Position numbers and translations under genes: made by a program
The notes under the pieces: model-generated
Seen by the model: the letters and a program-made list of their open reading frames with translations, nothing else
Told to the model about the DNA's origin: nothing
The model's database searches: none
IMG/VR virus record: IMGVR_UViG_3300050821_000548
Location: 1 to 42,383 of that record
Source of the DNA: a virus
DNA length: 42,383 nucleotides
Reading direction: 5' to 3' (one strand)
Shown here: piece by piece, positions 1 to 42,383 of the stretch
How positions within the stretch are numbered: the first letter of the stretch is position 1
How the letters are laid out: each line of letters starts with the position of its first letter

Positions 1-19
1 AAACCTTAGGAGGGTTTAA
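1..19 (+). promoter_or_regulatory. Truncated copy of the hairpin leader carrying the ribosome binding site
   Basis: The window opens inside an inverted repeat that is complete at 41956-41976. Here only AAACC (1-5) of the left arm remains, followed by the loop TTAGGAG (6-12) and the right arm GGTTTAA (13-19). The Shine-Dalgarno core AGGAGG lies at 8-13, 8 bases before the ATG at 22. The truncation comes from where the contig was cut, not from biology. Confidence 0.6.
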
Positions 20-21
20 TC

Positions 22-594
22 ATGCCGAAAGCTAACAAACTGTTTCCAGGTAGGCCAAACTACACTGGCCCAACAAAAGGATGGTTCGGCCTATTGCATC
101 ACGAAGAGCTTTGCGAGACTTCGCATGATGTCATGGAGCGCGTAGCCTATGTGAAGGCTAACAAGCCTGCGCACGAGGTCGCAATCCGATTGCACAATAT
201 GATTTACCTTGGCAAAGTTGGCGCGGATTTCGTGGCCAAGCTTAACGCGCTCGACGCGGATTACTGGGCCAAGCGTGCCCCGCTCGACGCGGATTACGAG
301 GCCAAGCGTGCCCCGCTCCGCGCGGATTACGAGGCCAAGCGTGCCCCGCTCCGCGCGGATTACTGGGCCAAGCGTGCCCCGATCGACGCGGATTACCGGG
401 CCAAGCTTAACGCGCTCGACGCGGATTACGAGGCCAAGCGTGCCCCGCTCGACGCGGATTACGAGGCCAAGCGTGCCCCGCTCCGCGCGGATTACGAGGC
501 CAAGCGTGCCCCGCTCCGCGCGGAAGTCTTAGCCTACATCAAGAAACACATTCCTGATTGTGCTTGGAATGGCAAGACTTTGGTGTTCAAATAA
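22..594 (+). CDS. Hendecad tandem-repeat protein (hypothetical phage protein)
   Basis: A 190-residue protein of unknown function in three parts. Residues 1-65 form a non-repetitive head containing FGLLHHEELCETSHD and NKPAHEVAIRLHNM. Residues 66-164 are nine 11-residue units of the form L-[DRN]-A-D-[YF]-[EWRV]-A-K-R-A-P. The tail is unique and ends CAWNGKTLVFK. Small or hydrophobic residues at positions 1, 3, 5, 7 and 10 of each unit suit a right-handed hendecad coiled coil (inference). Similar charged 'ADYEAKR' repeats occur in many phage and environmental proteins without an assigned role. An AGGAGG sits 8 bases before the ATG. A second, differently arranged copy begins at 41979; it is the same locus seen across the contig junction. 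Confidence 0.85.
   Translation: MPKANKLFPGRPNYTGPTKGWFGLLHHEELCETSHDVMERVAYVKANKPAHEVAIRLHNMIYLGKVGADFVAKLNALDADYWAKRAPLDADYEAKRAPLRADYEAKRAPLRADYWAKRAPIDADYRAKLNALDADYEAKRAPLDADYEAKRAPLRADYEAKRAPLRAEVLAYIKKHIPDCAWNGKTLVFK
217..513 (+). repeat. 33-bp in-frame tandem repeat, nine units
   Basis: Units start at 217, 250, 283, 316, 349, 382, 415, 448 and 481, and a degenerate tenth at 514 passes into the unique tail. Variation is confined to a few codons: GAC/CGC at unit residue 2, GAG/TGG/CGG/GTG at residue 6, and CGT-GCC-CCG versus CTT-AAC-GCG at residues 9-11. The 3' copy of the locus (42174-42383) has a different order of unit types and adds CGT-GAC-GCG, AAC and TTC variants. This fits shuffling by recombination or slippage among units. 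Confidence 0.9.
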
Positions 595-595
595 A

Positions 596-1033
596 ATGCG
601 CCCCTTCGCTGACGCTATCATTTCCGCCTCGTGGCAGGGCCGGCTCGTTCGGTCCCTGTCGCCGGACATCTCAATTCAGCGCTCGGTATGGCTGTCGATC
701 CTGGCTGCCAGCGGTAAGGCGGAATTCAAGATCGAGCGCAATTGGTTTGTGGCTAACCATGAGCCAATGATCGAGCGTGTGCGTTTAAACGAGGATGGTA
801 CGCTTACGGCTAATTACTATGACCGCTATGGTAACTATCGCAAGGATTTCACCTTGCCGTACCATATCAACACGCTTCTCGAAGAGATGTCCAAGATGCG
901 AATGCGGCTCCTAATGACGCCGCCCGAGATTGTCGAATTCAACAACGCTTGCATCTATTGGCTCAGGCATCGGCCGGCGAAATACGCCAACCTGATACCG
1001 GGCTTCACTTACACAGGAGCGCACCGACCATGA
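596..1033 (+). CDS. Hypothetical early protein
   Basis: A 145-residue protein, not recognised with confidence. I start it at the ATG at 596, one base after the TAA of the repeat-protein gene, because an in-frame ATG farther upstream (560) would overlap that gene by 35 bases. No good Shine-Dalgarno is visible, so translational coupling is likely. The protein is soluble and rich in basic and aromatic residues. Its middle (NEDGTLTANYYDRYGNYRKDF) looks like a beta-hairpin motif, and the C-terminus (WLRHRPAKYANLIPGF) is basic. Its stop overlaps the next start in ATGA. The sequence contains GTTTAAAC at 783-790, read as R-L-N codons. Confidence 0.7.
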   Translation: MRPFADAIISASWQGRLVRSLSPDISIQRSVWLSILAASGKAEFKIERNWFVANHEPMIERVRLNEDGTLTANYYDRYGNYRKDFTLPYHINTLLEEMSKMRMRLLMTPPEIVEFNNACIYWLRHRPAKYANLIPGFTYTGAHRP

Positions 1034-1194
1034 GAACCTACAAAGAGGCTCTTTCCGCATCAAACCGCGCCGCCGAGCACGAAGCTGTGCGCCGCGTCAA
1101 TTACTTCTGGGACCTTGAATGGAACGGCCGCGCCGCCGAGCGCCGGGCCATCAACTCTCCTTGGCCGGCGAAACAGGAGGTTAACCATGCGTAA
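1030..1194 (+). CDS. Small hypothetical protein
   Basis: A 54-residue, highly charged protein beginning MRTYKEALSASNRAAEHEA and ending KQEVNHA. The start is set by the ATGA overlap with the preceding stop at 1031-1033. It has no membrane segment or cysteine motif. It is predicted to be mostly helical and may be an accessory early protein; no function can be assigned. Its end overlaps the next start by 8 bases, so these genes form a tightly packed rightward operon. Confidence 0.55.
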   Translation: MRTYKEALSASNRAAEHEAVRRVNYFWDLEWNGRAAERRAINSPWPAKQEVNHA

Positions 1195-1390
1195 TTCAAC
1201 CCGCTTGGAGCGGCTTCGGAAGCTCCGCGATCTGCTTCGTCGCATCACCCGGCATCCCAAACCGGACTTCGAGTTCGATATGGGCACGTTCGGCAAGGTC
1301 GCCGACGAGGAGCGGCAAACCGTTACGAACCTGAAATGCGTCACTCGCGCGTGTGCCTTGGGGTCTGCGGCGCTTACTCCATGGTTTTAA
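1187..1390 (+). CDS. Hypothetical protein, N-terminal half, ended by an in-frame TAA
   Basis: A strong Shine-Dalgarno (AGGAGG, 1176-1181) precedes the ATG at 1187. The reading frame gives 67 residues and stops at TAA 1388-1390, but the same frame continues open to 1606 with protein-like sequence. The N-terminal half has FDMGTFG followed by CVTRACALGSAALTPWF. I recognise this pattern (FDM, then a cysteine-alanine-leucine-glycine stretch, then P-W-F-x-x-R-G-L) from small hypothetical proteins of proteobacteria and their phages, where it continues without a break. The break thus falls inside the conserved block. A CAA to TAA change would explain it. The product may be truncated, or full length if the stop is read through. 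Confidence 0.6.
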   Translation: MRNSTRLERLRKLRDLLRRITRHPKPDFEFDMGTFGKVADEERQTVTNLKCVTRACALGSAALTPWF

Positions 1391-1606
1391 GATAGAGGTC
1401 TCCACGCTAAACGATATGGGGAAAGCGGTCTAACTGTGCTCTATCATGGCCAAGAGGACCTTGACGCGGGTGCGGATTTCTTTGGGATCACGAGTTCCGA
1501 GGCCGAGGGACTGTTCCTACCAGTCATCGGCCGCAAAAATACGGCGACTGACGTTGCTGACGCCGTGCAAGTATTAATCGACGAATACAAGCTGATCAAC
1601 TCTTAG
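1391..1606 (+). pseudogene. C-terminal half of the interrupted gene, same frame
   Basis: Immediately after the TAA the frame reads D-R-G-L, then LTVLYHGQEDLDAGADFFG, ITSSEAEGLF and DVADAVQVLIDEY, ending at TAG 1604-1606. FFGIT-S-EAEGLF followed by a DVA-containing helix is what I expect at the C-terminus of this small family, so this is very likely the lost half of the gene at 1187. There is no in-frame ATG and no ribosome binding site of its own. The last 11 bases overlap the 3' end of the convergent primase gene. Confidence 0.6.
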
Positions 1607-3488
1607 CCGGCAAATACCATCGGTCGCCGACTGGGCAATATGCCTTCAGCTTATCTTTGGACAGTGCGCGCAATCGCTTCGCTACTTCAGCGATTGCCGC
1701 CTGTCTATCTTCCTCGCTCTGAAATTCAGCGGTGCCTACGAGTTGGGTTGCGACGACTACCCCCGTGACGCCGGCCGCAGGGCCGTATGCGTTTAAACGT
1801 ACTAAGGCCGCGCCGATCTTGTGGGCGTCGAATGGATCGTCGGCTGCCACGAGAACGCGGTGCTCGCCGGCTGTGATGGGAAAGAATACTAGACTGCCGG
1901 CTATTGCGCGACCTTGGAACGTGAATGGCTCTGTCGGCTCCTCGGCGTCTTTGTGCTTGCGGACCCAGGCTTCGACGGTCTTGGAGCCACGGTTCGCTTT
2001 GCATTCAATAACGGTGTCAAAGCCCGCGATAAATGCGCTAGAGCCTCGTGCTGCTCTTTCAGCATCTTTGCCAGAGTGGTGGATCGCGATGACAGTGCAT
2101 CCAAACGTCTCGACGAGGCTATCGCAGAAGCGGATGAAACGCCCGGCGTCACCAGCATCGTTTTCATTAAGTCCTGCCATGCTCTTTGCCAGAGTGTCGA
2201 TAACGATAACGGAGACTTGCCGGCCGGCCGCTTTCTTCGCGATCTGGTCGCCAAATTCTTGGATTTCGTTGGCTTGCGAGACCATTGGCGCTGTCGTGAC
2301 GAAAAAATTTGGGATTGATTTGTCATATCCCTTCGCCGCCTTCCAAGCCCTTCGTCGCGCTTTCTTGATATTGTTTCGTCCTTCCAGCGCTGCGTAAACT
2401 ACAAGACCCTCGCTTGTCGGTTTCGAGCCAAACGTATCCGTCCCGCTCGCAACGGAGAGCGCAAGGTCTAGAGCTAGGAAACTCTTGTATGATTGTGTTG
2501 GCCCAAAAAGCAAGACGGTCGAGCTTTTCGGCACGACTAAGGGGACGATCCATTCGGGGTCTTTTCCTTCTTCCTGTTCGGTTTCGTCTTCGAGATAGAA
2601 GCGTGAACGGCGCTCCGGCTGCTGCGTTCTGAGGACTTCCGCCATCGCTGGCAGAGAACCGAACACTTCAGCAGCCGGAGCCACCGCCCATGCGCCGTCC
2701 TCGTTCTGACTGTATCGGCTCGCGTGGTCTATGATTTCGCGCAGCGCGTCGTCGTCCCAAGGAGGCTCACACTTCGGGTTCCAAATCTCCTCTAACAGTT
2801 CCCAAGATTTCTCCGGTGAGAGACCCAGGTTAAGTAATTCGCAAGCAAGACGGTAAGTGCGGTCATTTCCTCCTCGAAATTCCCTTGCAACGTCTCCTCG
2901 GCTAACGAGTAGAGCAAGGAGAGATCGTCCCCGATCAATGCTTCCTGGGAGGTCAAGGTCTGATAGAGTTGCTTTAGCTTCAACTGTTGGCTTTGCAACA
3001 GCAGCCGCAAGTCCAGCAGGTAGGTCGGCGATGTCTCGATCATCGAGTACCGTGTAAGGCTTGCCATCCACAACGGACGGCGGAATTAGAACATACGAGC
3101 CCCGGCCTCGGGTGTCAACGTCCTTCGCTAGCTTGGAAGCTGTAGGTGGAAGGGACCCAAGGTAGTATCTATGATACCCACCACGAGGAGTACCAACAAC
3201 ATAAGTGGGCATGCTAAAAGCAAGATCATCCCAATTACTCGCTCCATTTTTCCCATCTCCATTATCTATGTCGATCACGCACCATCCGGCCGTCTCGGGC
3301 TCGAACGCGACGTTGTAATCGGCCGCGCCCCACCAAGCATCGATCTTGGCCAAGTCGGTGGTGGCGTCCTGATACCCATGCTCGCACGCCGGCTTCTTCC
3401 CATTGACCTGACAAGGGAAAATCGGGATACCTGATGCTGCATAGGCCCGCGCTGCCGCGTGCCTTGGTGAGATAATTGTGCTTGTCAT
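1596..3488 (-). CDS. Primase-polymerase with RepA-like/AAA helicase domain
   Basis: A 630-residue replication protein that should prime and unwind phage DNA. Residues 1-170 are a Prim-Pol (archaeo-eukaryotic primase) domain: the acidic motif VIDID has D73 and D75, GGYHRYY has H106, and GSYVLIPPS follows. Residues about 312-520 are a RecA/RepA-type ATPase: Walker A GPTQSYKS at 329-336 and Walker B VIVIDTLAK with D431, followed by IAIHHSGKD. The C-terminal 100 residues look like a DNA-binding helical region. I start at the ATG at 3488, where GAAGG precedes; a TTG 16 codons upstream would also be open. It is the only leftward gene in the rightward early/replication block and converges on the gene at 1187. 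Confidence 0.93.
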   Translation of the reverse strand: MTSTIISPRHAAARAYAASGIPIFPCQVNGKKPACEHGYQDATTDLAKIDAWWGAADYNVAFEPETAGWCVIDIDNGDGKNGASNWDDLAFSMPTYVVGTPRGGYHRYYLGSLPPTASKLAKDVDTRGRGSYVLIPPSVVDGKPYTVLDDRDIADLPAGLAAAVAKPTVEAKATLSDLDLPGSIDRGRSLLALLVSRGDVAREFRGGNDRTYRLACELLNLGLSPEKSWELLEEIWNPKCEPPWDDDALREIIDHASRYSQNEDGAWAVAPAAEVFGSLPAMAEVLRTQQPERRSRFYLEDETEQEEGKDPEWIVPLVVPKSSTVLLFGPTQSYKSFLALDLALSVASGTDTFGSKPTSEGLVVYAALEGRNNIKKARRRAWKAAKGYDKSIPNFFVTTAPMVSQANEIQEFGDQIAKKAAGRQVSVIVIDTLAKSMAGLNENDAGDAGRFIRFCDSLVETFGCTVIAIHHSGKDAERAARGSSAFIAGFDTVIECKANRGSKTVEAWVRKHKDAEEPTEPFTFQGRAIAGSLVFFPITAGEHRVLVAADDPFDAHKIGAALVRLNAYGPAAGVTGVVVATQLVGTAEFQSEEDRQAAIAEVAKRLRALSKDKLKAYCPVGDRWYLPAKS

Positions 3489-3507
3489 TTGCCCTTCGGT
3501 GGGATAG

Positions 3508-3536
3508 GTTGTCGCACAATTCGGAGGGTTAGTCAA
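3508..3536 (-). promoter_or_regulatory. Weak sigma70-like promoter candidate for the primase gene
   Basis: On the minus strand, TTGACT (3536-3531) is followed after 17 bases by GACAAC (3513-3508). The -35 matches five of six consensus bases and the -10 matches only three, so this is a tentative call. It would start a short leader before the ATG at 3488 and would overlap the translation start of the divergent SprT-like gene. Confidence 0.25.
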
Positions 3537-3883
3537 TGCACATTACCCCGGCCATGATCGAAGGGGCTTATCAGTATCTCCTCACCACCCCGCCATTTAA
3601 CCGGTGGAAGTTCCCTGACCCCGAAGAGGTTTCATTTCGGGTGACAGCTGACCGGGTGTATGGATGGTACGATTGTGAGAACGGAACTCACCGGATTAGC
3701 GTTTCGATCAAGCGTGTCGGGCAAACAATTTCCTTGATCGAGACCGTGGCGCATGAGATGATCCACGTCTATCAGGCCCACCATCGTCGCGAGACGCCGA
3801 ACTCGCAGCACAACAAAGACTTCTATCGCCGGGCTAGATTGGTGTGCCAGTATCACGGCTTCGACTATCGGAGGTTCTGGTGA
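3536..3883 (+). CDS. SprT-like zinc metalloprotease domain protein (short form)
   Basis: A 115-residue protein with an HExxH zinc site, HEMIH at residues 73-77 inside IETVAHEMIHVYQ, and a likely third ligand in QHNKDFYRRAR (H92). This spacing and the 'H-N-x-x-F' element are typical of SprT/Spartan-like domains, which in cells cleave DNA-protein crosslinks; the substrate here is unknown. It lacks the C-terminal zinc ribbon seen in the second SprT-like protein (41315). A Shine-Dalgarno, GGAGG at 3523-3527, lies 8 bases before the ATG. It starts divergently from the primase gene and its stop overlaps the next start (GTGA). Confidence 0.85.
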   Translation: MHITPAMIEGAYQYLLTTPPFNRWKFPDPEEVSFRVTADRVYGWYDCENGTHRISVSIKRVGQTISLIETVAHEMIHVYQAHHRRETPNSQHNKDFYRRARLVCQYHGFDYRRFW

Positions 3884-4023
3884 CGCCTATTCCGCTCGGC
3901 ATAACAGTACTTTGCTACTGGTGGGTTGCTTTCGCTCATGCCAAATCCGGTGATTATGGCGTTGCTCTCGCATGGTTCGGCTTCGGGGTTGGCAACCTAG
4001 GCTTCTTGCTCGCGGCTGTTTAA
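3880..4023 (+). CDS. Small membrane protein
   Basis: A 47-residue protein with a GTG start at 3880, overlapping the previous stop as GTGA, with GGAGG 6 bases upstream. It has two hydrophobic stretches: ITVLCYWWVAFA near the N-terminus and VALAWFGFGVGNLGFLLAAV at the C-terminus, separated by the short polar segment HAKSGDY. That predicts a helical hairpin in the inner membrane. No family is recognised. The TAA stop lies within a GTTTAAAC palindrome, and the helicase ATG follows three bases later, so the pair is translationally linked. Confidence 0.6.
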   Translation: MTPIPLGITVLCYWWVAFAHAKSGDYGVALAWFGFGVGNLGFLLAAV

Positions 4024-4026
4024 ACA

Positions 4027-5664
4027 ATGAGATTGGAGTACAATGCTAAAACGGGTGCGTACTTTCTCAAAGTCCCGCGATCCGATCCAGCGAATATCCA
4101 GTCGCTCATTCGTGAGCACGGCTTCGACTTCTCGGTATCTGCTTCCAATGGTCAGGAGGCTGTTCTCCTTACTCATGATCCATACGCTGCCGCCACGTTT
4201 GGTGCCGTGGCAACGGATGCTGCGAAAGCAGCGCTCGGTCAGATACTCGGTGAGATAAATGCGTCTTGGAAAGCTGATAGCCAAGCTAATATTGCATGTC
4301 CCGCAGACCGCGAGCTATGGCCGTTTCAGCGTGCGGACATCGAATACGCGCTCCGGCGTCGCAATACGCTTATTGGAGATCAACCGGGCCTTGGGAAAAC
4401 ACCCGTGGCGATTTGCTTTGCTAACGAGATCAAAGCCAAACGGGTCCTTGTTGTCTGTCCGGCTAACATACGTATCCAGTGGGTCAAGAGGATACGTGAA
4501 TGGACGACTATGCCTTGGCCATATACGGTCCACCCTATTCTCAACTCGAAGCACGGTGTCCATCCCACCGCTGAATGGTCCGTGGTCTCCTACGACTTGG
4601 CTCGAACTGAGGCCATCCATAAGGCGCTTTTAAATGGAAAATACGACCTCCTCATCCTCGACGAAGCTCACTACCTCAAAGACATCGGTGCTCGAAGAAC
4701 ACGAACAATCTTTGGCGGCGGCGTTGCTCATCATCTGGAACCAATCGCCGAGCGATGCGACCGAGTTCTTGCGCTTACTGGAACGCCACTTCCCAATCGA
4801 CCTCGTGAAGCGTATACACTTGCTCGTAACCTTTGCTTCGATGCAATCGACTGGGCTTCTGAAGATAGTTTCAGGGAACGCTTCAACCCTTCAATGCGAA
4901 TTGAGCGCGTCGATCCAGTCACCGGCCGAACCAAAATCTACATAGACGAACGGAGTGGTAGACATGCTGAGCTACAAAATCGGCTACGCTCTCACTTTAT
5001 GGTACGTCATCTTAAGCGAGAGGTTATGCCACAGCTTAAGTTGCCAGTGTACGATCTCATCCAAGTGGAAGAGACGGGTGCTGTTAAGCAAGCTCTGGCT
5101 GCTGAAAGTTTGCTCGACATCGACCCAGAAAACCTCGAAGGAGCCGATGTTGAAGTGCTCGGACATATCGCTGTCGTCCGACGAATGATGGGCATAGCCC
5201 TCGCGCCTCAGGTCGCCGACTATGTTGACATGCTCATTGACGGCGGCGAAGAGAAGCTGGTAGTCTTCGCGTGGCATATCGAGGTCCTTAACATCTTGGA
5301 GAAGCAACTTGGCCGGCACGGACTTATCAGGATCGACGGATCGACCGGAGCCCTTAAGAAACAGCGGCTCGTCGATCAGTTCCGAACCGACCCGAGCATC
5401 CAGATTGCTCTGGGAAATATCCTTTCGATGGGCACTGGTACTGATGGCCTTCAAGATGTTTCGTGCCATGGTCTCATTGCAGAGCCCTCTTGGACCCCAG
5501 GTGAAAATATACAGTGCTTCGACCGTCTTGATCGTGGGGGACAGGGCCGAGCGGTACAAGGGGACATATTCGTTGCCCCTAATTCCGTGGCGGAACGAGT
5601 GCTCGCATCTGCGCTTCGTAAAGCACAAGTCACGCACAAAGCCCTTGATTGGAGGATAGAATGA
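4027..5664 (+). CDS. SNF2-type DEAH helicase
   Basis: A 545-residue superfamily 2 ATPase. A Q-like motif (LWPFQRADIEYA, about residue 98) is followed by motif I GDQPGLGKT (117-125), Ia VVCPANIRIQW, motif II DEAH (212-215), motif III LALTGTPLPNR, motif V GTGTDGLQ and a divergent motif VI (FDRLDRGGQGR, where SNF2 proteins usually have a HRIGQ-like element). Residues 1-95 are a small N-terminal domain of the HARP/SMARCAL1 or phage recombination-helicase kind. It probably acts in replication restart, branch migration or strand annealing. It starts 3 bases after the small membrane protein, with no clear Shine-Dalgarno of its own, and ends in an ATGA overlap. Confidence 0.92.
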   Translation: MRLEYNAKTGAYFLKVPRSDPANIQSLIREHGFDFSVSASNGQEAVLLTHDPYAAATFGAVATDAAKAALGQILGEINASWKADSQANIACPADRELWPFQRADIEYALRRRNTLIGDQPGLGKTPVAICFANEIKAKRVLVVCPANIRIQWVKRIREWTTMPWPYTVHPILNSKHGVHPTAEWSVVSYDLARTEAIHKALLNGKYDLLILDEAHYLKDIGARRTRTIFGGGVAHHLEPIAERCDRVLALTGTPLPNRPREAYTLARNLCFDAIDWASEDSFRERFNPSMRIERVDPVTGRTKIYIDERSGRHAELQNRLRSHFMVRHLKREVMPQLKLPVYDLIQVEETGAVKQALAAESLLDIDPENLEGADVEVLGHIAVVRRMMGIALAPQVADYVDMLIDGGEEKLVVFAWHIEVLNILEKQLGRHGLIRIDGSTGALKKQRLVDQFRTDPSIQIALGNILSMGTGTDGLQDVSCHGLIAEPSWTPGENIQCFDRLDRGGQGRAVQGDIFVAPNSVAERVLASALRKAQVTHKALDWRIE

Positions 5665-5924
5665 TCATCGTTAGAGTGGAATTACTCTCCGCGATAACCG
5701 GCGAGACCATCGAATTGGCTCGGATGGATATTTGCAACGAAGGCGGGACTGTTAATCTCGGGGACTATGGAGTTTATATCATGAGGGGCCGAGACAGGGA
5801 AGCTCTTTCAAAACGAAGAGTTCAACGGACCGCTAAAGTGTTAGGCCATCCACGGTTACGTGAGCATGTCTGGAATTTGGTGGCTAAAGCATTAACGTCC
5901 GCTGGATACGGAATTAGTGCTTGA
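5661..5924 (+). CDS. Conserved hypothetical phage protein
   Basis: An 87-residue protein that begins at 5661 (ATGA overlap with the helicase stop, GGAGG 5 bases upstream). The sequence MIIVRVELLSAITGETIELARM, then GDYGVYIMRG, a basic stretch and LREHVWNLVAKAL, belongs to a small family I recognise from many proteobacterial phages, always without assigned function. The first two-thirds predict beta strands and the last third a helix. It sits between the helicase and a non-coding stretch and may be an accessory replication factor by position only. Confidence 0.75.
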   Translation: MIIVRVELLSAITGETIELARMDICNEGGTVNLGDYGVYIMRGRDREALSKRRVQRTAKVLGHPRLREHVWNLVAKALTSAGYGISA

Positions 5925-6106
5925 CTGGCGCATCGAGTAAGCGTTAGTTTGGCTGCGACGCTGGCCGTATGGACGGACGATGAGCGGTTAATGCAACGCC
6001 CTTAGCGGGGCACGCGGAGGCCGGAACCCATCGAAGAATAGGCCAGTCGCGAATGGCTTAGAGGGCACCACCCTCACGGTGTCACGGATTTAAACAGGAG
6101 GTCTCA
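5925..6106 (+). other. Non-coding leader with possible RNA structure
   Basis: About 180 bases without a credible reading frame; every ATG is followed by a stop within a few codons. It contains GC-rich inverted segments: CGCG plus GGCC around 6009-6018 can pair with GGCC plus CGCG around 6042-6052, and GGCACC (6063-6068) can form a 6-bp hairpin with GGTGTC (6078-6083). ATTTAAAC and a perfect AGGAGG follow directly before the ATG at 6107. It may be a structured 5' leader, a small RNA or a regulatory site; I recognise no known RNA family. Confidence 0.4.
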
Positions 6107-6652
6107 ATGGAAGGTTTGACAGGCGGTTACGTTATCTTCGGCAAGACGGTGAAGACCGGGGATTACGAGAATGAGAAGTCCGAGGTCCGGTTGGACTTCA
6201 GCGACCCCAACGTGCTCGACGCGGCCGGTGCTCTGGCTCAGGCCAAGACGATGGAGCTTCTCGGTAAGACAAAACGCGCGCCTAAGGTTTCCGAACCCGC
6301 GCCGGCTGACAAGACAAGCGTGACTGGTGACGACAAGGTTATTCGTCGTGGTCCAGGTCGCCCCCCGAAGGTCGAGACAGCAACTCCGGCCGCTGATCCT
6401 GCCGCAATCGATGTCGTGACTACCGTTGCGCCAGCGGAACCCGCCGATGATTTGCTGACTGCTGCCGCTGAGCCGGTTGCGACGATCACGGACGCTGATC
6501 TTGTGGCCGCTCTCAACCGCAAGGTCGGGCAGACCAAGAATGCAATCGCGATCAAGCAAGTGATCGGTCGCTATGTGACGCCACCAAAGTCGGCTAAGGA
6601 AATTCCGCAAGAGAAACGCGCGGAGTTCCTCGCGGAGATCGAGAAGCTGTGA
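6107..6652 (+). CDS. Hypothetical replication-module protein with AT-hook-like motif
   Basis: A 181-residue protein. Residues 1-55 form an ordered domain (LTGGYVIFGKTVKTGDYENEK). Residues 60-130 are a low-complexity Ala/Pro linker containing RRGPGRPPK, an AT-hook-like DNA-binding sequence. The C-terminal 45 residues (DADLVAALNRKVGQTKNAIAIKQVI) are helical. AGGAGG precedes the ATG by 6 bases. Position directly before the Cas4-like nuclease and SSB-like genes suggests a DNA replication or recombination accessory role; the same arrangement is common in podophages. Function is not established. Confidence 0.8.
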   Translation: MEGLTGGYVIFGKTVKTGDYENEKSEVRLDFSDPNVLDAAGALAQAKTMELLGKTKRAPKVSEPAPADKTSVTGDDKVIRRGPGRPPKVETATPAADPAAIDVVTTVAPAEPADDLLTAAAEPVATITDADLVAALNRKVGQTKNAIAIKQVIGRYVTPPKSAKEIPQEKRAEFLAEIEKL

Positions 6653-6969
6653 TCGCCCACAGCGAGCATACACGGTGCATACAATGCGGGCTTCCTAGCT
6701 TCGGGAGCCCGCTCTGCCACGATTGCCTGGAGGATGTCGATGGAAAACCAGCCCGAACACAGCCCGCTCGGAGCGAGCAGCGCGGAGCGGTGGATGAACT
6801 GCCCCGGCTCAATTGCATTGTTGCAGACTTTGAAGATCGACGACGAAACGGACGAGCCGGACTATCGGAAGAACGGGGTTGCTGCCCATGCTGCGGCGGC
6901 GAGTTGCCTTTTGTCGGGGGAGGATGCCTGGACTGTGGTTGGCCAAGTCTTTCACGGCGTCGAGATTGA
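6649..6969 (+). CDS. Possible overlapping gene: double zinc-ribbon protein
   Basis: A 106-residue frame starting at GTG 6649 (GTGA overlap with the preceding stop) and running 230 bases into the nuclease gene in another frame. The first 30 residues, in sequence no other gene uses, have CIQCGLPSFGSPLCHDC, a convincing zinc knuckle. The final 25 residues, although fully overlapped, contain CPCC, ten residues, then CLDCGW, a second CxxC-CxxC pair. The Arg/Pro-rich middle looks like out-of-frame translation. So at least a short zinc-finger peptide is likely here. The full-length version is uncertain: the second pair could be chance from the GC-rich nuclease coding sequence. Confidence 0.4.
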   Translation: MIAHSEHTRCIQCGLPSFGSPLCHDCLEDVDGKPARTQPARSEQRGAVDELPRLNCIVADFEDRRRNGRAGLSEERGCCPCCGGELPFVGGGCLDCGWPSLSRRRD

Positions 6970-7897
6970 CGTTGAGATCGCCGATGCGATCCAGGTCTAC
7001 CTCGACACTGTACGCCCCGGCATGGCTCGGGCGACCCTCAAGTACGTCGAGCACCGGATCAGTCAGCCTTCGGTCCATAAGGACTTCTTTGGCACGGTTG
7101 ATCTTGGCCTTATCTTCGATGACGCGACGGGCGAGATCAACGACTACAAGCACGGCGAAGGCATCCAGGTCGATGTCGAATGGAACGTGCAACTCATGTA
7201 TTACGCCTATGGGTTCGCGTGCGAATTCCCCGGCGTCCGCAACTGGAAACTGAGGATCATTCAGCCGCGCGGCTGGCATCCTAATGGGCCAATTCGTGAA
7301 TGGGAGATCAGCACCGATGACTTATGCGAATGGGCCGAGAAGGAGCTTCTGCCGGCGATGGCTCGCACAGAGCTTGACCATGACCTCGATGCTGGCCCTT
7401 GGTGTCGCTTCTGTCCTGCAAAACTCGTCTGTCCGTTGTTATCATCTCTCTTTGGTGCTGCGGCGAAAAGCAATCCGAACACGGTTGTCAACCTCTCGGC
7501 TGAAAGCCTTGGACGATCTTATCAGTACGTGCAAGCCGTGGAATTTTACCTTAAGGCTATGCGAGACGAAACATACCGGCGTTTAAACAAAGGCGATGAA
7601 GTCCCTGGCACGAAGCTGGTCAACAAGAAAGCGAACCGGGTCTATCGTGCCGGCGCCGCCGACGAATTCAAGACCAAGTTCGGCGAGAAGGCTTATACTC
7701 CGCCTGAGCTTAAGTCGCCCGCCGAGATGGAGAAGGTCGGGCCGGCCGCTGCCGCTCTCGTTAAGGAATGGGCCTACACTCCAAACACCGGCTTGACAGT
7801 GGCGCTCGCCGATGATAAAAGGGTCGGTGTCAAGGTCAAGACGACGACCGAGGCATTCCCTAATGCAATCGCAACAACGGAGACTACCAATGGCTAA
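6740..7897 (+). CDS. Cas4/RecB-like nuclease, DUF2800 family
   Basis: A 385-residue PD-(D/E)xK nuclease. The N-terminus has the family signature LGASSAERWMNCPGS. The active site is visible as H77-region helices, then GTVDLG (Asp), then NDYKHGEG (D-x-K) and the helix VDVEWNVQLMYYAYG. A cysteine cluster, WCRFCPAKLVCP, after the nuclease core together with the N-terminal cysteine resembles the iron-sulfur cluster of Cas4/AddB-type nucleases. I start at 6740 rather than the ATG at 6734 because GGAGG (6729-6733) abuts the first and is 6 bases from the second. It probably processes DNA ends in recombination, with the SSB-like gene immediately downstream. Confidence 0.9.
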   Translation: MENQPEHSPLGASSAERWMNCPGSIALLQTLKIDDETDEPDYRKNGVAAHAAAASCLLSGEDAWTVVGQVFHGVEIDVEIADAIQVYLDTVRPGMARATLKYVEHRISQPSVHKDFFGTVDLGLIFDDATGEINDYKHGEGIQVDVEWNVQLMYYAYGFACEFPGVRNWKLRIIQPRGWHPNGPIREWEISTDDLCEWAEKELLPAMARTELDHDLDAGPWCRFCPAKLVCPLLSSLFGAAAKSNPNTVVNLSAESLGRSYQYVQAVEFYLKAMRDETYRRLNKGDEVPGTKLVNKKANRVYRAGAADEFKTKFGEKAYTPPELKSPAEMEKVGPAAAALVKEWAYTPNTGLTVALADDKRVGVKVKTTTEAFPNAIATTETTNG

Positions 7898-8534
7898 CGA
7901 ACAGAACCAAGGCATCTACGACACGACCGTTGCCACCCCGATCCTCTGGACCGATACACTCTTCTCGCCCAAGGCGTTCAAGGACGAAAAGACGGGCAAG
8001 GAGAAGGGTGATCCGAAGTACAGCGCGGTGGTCCTCTTCAAAGCCGACCATCCCGATGTCGCCGCTATCAAAGCGAAGATGGCTGCGGTCGCTCGGGCCA
8101 TGTGGCCGGACGTGGACCTGAAGACGATCAGCTTCCCGCTGAAGTCTGGCACCAAGGACAACGAGAAGCGCGTTGCCAAGGGCAAGAAGGCCCGTGACTT
8201 CATGGAAGGGCAGGTATTCATCACCGGCCGTTCCAAGTACGCTCCTCGCCTCTCGGGTATCGAGAATGGCAAGATCACCGACTATGAGGGCGCGGCCCTC
8301 CTCCAAGCCAAGAGCAAGTTCTACGGCGGCGTCGAGTGCCTCGTGGAATTCAATTTCGTGGCCAACGAGGTTGATGACAAGCGTTCCGTCACTGCCTACC
8401 TGAACCTCGTGTTCAGCACTGGCAAGGGCAAGCGCATCGGCGGCGGCAAGTCTGGCGCCGAGACCTTCAAGGGCTATGTCGGTCAACCAACGACCGAGAA
8501 TCCGACCGAACTGGACGACGAAATCCCGTTCTAA
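7890..8534 (+). CDS. Single-stranded-DNA-binding protein, DUF2815 family
   Basis: A 214-residue protein of the DUF2815 family, a T7 gp2.5-like OB-fold group. It has an N-terminal strand segment (GIYDTTVATPILWTDTLFSPKAF), PKYSAVVLFKADHP, YGGVECLVEFNF and a glycine-rich basic linker. It ends in the acidic tail ELDDEIPF, very like the SSB tails that recruit polymerase and helicase. The ATG at 7890 follows GGAG and overlaps the nuclease gene by 8 bases. DUF2800 and DUF2815 genes in tandem before a family A polymerase is a standard phage replication cassette. Confidence 0.9.
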   Translation: MANEQNQGIYDTTVATPILWTDTLFSPKAFKDEKTGKEKGDPKYSAVVLFKADHPDVAAIKAKMAAVARAMWPDVDLKTISFPLKSGTKDNEKRVAKGKKARDFMEGQVFITGRSKYAPRLSGIENGKITDYEGAALLQAKSKFYGGVECLVEFNFVANEVDDKRSVTAYLNLVFSTGKGKRIGGGKSGAETFKGYVGQPTTENPTELDDEIPF

Positions 8535-8632
8535 GGGAAATTCCCACACGCTTGAAGGCGTCCATCAATGGTTATCGGCGGTGGAAAGTGCGGCGATGAT
8601 GGGTCAGTAGGCTTAGACGGATAGGGGGTCAC

Positions 8633-10645
8633 TTGCGCGAAATCGTTTTAGACTTTGAAACGGTTTCGGCCTGTGACCTCCGCTTGTGCGGCGCATGGCG
8701 CTATGCCGAAGACCCGACGACCTCGATCCTTTGTCTGTCCTACTCCATCGACGGCGGAGACCCGACGCTTTGGGTGCCTAATAGCCCGGACCCTATATTA
8801 AAGGCCCTTGTTGATAGCCCAGAAGCTATATTCATCGCCCATAACGCCAGTTTCGAGAAAGCCATCTGGCGCAAGATCATGGTGCCCGACTATGGCTGGC
8901 CGGACATTCCGAACTCGCGGTGGGATGATACGCTCGCTTGCTGCGCGATGAAGGTGCTACCCCAAGACCTCGACCAAGCGTTGATCGTCCTTGGCCTACC
9001 GCACGAGAAGGATCGCGAGGGCTCGAAGCTTACGCGGTCTCTGTCGAAGCCCGAGACGCGGAAGAAATCGAAACGCTACGGGATGTTCCCTGAACTCACG
9101 CCGGCAATTCTCAGGAGGGTTTATGACTACAACATCCAGGATATCCGGGGAACGGTTGATCTTAGATCACGGCTTGGACCTTTGCCTTCAACTGAGAGAG
9201 CAGTGTGGTTGCTCGACCAACGTATCAACGAACGGGGCGTTTGCCTTGACTTGCCCTTTGTGCAAAAGGCAAGAGAGATCGTTGATCGTGGCTCTGCGCC
9301 GCTTGCTGTCGAGTTTAAACATCTCACAGGAGGTCTCGGCATCGGTCAGGCAGTCGCAATCGTCGGGTGGGTTCGCTCACAAGGCGTAGCGATCCCAAAT
9401 CTTCAAAAGGAGACATTGGCGCGGCTTCTAGGAGAGACTGAAGATGGCGAAGATGTGGACGACGACCCAGGCGAACTCACTCAAGCGTTACCTGATGCGG
9501 TTAGACGCGCGCTTTCGATCCGCCAACTCATTGGAAGCGCAAGTGTTAAAAAGCTCGCTCGTATGGAAGCTTGCGTATCCTTCGATGGCCGGGCAAGAGG
9601 TCTGTTACAGTACCATGGAGCGGGACCGGGACGATGGGCTGGACGATTACTCCAACCTCAAAATTTCCCGCGAGGAACTACTCAGCTTGATAGCTCGGCG
9701 CCTAACCCGCAGCTAGTCGTCGATGCAATCCTGACAGGAGATCCTGACTATGTGGCTTCGTGCATTGGACCTCCAGTTGAGACGGTGGTATCCGCTCTTC
9801 GGTATAGTCTCGTATCTTCACCAGGACGGGTGTTCATGTCTGGCGACTTCTCGACTATTGAAGCGCGTGTGGTCCTCTCGTTGGCCGGTCAGCATGACCG
9901 TACCGCTATTATGGCTGCTGGCAAAGACATCTACATCGACATGGCGAACTCGATCTACAAGCGAACGGACCTAACCAAGAAGAACAATCCCCAGGAACGG
10001 CAAACCGGAAAGAACTCTGTCCTTGGCCTAGGCTTCCAAATGGGAGCGCCGAAGTTTAAACTTCGCTACGCCAAGGATCAACCATTGGAGTTTGCACAAA
10101 ATGTCGTCAACACTTATCGAAAAGAATGGGCTCCTCTCGTGCCAAAAGTGTGGAGCGGCTTGGAATACGCGGCTCTGCGTACTGTATACGATAAGACGCC
10201 GCATGAAGCTTATGGTGTCGAGTATCGCTTGGAGGATGGTTGGCTTTCAGCCCGACTTCCTTCTGGTCGAAAACTCTGGTATTACGATCCCCTGCCGACG
10301 ACCAAGGCTATGCCATGGGATGAGACGGACGTTCGCTTGGCTTGGACGTATAAGGCCAAGAAGATGGGGCAATGGCGGACCATCGACGCCTTCGGTGGGC
10401 TCCTAACCGAGAACGTGGTGCAAGCCCTGGCGCGCGATCTAATGGTCGCGGCGATGTTCAAGTGCGAAAAGAACGGGTTGCCAATCGTGCTCACCGTCCA
10501 CGACGAGATCGTCGCCGAGCCAGAAGAAAAATATGCCGACGAGCTTGCGCTGAAGCAAATTATGTGCGATAGTCCTGATTGGGCTCGGCAACTCCAAATT
10601 CCGATTGGTGTAGAGACATGGATGGGCAACCGCTACCGGAAATAA
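8633..10645 (+). CDS. DNA polymerase I (family A) with 3'-5' exonuclease
   Basis: A 670-residue replicative polymerase. The exonuclease domain comes first: ExoI LDFET (D7, E9), ExoII AHNASFEKAIW, and ExoIII-like YNIQDIRG (about 166-173). The polymerase domain has motif A MSGDFSTIEARV (Asp near 404), the O-helix RQTGKNSVLGLGF with Phe where T7 polymerase has Tyr, and motif C TVHDE near 623. There is no 5'-nuclease domain. The start is a TTG at 8633, preceded by GGGGG at 8624-8628; the exonuclease motif at residues 6-10 leaves no room for a later start. GTTTAAAC occurs twice inside (9313, 10054), both read as F-K. Confidence 0.95.
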   Translation: MREIVLDFETVSACDLRLCGAWRYAEDPTTSILCLSYSIDGGDPTLWVPNSPDPILKALVDSPEAIFIAHNASFEKAIWRKIMVPDYGWPDIPNSRWDDTLACCAMKVLPQDLDQALIVLGLPHEKDREGSKLTRSLSKPETRKKSKRYGMFPELTPAILRRVYDYNIQDIRGTVDLRSRLGPLPSTERAVWLLDQRINERGVCLDLPFVQKAREIVDRGSAPLAVEFKHLTGGLGIGQAVAIVGWVRSQGVAIPNLQKETLARLLGETEDGEDVDDDPGELTQALPDAVRRALSIRQLIGSASVKKLARMEACVSFDGRARGLLQYHGAGPGRWAGRLLQPQNFPRGTTQLDSSAPNPQLVVDAILTGDPDYVASCIGPPVETVVSALRYSLVSSPGRVFMSGDFSTIEARVVLSLAGQHDRTAIMAAGKDIYIDMANSIYKRTDLTKKNNPQERQTGKNSVLGLGFQMGAPKFKLRYAKDQPLEFAQNVVNTYRKEWAPLVPKVWSGLEYAALRTVYDKTPHEAYGVEYRLEDGWLSARLPSGRKLWYYDPLPTTKAMPWDETDVRLAWTYKAKKMGQWRTIDAFGGLLTENVVQALARDLMVAAMFKCEKNGLPIVLTVHDEIVAEPEEKYADELALKQIMCDSPDWARQLQIPIGVETWMGNRYRK

Positions 10646-10743
10646 TCTTCGAGCCCCATGTTCAGGCCGCGATCTTTTGGATTTTCCTCGCAATCGCGGT
10701 AGTGCTCGGGGTATTCTGTTGGGAGAACCGACCCCGTGAGTAA
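10618..10743 (+). CDS. Small single-pass membrane protein overlapping the polymerase end
   Basis: A 41-residue frame beginning at ATG 10618, 28 bases inside the 3' end of the polymerase gene in another frame, and ending 8 bases into the next gene. One clear membrane helix (AAIFWIFLAIAVVLGVFCW) is followed by the short polar tail ENRPRE, so it would have its N-terminus outside and a positively charged C-terminus inside, or the reverse. It fills the 90-base gap between the polymerase and nuclease genes exactly. No family is recognised and the Shine-Dalgarno is weak. Confidence 0.5.
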   Translation: MDGQPLPEIIFEPHVQAAIFWIFLAIAVVLGVFCWENRPRE

Positions 10744-11140
10744 GCGGAAGAAGAGGATCAACAGTCGTGCCAAAGGTGCAGCAGGAGAACGAGAACTCGC
10801 AGCGTTTCTCACTAAGCGAGGCTATGACGCTCGAAGAGGCCAGCAATTTCATGGTGGTCCAGGCTCGCCTGACGTTGTCTGCGAAACTCTTGGCGGATAC
10901 CATCTCGAAGTCAAACGAGTTGAAGCGGGTAATCTCTACGTGTGGCTCGACCAAGCCATTAAAGATGCCGGCTCTCGTGTTCCGCTGGTCTGTCATCGTC
11001 GATCAGATCGACCTTGGGTAGCCATTCTAAAACTCGAAGACCTCCTCTCACTCTTAAGGAACCAAAATGAAAGCTCAAGTGACGGACGCGGAACTGATCA
11101 GTGCGCTGAAACTCCTGAAGACGCATGGAACGCCATCTAA
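10736..11140 (+). CDS. Holliday junction resolvase-like nuclease
   Basis: A 134-residue nuclease of the PD-(D/E)xK fold, Hjc/VRR_NUC-like. The helix SRAKGAAGERELAAFLTKRG supplies a Glu, GSPDVV supplies the central Asp, and YHLEVKRVE supplies E-x-K. The N-terminus, MSKRKKRINSR, is very basic and probably binds DNA. It likely resolves branched replication or recombination intermediates before packaging. GTG start at 10736. The last 74 bases overlap the next gene in another frame, so the acidic, Ser/Asn-rich C-terminal tail is probably dispensable. Confidence 0.8.
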   Translation: MSKRKKRINSRAKGAAGERELAAFLTKRGYDARRGQQFHGGPGSPDVVCETLGGYHLEVKRVEAGNLYVWLDQAIKDAGSRVPLVCHRRSDRPWVAILKLEDLLSLLRNQNESSSDGRGTDQCAETPEDAWNAI

Positions 11141-12308
11141 GGCAGCGGCCGCATCAGGTATTCCCGAGCGCACCTTGTCGTCGTGGGTCCAGCGGGCCAA
11201 AGCGAAGGGTTTTACCTCCGCAAGTGTTGCGGAGAACGAGACCGATAATCTCCGCGCGAAGCTGAAGCTCGTCGAGCACGAACTCGCGACAATCCAGAAA
11301 GCGAATGACGATGCGGATAGCATCCGCAAGACGATCTATAGGCTCAAGGCACTTCCGATGGAGCAGCCAACATGGATCACGAAGAAGAGACCGGCCGGGC
11401 TCCCCGGCGTTCCTATGGCGCTGTGGAGTGATTGGCATTGGGGAGAGCGCGTGTTCAAGGACCAAGTGGGAGGCGTCAATGAATTCAATCGTTCTATTGC
11501 TATTGAACGCTTGCATCGGTTGGTGGACATTACGCTCGACCTTGCTCTGCATCACATGGTTAATCCTCAATATCCTGGTATTGTCGTATGTCTTGGCGGT
11601 GATATGATCAGCGGCGGTATCCATGAAGAACTGCGCGAAACGAACGAAGGTCCGATCAATGAGTGCATTCAAGAACTCCGCTCGCAGATCGCGGCAGCGC
11701 TTAAAATCCTCGCCGACCGCTTCGGCAAAGTCTTTGTCCCGTGCGTTGTTGGCAATCACGGCCGCGCTACCCTGAAGCCACGGGCAAAGCATCGCGTGAT
11801 CGAGAACCACGAATGGAACCTTTACACGAGCTTGGAGGCTCACTTCAATGACATCGGCGACAAACGTGTCCAATTCCTCATCCCCCGCGAGACCGACGCC
11901 TACTTTACAGTGCTCGGCCACAGGTTTCTACTCACTCACGGAGATACTCTCGGTGTTAAAGGAGGCGACGGTATCATTGGAGCGATTGGACCAATCGCGC
12001 GCGGCGCATTTAAGGTCGGGCGTTCTGAAGCTCAAATCGGACGCGACTTCGATACTCTTCTCCTGGGGCACTGGCACACCTACATACCCCGTGGAGAAGC
12101 TGCCCCAGTAATCGTCAATGGCGCACTCAAGGGATACGACGAGTACGCCCGATTGATGCTGCGCGTGCCGTACAGCCGGCCGAGCCAAGCTCTCTGGTTC
12201 GTCCACGGCAAGCATGGCATCACCGCGCAGTGGCAAATCTACCTCGACGAAGTGAAGAAGTCGTCAGACACCGCTGAGTGGGTCACTTGGGAAAAGAGGA
12301 GTACCTAA
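11067..12308 (+). CDS. Calcineurin-like metallophosphoesterase with N-terminal HTH
   Basis: A 413-residue protein. Residues 5-45 resemble a helix-turn-helix (LISALKLLKTHGTPSKAAAASGIPERTLSSWVQRA, in pieces), residues 55-95 a coiled coil, and the rest a binuclear metal phosphoesterase. Its motifs are all present: S-D-W-H (D122, H124), GGD (177-179), GNHGR (229-233), HGD (291-293) and GHWH (334-337). The family includes SbcD/Mre11 nucleases and phosphodiesterases; no capping domain is obvious. AAGGA precedes the ATG. Its place in a replication operon suggests a nuclease or nucleotide phosphatase. The HTH suggests DNA targeting, which is inference. Confidence 0.85.
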   Translation: MKAQVTDAELISALKLLKTHGTPSKAAAASGIPERTLSSWVQRAKAKGFTSASVAENETDNLRAKLKLVEHELATIQKANDDADSIRKTIYRLKALPMEQPTWITKKRPAGLPGVPMALWSDWHWGERVFKDQVGGVNEFNRSIAIERLHRLVDITLDLALHHMVNPQYPGIVVCLGGDMISGGIHEELRETNEGPINECIQELRSQIAAALKILADRFGKVFVPCVVGNHGRATLKPRAKHRVIENHEWNLYTSLEAHFNDIGDKRVQFLIPRETDAYFTVLGHRFLLTHGDTLGVKGGDGIIGAIGPIARGAFKVGRSEAQIGRDFDTLLLGHWHTYIPRGEAAPVIVNGALKGYDEYARLMLRVPYSRPSQALWFVHGKHGITAQWQIYLDEVKKSSDTAEWVTWEKRST

Positions 12309-12571
12309 TGCCGTACATTCTGCCGGAACAACGGGACGAGTTTGATCCTGCCATCGATGCGCTTACGCGCCGACTTGGACAGAACGCCGGCCCGGGTGTC
12401 CTGAACTATGTGATAACACGCATTCTTCAGAGCCAGAAGCCGGCGACCTACTTGAATATCAACACGCAGGTTGGTATCCTCGAATGCGTGAAGCTCGAAC
12501 TCTATCGCCGGGTCGCCGAACCCTACGAGGAGATCAAACGGAAGCAAAATGGAGATGTCTACCATGATTAG
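12308..12571 (+). CDS. Conserved hypothetical phage protein (DUF6899-like)
   Basis: An 87-residue protein starting in a TAATG overlap at 12308 with GAGGAG just upstream. MPYILPEQRDEFDPAIDAL followed by GPGVLNYVITRIL and an amphipathic helix, ECVKLELYRRVAEPYEE, matches a small helical family frequently encoded near phage nucleotide-metabolism genes (I associate it with DUF6899). The function is unknown. It is probably cytoplasmic and oligomeric. Its stop overlaps the deoxyribosyltransferase-like gene. Confidence 0.75.
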   Translation: MPYILPEQRDEFDPAIDALTRRLGQNAGPGVLNYVITRILQSQKPATYLNINTQVGILECVKLELYRRVAEPYEEIKRKQNGDVYHD

Positions 12572-13034
12572 AATTTATCTCGCCGGCCCTATCACGGGCT
12601 GCACGGAGGGTCAAGCAAATGACTGGCGTACAGACTTTGCCGCTCGGCTTGAGAGCATCCGAATTCGAGGCATTAGCCCGCTACGCTGCGAACCGCTCCA
12701 TGGCCCTGTCTACGGTTCCACCTATAACGATTCTCGTTTTGGAACGGCCAAAGCCATCTCGTCCAAGAACCTCATGGACCTTCGACGCTGCGACCTTACC
12801 TTAGCCTACTTCCCCTACGCCGAGACAGCGCGGGTCCCGAGCATCGGCACGATCCTTGAGATCGGCGCGGCGCACGAGAACGGAAAGCCGATCATCGTCG
12901 TGAGCGAGCACCCGAAGACGAGCGACCATCCTGTGCTCAACGCCTTCGCCGGCTGGATGCTGTCGGATTTAAACGAGGCATTCGAGACCATCCAAGGTCT
13001 CTTCGGCGAGTACACGCGAGGCTTCCATGAGTGA
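12564..13034 (+). CDS. Nucleoside 2-deoxyribosyltransferase-like protein
   Basis: A 156-residue protein with the family opening IRIYLAGPITG, a central LRRCDLTLAYFPYAETARVPSIG (split motif: Asp plus G-T-x-x-E in GTILEIGAAHENGKPIIVV), and the conserved Glu within EIGAAH. These enzymes move or hydrolyse deoxyribosyl groups on nucleobases and belong to the Rossmann-like NDT/DUF4406 group. GGAG lies 9 bases before the ATG at 12564; an in-frame ATG at 12549 is an alternative. Next to the dATP/dGTP diphosphohydrolase gene, it points to control of the deoxynucleotide pool. ATTTAAAC lies at 12967. Confidence 0.75.
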   Translation: MIRIYLAGPITGCTEGQANDWRTDFAARLESIRIRGISPLRCEPLHGPVYGSTYNDSRFGTAKAISSKNLMDLRRCDLTLAYFPYAETARVPSIGTILEIGAAHENGKPIIVVSEHPKTSDHPVLNAFAGWMLSDLNEAFETIQGLFGEYTRGFHE

Positions 13035-13413
13035 AGACCAGACTAACCCGAAGGATCGGCTCGGCTCTCTTAAGCCTCAGTTGTCGCTTGTGCCAGCCGC
13101 AGCCACGATCTACGAGGCCAAGGTCTTCGCGCTCGGGGCTCGGAAGTATGGTGCCTACAACTGGCGCACCAAGAAGGTCCGGCACACCATCTACCTCGAA
13201 GCCGCGCTCCGACATATCCTGTCGGCGCTCGACGGCGAGGACGTTGATCCTGAGAGTGGATGCCCCCACGAGGCACACGCAAGGGCGTGCATGGGCATCA
13301 TCCTCGACGCCAAGGCGACTGGCAACCTGATCGACGACCGCCCCACAAAGGGCGCTGCCGGCCGGCTGATCGCGGAGCTTACGGAGAAGAAAGACGCTGA
13401 GCCCAAGGGCTAA
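13027..13413 (+). CDS. dATP/dGTP diphosphohydrolase-like protein (DUF5664 type)
   Basis: A 128-residue helical protein with the signature NPKDRLGSLKPQLSLVP, FALGARKYGAYNWR and YLEAALRHILSALDGED, then ESGCPHEAHARACMGIILDAK. This is the MazG-like, all-alpha family annotated as dATP/dGTP diphosphohydrolase, N-terminal. The Glu, His and Asp residues in these helices are the likely metal ligands. It would hydrolyse purine dNTPs or modified dNTPs. No PurZ-like adenylosuccinate synthetase gene is present, so 2-aminoadenine DNA is not supported. It is the last rightward gene and its 3' end overlaps the convergent lysis gene by 35 bases. Confidence 0.8.
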   Translation: MSEDQTNPKDRLGSLKPQLSLVPAAATIYEAKVFALGARKYGAYNWRTKKVRHTIYLEAALRHILSALDGEDVDPESGCPHEAHARACMGIILDAKATGNLIDDRPTKGAAGRLIAELTEKKDAEPKG

Positions 13414-13855
13414 TCAGAAGCTCGCAATCTCGGGGGGTAATGAAGTTGAAGCCCTCCGAGATCGGGAACGGGAAGAAACCGCTGGCTTCAACTGCTGCGG
13501 TAATAAGTTCCGAACAAAACCACTCATCAGGGTTGTGCCAGTCCCGGCCAAGCCCGAAGGCTACAATCGCCTTCTCGTCGTAGGGCTTACCCACCTGACC
13601 GCGCAGGAAAGTGTAGAAGGCTATTTCCTGCGTAGCCGAACAGGGAAGGCCATAGGCTTGCACCTTGTCGAAGGCTACGTAGTTAGGTGGGCGTATCTGA
13701 ACCCCCGCTGGCTTCTCGCCTACTACGTCGCTCCTGGCACCCAGAAGGTTGCCGTCAGGCATGATGGCATCGACGTGGGACCAGACCCCGCGCTCGAAGG
13801 TCTTGATCGCCAAGGAGCCCAGGTCGCTGCGCGCCGAGAATTGTACACGGATCAT
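13379..13855 (-). CDS. Permuted papain-like amidase (YiiX/NlpC-P60 superfamily)
   Basis: A 158-residue protein with the His-before-Cys order of the permuted papain fold: H27 in GVWSHVDAI and C114 in WFCSELI. Between them is the element VGKPYDEKAI typical of the YiiX/YebB-like group. Members hydrolyse amide or lipid-linked bonds in the cell envelope or modify them. It has no signal peptide. As the last gene of the leftward transcript, behind Rz, it may assist lysis or envelope remodelling. The start overlaps the Rz stop (ATGA) and the 3' end overlaps the diphosphohydrolase-like gene. Confidence 0.75.
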   Translation of the reverse strand: MIRVQFSARSDLGSLAIKTFERGVWSHVDAIMPDGNLLGARSDVVGEKPAGVQIRPPNYVAFDKVQAYGLPCSATQEIAFYTFLRGQVGKPYDEKAIVAFGLGRDWHNPDEWFCSELITAAVEASGFFPFPISEGFNFITPRDCELLISPWAQRLSSP

Positions 13856-14391
13856 GGTGTTTTGTCCTTCTGGCTTTCGGCCGTTACGGCGCGGATGAAG
13901 GCTTGGAGGGCGGTAAGCTGCTCGGCGTTGGCGCGAGCGATAGCGTAGTTGTCGGCGATGATGGTGACGAGAGTACTTGGTGTAACTCCCGCGCAGGTTC
14001 CATCAAGTTCGCCGGGGGGGAGGGGCACACTGTCAGGATCGACACCCCTGGCACTGGCGTCGAGCACGCGGAGCACGCCATAAGTAATGCAATTAATGGT
14101 ATCCGGTACATGGATCAATACCTCCTTCTCGACCATCTGCATTTGCACGACGATCTTCTGTTGCGCGGTCGCTTCATCGACGGCTGAATTCAGAGCGATT
14201 TGATCCTGCGCGGCTTGTTCGAGCTTCGCCTGCTGCACGACCTTCACCTGAGCCTGAGAATAGTTCAGGAGCAATTGGTTGTATTTGGCCAAATCGACTT
14301 TGTGGGTAATGGTCGCCGTGAAGACCGCGAGGATCACTGCGCCGGCAAACATGGCGATCAGCTTAATGCTGGTCAGACTGAGGCCGAACAT
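13852..14391 (-). CDS. Rz-like inner-membrane spanin
   Basis: A 179-residue protein with an N-terminal signal anchor (LIAMFAGAVILAVFTATITH, about residues 11-30) followed by a long coiled coil (YNQLLLNYSQAQVKVVQQAKLEQAA and on, about 40-95) reaching into the periplasm. This is the architecture of an i-spanin, which with its lipoprotein partner fuses inner and outer membranes at the last step of lysis of Gram-negative cells. It is encoded in the lysis cassette and contains the partner gene, Rz1, nested in another frame, which supports the call. Confidence 0.8.
   Translation of the reverse strand: MFGLSLTSIKLIAMFAGAVILAVFTATITHKVDLAKYNQLLLNYSQAQVKVVQQAKLEQAAQDQIALNSAVDEATAQQKIVVQMQMVEKEVLIHVPDTINCITYGVLRVLDASARGVDPDSVPLPPGELDGTCAGVTPSTLVTIIADNYAIARANAEQLTALQAFIRAVTAESQKDKTP
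13884..14111 (-). CDS. Rz1-like outer-membrane lipoprotein spanin, nested in Rz
   Basis: A 75-residue protein wholly inside the Rz gene in another frame. It begins MYRIPLIALLMACSACSTP: a short hydrophobic signal and the lipobox LMAC (or SAC), so signal peptidase II would leave a lipidated cysteine. The mature part is rich in Pro and Ser (VCPSPPANL, SLPPSKPSSAP), as expected for an o-spanin. Nested Rz1 genes are known from lambda and many other phages. The true C-terminus and start could shift a little. Confidence 0.75.
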   Translation of the reverse strand: MYRIPLIALLMACSACSTPVPGVSILTVCPSPPANLMEPARELHQVLSSPSSPTTTLSLAPTPSSLPPSKPSSAP

Positions 14392-14611
14392 CTTGATCCC
14401 TCCCGCTCATCATGTTCCTCGCGCCTACAGCCGTGCCACAGGCCCCAAGGATCGAAGCGAAACCCATGCTCCATGAGGCTGGACTAAAAGCGTGCCCGAG
14501 CCAAATGAGATCATATCCGCTATATACGACGAAGGCAGCAATACCGACGAAAGCGCCGAATACGATTTCGTCGGTATCACCATTTCGGTCGCGAAGGAGC
14601 CCTCGCAACAT
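14363..14611 (-). CDS. Small membrane protein, holin candidate
   Basis: An 82-residue protein: a charged N-terminus (MLRGLLRDRNGDTDE), a first membrane helix (IVFGAFVGIAAFVVYSGYDLIW), and a second weaker one (MGFASILGACGTAVGA), then the hydrophilic tail RNMMSGRDQDVRPQSDQH. The two-helix layout with a charged tail matches class II-like holins or small accessory lysis proteins of alphaproteobacterial phages. It overlaps the Rz start and lacks a clear Shine-Dalgarno, so it is probably coupled to the upstream membrane gene. Confidence 0.6.
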   Translation of the reverse strand: MLRGLLRDRNGDTDEIVFGAFVGIAAFVVYSGYDLIWLGHAFSPASWSMGFASILGACGTAVGARNMMSGRDQDVRPQSDQH

Positions 14612-14620
14612 TCGGACACG

Positions 14621-14836
14621 TTAGAATTTCACGACCGCGACGAGACCACCGATCACGGCAACAGCAGCGACGAGCGCGATCAGAAGATCGGTCTTCGGGT
14701 GGCCGATGGTGAAGTTGAGAAGATGGCTCTCGGCTTTCACGACCGGGGCCGCGACGACCGCCGCAGCGGCTTTCTCACTCGTATTGACGGCTGAACCGAC
14801 AGCCGCGCTAACGGTATTGATGGGGGTATCAGTCAT
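14621..14836 (-). CDS. Small single-pass membrane protein of the lysis cassette
   Basis: A 71-residue protein starting at the ATG at 14836, preceded by a perfect AGGAGG (minus strand, within 14843-14849). An Ala/Val-rich N-terminal half (AVGSAVNTSEKAAAAVVAAP) is followed by a C-terminal membrane helix (LLIALVAAVAVIGGLVAVV) ending KF. It overlaps the endolysin gene by 8 bases. It could be a holin, pinholin or antiholin; three membrane proteins compete for that role here. Confidence 0.65.
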   Translation of the reverse strand: MTDTPINTVSAAVGSAVNTSEKAAAAVVAAPVVKAESHLLNFTIGHPKTDLLIALVAAVAVIGGLVAVVKF

Positions 14837-15311
14837 TTGGAACCTCCTGGTATAGCAAGGGAAGGACATGCCCATCCGGCGACAATCGCCAGAAGAGATG
14901 CGACCCTATCACAGCGGGTGGGTAGCCGTCAACAGCTTTGTCCCAGGATGCTTTCGTGCCATTAACCTTGTATTGGGTGCAGCCCTTCGTTGGATCGGCG
15001 ACGGTGCCGTGGAAGACCCCGAGGACGATCTGTTTCATCTCCAGATAGAGAGGATCGCTCGGGCTCAGGGCGATCATCTGGTTGCGGTTTGGGTCCTGCA
15101 CCAGCCAGGAACTAAACTGCCATGACTTCTGGCAGCAGGAGGCGGGCGTATGGCCCCACCAAGCCGGGGGGTCCCAGGTTGCTCGGCGCCGCACGATCCA
15201 GGCCACTGCCGCCCATCCCTCTGCGCTCTGGTTGCGGGCTTCGCCCCAGACCGTGCGAACGGTAATGTCAACGTCTTCATCGGTGAAGTTAATGGCGTCG
15301 GTGTCGAGCAT
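14829..15311 (-). CDS. SleB-like cell wall hydrolase (endolysin)
   Basis: A 160-residue lysozyme-like enzyme of the Hydrolase_2/SleB family. The catalytic Glu is in VDITVRTVWGEARNQSAEG, followed by the helix WAAVAWIVRRR. W and G residues later in the protein (WWGHTPASCCQKSWQFS, SPDGHVLPLLYQEVP) are typical of the fold. It should cleave the glycan strands of peptidoglycan. No signal peptide is visible, so it needs a holin to reach the wall. I start at the ATG at 15311, where GGAAAG precedes; an ATG at 15332 lacks a Shine-Dalgarno. Confidence 0.88.
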   Translation of the reverse strand: MLDTDAINFTDEDVDITVRTVWGEARNQSAEGWAAVAWIVRRRATWDPPAWWGHTPASCCQKSWQFSSWLVQDPNRNQMIALSPSDPLYLEMKQIVLGVFHGTVADPTKGCTQYKVNGTKASWDKAVDGYPPAVIGSHLFWRLSPDGHVLPLLYQEVPND

Positions 15312-15519
15312 GGCGTTTTTCTTTCCAAGCATGAATGTGACGTTGTACAGTCTTGCTCTCCCAAATCTGGATTATGTACCAGAGAACAGCGACGAAGGCG
15401 GCGATAGCCGGCAGCCATCCAACGACGGTAGCAAAGATCGCTCCGAGCGAGGCGACATGCGCGAACAAATGGTCGAGGTCGAGACCATCAACGATGGGTA
15501 CGCCAGTTTTGTCGCTCAT
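15289..15519 (-). CDS. Holin-like membrane protein
   Basis: A 76-residue protein. A polar N-terminus of about 20 residues precedes one long or two short membrane helices (HVASLGAIFATVVGWLPAIAAFVAVLWYIIQI). The very basic tail KRHARHRRH follows WESKTVQRHIHAWKE. The 'LWYIIQIWESKT' region is one I know from small phage holin-like proteins. It comes first in the lysis cassette and its 3' end overlaps the endolysin gene. A four-codon minigene with a better Shine-Dalgarno ends on its start codon. Confidence 0.68.
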   Translation of the reverse strand: MSDKTGVPIVDGLDLDHLFAHVASLGAIFATVVGWLPAIAAFVAVLWYIIQIWESKTVQRHIHAWKEKRHARHRRH

Positions 15520-15537
15520 AACGGTACCATTCTATCC

Positions 15538-16305
15538 TCAATCCACATAGGATGCAAGGGTTAGCGCGCATGAAGCCCCAGAGGCATCTAACCCTATGAA
15601 AAGTTGATTATATCCGCCCGTTCCCAGGAAACTTCCGGCTTCAGTGACGGTCGAAAGAGCGAAGAAGTTAATGCCATCATAGCTGATCGACATAGTAGCG
15701 GTTGTACCATCATCCTTGAATTGTACCCATACGTGAGGAGAGCCTCGCCAATTTCCAACGTTGGGAGAGGCCGCTAAAGCGGCTGGATTAGTCCATTCAA
15801 GACGATCCCAGTTAGTGCCGCCCCCCGCACCCAGAGTATCGAGTTTGAGACTAGTGGTATTCCGCCAACCAGCAACGAAGAACCAGTTACCTTCAAGGTC
15901 CGTCGCGCTTGGTAAAATAAGCATCGTAGCCGTGTATGGTGGTGTCGGCGCGGGCTTCACTAAACCGACTATTGCATTCCCGCCAAAAGAAGAGGGTGCA
16001 AAAATTGAGATACCCATTGCCGTATCAGTTAAGGTTACTCCGGCGCCGCCATTGAGCACAGTTGTAAAACCTGTGCTCACTTTCGTTGGCTTCGCGCTTA
16101 AGATCGGGGCGAATAGACCTGAACCGGCCGCTGCCACTTGAGTAGGAGTAGCCACAGCACCCGTCGCGACCAGCCTCGATCCAAGCTTCGCCATCGGGAT
16201 CAATTCAGTCTTGCCGTTGCCGGCCGAAGTGCGGCCAAGAACATAGCCAGCCGGGATGGTGTCTCGGATACCTCGGACTTTGCGTGGCAGCGTTATTTGG
16301 CTCAT
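15538..16305 (-). CDS. Tail fibre or appendage with lectin-like C-terminal domain
   Basis: A 255-residue protein. The N-terminus (SQITLPRKVRGIRDTIPAGYVLGR) looks like a virion-attachment or trimerisation segment seen in other podophage appendage proteins. The remaining 170 residues are beta-rich with WFFVAGWRN, HVWVQFKDDGTTATMSISYDGINF and GYNQLFIGLD, a pattern of concanavalin-like jelly-roll domains that bind sugar. It probably recognises a host surface glycan. The start at 16305 overlaps the upstream stop (ATGA). Confidence 0.7.
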   Translation of the reverse strand: MSQITLPRKVRGIRDTIPAGYVLGRTSAGNGKTELIPMAKLGSRLVATGAVATPTQVAAAGSGLFAPILSAKPTKVSTGFTTVLNGGAGVTLTDTAMGISIFAPSSFGGNAIVGLVKPAPTPPYTATMLILPSATDLEGNWFFVAGWRNTTSLKLDTLGAGGGTNWDRLEWTNPAALAASPNVGNWRGSPHVWVQFKDDGTTATMSISYDGINFFALSTVTEAGSFLGTGGYNQLFIGLDASGASCALTLASYVD

Positions 16306-19300
16306 CGCATCCCCGCTCGATCCATCCATTGCAGGGCTCGCTCAGATACCACTTGCATTTGGCCGTAGATCATGTCTTGTTGCTGCCGCTTATCATCCTT
16401 CGACATTTGCTCGACCGGCATGGCGTCGATCAGCTTCACTCGGTCATTGAATTGCTTGAGGAGCTTCTGCGCGGTCATCAGCGTCTCGGCCGCTTGCTCG
16501 TCGGCCTTGCCGCCAGCGCGGTCAAGCTCGTTCATGTATTTATCCATGTCGCCCCGGTTCTCCATTTGCTGACCGATCTCGCCTTTGAGCGACATCTTGT
16601 GCATCAGGGCCGCAGTCGGGTTCTGGGCGAGCAACTGTTTAAACCCGTCGAAGTCACCGTCCGCCATCGCCTTCTTGATCGAGCCATGGATTTGGTTGAA
16701 CCGATCCGTCGCGTCATAGAAGTCGCGAATAGGCGCAGCGTTGGCACCAGTGTACCGCGCGGTGAACCGGGAGAAGCCAGGAAGCTGATCGAAGTCCATC
16801 GTCGGTGCATTCTTGCGGATCACGCCGGCATTGGATAGCGCCATCTCGGTCGCATGGAGGGCCGTGTTGCCGATGCCACCCCATTGCTGAATGTAGTTGT
16901 CGATCACGGGTGGCGACAAGCGCATGTTCTTCAGCAGCGGGATATCGTTCGCCCACACCGAAAGTTGTCGCGCCGTCTGGGTCGAAGCCTTCGTGTACTG
17001 GTATTGTGGCAGAGTGTTGTCCTGCAATGAATGGGGCACAAGTGGTTGGCCCTTGAAGAAGCTATAGTTGGCAAGGTGCTCCACGATGGGCTCGGCCGCG
17101 CTCGCCATTCCCATGGTCGCGGGCGGGAGCACGCCTTCGGCCAAGCTCGCTGCAAAATCTTTGCCGGCAGCCGGGTTGTCGTTGATGAACTTCTCGGCGA
17201 GCCGGCGCGGAGCGGCGCCATAGATCGTCGAGAGCATCGGCGGGAACTTCAGGTAATGGATATAGGCCGGCTTGTCGATGGTGCCGCCGACCGCGAGGAA
17301 GATACCGTTGTCCTTCATATAGTCCGGCTGAGCCTTGTACCATTCGGTGTCCTTGTAGAGCGCCCAGAGCCCGAGCGTCGGGACCGTGATCGCGGCTGCG
17401 GCTTTGATGCCGAAGTTAACGCCACTACGCTGGTCGCCAAGGATCGTGCGGCCGAGACCAAGTTGCCCGCGCACGACTTGCTCCATGCTATTGAGCACAG
17501 CGCCAGTGAACGGAACATACGAGTTGATGGCGCGAGTGGCGGCGCCGCCGAAGCCGGCTCGGTGGAACGCAGCCTCGGTCGAGGCGACAGAAGCGCGGAG
17601 TTCAGTCTCGCCCTGCGCTATGCCACGATAGAAGCGCCCGGCCTTCTGAATGCTCATCATGTCCTGCGACACGACCTTCATGAGCCGGAACGGGCTCTTG
17701 ATCATATTCCAAACGCCGTTGAATAGCGTCGGGTCCTGAGTTCCAGTCTTGAGGAGGTTCATGATCTCGGGGTCGGACGCCATCGTATGAAACATGCCTT
17801 CGCCGCCGCCCGCCTGATACCAACGCGACCATCCTTCATGCCCGAAGCCCTGCACAACGCCGGTATAGAAGTCAGCGAGAGTATTGCGATAGCCCGGTGT
17901 CTTGATGAACTGGAATGGCAAGTCGTATAGGATGTTAGCGGTCGCGAAGATCGGGTTATTCGTGATCGTCGCTCGGACGCCGCGCGTGAACGCACGAGCC
18001 CATTTGCCCAACTGACTCACTTGGCCGGAGGCGTCATAGCCGCGCAGATACTCCGTCAGGTGCGGATCGGAGAACTTCACGCGCACGGGAGAGCCACGGT
18101 CGAACATTGGGACTTCATCTTTGGCGAGACCGAACTTCGTCATCCAGCCGGCAAGCTGCGACCGATCAGATTGGGTGCCTTCCTTGGTAGGATTGCCCAT
18201 GTCCTCGACGTACTCTTCTTGGTCGATGTCGTGCCATGTCGCGGGATCGAGTGTCTCGGGCTTCTTCATTACCTTCGAGACAGCCTCACCGAGCCCTTCG
18301 GCCATGTGACGGATGGCAAGATTAGCTGCATTCTGATCCGCCATGGCGATACGACGCACAGCGTCGGATGCCAGAGATTGCCACAGCGGGCGCACCTTAC
18401 TGTCGGAGCCATAGAATGTTTTTACGGGTGTGCCGACTGTTTTGCCGGCACCACCTGGACGCTGAACTTCCTCATCGGGCTCTTTCCAGCGGTAGCCGGG
18501 GATACCGGCTTTATTTTCGGCCACAATGCGATCATACGCATCGGACGAGATGAGCCCATGATCGCGGGCGTAGGCGAGGGTACTGTTGCGGAAATCCATG
18601 ACATCTTGAAACCCTTTCACAAACTCAGGGATACCATGCTGCGGATGCTCGACCTCGGCGACAATCTGTTTCGCCGCGTCGATTTCAACGCCGGTCTCTT
18701 TCGACTGCGCCGCCTTCTCCACCGCCCACTTGGAATAGGCGTAGCGGTCAAAAGTCCGCGAGCCACTCTCGACCGCCTTCACGGATTTCGCGACCGGCAG
18801 AAGCTCATCCCTGATTTTCATGAAGGCTCGGTTGCGCGAGGTCGAGGTCATGCGGTTGAGCATCGCACCGTTGGCTTCATCGGGCAGCGGCCCACCGTTC
18901 AATACGCGGTTAGTCAATTGGTTCAGCGGATCATCCGGCGCCCAAAGCTGACGATAGAAGTTGCCGACGCTCTTGGTGATGCGGCCGAGCCAAGTCTGAT
19001 TATCCTCGGCGAGTTGTTGACCCACGACTTCCCAGGGGTTCGCGTAAGCCATCTTGCCGGGCTCGGGGCCTTCGATCATGCGGCGATAAGCATTGCCGGC
19101 CGGAGGCTCAGGAGGACCCTTCGGCGGCTCACCACCAGCGGGCGGTTCCTCGGGGGCCAAGACTTCTTGCTCGGCTATCGGCATCCGGGGAATGATCAGA
19201 TCGCCCTCGTGTGCCGGATGGTTCTCTTCGTAGTTCCGCGTGAAGTTAAACTCGGTACTTTGATTGATTTCCTCGGCCTTCGCGCGAACCATGCTCTCAG

Positions 19301-20639
19301 CCGCGCCCTGGCTCTCTTCCATTGCTTTCTCAGCCGGCGTCTTCTCGACGCCAGTGAACTCCAATTCCGATGGCGTGATCGACGAGCCCTCGGGAAGATG
19401 CGACGGCTCCGGTGGCAATTGCATCTGGGTCCGAAACTCAGGATCGCTCTCGGCCCGCCGCGCAGCGTCACCAGGACGCTCGCCGGTATCGACATAGTTC
19501 TTGGCGAGGTTGTTAGCCTCGGTCTCCATCGCGTGCGCCACGCCTTCCTTGCTCTTAGCGGTCGCGATAGATACGGCGGCGTCGATCACTTCAGTCTGCT
19601 TGGGGATCGAGATAGCTTTGCCGAGCCCGCCCTTAGGCCCGATAGCCATCATCATTTCAGTAGCATCGGTACGAGCCTGGGCATCGATCTCCTCATCCGA
19701 CATGCCGGTGTAATCGAGCTTCTTCATCGCGAAAGAGAGACCAGCCGCGAGTGGGTCGGTTGTGACCATGCCGAGAGCCGCCGATGGCACCGCCATGGCA
19801 AGTTTAAACGCATCGACGGCCGTGCGACCAGTCGCCATGAACCCATCGAAGTCCTGTTTCATACCGTCCCAGAAACCAGCATCCGGCGCCGGCTTGGTAG
19901 CATCCCAGGACTTAATCGCATCGTCCCGCAAGTCCTGCCACGCCGAACGTACCGCGTCCTTGATCGGATGCGGGATATAGCCGGCGAGTTGATCGACCAT
20001 GCGAGGGTCGGTCTGAGGCGGGGTTTCGACACCGAGAAAGTTGTTAACTTCGGCCGGGCTATGTCCTTGCTTCACCGCATCGTCGCGAAAGGCTCCGAGC
20101 TTCTGGTTGATCTCGTCCATGCTGTAGCCATTGGCCCGAGCGTCGGCCATGAAGTTGGCGAGCTTGGAAGGCTTCGGTGCATCGAACGGTGCAGCCGCTT
20201 GGGCCGGCTCTGGCGGCGCTTCTGGGTCCGCGAGCACAGGCTTCTTTTCCGGTGCTTGGATCATGCTCGACGCGCGGTTCAGATATCCTTGCGTCTCCGA
20301 AGGAAGCTGCGATAGCTTGCGACCGCCCGCGATCCAACGATCAGCAGCGTGCGGGCCAGCATTGTAAGCAGTAAGAATATCGTTAGTGTTTCCACCATAA
20401 CGGCGATGCAGGTCAGAAAGAATAGTTGTAGCAGCGTGCTCATTGTATGCCGGGTCCTTCAGCCTGTTAGGATCGAGCCCGTAAGTGTGGGCGGTATCCG
20501 GGGTGATTTGATAACGCCCAACAGCGCCCTTTGGAGACACGGCATCATCACCGCTATTCTCCAGTTGACGGATCATCGGCAGAAGGTCTTTTGGATCGGA
20601 TGTCGTTGGCTGTGAGGAGCCCGCCTCTTCGTCAGCCAT
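16302..20639 (-). CDS. Internal virion protein with lytic transglycosylase domain (gp16-like)
   Basis: A 1445-residue virion protein. Residues 15-110 are an SLT-type lytic transglycosylase: catalytic Glu27 in MIRQLENSG, GAVGRYQITPDTAHTYG (about 39-55) and ILTAYNAGPHAADRW. The large remainder has Ala/Pro/Glu-rich linkers (110-560) and a long helical body with segments such as NNPIFATANILYDLPFQF. As in T7 gp16, it should be ejected with the genome, open the peptidoglycan and form part of the DNA channel across the envelope. It overlaps both neighbours by 1-4 bases. It carries GTTTAAAC twice (16637, 19802). Confidence 0.92.
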   Translation of the reverse strand: MADEEAGSSQPTTSDPKDLLPMIRQLENSGDDAVSPKGAVGRYQITPDTAHTYGLDPNRLKDPAYNEHAATTILSDLHRRYGGNTNDILTAYNAGPHAADRWIAGGRKLSQLPSETQGYLNRASSMIQAPEKKPVLADPEAPPEPAQAAAPFDAPKPSKLANFMADARANGYSMDEINQKLGAFRDDAVKQGHSPAEVNNFLGVETPPQTDPRMVDQLAGYIPHPIKDAVRSAWQDLRDDAIKSWDATKPAPDAGFWDGMKQDFDGFMATGRTAVDAFKLAMAVPSAALGMVTTDPLAAGLSFAMKKLDYTGMSDEEIDAQARTDATEMMMAIGPKGGLGKAISIPKQTEVIDAAVSIATAKSKEGVAHAMETEANNLAKNYVDTGERPGDAARRAESDPEFRTQMQLPPEPSHLPEGSSITPSELEFTGVEKTPAEKAMEESQGAAESMVRAKAEEINQSTEFNFTRNYEENHPAHEGDLIIPRMPIAEQEVLAPEEPPAGGEPPKGPPEPPAGNAYRRMIEGPEPGKMAYANPWEVVGQQLAEDNQTWLGRITKSVGNFYRQLWAPDDPLNQLTNRVLNGGPLPDEANGAMLNRMTSTSRNRAFMKIRDELLPVAKSVKAVESGSRTFDRYAYSKWAVEKAAQSKETGVEIDAAKQIVAEVEHPQHGIPEFVKGFQDVMDFRNSTLAYARDHGLISSDAYDRIVAENKAGIPGYRWKEPDEEVQRPGGAGKTVGTPVKTFYGSDSKVRPLWQSLASDAVRRIAMADQNAANLAIRHMAEGLGEAVSKVMKKPETLDPATWHDIDQEEYVEDMGNPTKEGTQSDRSQLAGWMTKFGLAKDEVPMFDRGSPVRVKFSDPHLTEYLRGYDASGQVSQLGKWARAFTRGVRATITNNPIFATANILYDLPFQFIKTPGYRNTLADFYTGVVQGFGHEGWSRWYQAGGGEGMFHTMASDPEIMNLLKTGTQDPTLFNGVWNMIKSPFRLMKVVSQDMMSIQKAGRFYRGIAQGETELRASVASTEAAFHRAGFGGAATRAINSYVPFTGAVLNSMEQVVRGQLGLGRTILGDQRSGVNFGIKAAAAITVPTLGLWALYKDTEWYKAQPDYMKDNGIFLAVGGTIDKPAYIHYLKFPPMLSTIYGAAPRRLAEKFINDNPAAGKDFAASLAEGVLPPATMGMASAAEPIVEHLANYSFFKGQPLVPHSLQDNTLPQYQYTKASTQTARQLSVWANDIPLLKNMRLSPPVIDNYIQQWGGIGNTALHATEMALSNAGVIRKNAPTMDFDQLPGFSRFTARYTGANAAPIRDFYDATDRFNQIHGSIKKAMADGDFDGFKQLLAQNPTAALMHKMSLKGEIGQQMENRGDMDKYMNELDRAGGKADEQAAETLMTAQKLLKQFNDRVKLIDAMPVEQMSKDDKRQQQDMIYGQMQVVSERALQWMDRAGMR

Positions 20640-22156
20640 TACTCTTCTCCGCTAAAATGCTGTTGCATCAACTCGCCGAGCGACTTCTTTGGTGTGCCGG
20701 CCGGTGGCGGCGCCTCGATCAGATCATCCGACGACTTGAACTTAGCAAGGTTCGCGGGAGAGAGTACATAGGTCGGGCTGCTCGGGTCAAGCATCTTATC
20801 GCGCTGCTCGGGCGAAGCGTGCTGGTACTGTTGGTTAAAGGCGTATTCAAACTTCTGAACGGCTCGATAACCGGAAGGACTACCATTATAATTCAGCGCC
20901 GCGAATGCCGCTTTGCGCGTCGAGAGAATGGTGTCCTGCTCGAACTGGTTGCGAGGGCTATTGTCACGAGCACGCAGTTGCTCGCGCAATTCAGCGGCGT
21001 CCGCTGTGTTCAACTTGCGATCCGCCTGAGCCTGAAACACATCCTTTAACTGAAGGGGCTTATCAGTGTCGTAGACCTTGTTAACCAAGGCATTGAAGGT
21101 TGGCTGGTCCGTCTTAACCTTGAAACCCCGCGCCGCGTCTTCATTGGCGACCTTCTGCATGTCGAACATCGACCGCACCAAACCCTCTGGCACGTCCGGC
21201 ATTCCAGAGAGCTTGTGGATCGCGTCACGGATCGTTGATCCATTCATCGACCCATCGGTATTCATGCCGTCCGTCATCGCCTGGATCGCCGTCTGATTGG
21301 CCTGAGAAACATTCTGCCGGCGCTGCTCGACCTGGACACTCTTCTGATGCTCGTCGTTAATCCGCTGCATATTCTCGGCGTACTTGCCGAGTTGATCACG
21401 TTCCTCCGGCTTAAGATGATCGGCCATGAACTTGCTGGCATTGACATCCGCCAAGCCCTTCACTGGGTCCTGGTCGATCATCGCCTTCGCAGCCGTCATG
21501 CTAAGCTGCGAGCCAGCTTGGTCGGCGACCGCTGTGTGGAGCTTCGAGGCGGTCTCAGCGTTGACGGCGCTATGAGTAGCCGCGTAAGCATCGTTCGCCA
21601 TCTGCACGCGCTGGAATTCGCTTTCGAGCAAGTGCGGATCATTCGCCACGATAGCGGCGCTGTTGTTGACCAGCGTGTTCAGGTTGGCGACATCACGTTC
21701 GCCGGCAATCGCCGCGCTTTGGCCATCAATGTGGTTTTTGAAGTTCTGATTGAACTGATCGGCCGCGCCGGTTAGATGCTCGGAGGCGTGCGAGTTGCTG
21801 ACGTGCTCCAAGTACCCGTTGACCGCCTGATCGTGCTGCTCCTTCATCTCCTGCGCAACGGAAGGATCATTAGGGTCGAAGTTTGGGTCCTTGGTCTTGT
21901 CACTCCATTGCTTCAGGAACCCGGCGTCGATAGCCGCGAGGTCAGCATGACCTTGAAGTATTTGCTCTTGCGCCTGCCGCTTGTCGAGTTCATTACCGAC
22001 CTGTTCGCCAACATGCGCGAGAGCCCCACCGGCCCGCTGTCCCGCTTCGTTGTACTCGGCCGCGATATGGCGACCTTCCATCACGCGAGCTTGTTCACCG
22101 CCCGAGTTAGGCTCTAGCCGGCCGATGGTCTCTTGGAATACTGGGATATTCGGCAT
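20639..22156 (-). CDS. Internal virion protein (gp15-like)
   Basis: A 505-residue protein, almost entirely predicted helical with many Gln, Asn and Ala residues, e.g. GEQARVMEGRHIAAEYNEAG near the N-terminus and SFARQ-like repeats missing. Its position between the gp14-like and transglycosylase genes and its length match the second internal virion protein of T7-like podophages, which forms the periplasmic tunnel with gp16 during ejection. AAGGTG precedes the ATG and its TAA overlaps the following ATG. It has no catalytic motif, so the assignment rests on context and composition. Confidence 0.75.
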   Translation of the reverse strand: MPNIPVFQETIGRLEPNSGGEQARVMEGRHIAAEYNEAGQRAGGALAHVGEQVGNELDKRQAQEQILQGHADLAAIDAGFLKQWSDKTKDPNFDPNDPSVAQEMKEQHDQAVNGYLEHVSNSHASEHLTGAADQFNQNFKNHIDGQSAAIAGERDVANLNTLVNNSAAIVANDPHLLESEFQRVQMANDAYAATHSAVNAETASKLHTAVADQAGSQLSMTAAKAMIDQDPVKGLADVNASKFMADHLKPEERDQLGKYAENMQRINDEHQKSVQVEQRRQNVSQANQTAIQAMTDGMNTDGSMNGSTIRDAIHKLSGMPDVPEGLVRSMFDMQKVANEDAARGFKVKTDQPTFNALVNKVYDTDKPLQLKDVFQAQADRKLNTADAAELREQLRARDNSPRNQFEQDTILSTRKAAFAALNYNGSPSGYRAVQKFEYAFNQQYQHASPEQRDKMLDPSSPTYVLSPANLAKFKSSDDLIEAPPPAGTPKKSLGELMQQHFSGEE

Positions 22157-22164
22157 GGATCACC

Positions 22165-22635
22165 TTAAATGAACATCATGGCAATGCTGGCGACGGTGCC
22201 AAGAGTGCTGAGCCAACCACCAGCCTCGCTGCCCTGCTTCGCAGTGTTAGCTGCGTTTTGCATCCCAAGATAGCTCTCCTTCTGTTGCTCCAAGCTGGCT
22301 TCTTGGATCAACCCCTGCGCCGCGACCTGAGCGTGCTGGAGCCCGCCCTGTAGGCCGCTCTCACGCATGAGGTCTTGCATACTACCACTTTCCTTGAGGC
22401 CGGCGCCAGCCCCCGCTGCGCCTTGGGCCGAGACCGTCTTGTAAATCTGGCGCGAGGTCTGAGCTTGCTGGATCGCGGTTTGATTGGCAACGACTTGCTC
22501 ATTCTGGCCGGCGACCTTAGCCGCCTCGCCGTATGAGTTCGCCTGCGCCTGATTGCCCGATGCCGCCGTGAAATCAGATACGGCTGCGCCGAGGTCCGAG
22601 GCCGCTCCCGATAGTTGACTAAAATCGAGTGCCAT
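22165..22635 (-). CDS. Internal virion protein (gp14-like)
   Basis: A 156-residue protein rich in Ala, Gly and Gln, starting MALDFSQLSGAASDLGAAVSDF and ending in a short hydrophobic helix (WLSTLGTVASIAMMFI) that could sit in a membrane. In T7-like phages the first internal virion protein is small, helical and inserts into the outer membrane on ejection. Gene order (nozzle, gp14, gp15, gp16) supports the call. The ATG at 22635 comes one base after the upstream stop. Confidence 0.72.
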   Translation of the reverse strand: MALDFSQLSGAASDLGAAVSDFTAASGNQAQANSYGEAAKVAGQNEQVVANQTAIQQAQTSRQIYKTVSAQGAAGAGAGLKESGSMQDLMRESGLQGGLQHAQVAAQGLIQEASLEQQKESYLGMQNAANTAKQGSEAGGWLSTLGTVASIAMMFI

Positions 22636-22636
22636 A

Positions 22637-25600
22637 TTACCGATCCTGCGTGTGGATGAACCCACCGATAGCCGCGATGATCCCTGGCACCGGACGACTT
22701 ATCTGCCAGCAATCTTGGCTATTGAAGCTATAGCTGTCGTCGATTGTATCCCACCAGATATCACTAAACAAGGTTAATGGTGAGAGTAATGCGCGCCGCG
22801 TTGCATCCGTGAAATTCGCCGGATGGAGATGAGTAAATTCCGTTCCGAACGACATCGTACCCACAACGCCAGCCTGGATCAATGCCGCGAACTGGTGTTG
22901 ACGCTTGGTCTTGCCAAAGCCCGGTCCAGTCATTGCGCCGACTGCTTCCCGATCATTTGGCCGCAGAATTTGCCCTTGCGTCGTGTATGTGAAGCCGATG
23001 ACGGCCGGGATCGTCCCGCTCGATATCGCGGTCGTGCTCCCGAAGAAGATAGTTCCAAGCTGGAATACGGACCACTGATCAACCCATCCATTTGCATTCG
23101 GTGGGGTTTGGGTCGGCATACCAGGGCTCCCTGCCACCAGATTGCCATACGAGATCACGCGACCACCGACTGCATCGAAGATGTATCCACCTTGGTTCTG
23201 GAGCCCACCGACATGGTAGGTGGTGAAGGTGCCATTGCGTGTGTTGAAGACGTACACCGGATACTGCCCAGTGCCGTCCACATTCGGGCTCATGATCGCG
23301 AGCGTGAAGCCAATAACGCGGTTCAAGTTCTGGCTGCTCGAAGCGCCGAGGACCACCTGGGTCGTTGGCAGCGGTGTAAACCAAAGGATCGTGCCATCGG
23401 AGGCCCGCAGCTTCGCCACTCCTTGACCAGTAGAGCCACCAGTGAACGTCAACTGCACGATAATGTTGCCATCAGACTGATCGACCACCATCGACAGAGC
23501 ACTAATCGCGCTCGCTCCTGTGCCGAAGGCACCGGGCGCCAGCGTATTGCGAAGCTGCATCGTGATGCAAGGGTTGACCGGATACGGCGCCCAGAAGGTC
23601 TGGTTGCCACCGCCAGTCGGGTTCTTGTTCGTGTTGCCCGAGAGCGCGATAGACAGGTAGTAGCCGAGCGGGAAGGTCTCGCCAGACCACACCACTGTTC
23701 CAGGCTGATAAGTAGTGCCGGAGTTCCACGCCGCAATCGGGGCACCTGGAGGGTTCCATTGGTTCGCCGCGACTGGGAAGTTGAGCCCGAGCACCGGGAT
23801 TTGGCCTTGAGCGATAATGAGTGGCGCATTCGCAGCCGTACAAGTGATCACGTCGATAGCCGCGATCTTCAGCGACCGTAACGCGATGCCCGACGCATTG
23901 GACACGATAGAGAAGACTTCACCATAGTCGGCGCCACTGTGGCCGGCGCACATGACGCCTGCGCCACCGGGGATTTGATTGCCGGACGGTGGATTGAGGG
24001 TCGTGAACCCGCAGAACGTCATGTTGTCGGTGTTGACCACGTTCAACTGATCGCAACCTTGGTCGAAGGTAACGATATAGTTCGTTCCACCTGATTGCAC
24101 GCAAGCGGCATTCTGGGCCAACCAAGTGGCGCCCACATGCGGGATACCAGCACCCGAGCCGAGCGCAATGGAGCCCGTGACCGTAAGCGAATTCGGGTTG
24201 ATCTTATTCAACTGGAACGGCGCACTGCTCTGGTAGAAGAGGCTGCCATCGAACCCGAGCGTATAGAGGGGCAAACCAGTCGGCGCATTTGCCAACACCG
24301 CTTGATTGATCTGGGCGCCGGTCAGAATGTTTGTCTTGGTGATGCCGAAGTTCGGTCCCGTGGTCGAGAACTGGTAGAGCAGATTGTTCACGAGATCGAC
24401 TAGCGGCGTCCCGTTCGATGTCGTGATCGTGCCGGTCGGCGCGGGGATCGGGAGAGCAGTTGCAGGCGTTGGGCTAAGCGCCGGAGTGTTCGTGACAACC
24501 GTGTTGATAAGCGTTGAGAAAGGATAAACGACCCCGTTCGTTTCGAGCGACGTGAGATAGGCTTGAGTGAAGAGACCGTTGGCGTCCGACCCAAATGGGA
24601 CAAAAACACTACCAGAAGCAATGGCAAAATCGCCCACATCAAGTCCACCAACGGAGACGCTGACGGTTTTCCCGTTAAGGTGCCAAAGTCCATAGAAGGT
24701 CACTCCCGTCTTGCCATTGATGGTCTGCACTTGGCAGCCGCTCGGCGTAACGGCGTCGTCCACGAACCACGAGCTTGTAATCGGGCTATTCGCGTCGAAC
24801 AAGTCGGTCATGACCTCGACGTGGCGAATGCCGGTCGCCGGATCGTTCGTCACCATCGAGAGGTTGTCGAGCGTGCCACCGATTGATGGCCCGGCGCTGA
24901 TGCTCTCCACCAGCCGGCCGGAGCCAAGGATATGGCGATGCCAGCCAAAGAACACCGGGTCCTCAGAAGCGAAGGCGCTAACACGCCGATAGGTACAGCC
25001 GATCAGCGACCCATCATTGCATCTGGCCCACAGAACAGGGGCAAGTTCCTCTTGATACGTGAGTTCTGCAAGACCCGCCGTAGTGAGATGCTTTGCGTAA
25101 CGTGTAAGGTTCGGAGCACTGAAACGGCCTGAGAAGACATCGGCGAGGGCTTCGAGGATTTTCCGTCCTTGCTTTTGGACGAAGCAAGTGGTGAACCCAA
25201 CCGAAACTGGTTCGATGAACCCTGAGCCATACTTCGTCACCCTATGGAACTGAATGCTGGTTGGCGTGATCGGATCATTCAACGTCGAGGCATGGATCAG
25301 CCATTCACCGCCGAGAGAGCCGCACAGGATACCCTGCGAGGTCGGCTTCATCCATGTCAGCGTGTTATCATCTTCCGAGTTGGCTACACCGCTGACCGAG
25401 TTGGCATCGCCTACCGTGCCATCCGGCGCAGTCGGAGAGAACACGAAGATGTTGTTTGAGTTACTGCCATCGAACCGATTTGGCACCGCACCACTGAGCC
25501 ACAAGCGGCCCTCATAGTATGTGCCGACCGTTGGCCAACCAGTTGAGTTGCTATAGGCGCCAATGCGCCATGTGAATACGGTAGTCGTATAGAGCAGCGG

Positions 25601-26851
25601 CCCACCGATCAATTGCACCGTTGCGCTATTGGCGCTGAGCACACTCGCGATGGTGCCCCAGGTCCACAGAGCGCCAGTCGGGTTGATCTGCCAGCTATTA
25701 AGGTAGAGATCGGGTTCGAGCCCCGTGTTCGTCGTCAGCGCCGTGTAGTACGCGCCGTTCCAACCAACCACTTGCCCGGCCGAATATGGCGTGGCTGGCT
25801 GCCAAGGCAGCGGTTCAGTGAAGATGCGGATTTGCCGGCCAACATCCGTTTGCTGGAGGCCGTTGGTGCCGACTGCGCCACCGGAGTTCACTTGCTGCCA
25901 GAAGCTCGGGCTCAACGCCGGGTTGTTATTGAGGTTGCCGCCAACGAGCGACACATAATCAAATCCACCAGACGTTACGAACTGACCGGAAGGATAGGTC
26001 ACGGTGTTGTCCCATGGCGCATAGCCCATGGTGATGGTGATGACACCGCTGGTGCCGCTGGTGGTCAACTGCGAGCCCGGCACCGGATCGAGATATGGTC
26101 CATCGACGAACGCGGCCGGCGCTATGGTGAAGGGCGCGAACTGTGGTGCCTTCGGCGCCGGCGTGATCGTAATGACCTGAGGCTGCGTTTGACCTTGCAG
26201 CATCACGATATTCGTCTCGGCTTGGACCCCACGGATGGTCTTCCACGATCCATTCGTCCAGGGCGAAGGGAGGTCCACGACGCGAGCAACCTGAGCAGAA
26301 ATTTGTGTAGGGTCCCAGAAGACAGTTCCGCCATCCACGGCCAAGCCGCTGATTGGATCAGTGAGCGTGAACTGATCGCCGGAGAGGTTGTTGATTACGA
26401 ATTGGCGATTGCGAAGGATAGCGCAATCAGCGGTTGCCTGGGCCGACTGGAACAGAAATCCGACTTGATTTCCATTACTCCAGGCTGGAGGAGTTGCGAC
26501 AGTAACAACGGCCGGGTTCGCGGTCGAGATGTTAGTGACCGTAGCGACATCCGAACCAAAGACCAATAAGGGTCCGAAGAAGAAACGAACGTGCCCATCC
26601 GTAAACTCCACGTTGTAAGGGGTCGTCTGCTGCGGCGCGAACTTAATCAGACGACCGGGATTACCGTTGCGAGTAGTCGCGCAGAAGCGTGTGCCGGAAC
26701 GGCGATTGCACGCGCCTTCTTCGAGAGGGATCGCGTTTAAACAAACCTTCATCGCGATCTTGTACCCAGGCAAACTCATGCGGCCCTGCGCGAGAGGGCT
26801 CCATTCACCACCGAGGAAACTTTCTTGGACGAACGAGGCATCCCCTGGCAT
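22637..26851 (-). CDS. Tail tubular protein B / nozzle (gp12-like), enlarged
   Basis: A 1404-residue tail protein. The N-terminus (QESFLGGEWSPLAQGRMSL, NRRSGTRFCATTRNGN, RLIKFAPQQTTPYNVEFTDGHVRFF) is the usual opening of podophage nozzle or 'stabilisation' proteins, which form the end of the tail tube. T7 gp12 is about 800 residues, so this one carries large additions. Three segments look like CBM5/12-like carbohydrate-binding modules (YAPWDNTVTYPSGQFVTSGG near 280, PWQPATPYSAGQVVGWNG near 350, and AWNSGTTYQPGTVVWSGE near 1050), plus a long beta-propeller-like middle. It is coupled to a 32-residue gene upstream by a TAATG overlap. Confidence 0.88.
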   Translation of the reverse strand: MPGDASFVQESFLGGEWSPLAQGRMSLPGYKIAMKVCLNAIPLEEGACNRRSGTRFCATTRNGNPGRLIKFAPQQTTPYNVEFTDGHVRFFFGPLLVFGSDVATVTNISTANPAVVTVATPPAWSNGNQVGFLFQSAQATADCAILRNRQFVINNLSGDQFTLTDPISGLAVDGGTVFWDPTQISAQVARVVDLPSPWTNGSWKTIRGVQAETNIVMLQGQTQPQVITITPAPKAPQFAPFTIAPAAFVDGPYLDPVPGSQLTTSGTSGVITITMGYAPWDNTVTYPSGQFVTSGGFDYVSLVGGNLNNNPALSPSFWQQVNSGGAVGTNGLQQTDVGRQIRIFTEPLPWQPATPYSAGQVVGWNGAYYTALTTNTGLEPDLYLNSWQINPTGALWTWGTIASVLSANSATVQLIGGPLLYTTTVFTWRIGAYSNSTGWPTVGTYYEGRLWLSGAVPNRFDGSNSNNIFVFSPTAPDGTVGDANSVSGVANSEDDNTLTWMKPTSQGILCGSLGGEWLIHASTLNDPITPTSIQFHRVTKYGSGFIEPVSVGFTTCFVQKQGRKILEALADVFSGRFSAPNLTRYAKHLTTAGLAELTYQEELAPVLWARCNDGSLIGCTYRRVSAFASEDPVFFGWHRHILGSGRLVESISAGPSIGGTLDNLSMVTNDPATGIRHVEVMTDLFDANSPITSSWFVDDAVTPSGCQVQTINGKTGVTFYGLWHLNGKTVSVSVGGLDVGDFAIASGSVFVPFGSDANGLFTQAYLTSLETNGVVYPFSTLINTVVTNTPALSPTPATALPIPAPTGTITTSNGTPLVDLVNNLLYQFSTTGPNFGITKTNILTGAQINQAVLANAPTGLPLYTLGFDGSLFYQSSAPFQLNKINPNSLTVTGSIALGSGAGIPHVGATWLAQNAACVQSGGTNYIVTFDQGCDQLNVVNTDNMTFCGFTTLNPPSGNQIPGGAGVMCAGHSGADYGEVFSIVSNASGIALRSLKIAAIDVITCTAANAPLIIAQGQIPVLGLNFPVAANQWNPPGAPIAAWNSGTTYQPGTVVWSGETFPLGYYLSIALSGNTNKNPTGGGNQTFWAPYPVNPCITMQLRNTLAPGAFGTGASAISALSMVVDQSDGNIIVQLTFTGGSTGQGVAKLRASDGTILWFTPLPTTQVVLGASSSQNLNRVIGFTLAIMSPNVDGTGQYPVYVFNTRNGTFTTYHVGGLQNQGGYIFDAVGGRVISYGNLVAGSPGMPTQTPPNANGWVDQWSVFQLGTIFFGSTTAISSGTIPAVIGFTYTTQGQILRPNDREAVGAMTGPGFGKTKRQHQFAALIQAGVVGTMSFGTEFTHLHPANFTDATRRALLSPLTLFSDIWWDTIDDSYSFNSQDCWQISRPVPGIIAAIGGFIHTQDR

Positions 26852-26949
26852 TACGAATGCTTGCGGAGATAAGCCGCAGCCTCCTCTAAAAGATCAGCGT
26901 TATCATAAACTCGCTTCTCTTCAACGCTTTTGTAATTCCCTCGTCCCAT
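26851..26949 (-). CDS. 32-residue peptide between the two tail tubular genes
   Basis: A short frame (MGRGNYKSVEEKRVYDNADL, then a helical LLEEAAAYLRKHS) that fills the gap between the two tail tubular genes exactly. Its start follows the upstream stop by one base, with AGGA upstream, and its TAA overlaps the nozzle ATG. Length, charge pattern and codon use look genuine. Its last codons include AGGAGG (26880s), so it may also serve to deliver ribosomes to the nozzle gene. Confidence 0.5.
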   Translation of the reverse strand: MGRGNYKSVEEKRVYDNADLLEEAAAYLRKHS

Positions 26950-26950
26950 T

Positions 26951-28504
26951 TTAAATCCTACACGTAATCCAGTCGTCCAGCGGCGGCTCTGTAGGCCCGG
27001 TCTCGATACCATTCACCATAATGGCTTCATTACGGAAGAGAGTATAGTGAGCGCGAGCGGCGGCGAGCTTCGCATCCGACTGAGTGAGAACTTCGCAAGT
27101 GCCTTCCGCGATCCGTGCGGCCAGCATCTCGCAGAACATGGGGTCCATCTTTGAGACCACTGTTACATTGGCTCCGAAGCGATAAGTGATCGGGAAGTTG
27201 GTCTGGGACGTGAGGTAGTTACCCTCCAATTCCCAATCGGTGTATTGCAGTCCTGAAGGCGCTCCCAGAAAGGACGTGGACCCACGCTTCGGGTCCTGCG
27301 GGGCCTCGCGCAGAAATCCGTTCGGCAACTGAAAGACATTCTTATTGATGGTTTGCGTCGTTGGCCCAGAGCCGACCGGATAAGTGATATTGAGGTCCGT
27401 GACCGTTGCATTCAGGTGGAGCCACTCGCCCAAAGCGGTCGTCGATGCGTAAACGGGTGTCCATGGGTTCACCTGTCCTGTCTTAATCCACGTTCCGTTC
27501 GTCGGGTTATTGGCCGGAGGAACCGGCGCTGTCAGCGGGTTGTTCCCTAGGTTGGCGTTGATGAGTGAGATGTAGATGAAGCCGTCGATCCCCGCGACAA
27601 GTGTATTTTTAGCGTAGGAAACGCCGTTATTCCATATCGGGTAAGCTCCGATAAGACTGCCTGTAGCAGCCCAATTTGTGCCGTTGTCTCCAACTGGATT
27701 GTGATTGAGATTTCCATTGTTAACGGAGGAGTAGACTTTTCCATCGGTGCCGCTGGCGAGTTGTCCGGCTGCATAGGTGATACCCCCGCTCCAAGGAAAA
27801 TAGAACCCAGGAATGTTATTTTGGTTCAGGTCAATCGTGCTTTGGAAAAAATAGCCATCAGCGCTCTGCACCACCGCGCCATCTTGATATGCTGTCGTGT
27901 TAACCCAAAGATCGGCAGTGCCAGGATTGTTCGAGTTATTGCCAATCAGAGATTTGAAGACGTTGATCGACCCATCCAGGTTCGTCGTGTAGACAAGATC
28001 GCCGGAGTTGTATGCGTGCGCTCCACCCACACTGCTCGTTGCCAACTGTGGGTCGAAAGGCGACACGTTCATCGATCCGAAGTAGTTGTCCCATACAGGG
28101 TCAACACCGGGGATGCGATTCACGTTAACGTCGATGTCGGAAACCCAGATGTTCCCCAAAGCATCGGCTACGATACTACCGTAATCATACTCGGTCGTAG
28201 CGCTCCATAGCGCTGGCACGAATAACATAGTAGGAAGCGACGCAGAGACCGTCTGCGGAGCCGTTGGCGTAGCCTGGGCCGGCACTGGCTGGTTGATCGG
28301 ATACATAACGGCTTTGCGGATCGAAAACCGCCATACATTGCGGCGCAGTTCCGCATTGCGGAGTTTGTCGTAGACAAACCCGATTTCAGCACCGGCTAGA
28401 CTGCCATCATTGAAGGCGGTAATCGGCCTTTGGCCAAGAAGCTGTAGGGCTCGGTTGGCGATGCTCAGGCTGTCGGTGAAGTTAAGTGGTGTGACATTGG
28501 ACAC
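26951..28504 (-). CDS. Tail tubular protein A / adaptor (gp11-like) with inserted modules
   Basis: A 517-residue protein. The N-terminal 65 residues (SLSIANRALQLLGQRPITAF, YDKLRNAELRRNVWRFSIRK) and the C-terminal 60 (CEMLAARIAEGTCEVLTQSD, LAAARAHYTLFRNEAIMVNG) are the two halves of a gp11-type adaptor, which joins portal and nozzle and is normally about 200 residues. Between them lie about five 40-50-residue modules following W-x5-Y-x2-G, an aromatic-rich centre and N-x-N-x-x-P, as in CBM5/12-type carbohydrate-binding domains. The insert would project from the tail ring and could bind surface glycans (inference). Confidence 0.85.
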   Translation of the reverse strand: MSNVTPLNFTDSLSIANRALQLLGQRPITAFNDGSLAGAEIGFVYDKLRNAELRRNVWRFSIRKAVMYPINQPVPAQATPTAPQTVSASLPTMLFVPALWSATTEYDYGSIVADALGNIWVSDIDVNVNRIPGVDPVWDNYFGSMNVSPFDPQLATSSVGGAHAYNSGDLVYTTNLDGSINVFKSLIGNNSNNPGTADLWVNTTAYQDGAVVQSADGYFFQSTIDLNQNNIPGFYFPWSGGITYAAGQLASGTDGKVYSSVNNGNLNHNPVGDNGTNWAATGSLIGAYPIWNNGVSYAKNTLVAGIDGFIYISLINANLGNNPLTAPVPPANNPTNGTWIKTGQVNPWTPVYASTTALGEWLHLNATVTDLNITYPVGSGPTTQTINKNVFQLPNGFLREAPQDPKRGSTSFLGAPSGLQYTDWELEGNYLTSQTNFPITYRFGANVTVVSKMDPMFCEMLAARIAEGTCEVLTQSDAKLAAARAHYTLFRNEAIMVNGIETGPTEPPLDDWITCRI

Positions 28505-28513
28505 GTTTCCACC

Positions 28514-30136
28514 TTATTGGACTTCAACGATGCTCAGTAAGAATGGACCAGCGGCCGATGCGATAGCCGTTATCTCTCGGCGGTCCATATTCCCTTTAGC
28601 ATCGTACATCTCATACTGGTCGAGCGGTCCTGTTGCCGCTGCGGGATTAAGGACGATGCCCGTTCCGGCCACAGCGGCAACATGGAAGTTAAGAGTAATG
28701 GTCCCGGCGCTCGGGTTCTTTATGCATCGATATTTCGCATTAGGATTTGCCGCCAATATGGTTGTACTCACATTTGTGACGTTTACAGGCGTAATCGCGA
28801 GGGCTAATGAATTTGGCAGTGGTGAAACCAACTGCATAGCCGGGGTAACGACGCCATCTTTATCCGTGGTGCCAGCCAAGCGTGGATTGCGAGCGGCTTC
28901 ATACGAAGGCGAAATAGAGAAAGCCACGTTATCGATAGCATTCGAATTCTGCAACGCAGCAGCGAGCAACAAACACCCTGCTTGAGTGGGATGGATACCA
29001 TCGTCTGTAATGCCACCGGCCGCGCCGGTAACGACCCATTTGTTGCTCTCACGGGCATACATGAGAACGTCAGCGATCTCGATTACGCCGTCTACCCATG
29101 CCGGCCTGTCACCAACACCAACGCCGTAAGCGCCGCTGCCGCTCACCGCACCACGCATCCAATCGTTGAGGAGGAACAAAGTGGAGTTCTTACCTTCGGT
29201 GAAAAAACCAGTCGGCTTTTGTCCGCTAATTGTTGCCCAACTGTCACTGGATGCCGAATTAGCTGGTATCGTAGACAGAATGAACTTGCAAGTCGGTGGC
29301 AGGAGGTTGTGGAACCTCAAATAGTTGGATTTTGTAGTCTCAATCAGCGAACCAGCGCCGACATCGTTTAAACCCAACTGGCAAACCACATGCGACACCC
29401 AAGAGGCAAGGGCGATACGATTTGTAGCGAGCCCACCAGCCCACGCATTAATTGTGTCAGCCGAAGTTCCACCATTGATGTAGCCGTACTTTGCTCCGAC
29501 CGTTCGGGCCAAGAGGCCCATGTCGCCCGTGTTATCATTGACGCTATCATGCGAATTTGCCACGCGGCTATCGCCAGCAAGCAAGAATGATGGTTGGCTC
29601 GTAACACCGATGATCGCAGCCGGCCCAAACCAGAAGTTAGCGCCGCCACCATCGACTACCGTACCACTTAGGGTCTGATCAGTCGCGCCAGTGATCGTCT
29701 GGGCATCACCGAGAACCGTGGCCTTGAGACCATCGGATTTAAACGGCAAGCTCGCGACGCCGGGGTTGAAGAAGATACGAACCCAGAAACCCGTTTTCGC
29801 CGGGATCGTAACCGGAACGACATCCGAAAGAAGGGTCGAATTGTTCAGAACTGATCCCGAAGTCGCACCGGCAAATTTGATCTGCGAAAACACGCCGGCC
29901 GGGTATTCGATGGATGCTGTAACGGTCGCCGCTTGGCCCGGCGCAGTCTCGCCCGCCGCGCCATTGACCCAGAAATTCGGGATGACAATTTGCAAGCCCG
30001 AGACGCCCACCATAGTACGGTGGAAGCTGCGTGACATCATGGCCGTGCCATGCGCAGCATCCAACTGGTTCGGGAATGCACCACGCGTGGCCACGACGCC
30101 AAGATACGGGGCGATACTCGCTTGCTGATTGCTCAT
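28514..30136 (-). CDS. SGNH/GDSL hydrolase tail spike candidate
   Basis: A 540-residue protein. Residues 1-180 are beta-rich. Residues 183-390 are an SGNH hydrolase with all four blocks: GDS with Ser190 (LLAGDSR), Gly222 (INGGTS), GLND with Asn257, and DGIHPT with Asp379 and His382. A C-terminal 140-residue beta domain follows, probably for trimerisation or binding. Such enzymes deacetylate or de-esterify capsule, LPS or exopolysaccharide, so this is a likely depolymerase-type receptor-binding protein. It follows the small virion genes, and GTTTAAAC (29366) encodes part of the GLND block. Confidence 0.85.
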   Translation of the reverse strand: MSNQQASIAPYLGVVATRGAFPNQLDAAHGTAMMSRSFHRTMVGVSGLQIVIPNFWVNGAAGETAPGQAATVTASIEYPAGVFSQIKFAGATSGSVLNNSTLLSDVVPVTIPAKTGFWVRIFFNPGVASLPFKSDGLKATVLGDAQTITGATDQTLSGTVVDGGGANFWFGPAAIIGVTSQPSFLLAGDSRVANSHDSVNDNTGDMGLLARTVGAKYGYINGGTSADTINAWAGGLATNRIALASWVSHVVCQLGLNDVGAGSLIETTKSNYLRFHNLLPPTCKFILSTIPANSASSDSWATISGQKPTGFFTEGKNSTLFLLNDWMRGAVSGSGAYGVGVGDRPAWVDGVIEIADVLMYARESNKWVVTGAAGGITDDGIHPTQAGCLLLAAALQNSNAIDNVAFSISPSYEAARNPRLAGTTDKDGVVTPAMQLVSPLPNSLALAITPVNVTNVSTTILAANPNAKYRCIKNPSAGTITLNFHVAAVAGTGIVLNPAAATGPLDQYEMYDAKGNMDRREITAIASAAGPFLLSIVEVQ

Positions 30137-30154
30137 CGGACCATCCCTTCAGGA

Positions 30155-30373
30155 TTAGATCGGCGGGATCGATACCGTACCGAGTTTAGCGCCGTTCTCC
30201 AACAAATACTTCTCGACGTTGCGCATGAACAGGATCACGTCTTTAATCGTCGAGGACTTGCCTGTGTCAATGCGAAGCTCGAAGTCGGTACCGCCTGTGG
30301 CTGCGCCGGTTGTCATTGTGAACTCATTACCAAAGAGGTTGGAACGGTTCATACCAAAGAATTCAGAAGCCAT
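30155..30373 (-). CDS. Small virion-associated protein, paralogue-like of the next gene
   Basis: A 72-residue protein (MASEFFGMNRSNLFGNEFTM; DFELRIDTGKSSTIKDVILFMRNVEKYLLENG). A GGAGA Shine-Dalgarno precedes the ATG. The shape, a strand-rich N-terminus followed by a helix containing K-D-V-I-x-x-M-x-x-V-E-K-Y-L, resembles the C-terminal helix of the next protein upstream (RFQVKLMIDVLKNYL), so the two may be related. Genes like these recur between capsid and tail genes of podophages; a decoration or tail-attachment role is inferred from place only. Confidence 0.65.
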   Translation of the reverse strand: MASEFFGMNRSNLFGNEFTMTTGAATGGTDFELRIDTGKSSTIKDVILFMRNVEKYLLENGAKLGTVSIPPI

Positions 30374-30385
30374 TGTCTTTCTCCA

Positions 30386-30616
30386 TTAAGGCGCTAGGCC
30401 AAGGATGTTGCTGCCGAACGGCGGCGCATCCGAGTTCAGATAATTCTTCAGAACGTCGATCATCAGTTTCACCTGAAACCGGCTCAAGCCGGCCGGAGCG
30501 ACGTTGCCCGTGCCAATCGCAATGTAAACGTCAGCGGTCGGGGCACTGGTTCCTTCAGCCACGCTCGGGTTGGTCAGTTGTTGACCTTGATTGATGCTAA
30601 TAAACACGCCAGCCAT
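30386..30616 (-). CDS. Small virion-associated protein
   Basis: A 76-residue protein: MAGVFISINQGQQLTNPSVAEG, a strand-rich middle (ADVYIAIGTGNVAPAG), and a C-terminal helix RFQVKLMIDVLKNYLNSD. GGGAG lies 8 bases before the ATG. It has the same length and general layout as its downstream neighbour. No domain is recognised. Short, beta-rich and located in the structural operon, it could be a head-decoration or tail-spike base component. Confidence 0.65.
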   Translation of the reverse strand: MAGVFISINQGQQLTNPSVAEGTSAPTADVYIAIGTGNVAPAGLSRFQVKLMIDVLKNYLNSDAPPFGSNILGLAP

Positions 30617-30628
30617 GGTTAATCTCCC

Positions 30629-31405
30629 TTATATCGGTAGTATACCACTACCACGAACGAATGCAAGCGCCGAAACAAGCGCACCATTAAGCAGGGCCAC
30701 GTTAGTAGCCACACTAGTATCCGTCTGAATGAGCACATTGGCGCTCGCAATGATCGCTTGCGCGTTGGTGAGGTCGGTGCTCACAGTCGTCGTGCTCAGA
30801 GCATTCGCGCTGGTCACACTCAGAGCCGTTGCAGTCTTCGTAGTGCCTCCCTGCGTTGATGTAGCAGACGCGCTGCTCTTAGCAGCCGCAGTCGCAGTCT
30901 TTGTCGTTCCCGCGCTCGTTTGAGCCGTTGTAGCAGCCATCTGTGACGTAACAAAGGCAGTGAGGGCCGTATTAAGTGCCACACCAATACCCGCACCCGC
31001 CCACTGAGCATGTGTCAACCCCGTCGCGCCGCCGAACGTGAATTGATGCGTGCCGGCATTGTACGTGTCGCCGGTAATCGCGATGATCGCGGCAGCAACC
31101 GCGTCATAGTCCGCGAATGAGGTCGTCAGGTTCGTCGTGACTGCGGCCGTGTTTGTGACATCGGTTGCCGCGTCGTTGTCGGCGGTCGTGGTGTTCGTGA
31201 CATCGGTGTTTACGTTCGTAACCAACGTCGCCATCGAGTTGTCGGCGGCGGTCGCGTTAGTCTGCGCCGTGGTGATAAGTGTCGCGAGAGCAGCGAGGTC
31301 CGTTACCGCTTGCGCGATGGAACTCGCAAGGTTTGAGGTTGTGATCGGAACTTGGCCAACAGAATTAGGCGTCCCGAGCGTTACGGCGACCGCTACGAGA
31401 GCCAT
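30629..31405 (-). CDS. Ala/Thr-rich repetitive structural protein
   Basis: A 258-residue protein made largely of Ala, Thr, Asn, Ser and Val with no aromatic clusters, except a central segment (ITGDTYNAGTHQFTFGG, HAQWAGAGIGV). Repeated T-N-x-x-A-x-x-D-N and A-x-x-x-T-K-T-A-T-A patterns predict a long helical or coiled rod on each side of that centre. The start at ATG 31405, one base after the upstream TAA, implies coupling. A fibrous spacer or tail-fibre shaft is plausible; no family is recognised. High Ala/Thr content can also be a sign of low-complexity expansion. Confidence 0.65.
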   Translation of the reverse strand: MALVAVAVTLGTPNSVGQVPITTSNLASSIAQAVTDLAALATLITTAQTNATAADNSMATLVTNVNTDVTNTTTADNDAATDVTNTAAVTTNLTTSFADYDAVAAAIIAITGDTYNAGTHQFTFGGATGLTHAQWAGAGIGVALNTALTAFVTSQMAATTAQTSAGTTKTATAAAKSSASATSTQGGTTKTATALSVTSANALSTTTVSTDLTNAQAIIASANVLIQTDTSVATNVALLNGALVSALAFVRGSGILPI

Positions 31406-31406
31406 T

Positions 31407-31622
31407 TTACACGATCCCCATGTCCGCTGCTGAACCCATGATATGATCGTAGGCAGCATTTAAAGCGTACCGCAACTGGCCTTGCTTTGTAACAAGAGAA
31501 GTATCGACTGCAACTGTTACACCACCACCTTGGGCTGATGATCGGGACACCACAGTCGAAGAAGGCGAACCATCCGCCCGTGCCCCTTTACTGACCGCGA
31601 CGTTTACATAAAACACAGTCAT
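31407..31622 (-). CDS. Small hypothetical virion-region protein
   Basis: A 71-residue protein starting MTVFYVNVAVSKGARADG, with a Ser-rich middle and a C-terminal helix (QLRYALNAAYDHIMGSAAD). AGGAG lies 7 bases before the ATG. Beta strands at the start followed by a helix suggest a compact domain. Its stop is one base before the Ala/Thr-rich protein start, so both are probably co-translated. No function is recognised. Confidence 0.6.
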   Translation of the reverse strand: MTVFYVNVAVSKGARADGSPSSTVVSRSSAQGGGVTVAVDTSLVTKQGQLRYALNAAYDHIMGSAADMGIV

Positions 31623-31643
31623 GGCACACTCCTAATAGGGTCC

Positions 31644-31713
31644 CACGCGGCGGGGCGGAATGTCGCCGGAGGGGAGGAGGGCTGCCCCTTCCATCCCGCC
31701 CGCGCGCCGCGTG
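31644..31713 (-). terminator. GC-rich inverted repeat downstream of the capsid gene pair; possible attenuator
   Basis: Arms at 31644-31651 (CACGCGGC) and 31706-31713 (GCCGCGTG) are perfect 8-bp complements around a 54-base GC-rich interior that can itself fold (GGGGCAGCCC core on the minus strand). It begins 7 bases after the stop of the 207-residue virion protein gene. No U-tract follows, so it is not a standard intrinsic terminator. It could lower transcription past the highly expressed capsid genes or protect the 3' end of a processed mRNA. Confidence 0.3.
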
Positions 31714-31719
31714 AGAGGT

Positions 31720-32343
31720 TTACGCTGCGAATTCGCACTCGACGTTAATCGCCGTGCCAGCCGCAGCAACAGTCGCCGCCGTCGAGAGGTACAACAGGAA
31801 GTCGAAGTTACCGCCTGGGTCCTGCGCGACGCCTTGTGCGTTGACGAAGCCAAACACGTCCCAAATGTCGTCTTCGAGGTTAGCAGCCGTATAGGTGCCA
31901 TTGAAGGTGATATCTTTCGGGCCGGTCGTACCAACCACGTTTGCAAGCGAGATCGTGCCGAACAGTTTGTTCGGGCTCGCATACGCCGCGATGGTCGTGG
32001 TCGCTCCGGTGTTCGCCGAAGTCGGGATCAAGTTCTGCAACGACGCCTGGGTGCCGTCGAAGGCACTATCAGAGAAGATCAAGTTTACGTCGAAGCTCGG
32101 GCCAGTCGTGCCAAGCGGAGTAGCGCCTGGAACGTCGAGCCGAACACGTTTGATCTTCGCGGTCGAGGGAATGCGACATGCCTTGTAGGTGTTGGTCGTG
32201 GTCGCCAAACCACCAGTCGTCGGAGACACAAAGTCAGTCTGTGCCTTCCGATAAAACGGGCTACCTTCGCCGGCCGTAGCAACCACGATGGGCTGAGCAT
32301 CAAGGTTCGTGATCGACGGGGACTTGAGGTTTTCTGCGCTCAT
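31720..32343 (-). CDS. Virion protein following the capsid gene
   Basis: A 207-residue beta-rich protein without signal peptide or membrane helix (IKRVRLDVPGATPLGTTGPS, FDVNLIFSDSAFDGTQ, FNGTYTAANLEDDIWDVFGF, FDFLLYLSTAATVAAAGTAI). A clear AGGAG lies 7 bases before the ATG. Genes of this size and composition often follow the major capsid gene in phages with this kind of head, where they encode decoration or minor structural proteins. The call is by context; no specific family is recognised. Confidence 0.7.
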   Translation of the reverse strand: MSAENLKSPSITNLDAQPIVVATAGEGSPFYRKAQTDFVSPTTGGLATTTNTYKACRIPSTAKIKRVRLDVPGATPLGTTGPSFDVNLIFSDSAFDGTQASLQNLIPTSANTGATTTIAAYASPNKLFGTISLANVVGTTGPKDITFNGTYTAANLEDDIWDVFGFVNAQGVAQDPGGNFDFLLYLSTAATVAAAGTAINVECEFAA

Positions 32344-32367
32344 GGGTTATCTCCTGCTTCCCAACCG

Positions 32368-33306
32368 TTACGGGGTGATGTCCGCGCCGGTCGTATCGGC
32401 ACAGAGGACTTGGATGACCTTGCCCAACTGCGTGCGGGTCGCCCCGTACATCGTCTGGACATAGAGATCATAGGGCTCGCCCGACAGGTCGTTACGGATC
32501 GAGATGCGGGAAGTCATGTCCTTCCACATTCCGAGGTACACGCCGGTCTTCACGAAGATGAGGACGCCGCGCGTGGTGCCAACGGTGGTCTGCGGAAGAC
32601 GCTCGGACACGACGATATCGTAGCCGAGGAAGCGCCGGAGTCGGCCGTCCACCAGAACAGGGTGATCGCCGAACTCGGTGGACACGACTTGGACCTGGGA
32701 CAAAAGATCAGCCTCTTGCTGCGAACCAATCACCGCAGTCGGAGGGTCCATGTCGAGGTCGTTGTGGTAATGTTGCAGGATGCGCCGAGCTTCGATCAAC
32801 TTCGCAACCGAAAGACCGTTCGCCGAGCCACCACCAGTGCCGAAGTTCGCGGCAACCTGATAGGAAGCAGTCGTGAAGGTCTCGGACGTGAGCGAGGCCG
32901 CATCTTGGCCGATCTGCGAAGTCGCAGTCGCCTGAAGGATAATCACGTCATCCCATGCGCGAGCAACCGAGGCCGCAGCCGCAGCAGTAAGCTGCGATTT
33001 CGGGTCCACAATAGTCTGCAATTCGTCGAAGCTATCGACGAGCAAATCCTCTTCACCTTCCTGCGGGAACACCCAACGCCGGGTGTACTGCGGATCGGTG
33101 CGGTTCTTCGGGGCAAATCGACCGGCAGGTGCCTTCAGAGTGACCGCGCCGATTTGGTTAATCGGGGAAGCCATCTTACCAACGTGCATGCCTTCGCTGA
33201 CCTTGCCGCGAAGTTTCGAGGTCTTTTGCTGGAGCAGAAGCTCCAGGTTGGTCGAGAATTGGGTGGTATATAGCGGAAACAGGCCGTTGTCCGTGCTGGT
33301 AGCCAT
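32368..33306 (-). CDS. Major capsid protein
   Basis: A 312-residue protein following scaffold-like and portal genes, with an HK97-like layout: an N-terminal arm (FSTNLELLLQQKTSKLRGKV), Ala-rich helix (LTAAAAASVARAWDDVIILQ), spine-like helix (SVAKLIEARRILQHYHNDLD) and C-terminal strands (VLIFVKTGVYLGMWKDMTSR, EPYDLYVQTMYGATRTQLGK). GGAG lies 8 bases before the ATG. The near-consensus sigma70 promoter at 33418-33446 sits directly upstream with a roughly 105-base leader, consistent with the highest late expression. Confidence 0.88.
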   Translation of the reverse strand: MATSTDNGLFPLYTTQFSTNLELLLQQKTSKLRGKVSEGMHVGKMASPINQIGAVTLKAPAGRFAPKNRTDPQYTRRWVFPQEGEEDLLVDSFDELQTIVDPKSQLTAAAAASVARAWDDVIILQATATSQIGQDAASLTSETFTTASYQVAANFGTGGGSANGLSVAKLIEARRILQHYHNDLDMDPPTAVIGSQQEADLLSQVQVVSTEFGDHPVLVDGRLRRFLGYDIVVSERLPQTTVGTTRGVLIFVKTGVYLGMWKDMTSRISIRNDLSGEPYDLYVQTMYGATRTQLGKVIQVLCADTTGADITP

Positions 33307-33394
33307 GGTTCATCTCCAAAACTGAGAAACGCCGGCCTTATCCATCACGGGGGCCAAGACCGATACCGCCGCCTCCTGGCAGTTGTGGCTCGGT

Positions 33395-33409
33395 GTCAGA
33401 ATACCTGAC
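33395..33409 (-). promoter_or_regulatory. Hairpin at the 5' end of the capsid transcript
   Basis: GTCAG (33395-33399) and CTGAC (33405-33409) are perfect complements around a 5-base loop. On the minus strand the hairpin would begin about one base after the predicted transcription start of the capsid promoter. 5'-terminal hairpins are known to slow RNA decay from the 5' end in bacteria; that role here is inference. Confidence 0.4.
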
Positions 33410-33417
33410 TATGGGGT

Positions 33418-33446
33418 AATATACTACACCCTATTAACCTTGTCAA
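33418..33446 (-). promoter_or_regulatory. Near-consensus sigma70 promoter for the capsid gene
   Basis: On the minus strand, a perfect -35 TTGACA (33446-33441) is followed by exactly 17 bases and the -10 TATATT (33423-33418; five of six consensus bases). The start point would be near 33411, about 105 bases before the capsid ATG. It lies in the only sizeable gap of the structural operon (33307-33454), between the secreted-protein gene and the capsid gene. This indicates use of the host housekeeping polymerase for late genes. Confidence 0.75.
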
Positions 33447-33454
33447 GGATAAAA

Positions 33455-33799
33455 TTAAGCTTTGTGACCGCCATTCGTCATGAACGTGTCGAGGGTCTTC
33501 TGGGTCATCCCACCAGCGTCGAAAACACAACCCTGGATCACGAGCACGACGAAGTAGTCGCCGTTTGGCATCGAGGTCACGAAGATATGGTCGAATACGT
33601 AGTCCGTCTTGGGCTCGTCGGCGTTATAGTACGCCTGAAAGTTTAAACGAGCTTCGGCCGGCATCTCCGTGAAATCGTAACCACTTTGCTTCATGAACGC
33701 CGCCTGTCGATCCCAAGGAAGCTGACAGACTTCATCGGCGAGCGCCGGCACACATGAAAGGAACAAAGCAAGAGCCGAAATAGCAATAATCTTACGCAT
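33455..33799 (-). CDS. Small secreted (periplasmic) protein
   Basis: A 114-residue protein with a textbook Sec signal peptide: MRKIIAISALALFLSCVPALA, with cleavage expected after A21. The mature 93 residues have two cysteines (C25, C91) that could form a disulfide once in the periplasm, and beta-strand-rich sequence (YVFDHIFVTSMPNGDYFVVL). Starting at ATG 33799 gives a proper signal peptide; upstream in-frame Mets do not. Its place between scaffold-like and capsid genes is odd for an exported product. Possible roles are superinfection exclusion, receptor masking or envelope stress control. GTTTAAAC lies at 33641. Confidence 0.7.
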   Translation of the reverse strand: MRKIIAISALALFLSCVPALADEVCQLPWDRQAAFMKQSGYDFTEMPAEARLNFQAYYNADEPKTDYVFDHIFVTSMPNGDYFVVLVIQGCVFDAGGMTQKTLDTFMTNGGHKA

Positions 33800-33965
33800 G
33801 GTGTTTCGCTTTCTTGGCCGCAACCCGCTCCCGTTTAGGAGCAGGCCGACCTTTATCGGCTTGGTTGAATTCCTTGCCGACCGATTGCGGGACGCCGCCG
33901 TAGCCACCCTTTGTGTGAGCGGCTGCGGCCATCAAGCGGCGTTGCGACTTCGAGACGCTCGGCAT
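33792..33965 (-). CDS. Small basic phage protein
   Basis: A 57-residue protein, MPSVSKSQRRLMAAAAHTKG then GVPQSVGKEFNQADKGRPAP and a Lys/Arg-rich tail. The 'SVSKxQxRxMAAAAH...PxSVGKEFxxADKG' pattern is a small family widespread in phage structural operons, without a firm function. It starts one base after the scaffold-like gene stop and its last codons overlap the secreted-protein start by 8 bases. It is strongly basic, so it could bind DNA or assist capsid assembly. Confidence 0.7.
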   Translation of the reverse strand: MPSVSKSQRRLMAAAAHTKGGYGGVPQSVGKEFNQADKGRPAPKRERVAAKKAKHHA

Positions 33966-33966
33966 G

Positions 33967-34815
33967 TTACTGCTGCGCCCCAGTGATGATCTGGTTAAGC
34001 GCGAGCATCTGCCGGCCTTTCGCCACGTCGCCTTTCAGATACGCCTCGCGCCATACCTCGTCACGCATCAACTCGGCTTTCGATGCCACCGCTTGTTCGC
34101 GGGTCATGACGCCATTGTTGACGGCAGAGTTACCAGATTGGACAAACTTGTCCTCGCCGATCTTCGTGCCGATATTACGGAACATCTCCATGATCCGGTC
34201 ATAGCCAACGACGCTTTCGAGCGCGTTGACATCTTCAGCCGAAATCTTGAGAGCGGCCGCCGCGTTGCGAGCGATCACCATGTTGGCGTCTTTGTTCGCG
34301 CCCCAGTTCTTAGCGAGCGCCGCCTTCTGAGCATCGATCTTAGCCTGCATCTCCGCAGTATCAGCGGCTTCGGCTTGCTCAAGCCATTGCACCGTCGCCT
34401 GCGTCATCTCGCGAGCCGCCTGCGGGGTCAAATGCGCTGCGTGCGCCTTCGCCTGCATATGGGCCACGAAGCTGGCGTCGAGTTCCTCGCCCGACTTGAA
34501 CTTGATGTCCTTGAAGTCGTAAGCGGTCGCTTCCTTAGGAACTCCCATGCGCGTGTAGAGCGCGTTGTAGCCCTCGGTATCAGAAGGGTCCTTCGGGAAC
34601 TTGACCAACTGGTTGGCCGGGATACCCGTCATCCGCTCGACTTCGCGATAGGACTTCAGGATCGTCTGTGCAGCAACATCGGCCGGCTTGTCGTGCCAAC
34701 CTTTCGTCTGCAAATAGCCGACTGTCTCGGCATCGGCGTTCGCGCCGTACCATGGTGTAGCTCCGGCCGCTCCTGCGGCACCCGTTGCCCCTGCTGCTCC
34801 TGCTTCGTTAGCCAT
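33967..34815 (-). CDS. Scaffolding-like capsid assembly protein
   Basis: A 282-residue protein, Ala/Gly/Thr-rich at the N-terminus (residues 1-22), then TPWYGANADAETVGYLQTKG, AAQTILKSYREVERMTG and a long charged helix (EQAEAADTAEMQAKIDAQKA, about 150-170). This is the composition and domain order of capsid assembly scaffolding proteins of phages with gp8-type portals ('putative scaffold' or 'capsid assembly protein'). AGGAG lies 7 bases before the ATG. Expected to be absent from the mature virion. Confidence 0.75.
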   Translation of the reverse strand: MANEAGAAGATGAAGAAGATPWYGANADAETVGYLQTKGWHDKPADVAAQTILKSYREVERMTGIPANQLVKFPKDPSDTEGYNALYTRMGVPKEATAYDFKDIKFKSGEELDASFVAHMQAKAHAAHLTPQAAREMTQATVQWLEQAEAADTAEMQAKIDAQKAALAKNWGANKDANMVIARNAAAALKISAEDVNALESVVGYDRIMEMFRNIGTKIGEDKFVQSGNSAVNNGVMTREQAVASKAELMRDEVWREAYLKGDVAKGRQMLALNQIITGAQQ

Positions 34816-35113
34816 TGTCGTTCTCCTGGTTCAGTTGTGGACCTTTATATAGCGTGTATAGGTCCGCCGAAGATAGGTTCATGTGTTGGTTGATCCGCTG
34901 GAAGACTTCGTTCCGACCTATCAGTACGAACGTCATCTTTTCATCCAACCGACCATTCGCATCGAGAACCGCACAACTCTCGGTCGCTCGACAGAATTTC
35001 GCTAAGTCTTCCAGCACCCGGTCGCCTGCTCGGTTTCCGAACACTAGTTGGTAAGCATGCTTCCGCGTGCGAAGGAAGTCAAGCGCCTTGCCGATCCGCT
35101 CCTGTAGTGTCAT
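34808..35113 (-). CDS. Bbp19-like phage protein
   Basis: A 101-residue helical protein. YQLVFGNRAGDRVLEDLAKFCRA is the recognisable core of the family named after Bordetella phage Bbp19 (…VFG..AG..VL.DLA.FC.A…), which occurs between portal and scaffold genes of podophages. The C-terminus is helical and acidic (NLSSADLYTLYKGPQLNQEN). The start overlaps the portal stop in ATGA and the end overlaps the scaffold-like gene by 8 bases. Function is unknown, likely head assembly. Confidence 0.78.
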   Translation of the reverse strand: MTLQERIGKALDFLRTRKHAYQLVFGNRAGDRVLEDLAKFCRATESCAVLDANGRLDEKMTFVLIGRNEVFQRINQHMNLSSADLYTLYKGPQLNQENDNG

Positions 35114-36861
35114 TGCTGCAATGGCCCTCCGGCCTGTTGTGGTTGACCCTGCGGCTGACCCTGTGGGTTAGCCTTCTGCGCGACTGCCTGAGCTTTTACC
35201 ATAGCCGCTTGAGCAGGTAAAGCCTGAATTTTCTGCTGCTCAGCCTGCGACTGAGCGCGGTTCTGGCGCTTCTTGCCAATCTGCATCTTAGATGACATCC
35301 AACTCTCAGGCACCGCCTGGGCATCCGCCATCGCTGGCACCGCAACATCGAACTCGAACGGATCGAGCAGCGACGGATCGCCAGTGATATTAACCAATTC
35401 CTTCACGCTCTCAACCGTGCGAAGGAAGCCGGCAGTCTCCTGCGCTTTAGCCGCGCGAGACAGCGGATTGGTGTAGATAACATCGTACTCACCTTTGGCT
35501 TCCTTAAGCCGAGGCGGCATGGGAGGAAGGATCGGGCGACCACGATTGTCGCGAAGGTGCGCGAGAATGTCGATCTCGCGAACGATTGTTGGGCCAAGAT
35601 ATTCGCTCGACTGGCGACCGACCGTTGGCGCAAGCAAGATACCTTTCTCATTAGTGCGCTCGATCACTTCGGTCGCCGTCATCTGCGGCGTCTCGGTAAG
35701 GATTTGGAACAGCGTCACGAGGAAGGCGTCATTGATTAACGACTTCTCCTCCTGCATCGCTTCCTTGGTAATCTGGATGTTGCCGGTCTCAAGGGCATGA
35801 ACCAGGAGCTTGCCATCGGGTGTCACGCCGCCCTTGTTCATAGCGCCGGGGCGCAGCGACATATCAATCAGGCCATCGTCGGCCGTTAGGAGCACAGGAT
35901 CAGCCGCTCGATGCGCTTGCTTCAGGAAGGTGGTCTTCTGCGCGTTTAGGGTCTTCAGCGCCGGCAGTACCATCATGGCCGGCGAGCGGCCGTAGACTTC
36001 GCCCGGCGTCTGGTCATAGCGGCTGGCGGCGATTGGCAGCATGCGATAGCCACCCTCGCGCAGAATGCAATGCCCCTCGATTGAGAGATACGTCGAAGAG
36101 AACGGTTTGCCCCTAGCGTCTAAGCGATCCGGGTCATAGTCGGTGCGCGGGCAGACATGATGGAGCACGTTGAAGATTTGAAGCTGGTTCTGGCTTTCAA
36201 GCGCCGGCCGCAGTGTCTCGGGGAACGTGTCAGGGAACTTCTGTTGGATTTGGCGAGCGGTCATCCGCATCCAGCGAATGAACCCATCGATCATGCCCTG
36301 GTGGTTCTCTTTCAGGAACAACTCACCCATCGGCACCGCCTTGTAGCGGATGCCAGTCGTGCCCTGGTAGTCCGTGCCATCGAACTCGTCGATGAACATA
36401 GCACCCGTGCCGAATGCACCGAGCGATTGATAGTTGTTCTGGTTCTGCGCCGAGAAGTTAGCAATCGGCTTGTAGCGGTATTTGAATAGGAGCTTCGTCA
36501 CTTGCTCAAACCACAGGCGCGTGGCGCGATCCTTCATAACGTAGGGATCGCTTGCTTCAAGCCCATGCCAGAACATATTACGTGGCGTCAGCAAGCTGTC
36601 GCAGATCGCGGCGAAGCGATGGAGTGCCATCATGCCACTGGCATCGACTTGGCGATCTGTCTTCTTAATGCCCGGCCAGTTGAAGTTCTGGTAGAAGAAT
36701 GTATTGCGCGAAGTCGGAAGGATCAACTCGGCGATCTCTTCCCAATGCGTCGCGGTCGTGCTCCGCGCCAACTGCATCGCGCTGAACTCGCGCATGATGT
36801 CTGTGTAGACATCCTCTTCGTGAGGCGTCATCACTTGCTGCTTACCGAGATCGTAAGCCAT
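35110..36861 (-). CDS. Portal / head-to-tail connector protein (gp8-like)
   Basis: A 583-residue protein of the 'head to tail connecting protein' family: MREFSAMQLARSTTATHWEE, LILPTSRNTFFYQ, FWHGLEASDPYVMKD, YQSLGAFGTGAMFIDEFDG, and TATEVIERTNEKG, all in the order I expect. The C-terminus is a Gln/Ala-rich tail with repeated PQGQPQ. It forms the dodecameric portal through which DNA is packaged and ejected. The ATG overlaps the preceding TAA (TAATG). Family length is about 530-580, so it is intact. Confidence 0.92.
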   Translation of the reverse strand: MAYDLGKQQVMTPHEEDVYTDIMREFSAMQLARSTTATHWEEIAELILPTSRNTFFYQNFNWPGIKKTDRQVDASGMMALHRFAAICDSLLTPRNMFWHGLEASDPYVMKDRATRLWFEQVTKLLFKYRYKPIANFSAQNQNNYQSLGAFGTGAMFIDEFDGTDYQGTTGIRYKAVPMGELFLKENHQGMIDGFIRWMRMTARQIQQKFPDTFPETLRPALESQNQLQIFNVLHHVCPRTDYDPDRLDARGKPFSSTYLSIEGHCILREGGYRMLPIAASRYDQTPGEVYGRSPAMMVLPALKTLNAQKTTFLKQAHRAADPVLLTADDGLIDMSLRPGAMNKGGVTPDGKLLVHALETGNIQITKEAMQEEKSLINDAFLVTLFQILTETPQMTATEVIERTNEKGILLAPTVGRQSSEYLGPTIVREIDILAHLRDNRGRPILPPMPPRLKEAKGEYDVIYTNPLSRAAKAQETAGFLRTVESVKELVNITGDPSLLDPFEFDVAVPAMADAQAVPESWMSSKMQIGKKRQNRAQSQAEQQKIQALPAQAAMVKAQAVAQKANPQGQPQGQPQQAGGPLQQ

Positions 36862-37046
36862 TAGTAGACACTCGCCGACCCGAGGAGAGCCTGACTAGCT
36901 TGGCCCATGGTAGTCATCTGCTGCATCTTGCGTTTCTTTTTCTGCTCGTCAGTTTCGTCCTGAAGCTGCTGCTGCAAGCTCGAACCGAGACCGAGATCGC
37001 TCGCGGCTGGCGACAACGCCATGTTCTTCGCGTTCATGGAAGGCAT
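36861..37046 (-). CDS. Small charged hypothetical protein before the portal gene
   Basis: A 61-residue protein with an acidic/basic helical middle, QQLQDETDEQKKKRKMQQMT, flanked by Ser/Ala/Gly-rich ends. AAGGG lies 8 bases before the ATG at 37046; a second in-frame ATG at 37037 is possible. The stop overlaps the portal ATG. It lies where T7-like phages often have small head or host-range genes. No family is recognised. Confidence 0.6.
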   Translation of the reverse strand: MPSMNAKNMALSPAASDLGLGSSLQQQLQDETDEQKKKRKMQQMTTMGQASQALLGSASVY

Positions 37047-37049
37047 GGA

Positions 37050-37226
37050 TTATCCCTTAGGAACTTCCGAAATAATTAAAGTCATCCCGTCATAAACATA
37101 CTCAACGGTACTCTGCCCATCTTCTAGAAGGGTTGGCCGGTCAGCGACTTCTCCGGCATAAGTTCGTTTTACGAGAATATTCTGATGGTTAGGTTTCGGA
37201 GACACTATGATCACTTGAGTTGTCAT
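37050..37226 (-). CDS. Small hypothetical protein between terminase and portal
   Basis: A 58-residue beta-rich protein: VIIVSPKPNHQNILVKRTYA, then GQSTVEYVYDGMTLIISEVP. A very strong Shine-Dalgarno, GGAGGAG, sits just upstream of the ATG at 37226. The segment 'TYAGE..DRPT.LEDGQS...YVYD.M.L.I.E' recurs in the same genomic place in other podophages, in my recollection. The function is unknown; possibly a small head or tail component. Confidence 0.7.
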   Translation of the reverse strand: MTTQVIIVSPKPNHQNILVKRTYAGEVADRPTLLEDGQSTVEYVYDGMTLIISEVPKG

Positions 37227-37256
37227 TTACTCCTCCATTGTGAATTAATCATCATA

Positions 37257-38684
37257 TCACCCAAATAGCGGGAAGTCAACGTCTTTTGCAACGGTCTGCG
37301 GACGCCGGCTTTTGAGGGTGCCGCCGAGCGCGGTAGCCTTCCAATATCGTTTCATCATAATGCCATAGCGGGTGGCGGACAGCAAATCATCGCGCTCCTT
37401 GACCACCAACCCATCCTTGCGGTGGTACATCCGGTATTCCTCGAACCACTCAGCTAGGTGCTCCACGACTTTGAGCCGGCCGGTGGACATCCGGTTCTCC
37501 ATCTCAGCCACGCCGGGCTCGAACGCATTACCTCCCTCGGGCCATGTGGCCATGAGCGGGTGCATGAGCAAGCCCTGGTCCTTGTACTGAAGCGAGAGTT
37601 GCCGGCCTGATCCTTTATCGCGCTGGTTGCCATCCTGCGGCCAGAAGACCGGGACGTTGATGCCGATCATCTTCATGCGAATAGCGTGCTTCATCGCATC
37701 GCCGTCTTTCATGCGGATCGCGTTGAGAATATGGATCACGTCGCTGTCGCGATCCCACGCCATCAGCACGGCAGCAAAATTATGCCCAATACCAAAGTCG
37801 ATACCCCATCCTTTGACCCAGACTGTTGGCAGCATATCAATTATTGGTTCACGTATAGTTTCTTCGGCGATCTTGAAGACGCGCCCTTCCCCCAACATAG
37901 GGACACCACGCGCTCGCGCTTCCCGTTCGTGTTCAGGATAACCAGCGATAATCTTAGCCCGCTCATCGGCTGGAATATGTTTCGCGTCTTCGATGACCAT
38001 ATTCGTAACCGAACGGTCCTCAGAAGGCTCATGCAGGAAGCGAGAGACGACATCGGACATTCCCTTCAGAGGCGTGAACGTCATGAACAGGAAACCGCCT
38101 GTCGCGGTGAAGCGGGCCAAGCACTCCGAGTAGATGTCAATGGGCGGCTCCTCGTCGAGCCAGATGAAGTCGAGCGTTGCTGATTGGAACTTCGGCCGTC
38201 CTTGCTCGTAGGATTTAAACGTCAGAGTGGATATTCCACCAGTAGCATGCCGCACTTGGATTGTGTCGTAGGCATCCGTCACCCCTCGGGCAAGGGATGG
38301 CTTTCCAACAAACCTGTCCCTTGGTATGAGCCCGGTTCCGAACGCCTCCTCGACGCCCGGCTGGCCGCACAGGAGTTTCTGCGGGCCGTCGCGGACTAGG
38401 ATGCTGGTCTCGCCTGCCGCCCACCCCGCTACCGAGTGATTGATCCGCCGCCCCGTCCACCACCATGGGTAGTCTCCTGTCAAATGAAACGCGACCTCGG
38501 CCGCGCCGGCATAGGTCTTGCCAAGCTGGTTGCCAGCCATGAGTAGCCGCTCGCGCTTCTGCACGCCAAACGCGAAGAAATCTTCCTGTTTCGGATATGG
38601 CTCAAAGTAGTCTATCTTATGATAGCGATGCCGCTCATCGAGCGCTCGAAGGCCGGCTAGGATTGCGTCGAGATCGACGGTCAT
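37257..38684 (-). CDS. Terminase large subunit
   Basis: A 475-residue packaging motor. The ATPase domain has Walker A AGNQLGKT (50-57) and Walker B LDFIWLDEEP (D177, E178). The nuclease domain has WGIDFGIGHNFA (D296), IHILNAIRMKDGDA, and a later Asp in VKERDDLLSATRYG. It cuts the replicated DNA and drives it into the prohead through the portal. The start overlaps the small subunit stop (ATGA). ATTTAAAC at 38213 lies within the ATPase domain. Confidence 0.95.
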   Translation of the reverse strand: MTVDLDAILAGLRALDERHRYHKIDYFEPYPKQEDFFAFGVQKRERLLMAGNQLGKTYAGAAEVAFHLTGDYPWWWTGRRINHSVAGWAAGETSILVRDGPQKLLCGQPGVEEAFGTGLIPRDRFVGKPSLARGVTDAYDTIQVRHATGGISTLTFKSYEQGRPKFQSATLDFIWLDEEPPIDIYSECLARFTATGGFLFMTFTPLKGMSDVVSRFLHEPSEDRSVTNMVIEDAKHIPADERAKIIAGYPEHEREARARGVPMLGEGRVFKIAEETIREPIIDMLPTVWVKGWGIDFGIGHNFAAVLMAWDRDSDVIHILNAIRMKDGDAMKHAIRMKMIGINVPVFWPQDGNQRDKGSGRQLSLQYKDQGLLMHPLMATWPEGGNAFEPGVAEMENRMSTGRLKVVEHLAEWFEEYRMYHRKDGLVVKERDDLLSATRYGIMMKRYWKATALGGTLKSRRPQTVAKDVDFPLFG

Positions 38685-39193
38685 ACGCCGGCCCAGTCGG
38701 TGACTTCCTCGAACTCCGCATCCACCGTCGCATGTCCGAGGAGCTTGGCCGCGTCGATCCCGAGCCGCGAGGCTAGGAGTTTGATGGCCTCGATCTTGCC
38801 GGCGTCGTCAACGTGCTCCACCGTCACCTTATGCTCAGTTCGAGTATGCAGTCCTACGCGGTCGAGGATCGCCTGTGCCGCCTTCAGCCGGTCCTTGTGC
38901 GTCGGGTCGCCGGCTATGTCCACCAGGACCTCTACGGCCAAAGCGCCGCCGACTTCCATCCGTGCCTGAGCTTCCTCAAGGATCGCCGCCCTGATCTTCG
39001 GATCATGAGCGAGCCGGTGCCCCGTCACCCGCATCGTTTCATCGTTGCCTGTATAGCCAGCTTTTCTGGCCGCTTCCATCTGGTTAAGTCTACCCATTGA
39101 CAGAACGGCATCGACAAATACCTTCTGTCGTGGGGTCAGCGCCCGCATAGCGGGTCCCATCGCGATGACTTCGGTTAATACAACGCTTGCCAT
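38681..39193 (-). CDS. Terminase small subunit
   Basis: A DNA-recognition subunit of the terminase, up to 170 residues. MRALTPRQKVFVDAVLSMGR, then MEAARKAGYTGNDETMRVTG and AHDPKIRAAILEEAQ are the N-terminal HTH region of the terminase_2 family; the C-terminus (KLLASRLGIDAAKLLG) is helical. The first Met (39193) lacks a Shine-Dalgarno and would be almost leaderless from the promoter at 39203-39231. Starts at 39160 or 39148 (MRALTPRQ) are alternatives that fit the family length better. Confidence 0.88.
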   Translation of the reverse strand: MASVVLTEVIAMGPAMRALTPRQKVFVDAVLSMGRLNQMEAARKAGYTGNDETMRVTGHRLAHDPKIRAAILEEAQARMEVGGALAVEVLVDIAGDPTHKDRLKAAQAILDRVGLHTRTEHKVTVEHVDDAGKIEAIKLLASRLGIDAAKLLGHATVDAEFEEVTDWAGV

Positions 39194-39202
39194 TTGTTAT
39201 CG

Positions 39203-39231
39203 AGGTTATCAGAAATGCCCTGGTTTGTCAA
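39203..39231 (-). promoter_or_regulatory. Sigma70-like promoter for the leftward terminase operon
   Basis: On the minus strand, a perfect TTGACA (39231-39226) is followed by 17 bases and TAACCT (39208-39203), with TG one base before the -10, an extended -10. The -10 itself is poor (three of six). The flanking CCTTGACAA is shared with the capsid promoter. The predicted start near 39196 is only a few bases before the first Met of the terminase small subunit. Confidence 0.5.
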
Positions 39232-39313
39232 GGTGTATTATTTTGTATTAAGAGGTTTTAAAAATTCGCCGCGTGAAATTTTATCCCCGCGATCTTTCTG
39301 CTGGTCTGCCGAT

Positions 39314-39347
39314 GGCGGGGGTGGCCGGCACCCACCCCAGTCTTTTT
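39314..39347 (+). terminator. Hairpin followed by a T-run
   Basis: GGGTG (39319-39323), a 5-base loop and CACCC (39329-39333) form a GC-rich stem that can be extended by two more G-C pairs across a bulged A. A run TCTTTTT (39341-39347) follows on the plus strand. This is intrinsic-terminator-like, but no gene ends just upstream on that strand, so it may insulate the divergent region or be part of an origin structure. Confidence 0.35.
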
Positions 39348-39515
39348 GGTTAACGGAAATTAACCTGACGCAAAATTAACCATACATTTGTTGTGGGTAT
39401 TCACACTTATTAACATTGCGTGATCGCTCGCCGCAAATGGAGCATGGTTAATACCATTTAATACAAATTAATTTGTGTTAACTATATAAATTGTATTCCT
39501 GTTAACGATTTGTTA
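39345..39515. other. AT-rich cluster of TTAAC/TTAAT motifs in the divergent region; candidate origin
   Basis: This stretch has no credible gene. About ten TTAAC or TTAAT motifs (or complements) occur in 170 bases, e.g. near 39350, 39358, 39374, 39409, 39448, 39468, 39476, 39499 and 39508, and two GTTAAC hexamers follow at 39655-39670. It is far more AT-rich than the rest. It separates the leftward late genes from the rightward early genes. It could hold a replication origin, regulator binding sites or UP-element-type promoter sequence. Confidence 0.4.
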
Positions 39516-39560
39516 ATGTTTAGGGTGCAATCTGGATGCAGTCAACAAGCGAGGACCACC

Positions 39561-39620
39561 ATGGACCGAAGCGAAATTGCCCGAGCACTAGCGAAAGCCA
39601 TGAATGGGCTATCCGATTGA
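39561..39620 (+). CDS. Possible 19-residue peptide
   Basis: A short frame MDRSEIARALAKAMNGLSD with GAGG 6 bases before its ATG. The residues look like the N-terminus of a small helical phage/plasmid protein family (M-x-R-x-E-I-A-R-A-L-A-K-A). It may be a truncated remnant or a genuine short peptide; the sequence alone cannot decide. Confidence 0.35.
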   Translation: MDRSEIARALAKAMNGLSD

Positions 39621-39672
39621 TCCGCCTCCTTGAATTAGCGGAAATTATGAAATAGTTAACAGGAGTTAACCA

Positions 39673-39774
39673 ATGGATGACGCAATTCGTTTCTGGCATG
39701 GCGTATGCGCTGCAATCGTGGCATCGGGCTTAATCTTAGCAGCGATCTATGGTCTTGCCGAGCTATGCCGCTAA
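39673..39774 (+). CDS. 33-residue membrane peptide
   Basis: A short frame, MDDAIRFWHGVCAAIVASGL then ILAAIYGLAELCR, with AGGAG 7 bases before the ATG. It predicts one membrane helix. The Shine-Dalgarno is flanked by GTTAAC on both sides. It lies before the main early promoter, so it would need its own transcription from within the AT-rich region. No homologue is recognised. Confidence 0.45.
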   Translation: MDDAIRFWHGVCAAIVASGLILAAIYGLAELCR

Positions 39775-39810
39775 GGCCAAAGATTTAATGATATGTTCCC
39801 TATCTGTTGC

Positions 39811-39839
39811 TTGACTTTTAGGCTTGTGTGGTGTATGCT
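39811..39839 (+). promoter_or_regulatory. Sigma70 promoter for the rightward early operon
   Basis: TTGACT (39811-39816, five of six) is followed by exactly 17 bases and TATGCT (39834-39839, four of six). The predicted start, near 39846, gives a leader of about 73 bases before the ATG at 39919, containing a small hairpin (GCTG/CAGC near 39850). It is the best promoter on the plus strand and sits just upstream of a chain of overlapping small early genes. Confidence 0.65.
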
Positions 39840-39918
39840 CTAGGCTTCGCTGTCGCAGCGGACGCAGCCAATGAGCTATACGCCTACACAATTAGCCTGA
39901 AACCACGGAGGTTTCACT

Positions 39919-40092
39919 ATGACACGTAAGGATTTTCAATTAATCGCCAGGGTATTGGCGGTCATACCCGACAGCTTGAGCCGTGCTTTGGCAACATCGG
40001 CCGCCATCGAAGCGTGTAAGGCTGACAATGCTCGGTTCGATGAGCAACGGTTTCGTGAGGCAATCACCCGCTATAGGAGTGTGAACGCATGA
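39919..40092 (+). CDS. Small early protein
   Basis: A 57-residue protein: MTRKDFQLIARVLAVIPDSL, then helical AAIEACKADNARFDEQRFREA. GGAGG lies 7 bases before the ATG. The 'MTRKxFxxIAxVL...P...R......A..........FDxxRFxxA' pattern is a small family common in plasmids and phages of Alphaproteobacteria, of unknown function. It is the first gene after the early promoter and overlaps the next start (ATGA). Confidence 0.7.
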   Translation: MTRKDFQLIARVLAVIPDSLSRALATSAAIEACKADNARFDEQRFREAITRYRSVNA

Positions 40093-40268
40093 CGCAATCC
40101 CTGACTAAGCTGATCGAGCAAACCAAAACGCCTTACAGCGTGCATGAGCACAACGGGCGCTATTACCTGCGCGACGGAAGTGGCCAGCCTAATCAATATG
40201 GTGGCATGGATCGCGAGACTGCCAGCCGCATCTATCGCATGTTCCGTGACGCATGGGTAGGCGCATGA
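40089..40268 (+). CDS. Small early protein
   Basis: A 59-residue protein starting MTQSLTKLIEQTKTPYSVHE, with HNGRYYLRDGSGQPNQYGGM in the middle and a basic helical end (DRETASRIYRMFRDAW). The start and stop are in ATGA overlaps with both neighbours, a sign of a real translationally coupled gene. No family or catalytic residues are recognised. Confidence 0.65.
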   Translation: MTQSLTKLIEQTKTPYSVHEHNGRYYLRDGSGQPNQYGGMDRETASRIYRMFRDAWVGA

Positions 40269-40489
40269 AGCGCTATAGCGTGATCTGGGGTCGGATCGGT
40301 GGCGACATAGTTTCCACTGATTTCGACACCCGCCGCGAGGCACAAGCGCTAGGCGAGGCATTGCAACGCATATTCTTTGATGCGGCGCAGGGACCAAGTA
40401 CATTCTGCCAACTATCGCGCCATTGTCCTAGGTGGAATTCCGAATTACCTGACGGTCGCTTTGTCTCGGCGCAGGATAACACACGATGA
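40265..40489 (+). CDS. Small early protein
   Basis: A 74-residue protein from ATG 40265 (ATGA overlap). It begins MKRYSVIWGRIGGDIVSTDF, predicted as two strands, followed by a helix (TRREAQALGEALQRIFFDA). Three residues (C, H, C) in TFCQLSRHCPRW could bind metal, but the set is incomplete for a zinc finger. The end again overlaps the next start. Unknown function; host-takeover proteins often come from such positions. Confidence 0.65.
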   Translation: MKRYSVIWGRIGGDIVSTDFDTRREAQALGEALQRIFFDAAQGPSTFCQLSRHCPRWNSELPDGRFVSAQDNTR

Positions 40490-40689
40490 AAATCAGCCCT
40501 GACTTATACAAACGCTTGTACGATGCAGTCGCGCCCGTTATGCCTATGGACGGTATGAATAGCGAGCGCAAGCGTTGGGATGCTTTGTGGGCGTCAGGCT
40601 TCCCGGCAATGGATCTTTACCGCGCCGGGCTCAACGACGCCCACATTGATACCGTGTTAAAGAGGATTGCGACATTCAACCATGATTAA
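40486..40689 (+). CDS. Small early protein
   Basis: A 67-residue helical protein: MKISPDLYKRLYDAVAPVMP, SERKRWDALWASGFPAMDLY and a C-terminal helix DAHIDTVLKRIATFNHD. The ATGA overlap with the previous stop fixes the start. I have seen similar 'RWD.LW.SGF......LY.AGLND.HI.TAL..I' sequences in other phages of this kind, without a function. The last 8 bases overlap the next gene. Confidence 0.68.
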   Translation: MKISPDLYKRLYDAVAPVMPMDGMNSERKRWDALWASGFPAMDLYRAGLNDAHIDTVLKRIATFNHD

Positions 40690-41197
40690 ACCCTTATCTC
40701 ACGGCCTTAACCAATGCGTCCTAGCGCTCGCCCCGAGCTTTGAGGCTAATCCCTTGGCTCCGGCGAGCTTCGCCGATGTTTGTCTGTCCCATGCGCAGCA
40801 CCCTAGCTCTATTCGCGTTTGGGATGGCTTGGGCGACGACAACATATATGCCGACGCGCGGGTTAATCAAGCTTTCCGATCCTGGCACGATGCTACCCAT
40901 TTGCGCCTTGGTTCACCATTCGGTTGGGACGGCGAGCTTGCCGTGGTCAATGAGCAATGCCGGGATCTGCGCTTGCATTGGCCAAGCACGCCCGACGCTG
41001 TGGTTGACCTTCTCCGCGCCGATGTCTTAGGCGTGGTGGCGTATTATCGTGACTATGCCAGCTTCCCCAGTGACCAGCGTGCTCGCCAACCTAGGGAGAT
41101 ATTAACGCATGCCATTATACCTAATCGACGATCAGGGACGCGAGCATGGCTTGCTGTCCCGCGACATCCAGCTACTCGAAAGCCTTGGGGCGATTGA
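40682..41197 (+). CDS. Conserved hypothetical protein with H-x3-H motif
   Basis: A 171-residue protein starting at ATG 40682. The core reads VNQAFRSWHDATHLRLG followed by FGWDGELAVVNEQC and DVLGVVAYYRDYASFPSDQR. A W-H-D-x-x-H pair with a following D-G-E is conserved in a family I recall from other phages; the His, His and Glu could bind a metal, but no activity is known to me. The final 30 residues overlap the next gene in another frame and are basic and unstructured, so the functional end may be earlier. Confidence 0.65.
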   Translation: MIKPLSHGLNQCVLALAPSFEANPLAPASFADVCLSHAQHPSSIRVWDGLGDDNIYADARVNQAFRSWHDATHLRLGSPFGWDGELAVVNEQCRDLRLHWPSTPDAVVDLLRADVLGVVAYYRDYASFPSDQRARQPREILTHAIIPNRRSGTRAWLAVPRHPATRKPWGD

Positions 41198-41294
41198 AGT
41201 AGACCCAAAGGTTAACCGCTGGCATCTCACGCCGGGCCACACTTTCGAGCGTGACATTGATCCGTTTCTATGGGATGATACTCCCACAGTTTAA
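41109..41294 (+). CDS. Small hypothetical protein
   Basis: A 61-residue protein: MPLYLIDDQGREHGLLSRDI, IQLLESLGAIEVDPKVNRWH and an acidic C-terminus (FERDIDPFLWDDTPTV). AGGGAG lies about 10 bases before the ATG. It overlaps the previous gene by 89 bases in another frame. The TAA stop is part of the GTTTAAAC palindrome that opens the hairpin leader of the next gene. Unknown function. Confidence 0.6.
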   Translation: MPLYLIDDQGREHGLLSRDIQLLESLGAIEVDPKVNRWHLTPGHTFERDIDPFLWDDTPTV

Positions 41295-41311
41295 ACCTTA
41301 GGAGGGTTTAA
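41291..41311 (+). promoter_or_regulatory. Hairpin leader presenting the Shine-Dalgarno in its loop (copy 1)
   Basis: TTAAACC (41291-41297) and GGTTTAA (41305-41311) are perfect 7-bp complements around the loop TTAGGAG (41298-41304). The Shine-Dalgarno AGGAGG spans the loop and the first stem base, 9 bases before the ATG at 41315. A second identical element precedes the repeat-protein gene. It may be a translational control hairpin or, as DNA, a palindromic operator. Confidence 0.6.
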
Positions 41312-41314
41312 CGA

Positions 41315-41938
41315 ATGGAAGACGCAACGCGACCGAAATACACCACGCGCGAAGAATGGTTAATGGAAGCAATCGAGCTAGAGCGCCCTTGGTTCAAGGA
41401 TGCTGGCTCGCCGCTTCCGGCCAAGCTTCGCATATCCTGCGGCTTCCCGCTAGGATCACGGAAAGCCATCGGGCAATGCTTCCAACATGGTGATGCGGAT
41501 AAGGTCCAGCATATTTTCATTTCGCCTGTGTTGGGCGTGGTTGCTGCTAAAAACTCTGTGCTAGAAACTCTGACGCACGAGCTATGCCATGCCGCGTTGC
41601 CTATTGGGTCCGGGCATAAGCGCCCATTCGCCAAGCTCGGCGAAGCTGTTGGCCTAGAGGGTCCACCTTGGACAGCAACCAGTGCGTCGCCTGATCTTGT
41701 GCAGCGCTTCGAAAGGATCGCCCGAATCTTGGGCGCTTACCCGCACGCGATCTTGCGGCCGGACGAGGGACGAAAGAAGCAATCTACCCGGCTCGTGAAA
41801 TGCGAGTGCAACGATTGTCATGCGATCTGGAGGATGACGGCTAAGTGGGTTAATGTCGCTGCGGATCGTGACGGCATTTCATGCCCAGTCTGTCAATCGA
41901 CTGATACTACCGTTGACATCGAAGACGGCGACGATTAG
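41315..41938 (+). CDS. SprT-like zinc metalloprotease with C-terminal zinc ribbon
   Basis: A 207-residue protein. Residues 35-115 are an SprT-like protease domain with HELCH (88-92) in VLETLTHELCHAALP and the third ligand H101 in GSGHKRPFAKL. Residues 160-195 form a zinc ribbon with C165-x2-C168 and C190-x2-C193. This is the full Spartan/SprT architecture, whose cellular members degrade proteins crosslinked to DNA. A shorter paralogue-like protein lies at 3536. Expressed early and with the hairpin leader, it could process host DNA-bound proteins; that is inference. Confidence 0.88.
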   Translation: MEDATRPKYTTREEWLMEAIELERPWFKDAGSPLPAKLRISCGFPLGSRKAIGQCFQHGDADKVQHIFISPVLGVVAAKNSVLETLTHELCHAALPIGSGHKRPFAKLGEAVGLEGPPWTATSASPDLVQRFERIARILGAYPHAILRPDEGRKKQSTRLVKCECNDCHAIWRMTAKWVNVAADRDGISCPVCQSTDTTVDIEDGDD

Positions 41939-41955
41939 AACTAGCGCACAGTCAT

Positions 41956-41976
41956 TTAAACCTTAGGAGGGTTTAA
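41956..41976 (+). promoter_or_regulatory. Hairpin leader presenting the Shine-Dalgarno in its loop (copy 2)
   Basis: The same 21-base inverted repeat as at 41291: arms TTAAACC (41956-41962) and GGTTTAA (41970-41976), loop TTAGGAG. The ATG follows at 41979. Outside this core the two sites differ (GTTTAAAC at the first, ATTTAAAC at the second), so the core has been conserved or recently duplicated. Confidence 0.6.
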
Positions 41977-42383
41977 TCATGCCGAAAGCTAACAAACTGT
42001 TTCCAGGTAGGCCAAACTACACTGGCCCAACAAAAGGATGGTTCGGCCTATTGCATCACGAAGAGCTTTGCGAGACTTCGCATGATGTCATGGAGCGCGT
42101 AGCCTATGTGAAGGCTAACAAGCCTGCGCACGAGGTCGCAATCCGATTGCACAATATGATTTACCTTGGCAAAGTTGGCGCGGATTTCGTGGCCAAGCTT
42201 AACGCGCTCGACGCGGATTACGAGGCCAAGCGTGACGCGCTCAACGCGGATTACGAGGCCAAGCGTGCCCCGCTCCGCGCGGATTACGAGGCCAAGCGTG
42301 CCCCGCTCCGCGCGGATTTCGTGGCCAAGCGTGACGCGCTCGACGCGGATTTCGTGGCCAAGCGTGCCCCGCTCCGCGCGGAT
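41958..42383. repeat. Terminal redundancy of the contig (matches the window start)
   Basis: Bases 41958-42221 equal bases 1-264 exactly; the remainder aligns only at the level of repeat units. The redundancy shows that the contig closes on itself with a unit length of about 41,957 bases. It does not by itself show whether the virion DNA has direct terminal repeats, cohesive ends or circular permutation. Confidence 0.85.
41979..42383 (+). CDS. Hendecad tandem-repeat protein, 3' contig copy (partial)
   Basis: The same gene as at 22-594, cut by the end of the window after 135 codons. Its first 243 bases are identical to the copy at 22. The repeat array then differs: units at 42207, 42240, 42273, 42306 and 42339 read LDADYEAKRDA, LNADYEAKRAP, LRADYEAKRAP, LRADFVAKRDA and LDADFVAKRAP, against LDADYWAKRAP and so on in the other copy. 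This is either a population variant assembled across the junction or a second genomic copy; the first is far simpler. Confidence 0.85.
   Translation, partial: MPKANKLFPGRPNYTGPTKGWFGLLHHEELCETSHDVMERVAYVKANKPAHEVAIRLHNMIYLGKVGADFVAKLNALDADYEAKRDALNADYEAKRAPLRADYEAKRAPLRADFVAKRDALDADFVAKRAPLRAD

Follow-up and report, generated by a model that had tools for sequence, protein, structure and literature searches.

Cluster A mycobacteriophages of the L5 type (PMC9283540) and Streptomyces phage R4 (PMC10276819) carry stoperators, in which one short site recurs genome-wide, at early promoters and elsewhere. These stoperators are asymmetric, oriented with transcription, and mainly intergenic, and their repressor is a helix-turn-helix protein. 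Dispersed motifs have also been described in actinophages of clusters K, EC, EF, and EG, where start-associated or upstream repeats precede start codons by some tens of bases; in the available part of that source, no gene is linked to these repeats, and no such repeat is named for cluster EH or phage Zeta1847 (PMC7302621). The SprT-like or Spartan (SPRTN) crosslink proteases combine an HExxH metalloprotease domain with a following zinc-binding region, and the DNA binding of SPRTN is structure-dependent rather than sequence-specific. According to the available part of PMC7826251, SPRTN-type proteases are activated by DNA and SPRTN cleaves itself.

Here we analyzed a 42.4-kb phage contig (the window) in which the palindrome GTTTAAAC is dispersed; its structural genes, among them terminase, portal, and tail genes, form a podovirus-like module. 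As in the stoperator systems, the site occurs in many copies genome-wide and is rare in the host, the proposed reader is encoded by the phage, and site and reader appear to co-evolve. Whereas the Cluster A and R4 stoperators are longer, the sites described here are 8 bp, mostly palindromic, and largely genic (57%); the proposed reader is a zincin with a zinc ribbon, the system is found in phages of several phyla, and a stop of transcription is here a prediction. The sites differ from the cluster K, EC, EF, and EG repeats in sequence, in being linked to a gene, and in lying mostly within genes. In contrast to SPRTN, a specific 8-mer and the ribbon covary here, and loss of the protease motif can leave the sites in place. 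We propose, with a probability of about 0.68, that the phage's own SprT-like zinc-ribbon protein recognizes GTTTAAAC, probably binding it both at promoters, as operators, and within genes, as stoperator-like sites.

Over-Representation of the Palindrome

A sequence-only reading of the window had stated that GTTTAAAC is strongly over-represented and had suggested that selection acts on the DNA itself. The over-representation was confirmed, and the selection was supported. The window contains 12 exact copies against 0.30 expected from dinucleotide shuffles (maximum of 2 in 100), and GTTTAAAC is its top over-represented 8-mer (p ~3e-17) under an order-2 Markov model, the type of model also used for the expected counts across genomes. 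Within genes, 10 copies were found against 0.37 expected (maximum of 4 in 1000) in the codon-preserving shuffle that had been suggested as a check, which exchanges synonymous codons within each gene and thus preserves the protein and codon usage, though not codon pairs. Genic copies were read only as TTA-AAC or TTT-AAA, and the GTT-TAA frame, which contains a stop, was absent. Five copies of the variant ATTTAAAC were also counted, all on the + strand. The sites are listed below; the palindromic GTTTAAAC is given without a strand.

783..790, GTTTAAAC, within gene 596-1033
1791..1798, GTTTAAAC, within primase-polymerase/helicase gene 1596-3488(-)
4018..4025, GTTTAAAC, between gene 3880-4023 and an SNF2-type helicase gene
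6088..6095, + strand, ATTTAAAC, right before the ribosome-binding site of gene 6107-6652
7581..7588, GTTTAAAC, within exonuclease gene 6740-7897
9313..9320, GTTTAAAC, within the DNA polymerase gene
10054..10061, GTTTAAAC, within the DNA polymerase gene
12967..12974, + strand, ATTTAAAC, within the nucleoside deoxyribosyltransferase gene
16637..16644, GTTTAAAC, within virion transglycosylase-domain gene 16302-20639(-)
19802..19809, GTTTAAAC, within the same gene, 16302-20639(-)
26735..26742, GTTTAAAC, within gene 22637-26851(-)
29366..29373, GTTTAAAC, within esterase-like gene 28514-30136(-)
29737..29744, + strand, ATTTAAAC, within the same gene, 28514-30136(-)
33641..33648, GTTTAAAC, within gene 33455-33751(-)
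38213..38220, + strand, ATTTAAAC, within the terminase large subunit gene
41289..41296, GTTTAAAC, directly upstream of sprT; proposed autoregulatory operator
41954..41961, + strand, ATTTAAAC, upstream of the tandem-repeat gene

At least 264 bp are common to the two contig ends (bases 1-264 and 41958-42221), so that the contig is circular-like and the genome is ~41,957 bp; the site at 41954 was counted once. CTTAGGAGGGTTTAA was found downstream of both the 41954 and the 41289 sites. Separately, gene 22-594 at the circular junction contains a 33-bp tandem repeat with an 11-residue unit (222-524 and 42178-42383), of which the two contig ends carry different stretches. The AT-rich, non-coding region 39200-39900 contains many TTAAC repeats and one TTAA-N7-TTAA; it resembles CtrA sites or an origin and may hint at an alphaproteobacterial host.

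Chance or codon composition as the source of the copies was rejected on the dinucleotide and synonymous-codon shuffles. No point in its favor was found, the 8-mer ranking and the conserved positions and spacing given below are likewise contrary to it, and we regard its probability as negligible.

Co-occurrence of the Site With an SprT-Like Gene

Structural relatives, recognized by their terminase, portal, or capsid-region proteins, mostly contained 0 or 1 GTTTAAAC per locus or whole record. The site was abundant in L072 (9 in 10.2 kb) and L084 (9 in 15.5 kb; 0.03 expected each), where its flanks were unrelated to those in the window. When all window genes were compared with all loci, the sprT gene (41315-41938) was found in five loci only, L072, L084, L092, L094, and L099; the last three have zero GTTTAAAC but 9-21 copies of CTTTAAAG against ~0.04 expected. 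Among loci fetched solely through a terminase, portal, polymerase, or capsid-region protein, and thus blind to SprT and to the site, 5/5 with SprT and 2/109 without it were site-enriched (Fisher 1.4e-7), and both exceptions, L105 (12.7 kb) and L128 (from a 21-kb record), are partial contigs. The enrichment that the sequence-only reading had proposed looking for in related phages is present in most sprT carriers and absent from most structural relatives, because these lack the sprT gene. As a side observation, relatives without a ribbon-bearing SprT showed other abundant words, ACCAATGG (20 vs 1.2 expected) and CGGAGACG (13 vs 0.7), in G006 (L025-L027) and MW202898 (L020).

SprT relatives were present in 163 phage records, chiefly of Arthrobacter and Microbacterium. 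GTTTAAAC was strongly enriched in R5C (17), Pan1 (16), Venkman (34), Mica (7), Alexa (8), Arya (7), and MW202512 (9), and GTTTACAC in the actinophages Crosby (41), Cen1621 (28), Powerpuff (27), Tweety19 (26), Zeta1847 (22), Emotion (17), and Percival (10), with at most 0.13 expected in each of these seven. When IMG/VR was scanned with SprT sequence as the sole criterion, 44 loci were obtained, several partial and some near-duplicates, the majority enriched in one of four variants. An enriched variant (GTTTAAAC, GTTTACAC, ATTTAAAC, or CTTTAAAG) was found in 55/66 SprT carriers (p<1e-4), a count that excludes MW202512, whose SprT was too divergent for that search and was found by annotation. The site was the top 8-mer in 30 of 56 site-bearing genomes and the second in 16 more, behind its own shifted form.

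SprT alone was the family shared among the motif-bearing lineages, and the pairing was seen in proteobacterial, cyanobacterial, and actinobacterial phages from at least 10 bacterial host genera. Ribbon-bearing SprTs without a clear motif were found in L258 and L225, both partial loci; enrichment was weak in ep3 (4 sites; 3 vs 0.89 expected in the part analyzed), and L224 and L229 were too short to judge. The L258 protein, with the ribbon KPGSR, grouped with that of the window in the tree; its locus is not enriched in GTTTAAAC and contains 16 copies of CCTCGAGG against 0.75 expected, possibly a new site type. In open-access full text, we found no earlier report linking an SprT-like protein to GTTTAAAC, to GTTTACAC/GTGTAAAC, or to palindromic repeats.

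At 12564-13413 of the window, a nucleoside 2-deoxyribosyltransferase adjoins a dATP/dGTP diphosphohydrolase domain protein, possibly forming a nucleotide-pool or base-modification pathway. The diphosphohydrolase gene was common to R5C and Pan1 only and therefore cannot account for the site, so a base-modification link was rejected as its explanation.

The Zinc Ribbon as Candidate Reader

The gene 41315-41938 matched phrog_6361 (E 4e-34, residues 9-193) and scored 22.3 bits for PF10263, under the cut-off of 25.6; its L099 homologue scored 30.5. Alignment showed a HELCH motif at residues 88-92 with a conserved third histidine, H101, and zinc-ribbon cysteines C165, C168, and CPVC 190-193. The AlphaFold model (pLDDT 85.6) contains a predicted beta hairpin in the ribbon. 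A sequence search of solved structures returned chance matches to Rubisco and lectin only, and a PDB fold search returned only weak zincin and MCM/HypA zinc-ribbon pieces (E >0.2). A broad SprT alignment spanned too much diversity to serve for scanning. The relevant features are as follows.

41277..41282, + strand, possible -10 element GATACT, 6 bp before the 41289 site, read by eye from the sequence
41315..41938, + strand, sprT-like gene g50 (207 aa), HExxH metalloprotease domain and C-terminal zinc ribbon; candidate site reader
41576..41590, + strand, codons of the HELCH catalytic motif, placed by alignment
41774..41920, + strand, zinc ribbon with its KKQSTR arm (~residues 154-202), candidate DNA-reading segment; its QSTR Arg covaries with the outer base of the site, and where the ribbon is lost the sites are lost too

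A second SprT-like gene, 3536-3883 (PF10263, 31.4 bits), lacks the ribbon and has relatives in site-free phages; it is therefore not the correlated gene.

Site type tracked the sequence just before and within the ribbon. K-x-Q-[STG]-T-R ribbons were paired with GTTTAAAC or GTTTACAC, VQPTR ribbons with ATTTAAAC (4/4), and ribbons that carry another residue in place of the Arg (TYL, TAL, TSL, AAL) with CTTTAAAG (7/7). L094, whose ribbon lies beyond the contig end, also has CTTTAAAG. In a catalytic-domain tree, made with the ribbon left out, replacement of Arg by Ala, Ser, or Tyr coincided with a change of the outer base from G..C to C..G (GTTTAAAC to CTTTAAAG) in 3/3 independent changes, a number too small for the sign test (p 0.25); the tree test of ribbon presence against site presence had only 2 pairs. 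SprTs with a missing or degraded ribbon (Epa5, CN2, L255, L256, L259, Coltrane, and Quenya) came without sites, and this held for ribbon-less proteins with an intact HExxH. Conversely, L215, L230, and L231 have lost HExxH (QQLIH, QQLIY) and kept the ribbon, and they contain 23, 17, and 21 CTTTAAAG sites. The sites therefore follow the ribbon and not the protease, which is dispensable for keeping them. We think that this double dissociation is the strongest evidence for the ribbon as reader.

Metalloprotease-repressor pairs such as IrrE/DdrO and ImmA/ImmR are established, and by analogy SprT might be a partner only, cleaving or removing another phage or host regulator that binds the site. DNA-binding genes do adjoin sprT in some actinophages; in Powerpuff and Percival, further "DNA binding protein" genes immediately precede it. 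However, no further family is common to the site-bearing lineages, the site base covaries with ribbon residues, and the sites are kept after the protease motif is lost, which makes such a partnership improbable.

Placement of the Sites

Placement was surveyed for 584 sites from 34 genomes or loci, with simple, approximate gene calls. Of these sites, 43% touched intergenic DNA against 15% expected, and 149 lay at most 40 bp before a start codon against 40 expected; repression is least certain for the genic 57%. The motif TANNNT was found exactly 5 bp past the site in 16/112 cases, mostly in actinophages, against a background of ~1. Many sites in Cen1621 and Zeta1847 occupy the 17-bp spacer of promoters resembling TTGCGC...TATGAT, many in Powerpuff, Tweety19, Emotion, and the prophages directly follow a TAGACT-like -10, and GTTTACAC copies before genes were co-oriented with the gene in 45/54 cases. 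In 23/56 genomes, against 9 expected, a site lay no more than 250 nt upstream of sprT, and most named isolates tested had one upstream of their own sprT. The window has the order GATACT, 6 bp, GTTTAAAC, ribosome-binding site, and sprT, and the layout at sprT is alike in Mica and Mano. Promoter placement is thus clearest in actinophages and suggestive in the window.

At 75-80% identity, site positions were conserved in 6/9, 12/15, 12/16, and 14/17 cases against 0.9-2.5 expected, and in several genomes the spacing was more even than chance (CV ~0.55 vs 0.93 random). Together with the synonymous-codon shuffle, these results support selection on the DNA itself. Venkman is an exception in spacing, its sites being crowded in the non-structural half. 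At Venkman (L213) junctions such as 2154-2161, 2611-2618, and 3789-3796, GTTTAAAC abuts the start codon and includes the upstream stop, thus spanning the entire gene junction.

Genome-wide spacing and the many genic sites would also suit loading points that tether the SprT protease to phage DNA, where it would clear crosslinked proteins, host silencers, or stalled polymerase from the phage genome only; HExxH is intact in most carriers, and SPRTN-type relatives are DNA-activated (PMC7826251, available part). Against this stand the abundant sites of the three loci without HExxH and the precise placement of sites in promoter cores, and we consider a tethered protease unlikely, if less so than the partnership discussed above.

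Returning to recognition by the SprT-like protein, the computed over-representation, gene co-occurrence, ribbon covariation, promoter overlap, positional conservation, and prophage concentration (see below) form the pattern from which we infer direct DNA binding, repression, roadblock, and switch. The KKQSTR arm and zinc ribbon would read the 8-bp site. Bound to a promoter, either in the -35/-10 interval or where transcription starts, the protein would block initiation, often at the promoter of its own gene, sprT. Spaced genic sites would act as stoperator-like roadblocks, and the phage genome would be kept silent or timed. More speculatively, the protease domain might serve as a switch by self-cleavage, as SPRTN does.

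Lysogens, Host Strains, and the Missing Repressor

In Arthrobacter sp. EPSL27, the sprT prophage is on contig 1, and the ~30 kb around it contain 18 of the 43 genomic GTTTACAC copies. Contig 4 of this strain has seven GTTTACAC in 19 kb (G050 C4:1365980-1384732), far from that prophage, perhaps marking a second prophage with the same system. Pseudarthrobacter siccitolerans 4J27 contains two sprT prophage loci, L265 and L266, with 8 and 3 GTTTACAC in ~20 kb each; their presence in one genome bears on the question of shared immunity.

The sequence-only reading had also offered a host-protein binding site and a protected restriction/methylation site. The 8-bp palindrome, identical to the PmeI site, would fit a host factor or a restriction or methylation site protected or selected in the phage. 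However, the same variants occur in phages of unrelated hosts, tracking a phage gene over at least 10 host genera, and SprT-less relatives are nearly without the site. Among phages of a single strain, M. foliorum NRRL B-24224, the site varies in step with the SprT ribbon (28 copies in Cen1621 and 10 in Percival, none in Coltrane or Quenya), and the lysogen copies are concentrated in the prophage. The outer base covaries with SprT residues, and no cognate methyltransferase was found among the window genes scanned. A host-wide motif or restriction site was rejected on the same-strand phages, the SprT-less relatives, and the prophage count, and we regard readings of this kind as very unlikely. 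The stoperator analogy was the best of the three ideas offered, although GTTTAAAC is palindromic and the sites here are not mainly intergenic.

Cluster AZ phage Powerpuff forms immune lysogens with no repressor identified, and an SprT-like gene is common to AZ and EH phages, for which homoimmunity has been reported (PMC8758107). In the available part of PMC7302621, EH phages and Zeta1847, for which no repressor is given, are considered possibly temperate, whereas cluster EB (Armstrong) is considered lytic. Coltrane belongs to the same species as Armstrong by taxonomy, its SprT ribbon is degraded, and its genome is without sites. This pattern of lifestyle, ribbon, and site suggests the ribbon protein as the missing repressor, and we propose SprT as a candidate immunity repressor in AZ and EH phages. 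No integrase was found in the window phage; lysogeny is therefore not supported there, and immunity and control of lytic timing are equally plausible. No helix-turn-helix repressor gene was found among the window genes scanned, which comprised part of the ORFs. A bolder reading would make the SprT zinc-ribbon fold a new kind of phage repressor with sequence specificity, the immunity repressor of temperate AZ/EH phages included, with a simple Arg-to-base code and an autocleaving protease as induction switch; this is possible but doubtful.

Implications

If the proposed recognition holds, what annotation routinely labels a DNA-repair-type protease would, in phages of several bacterial phyla, regulate the whole genome through a specific sequence, and the ribbon residues and their bases would constitute a natural recognition code. 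How tens of sites are gained or lost together with one mobile gene poses an evolutionary puzzle. Cluster AZ and EH phages, including those that form immune lysogens without a recognized repressor, would gain a concrete, testable repressor candidate, and the network of SprT and its sites may point to the repressor that is still missing for a large phage group.
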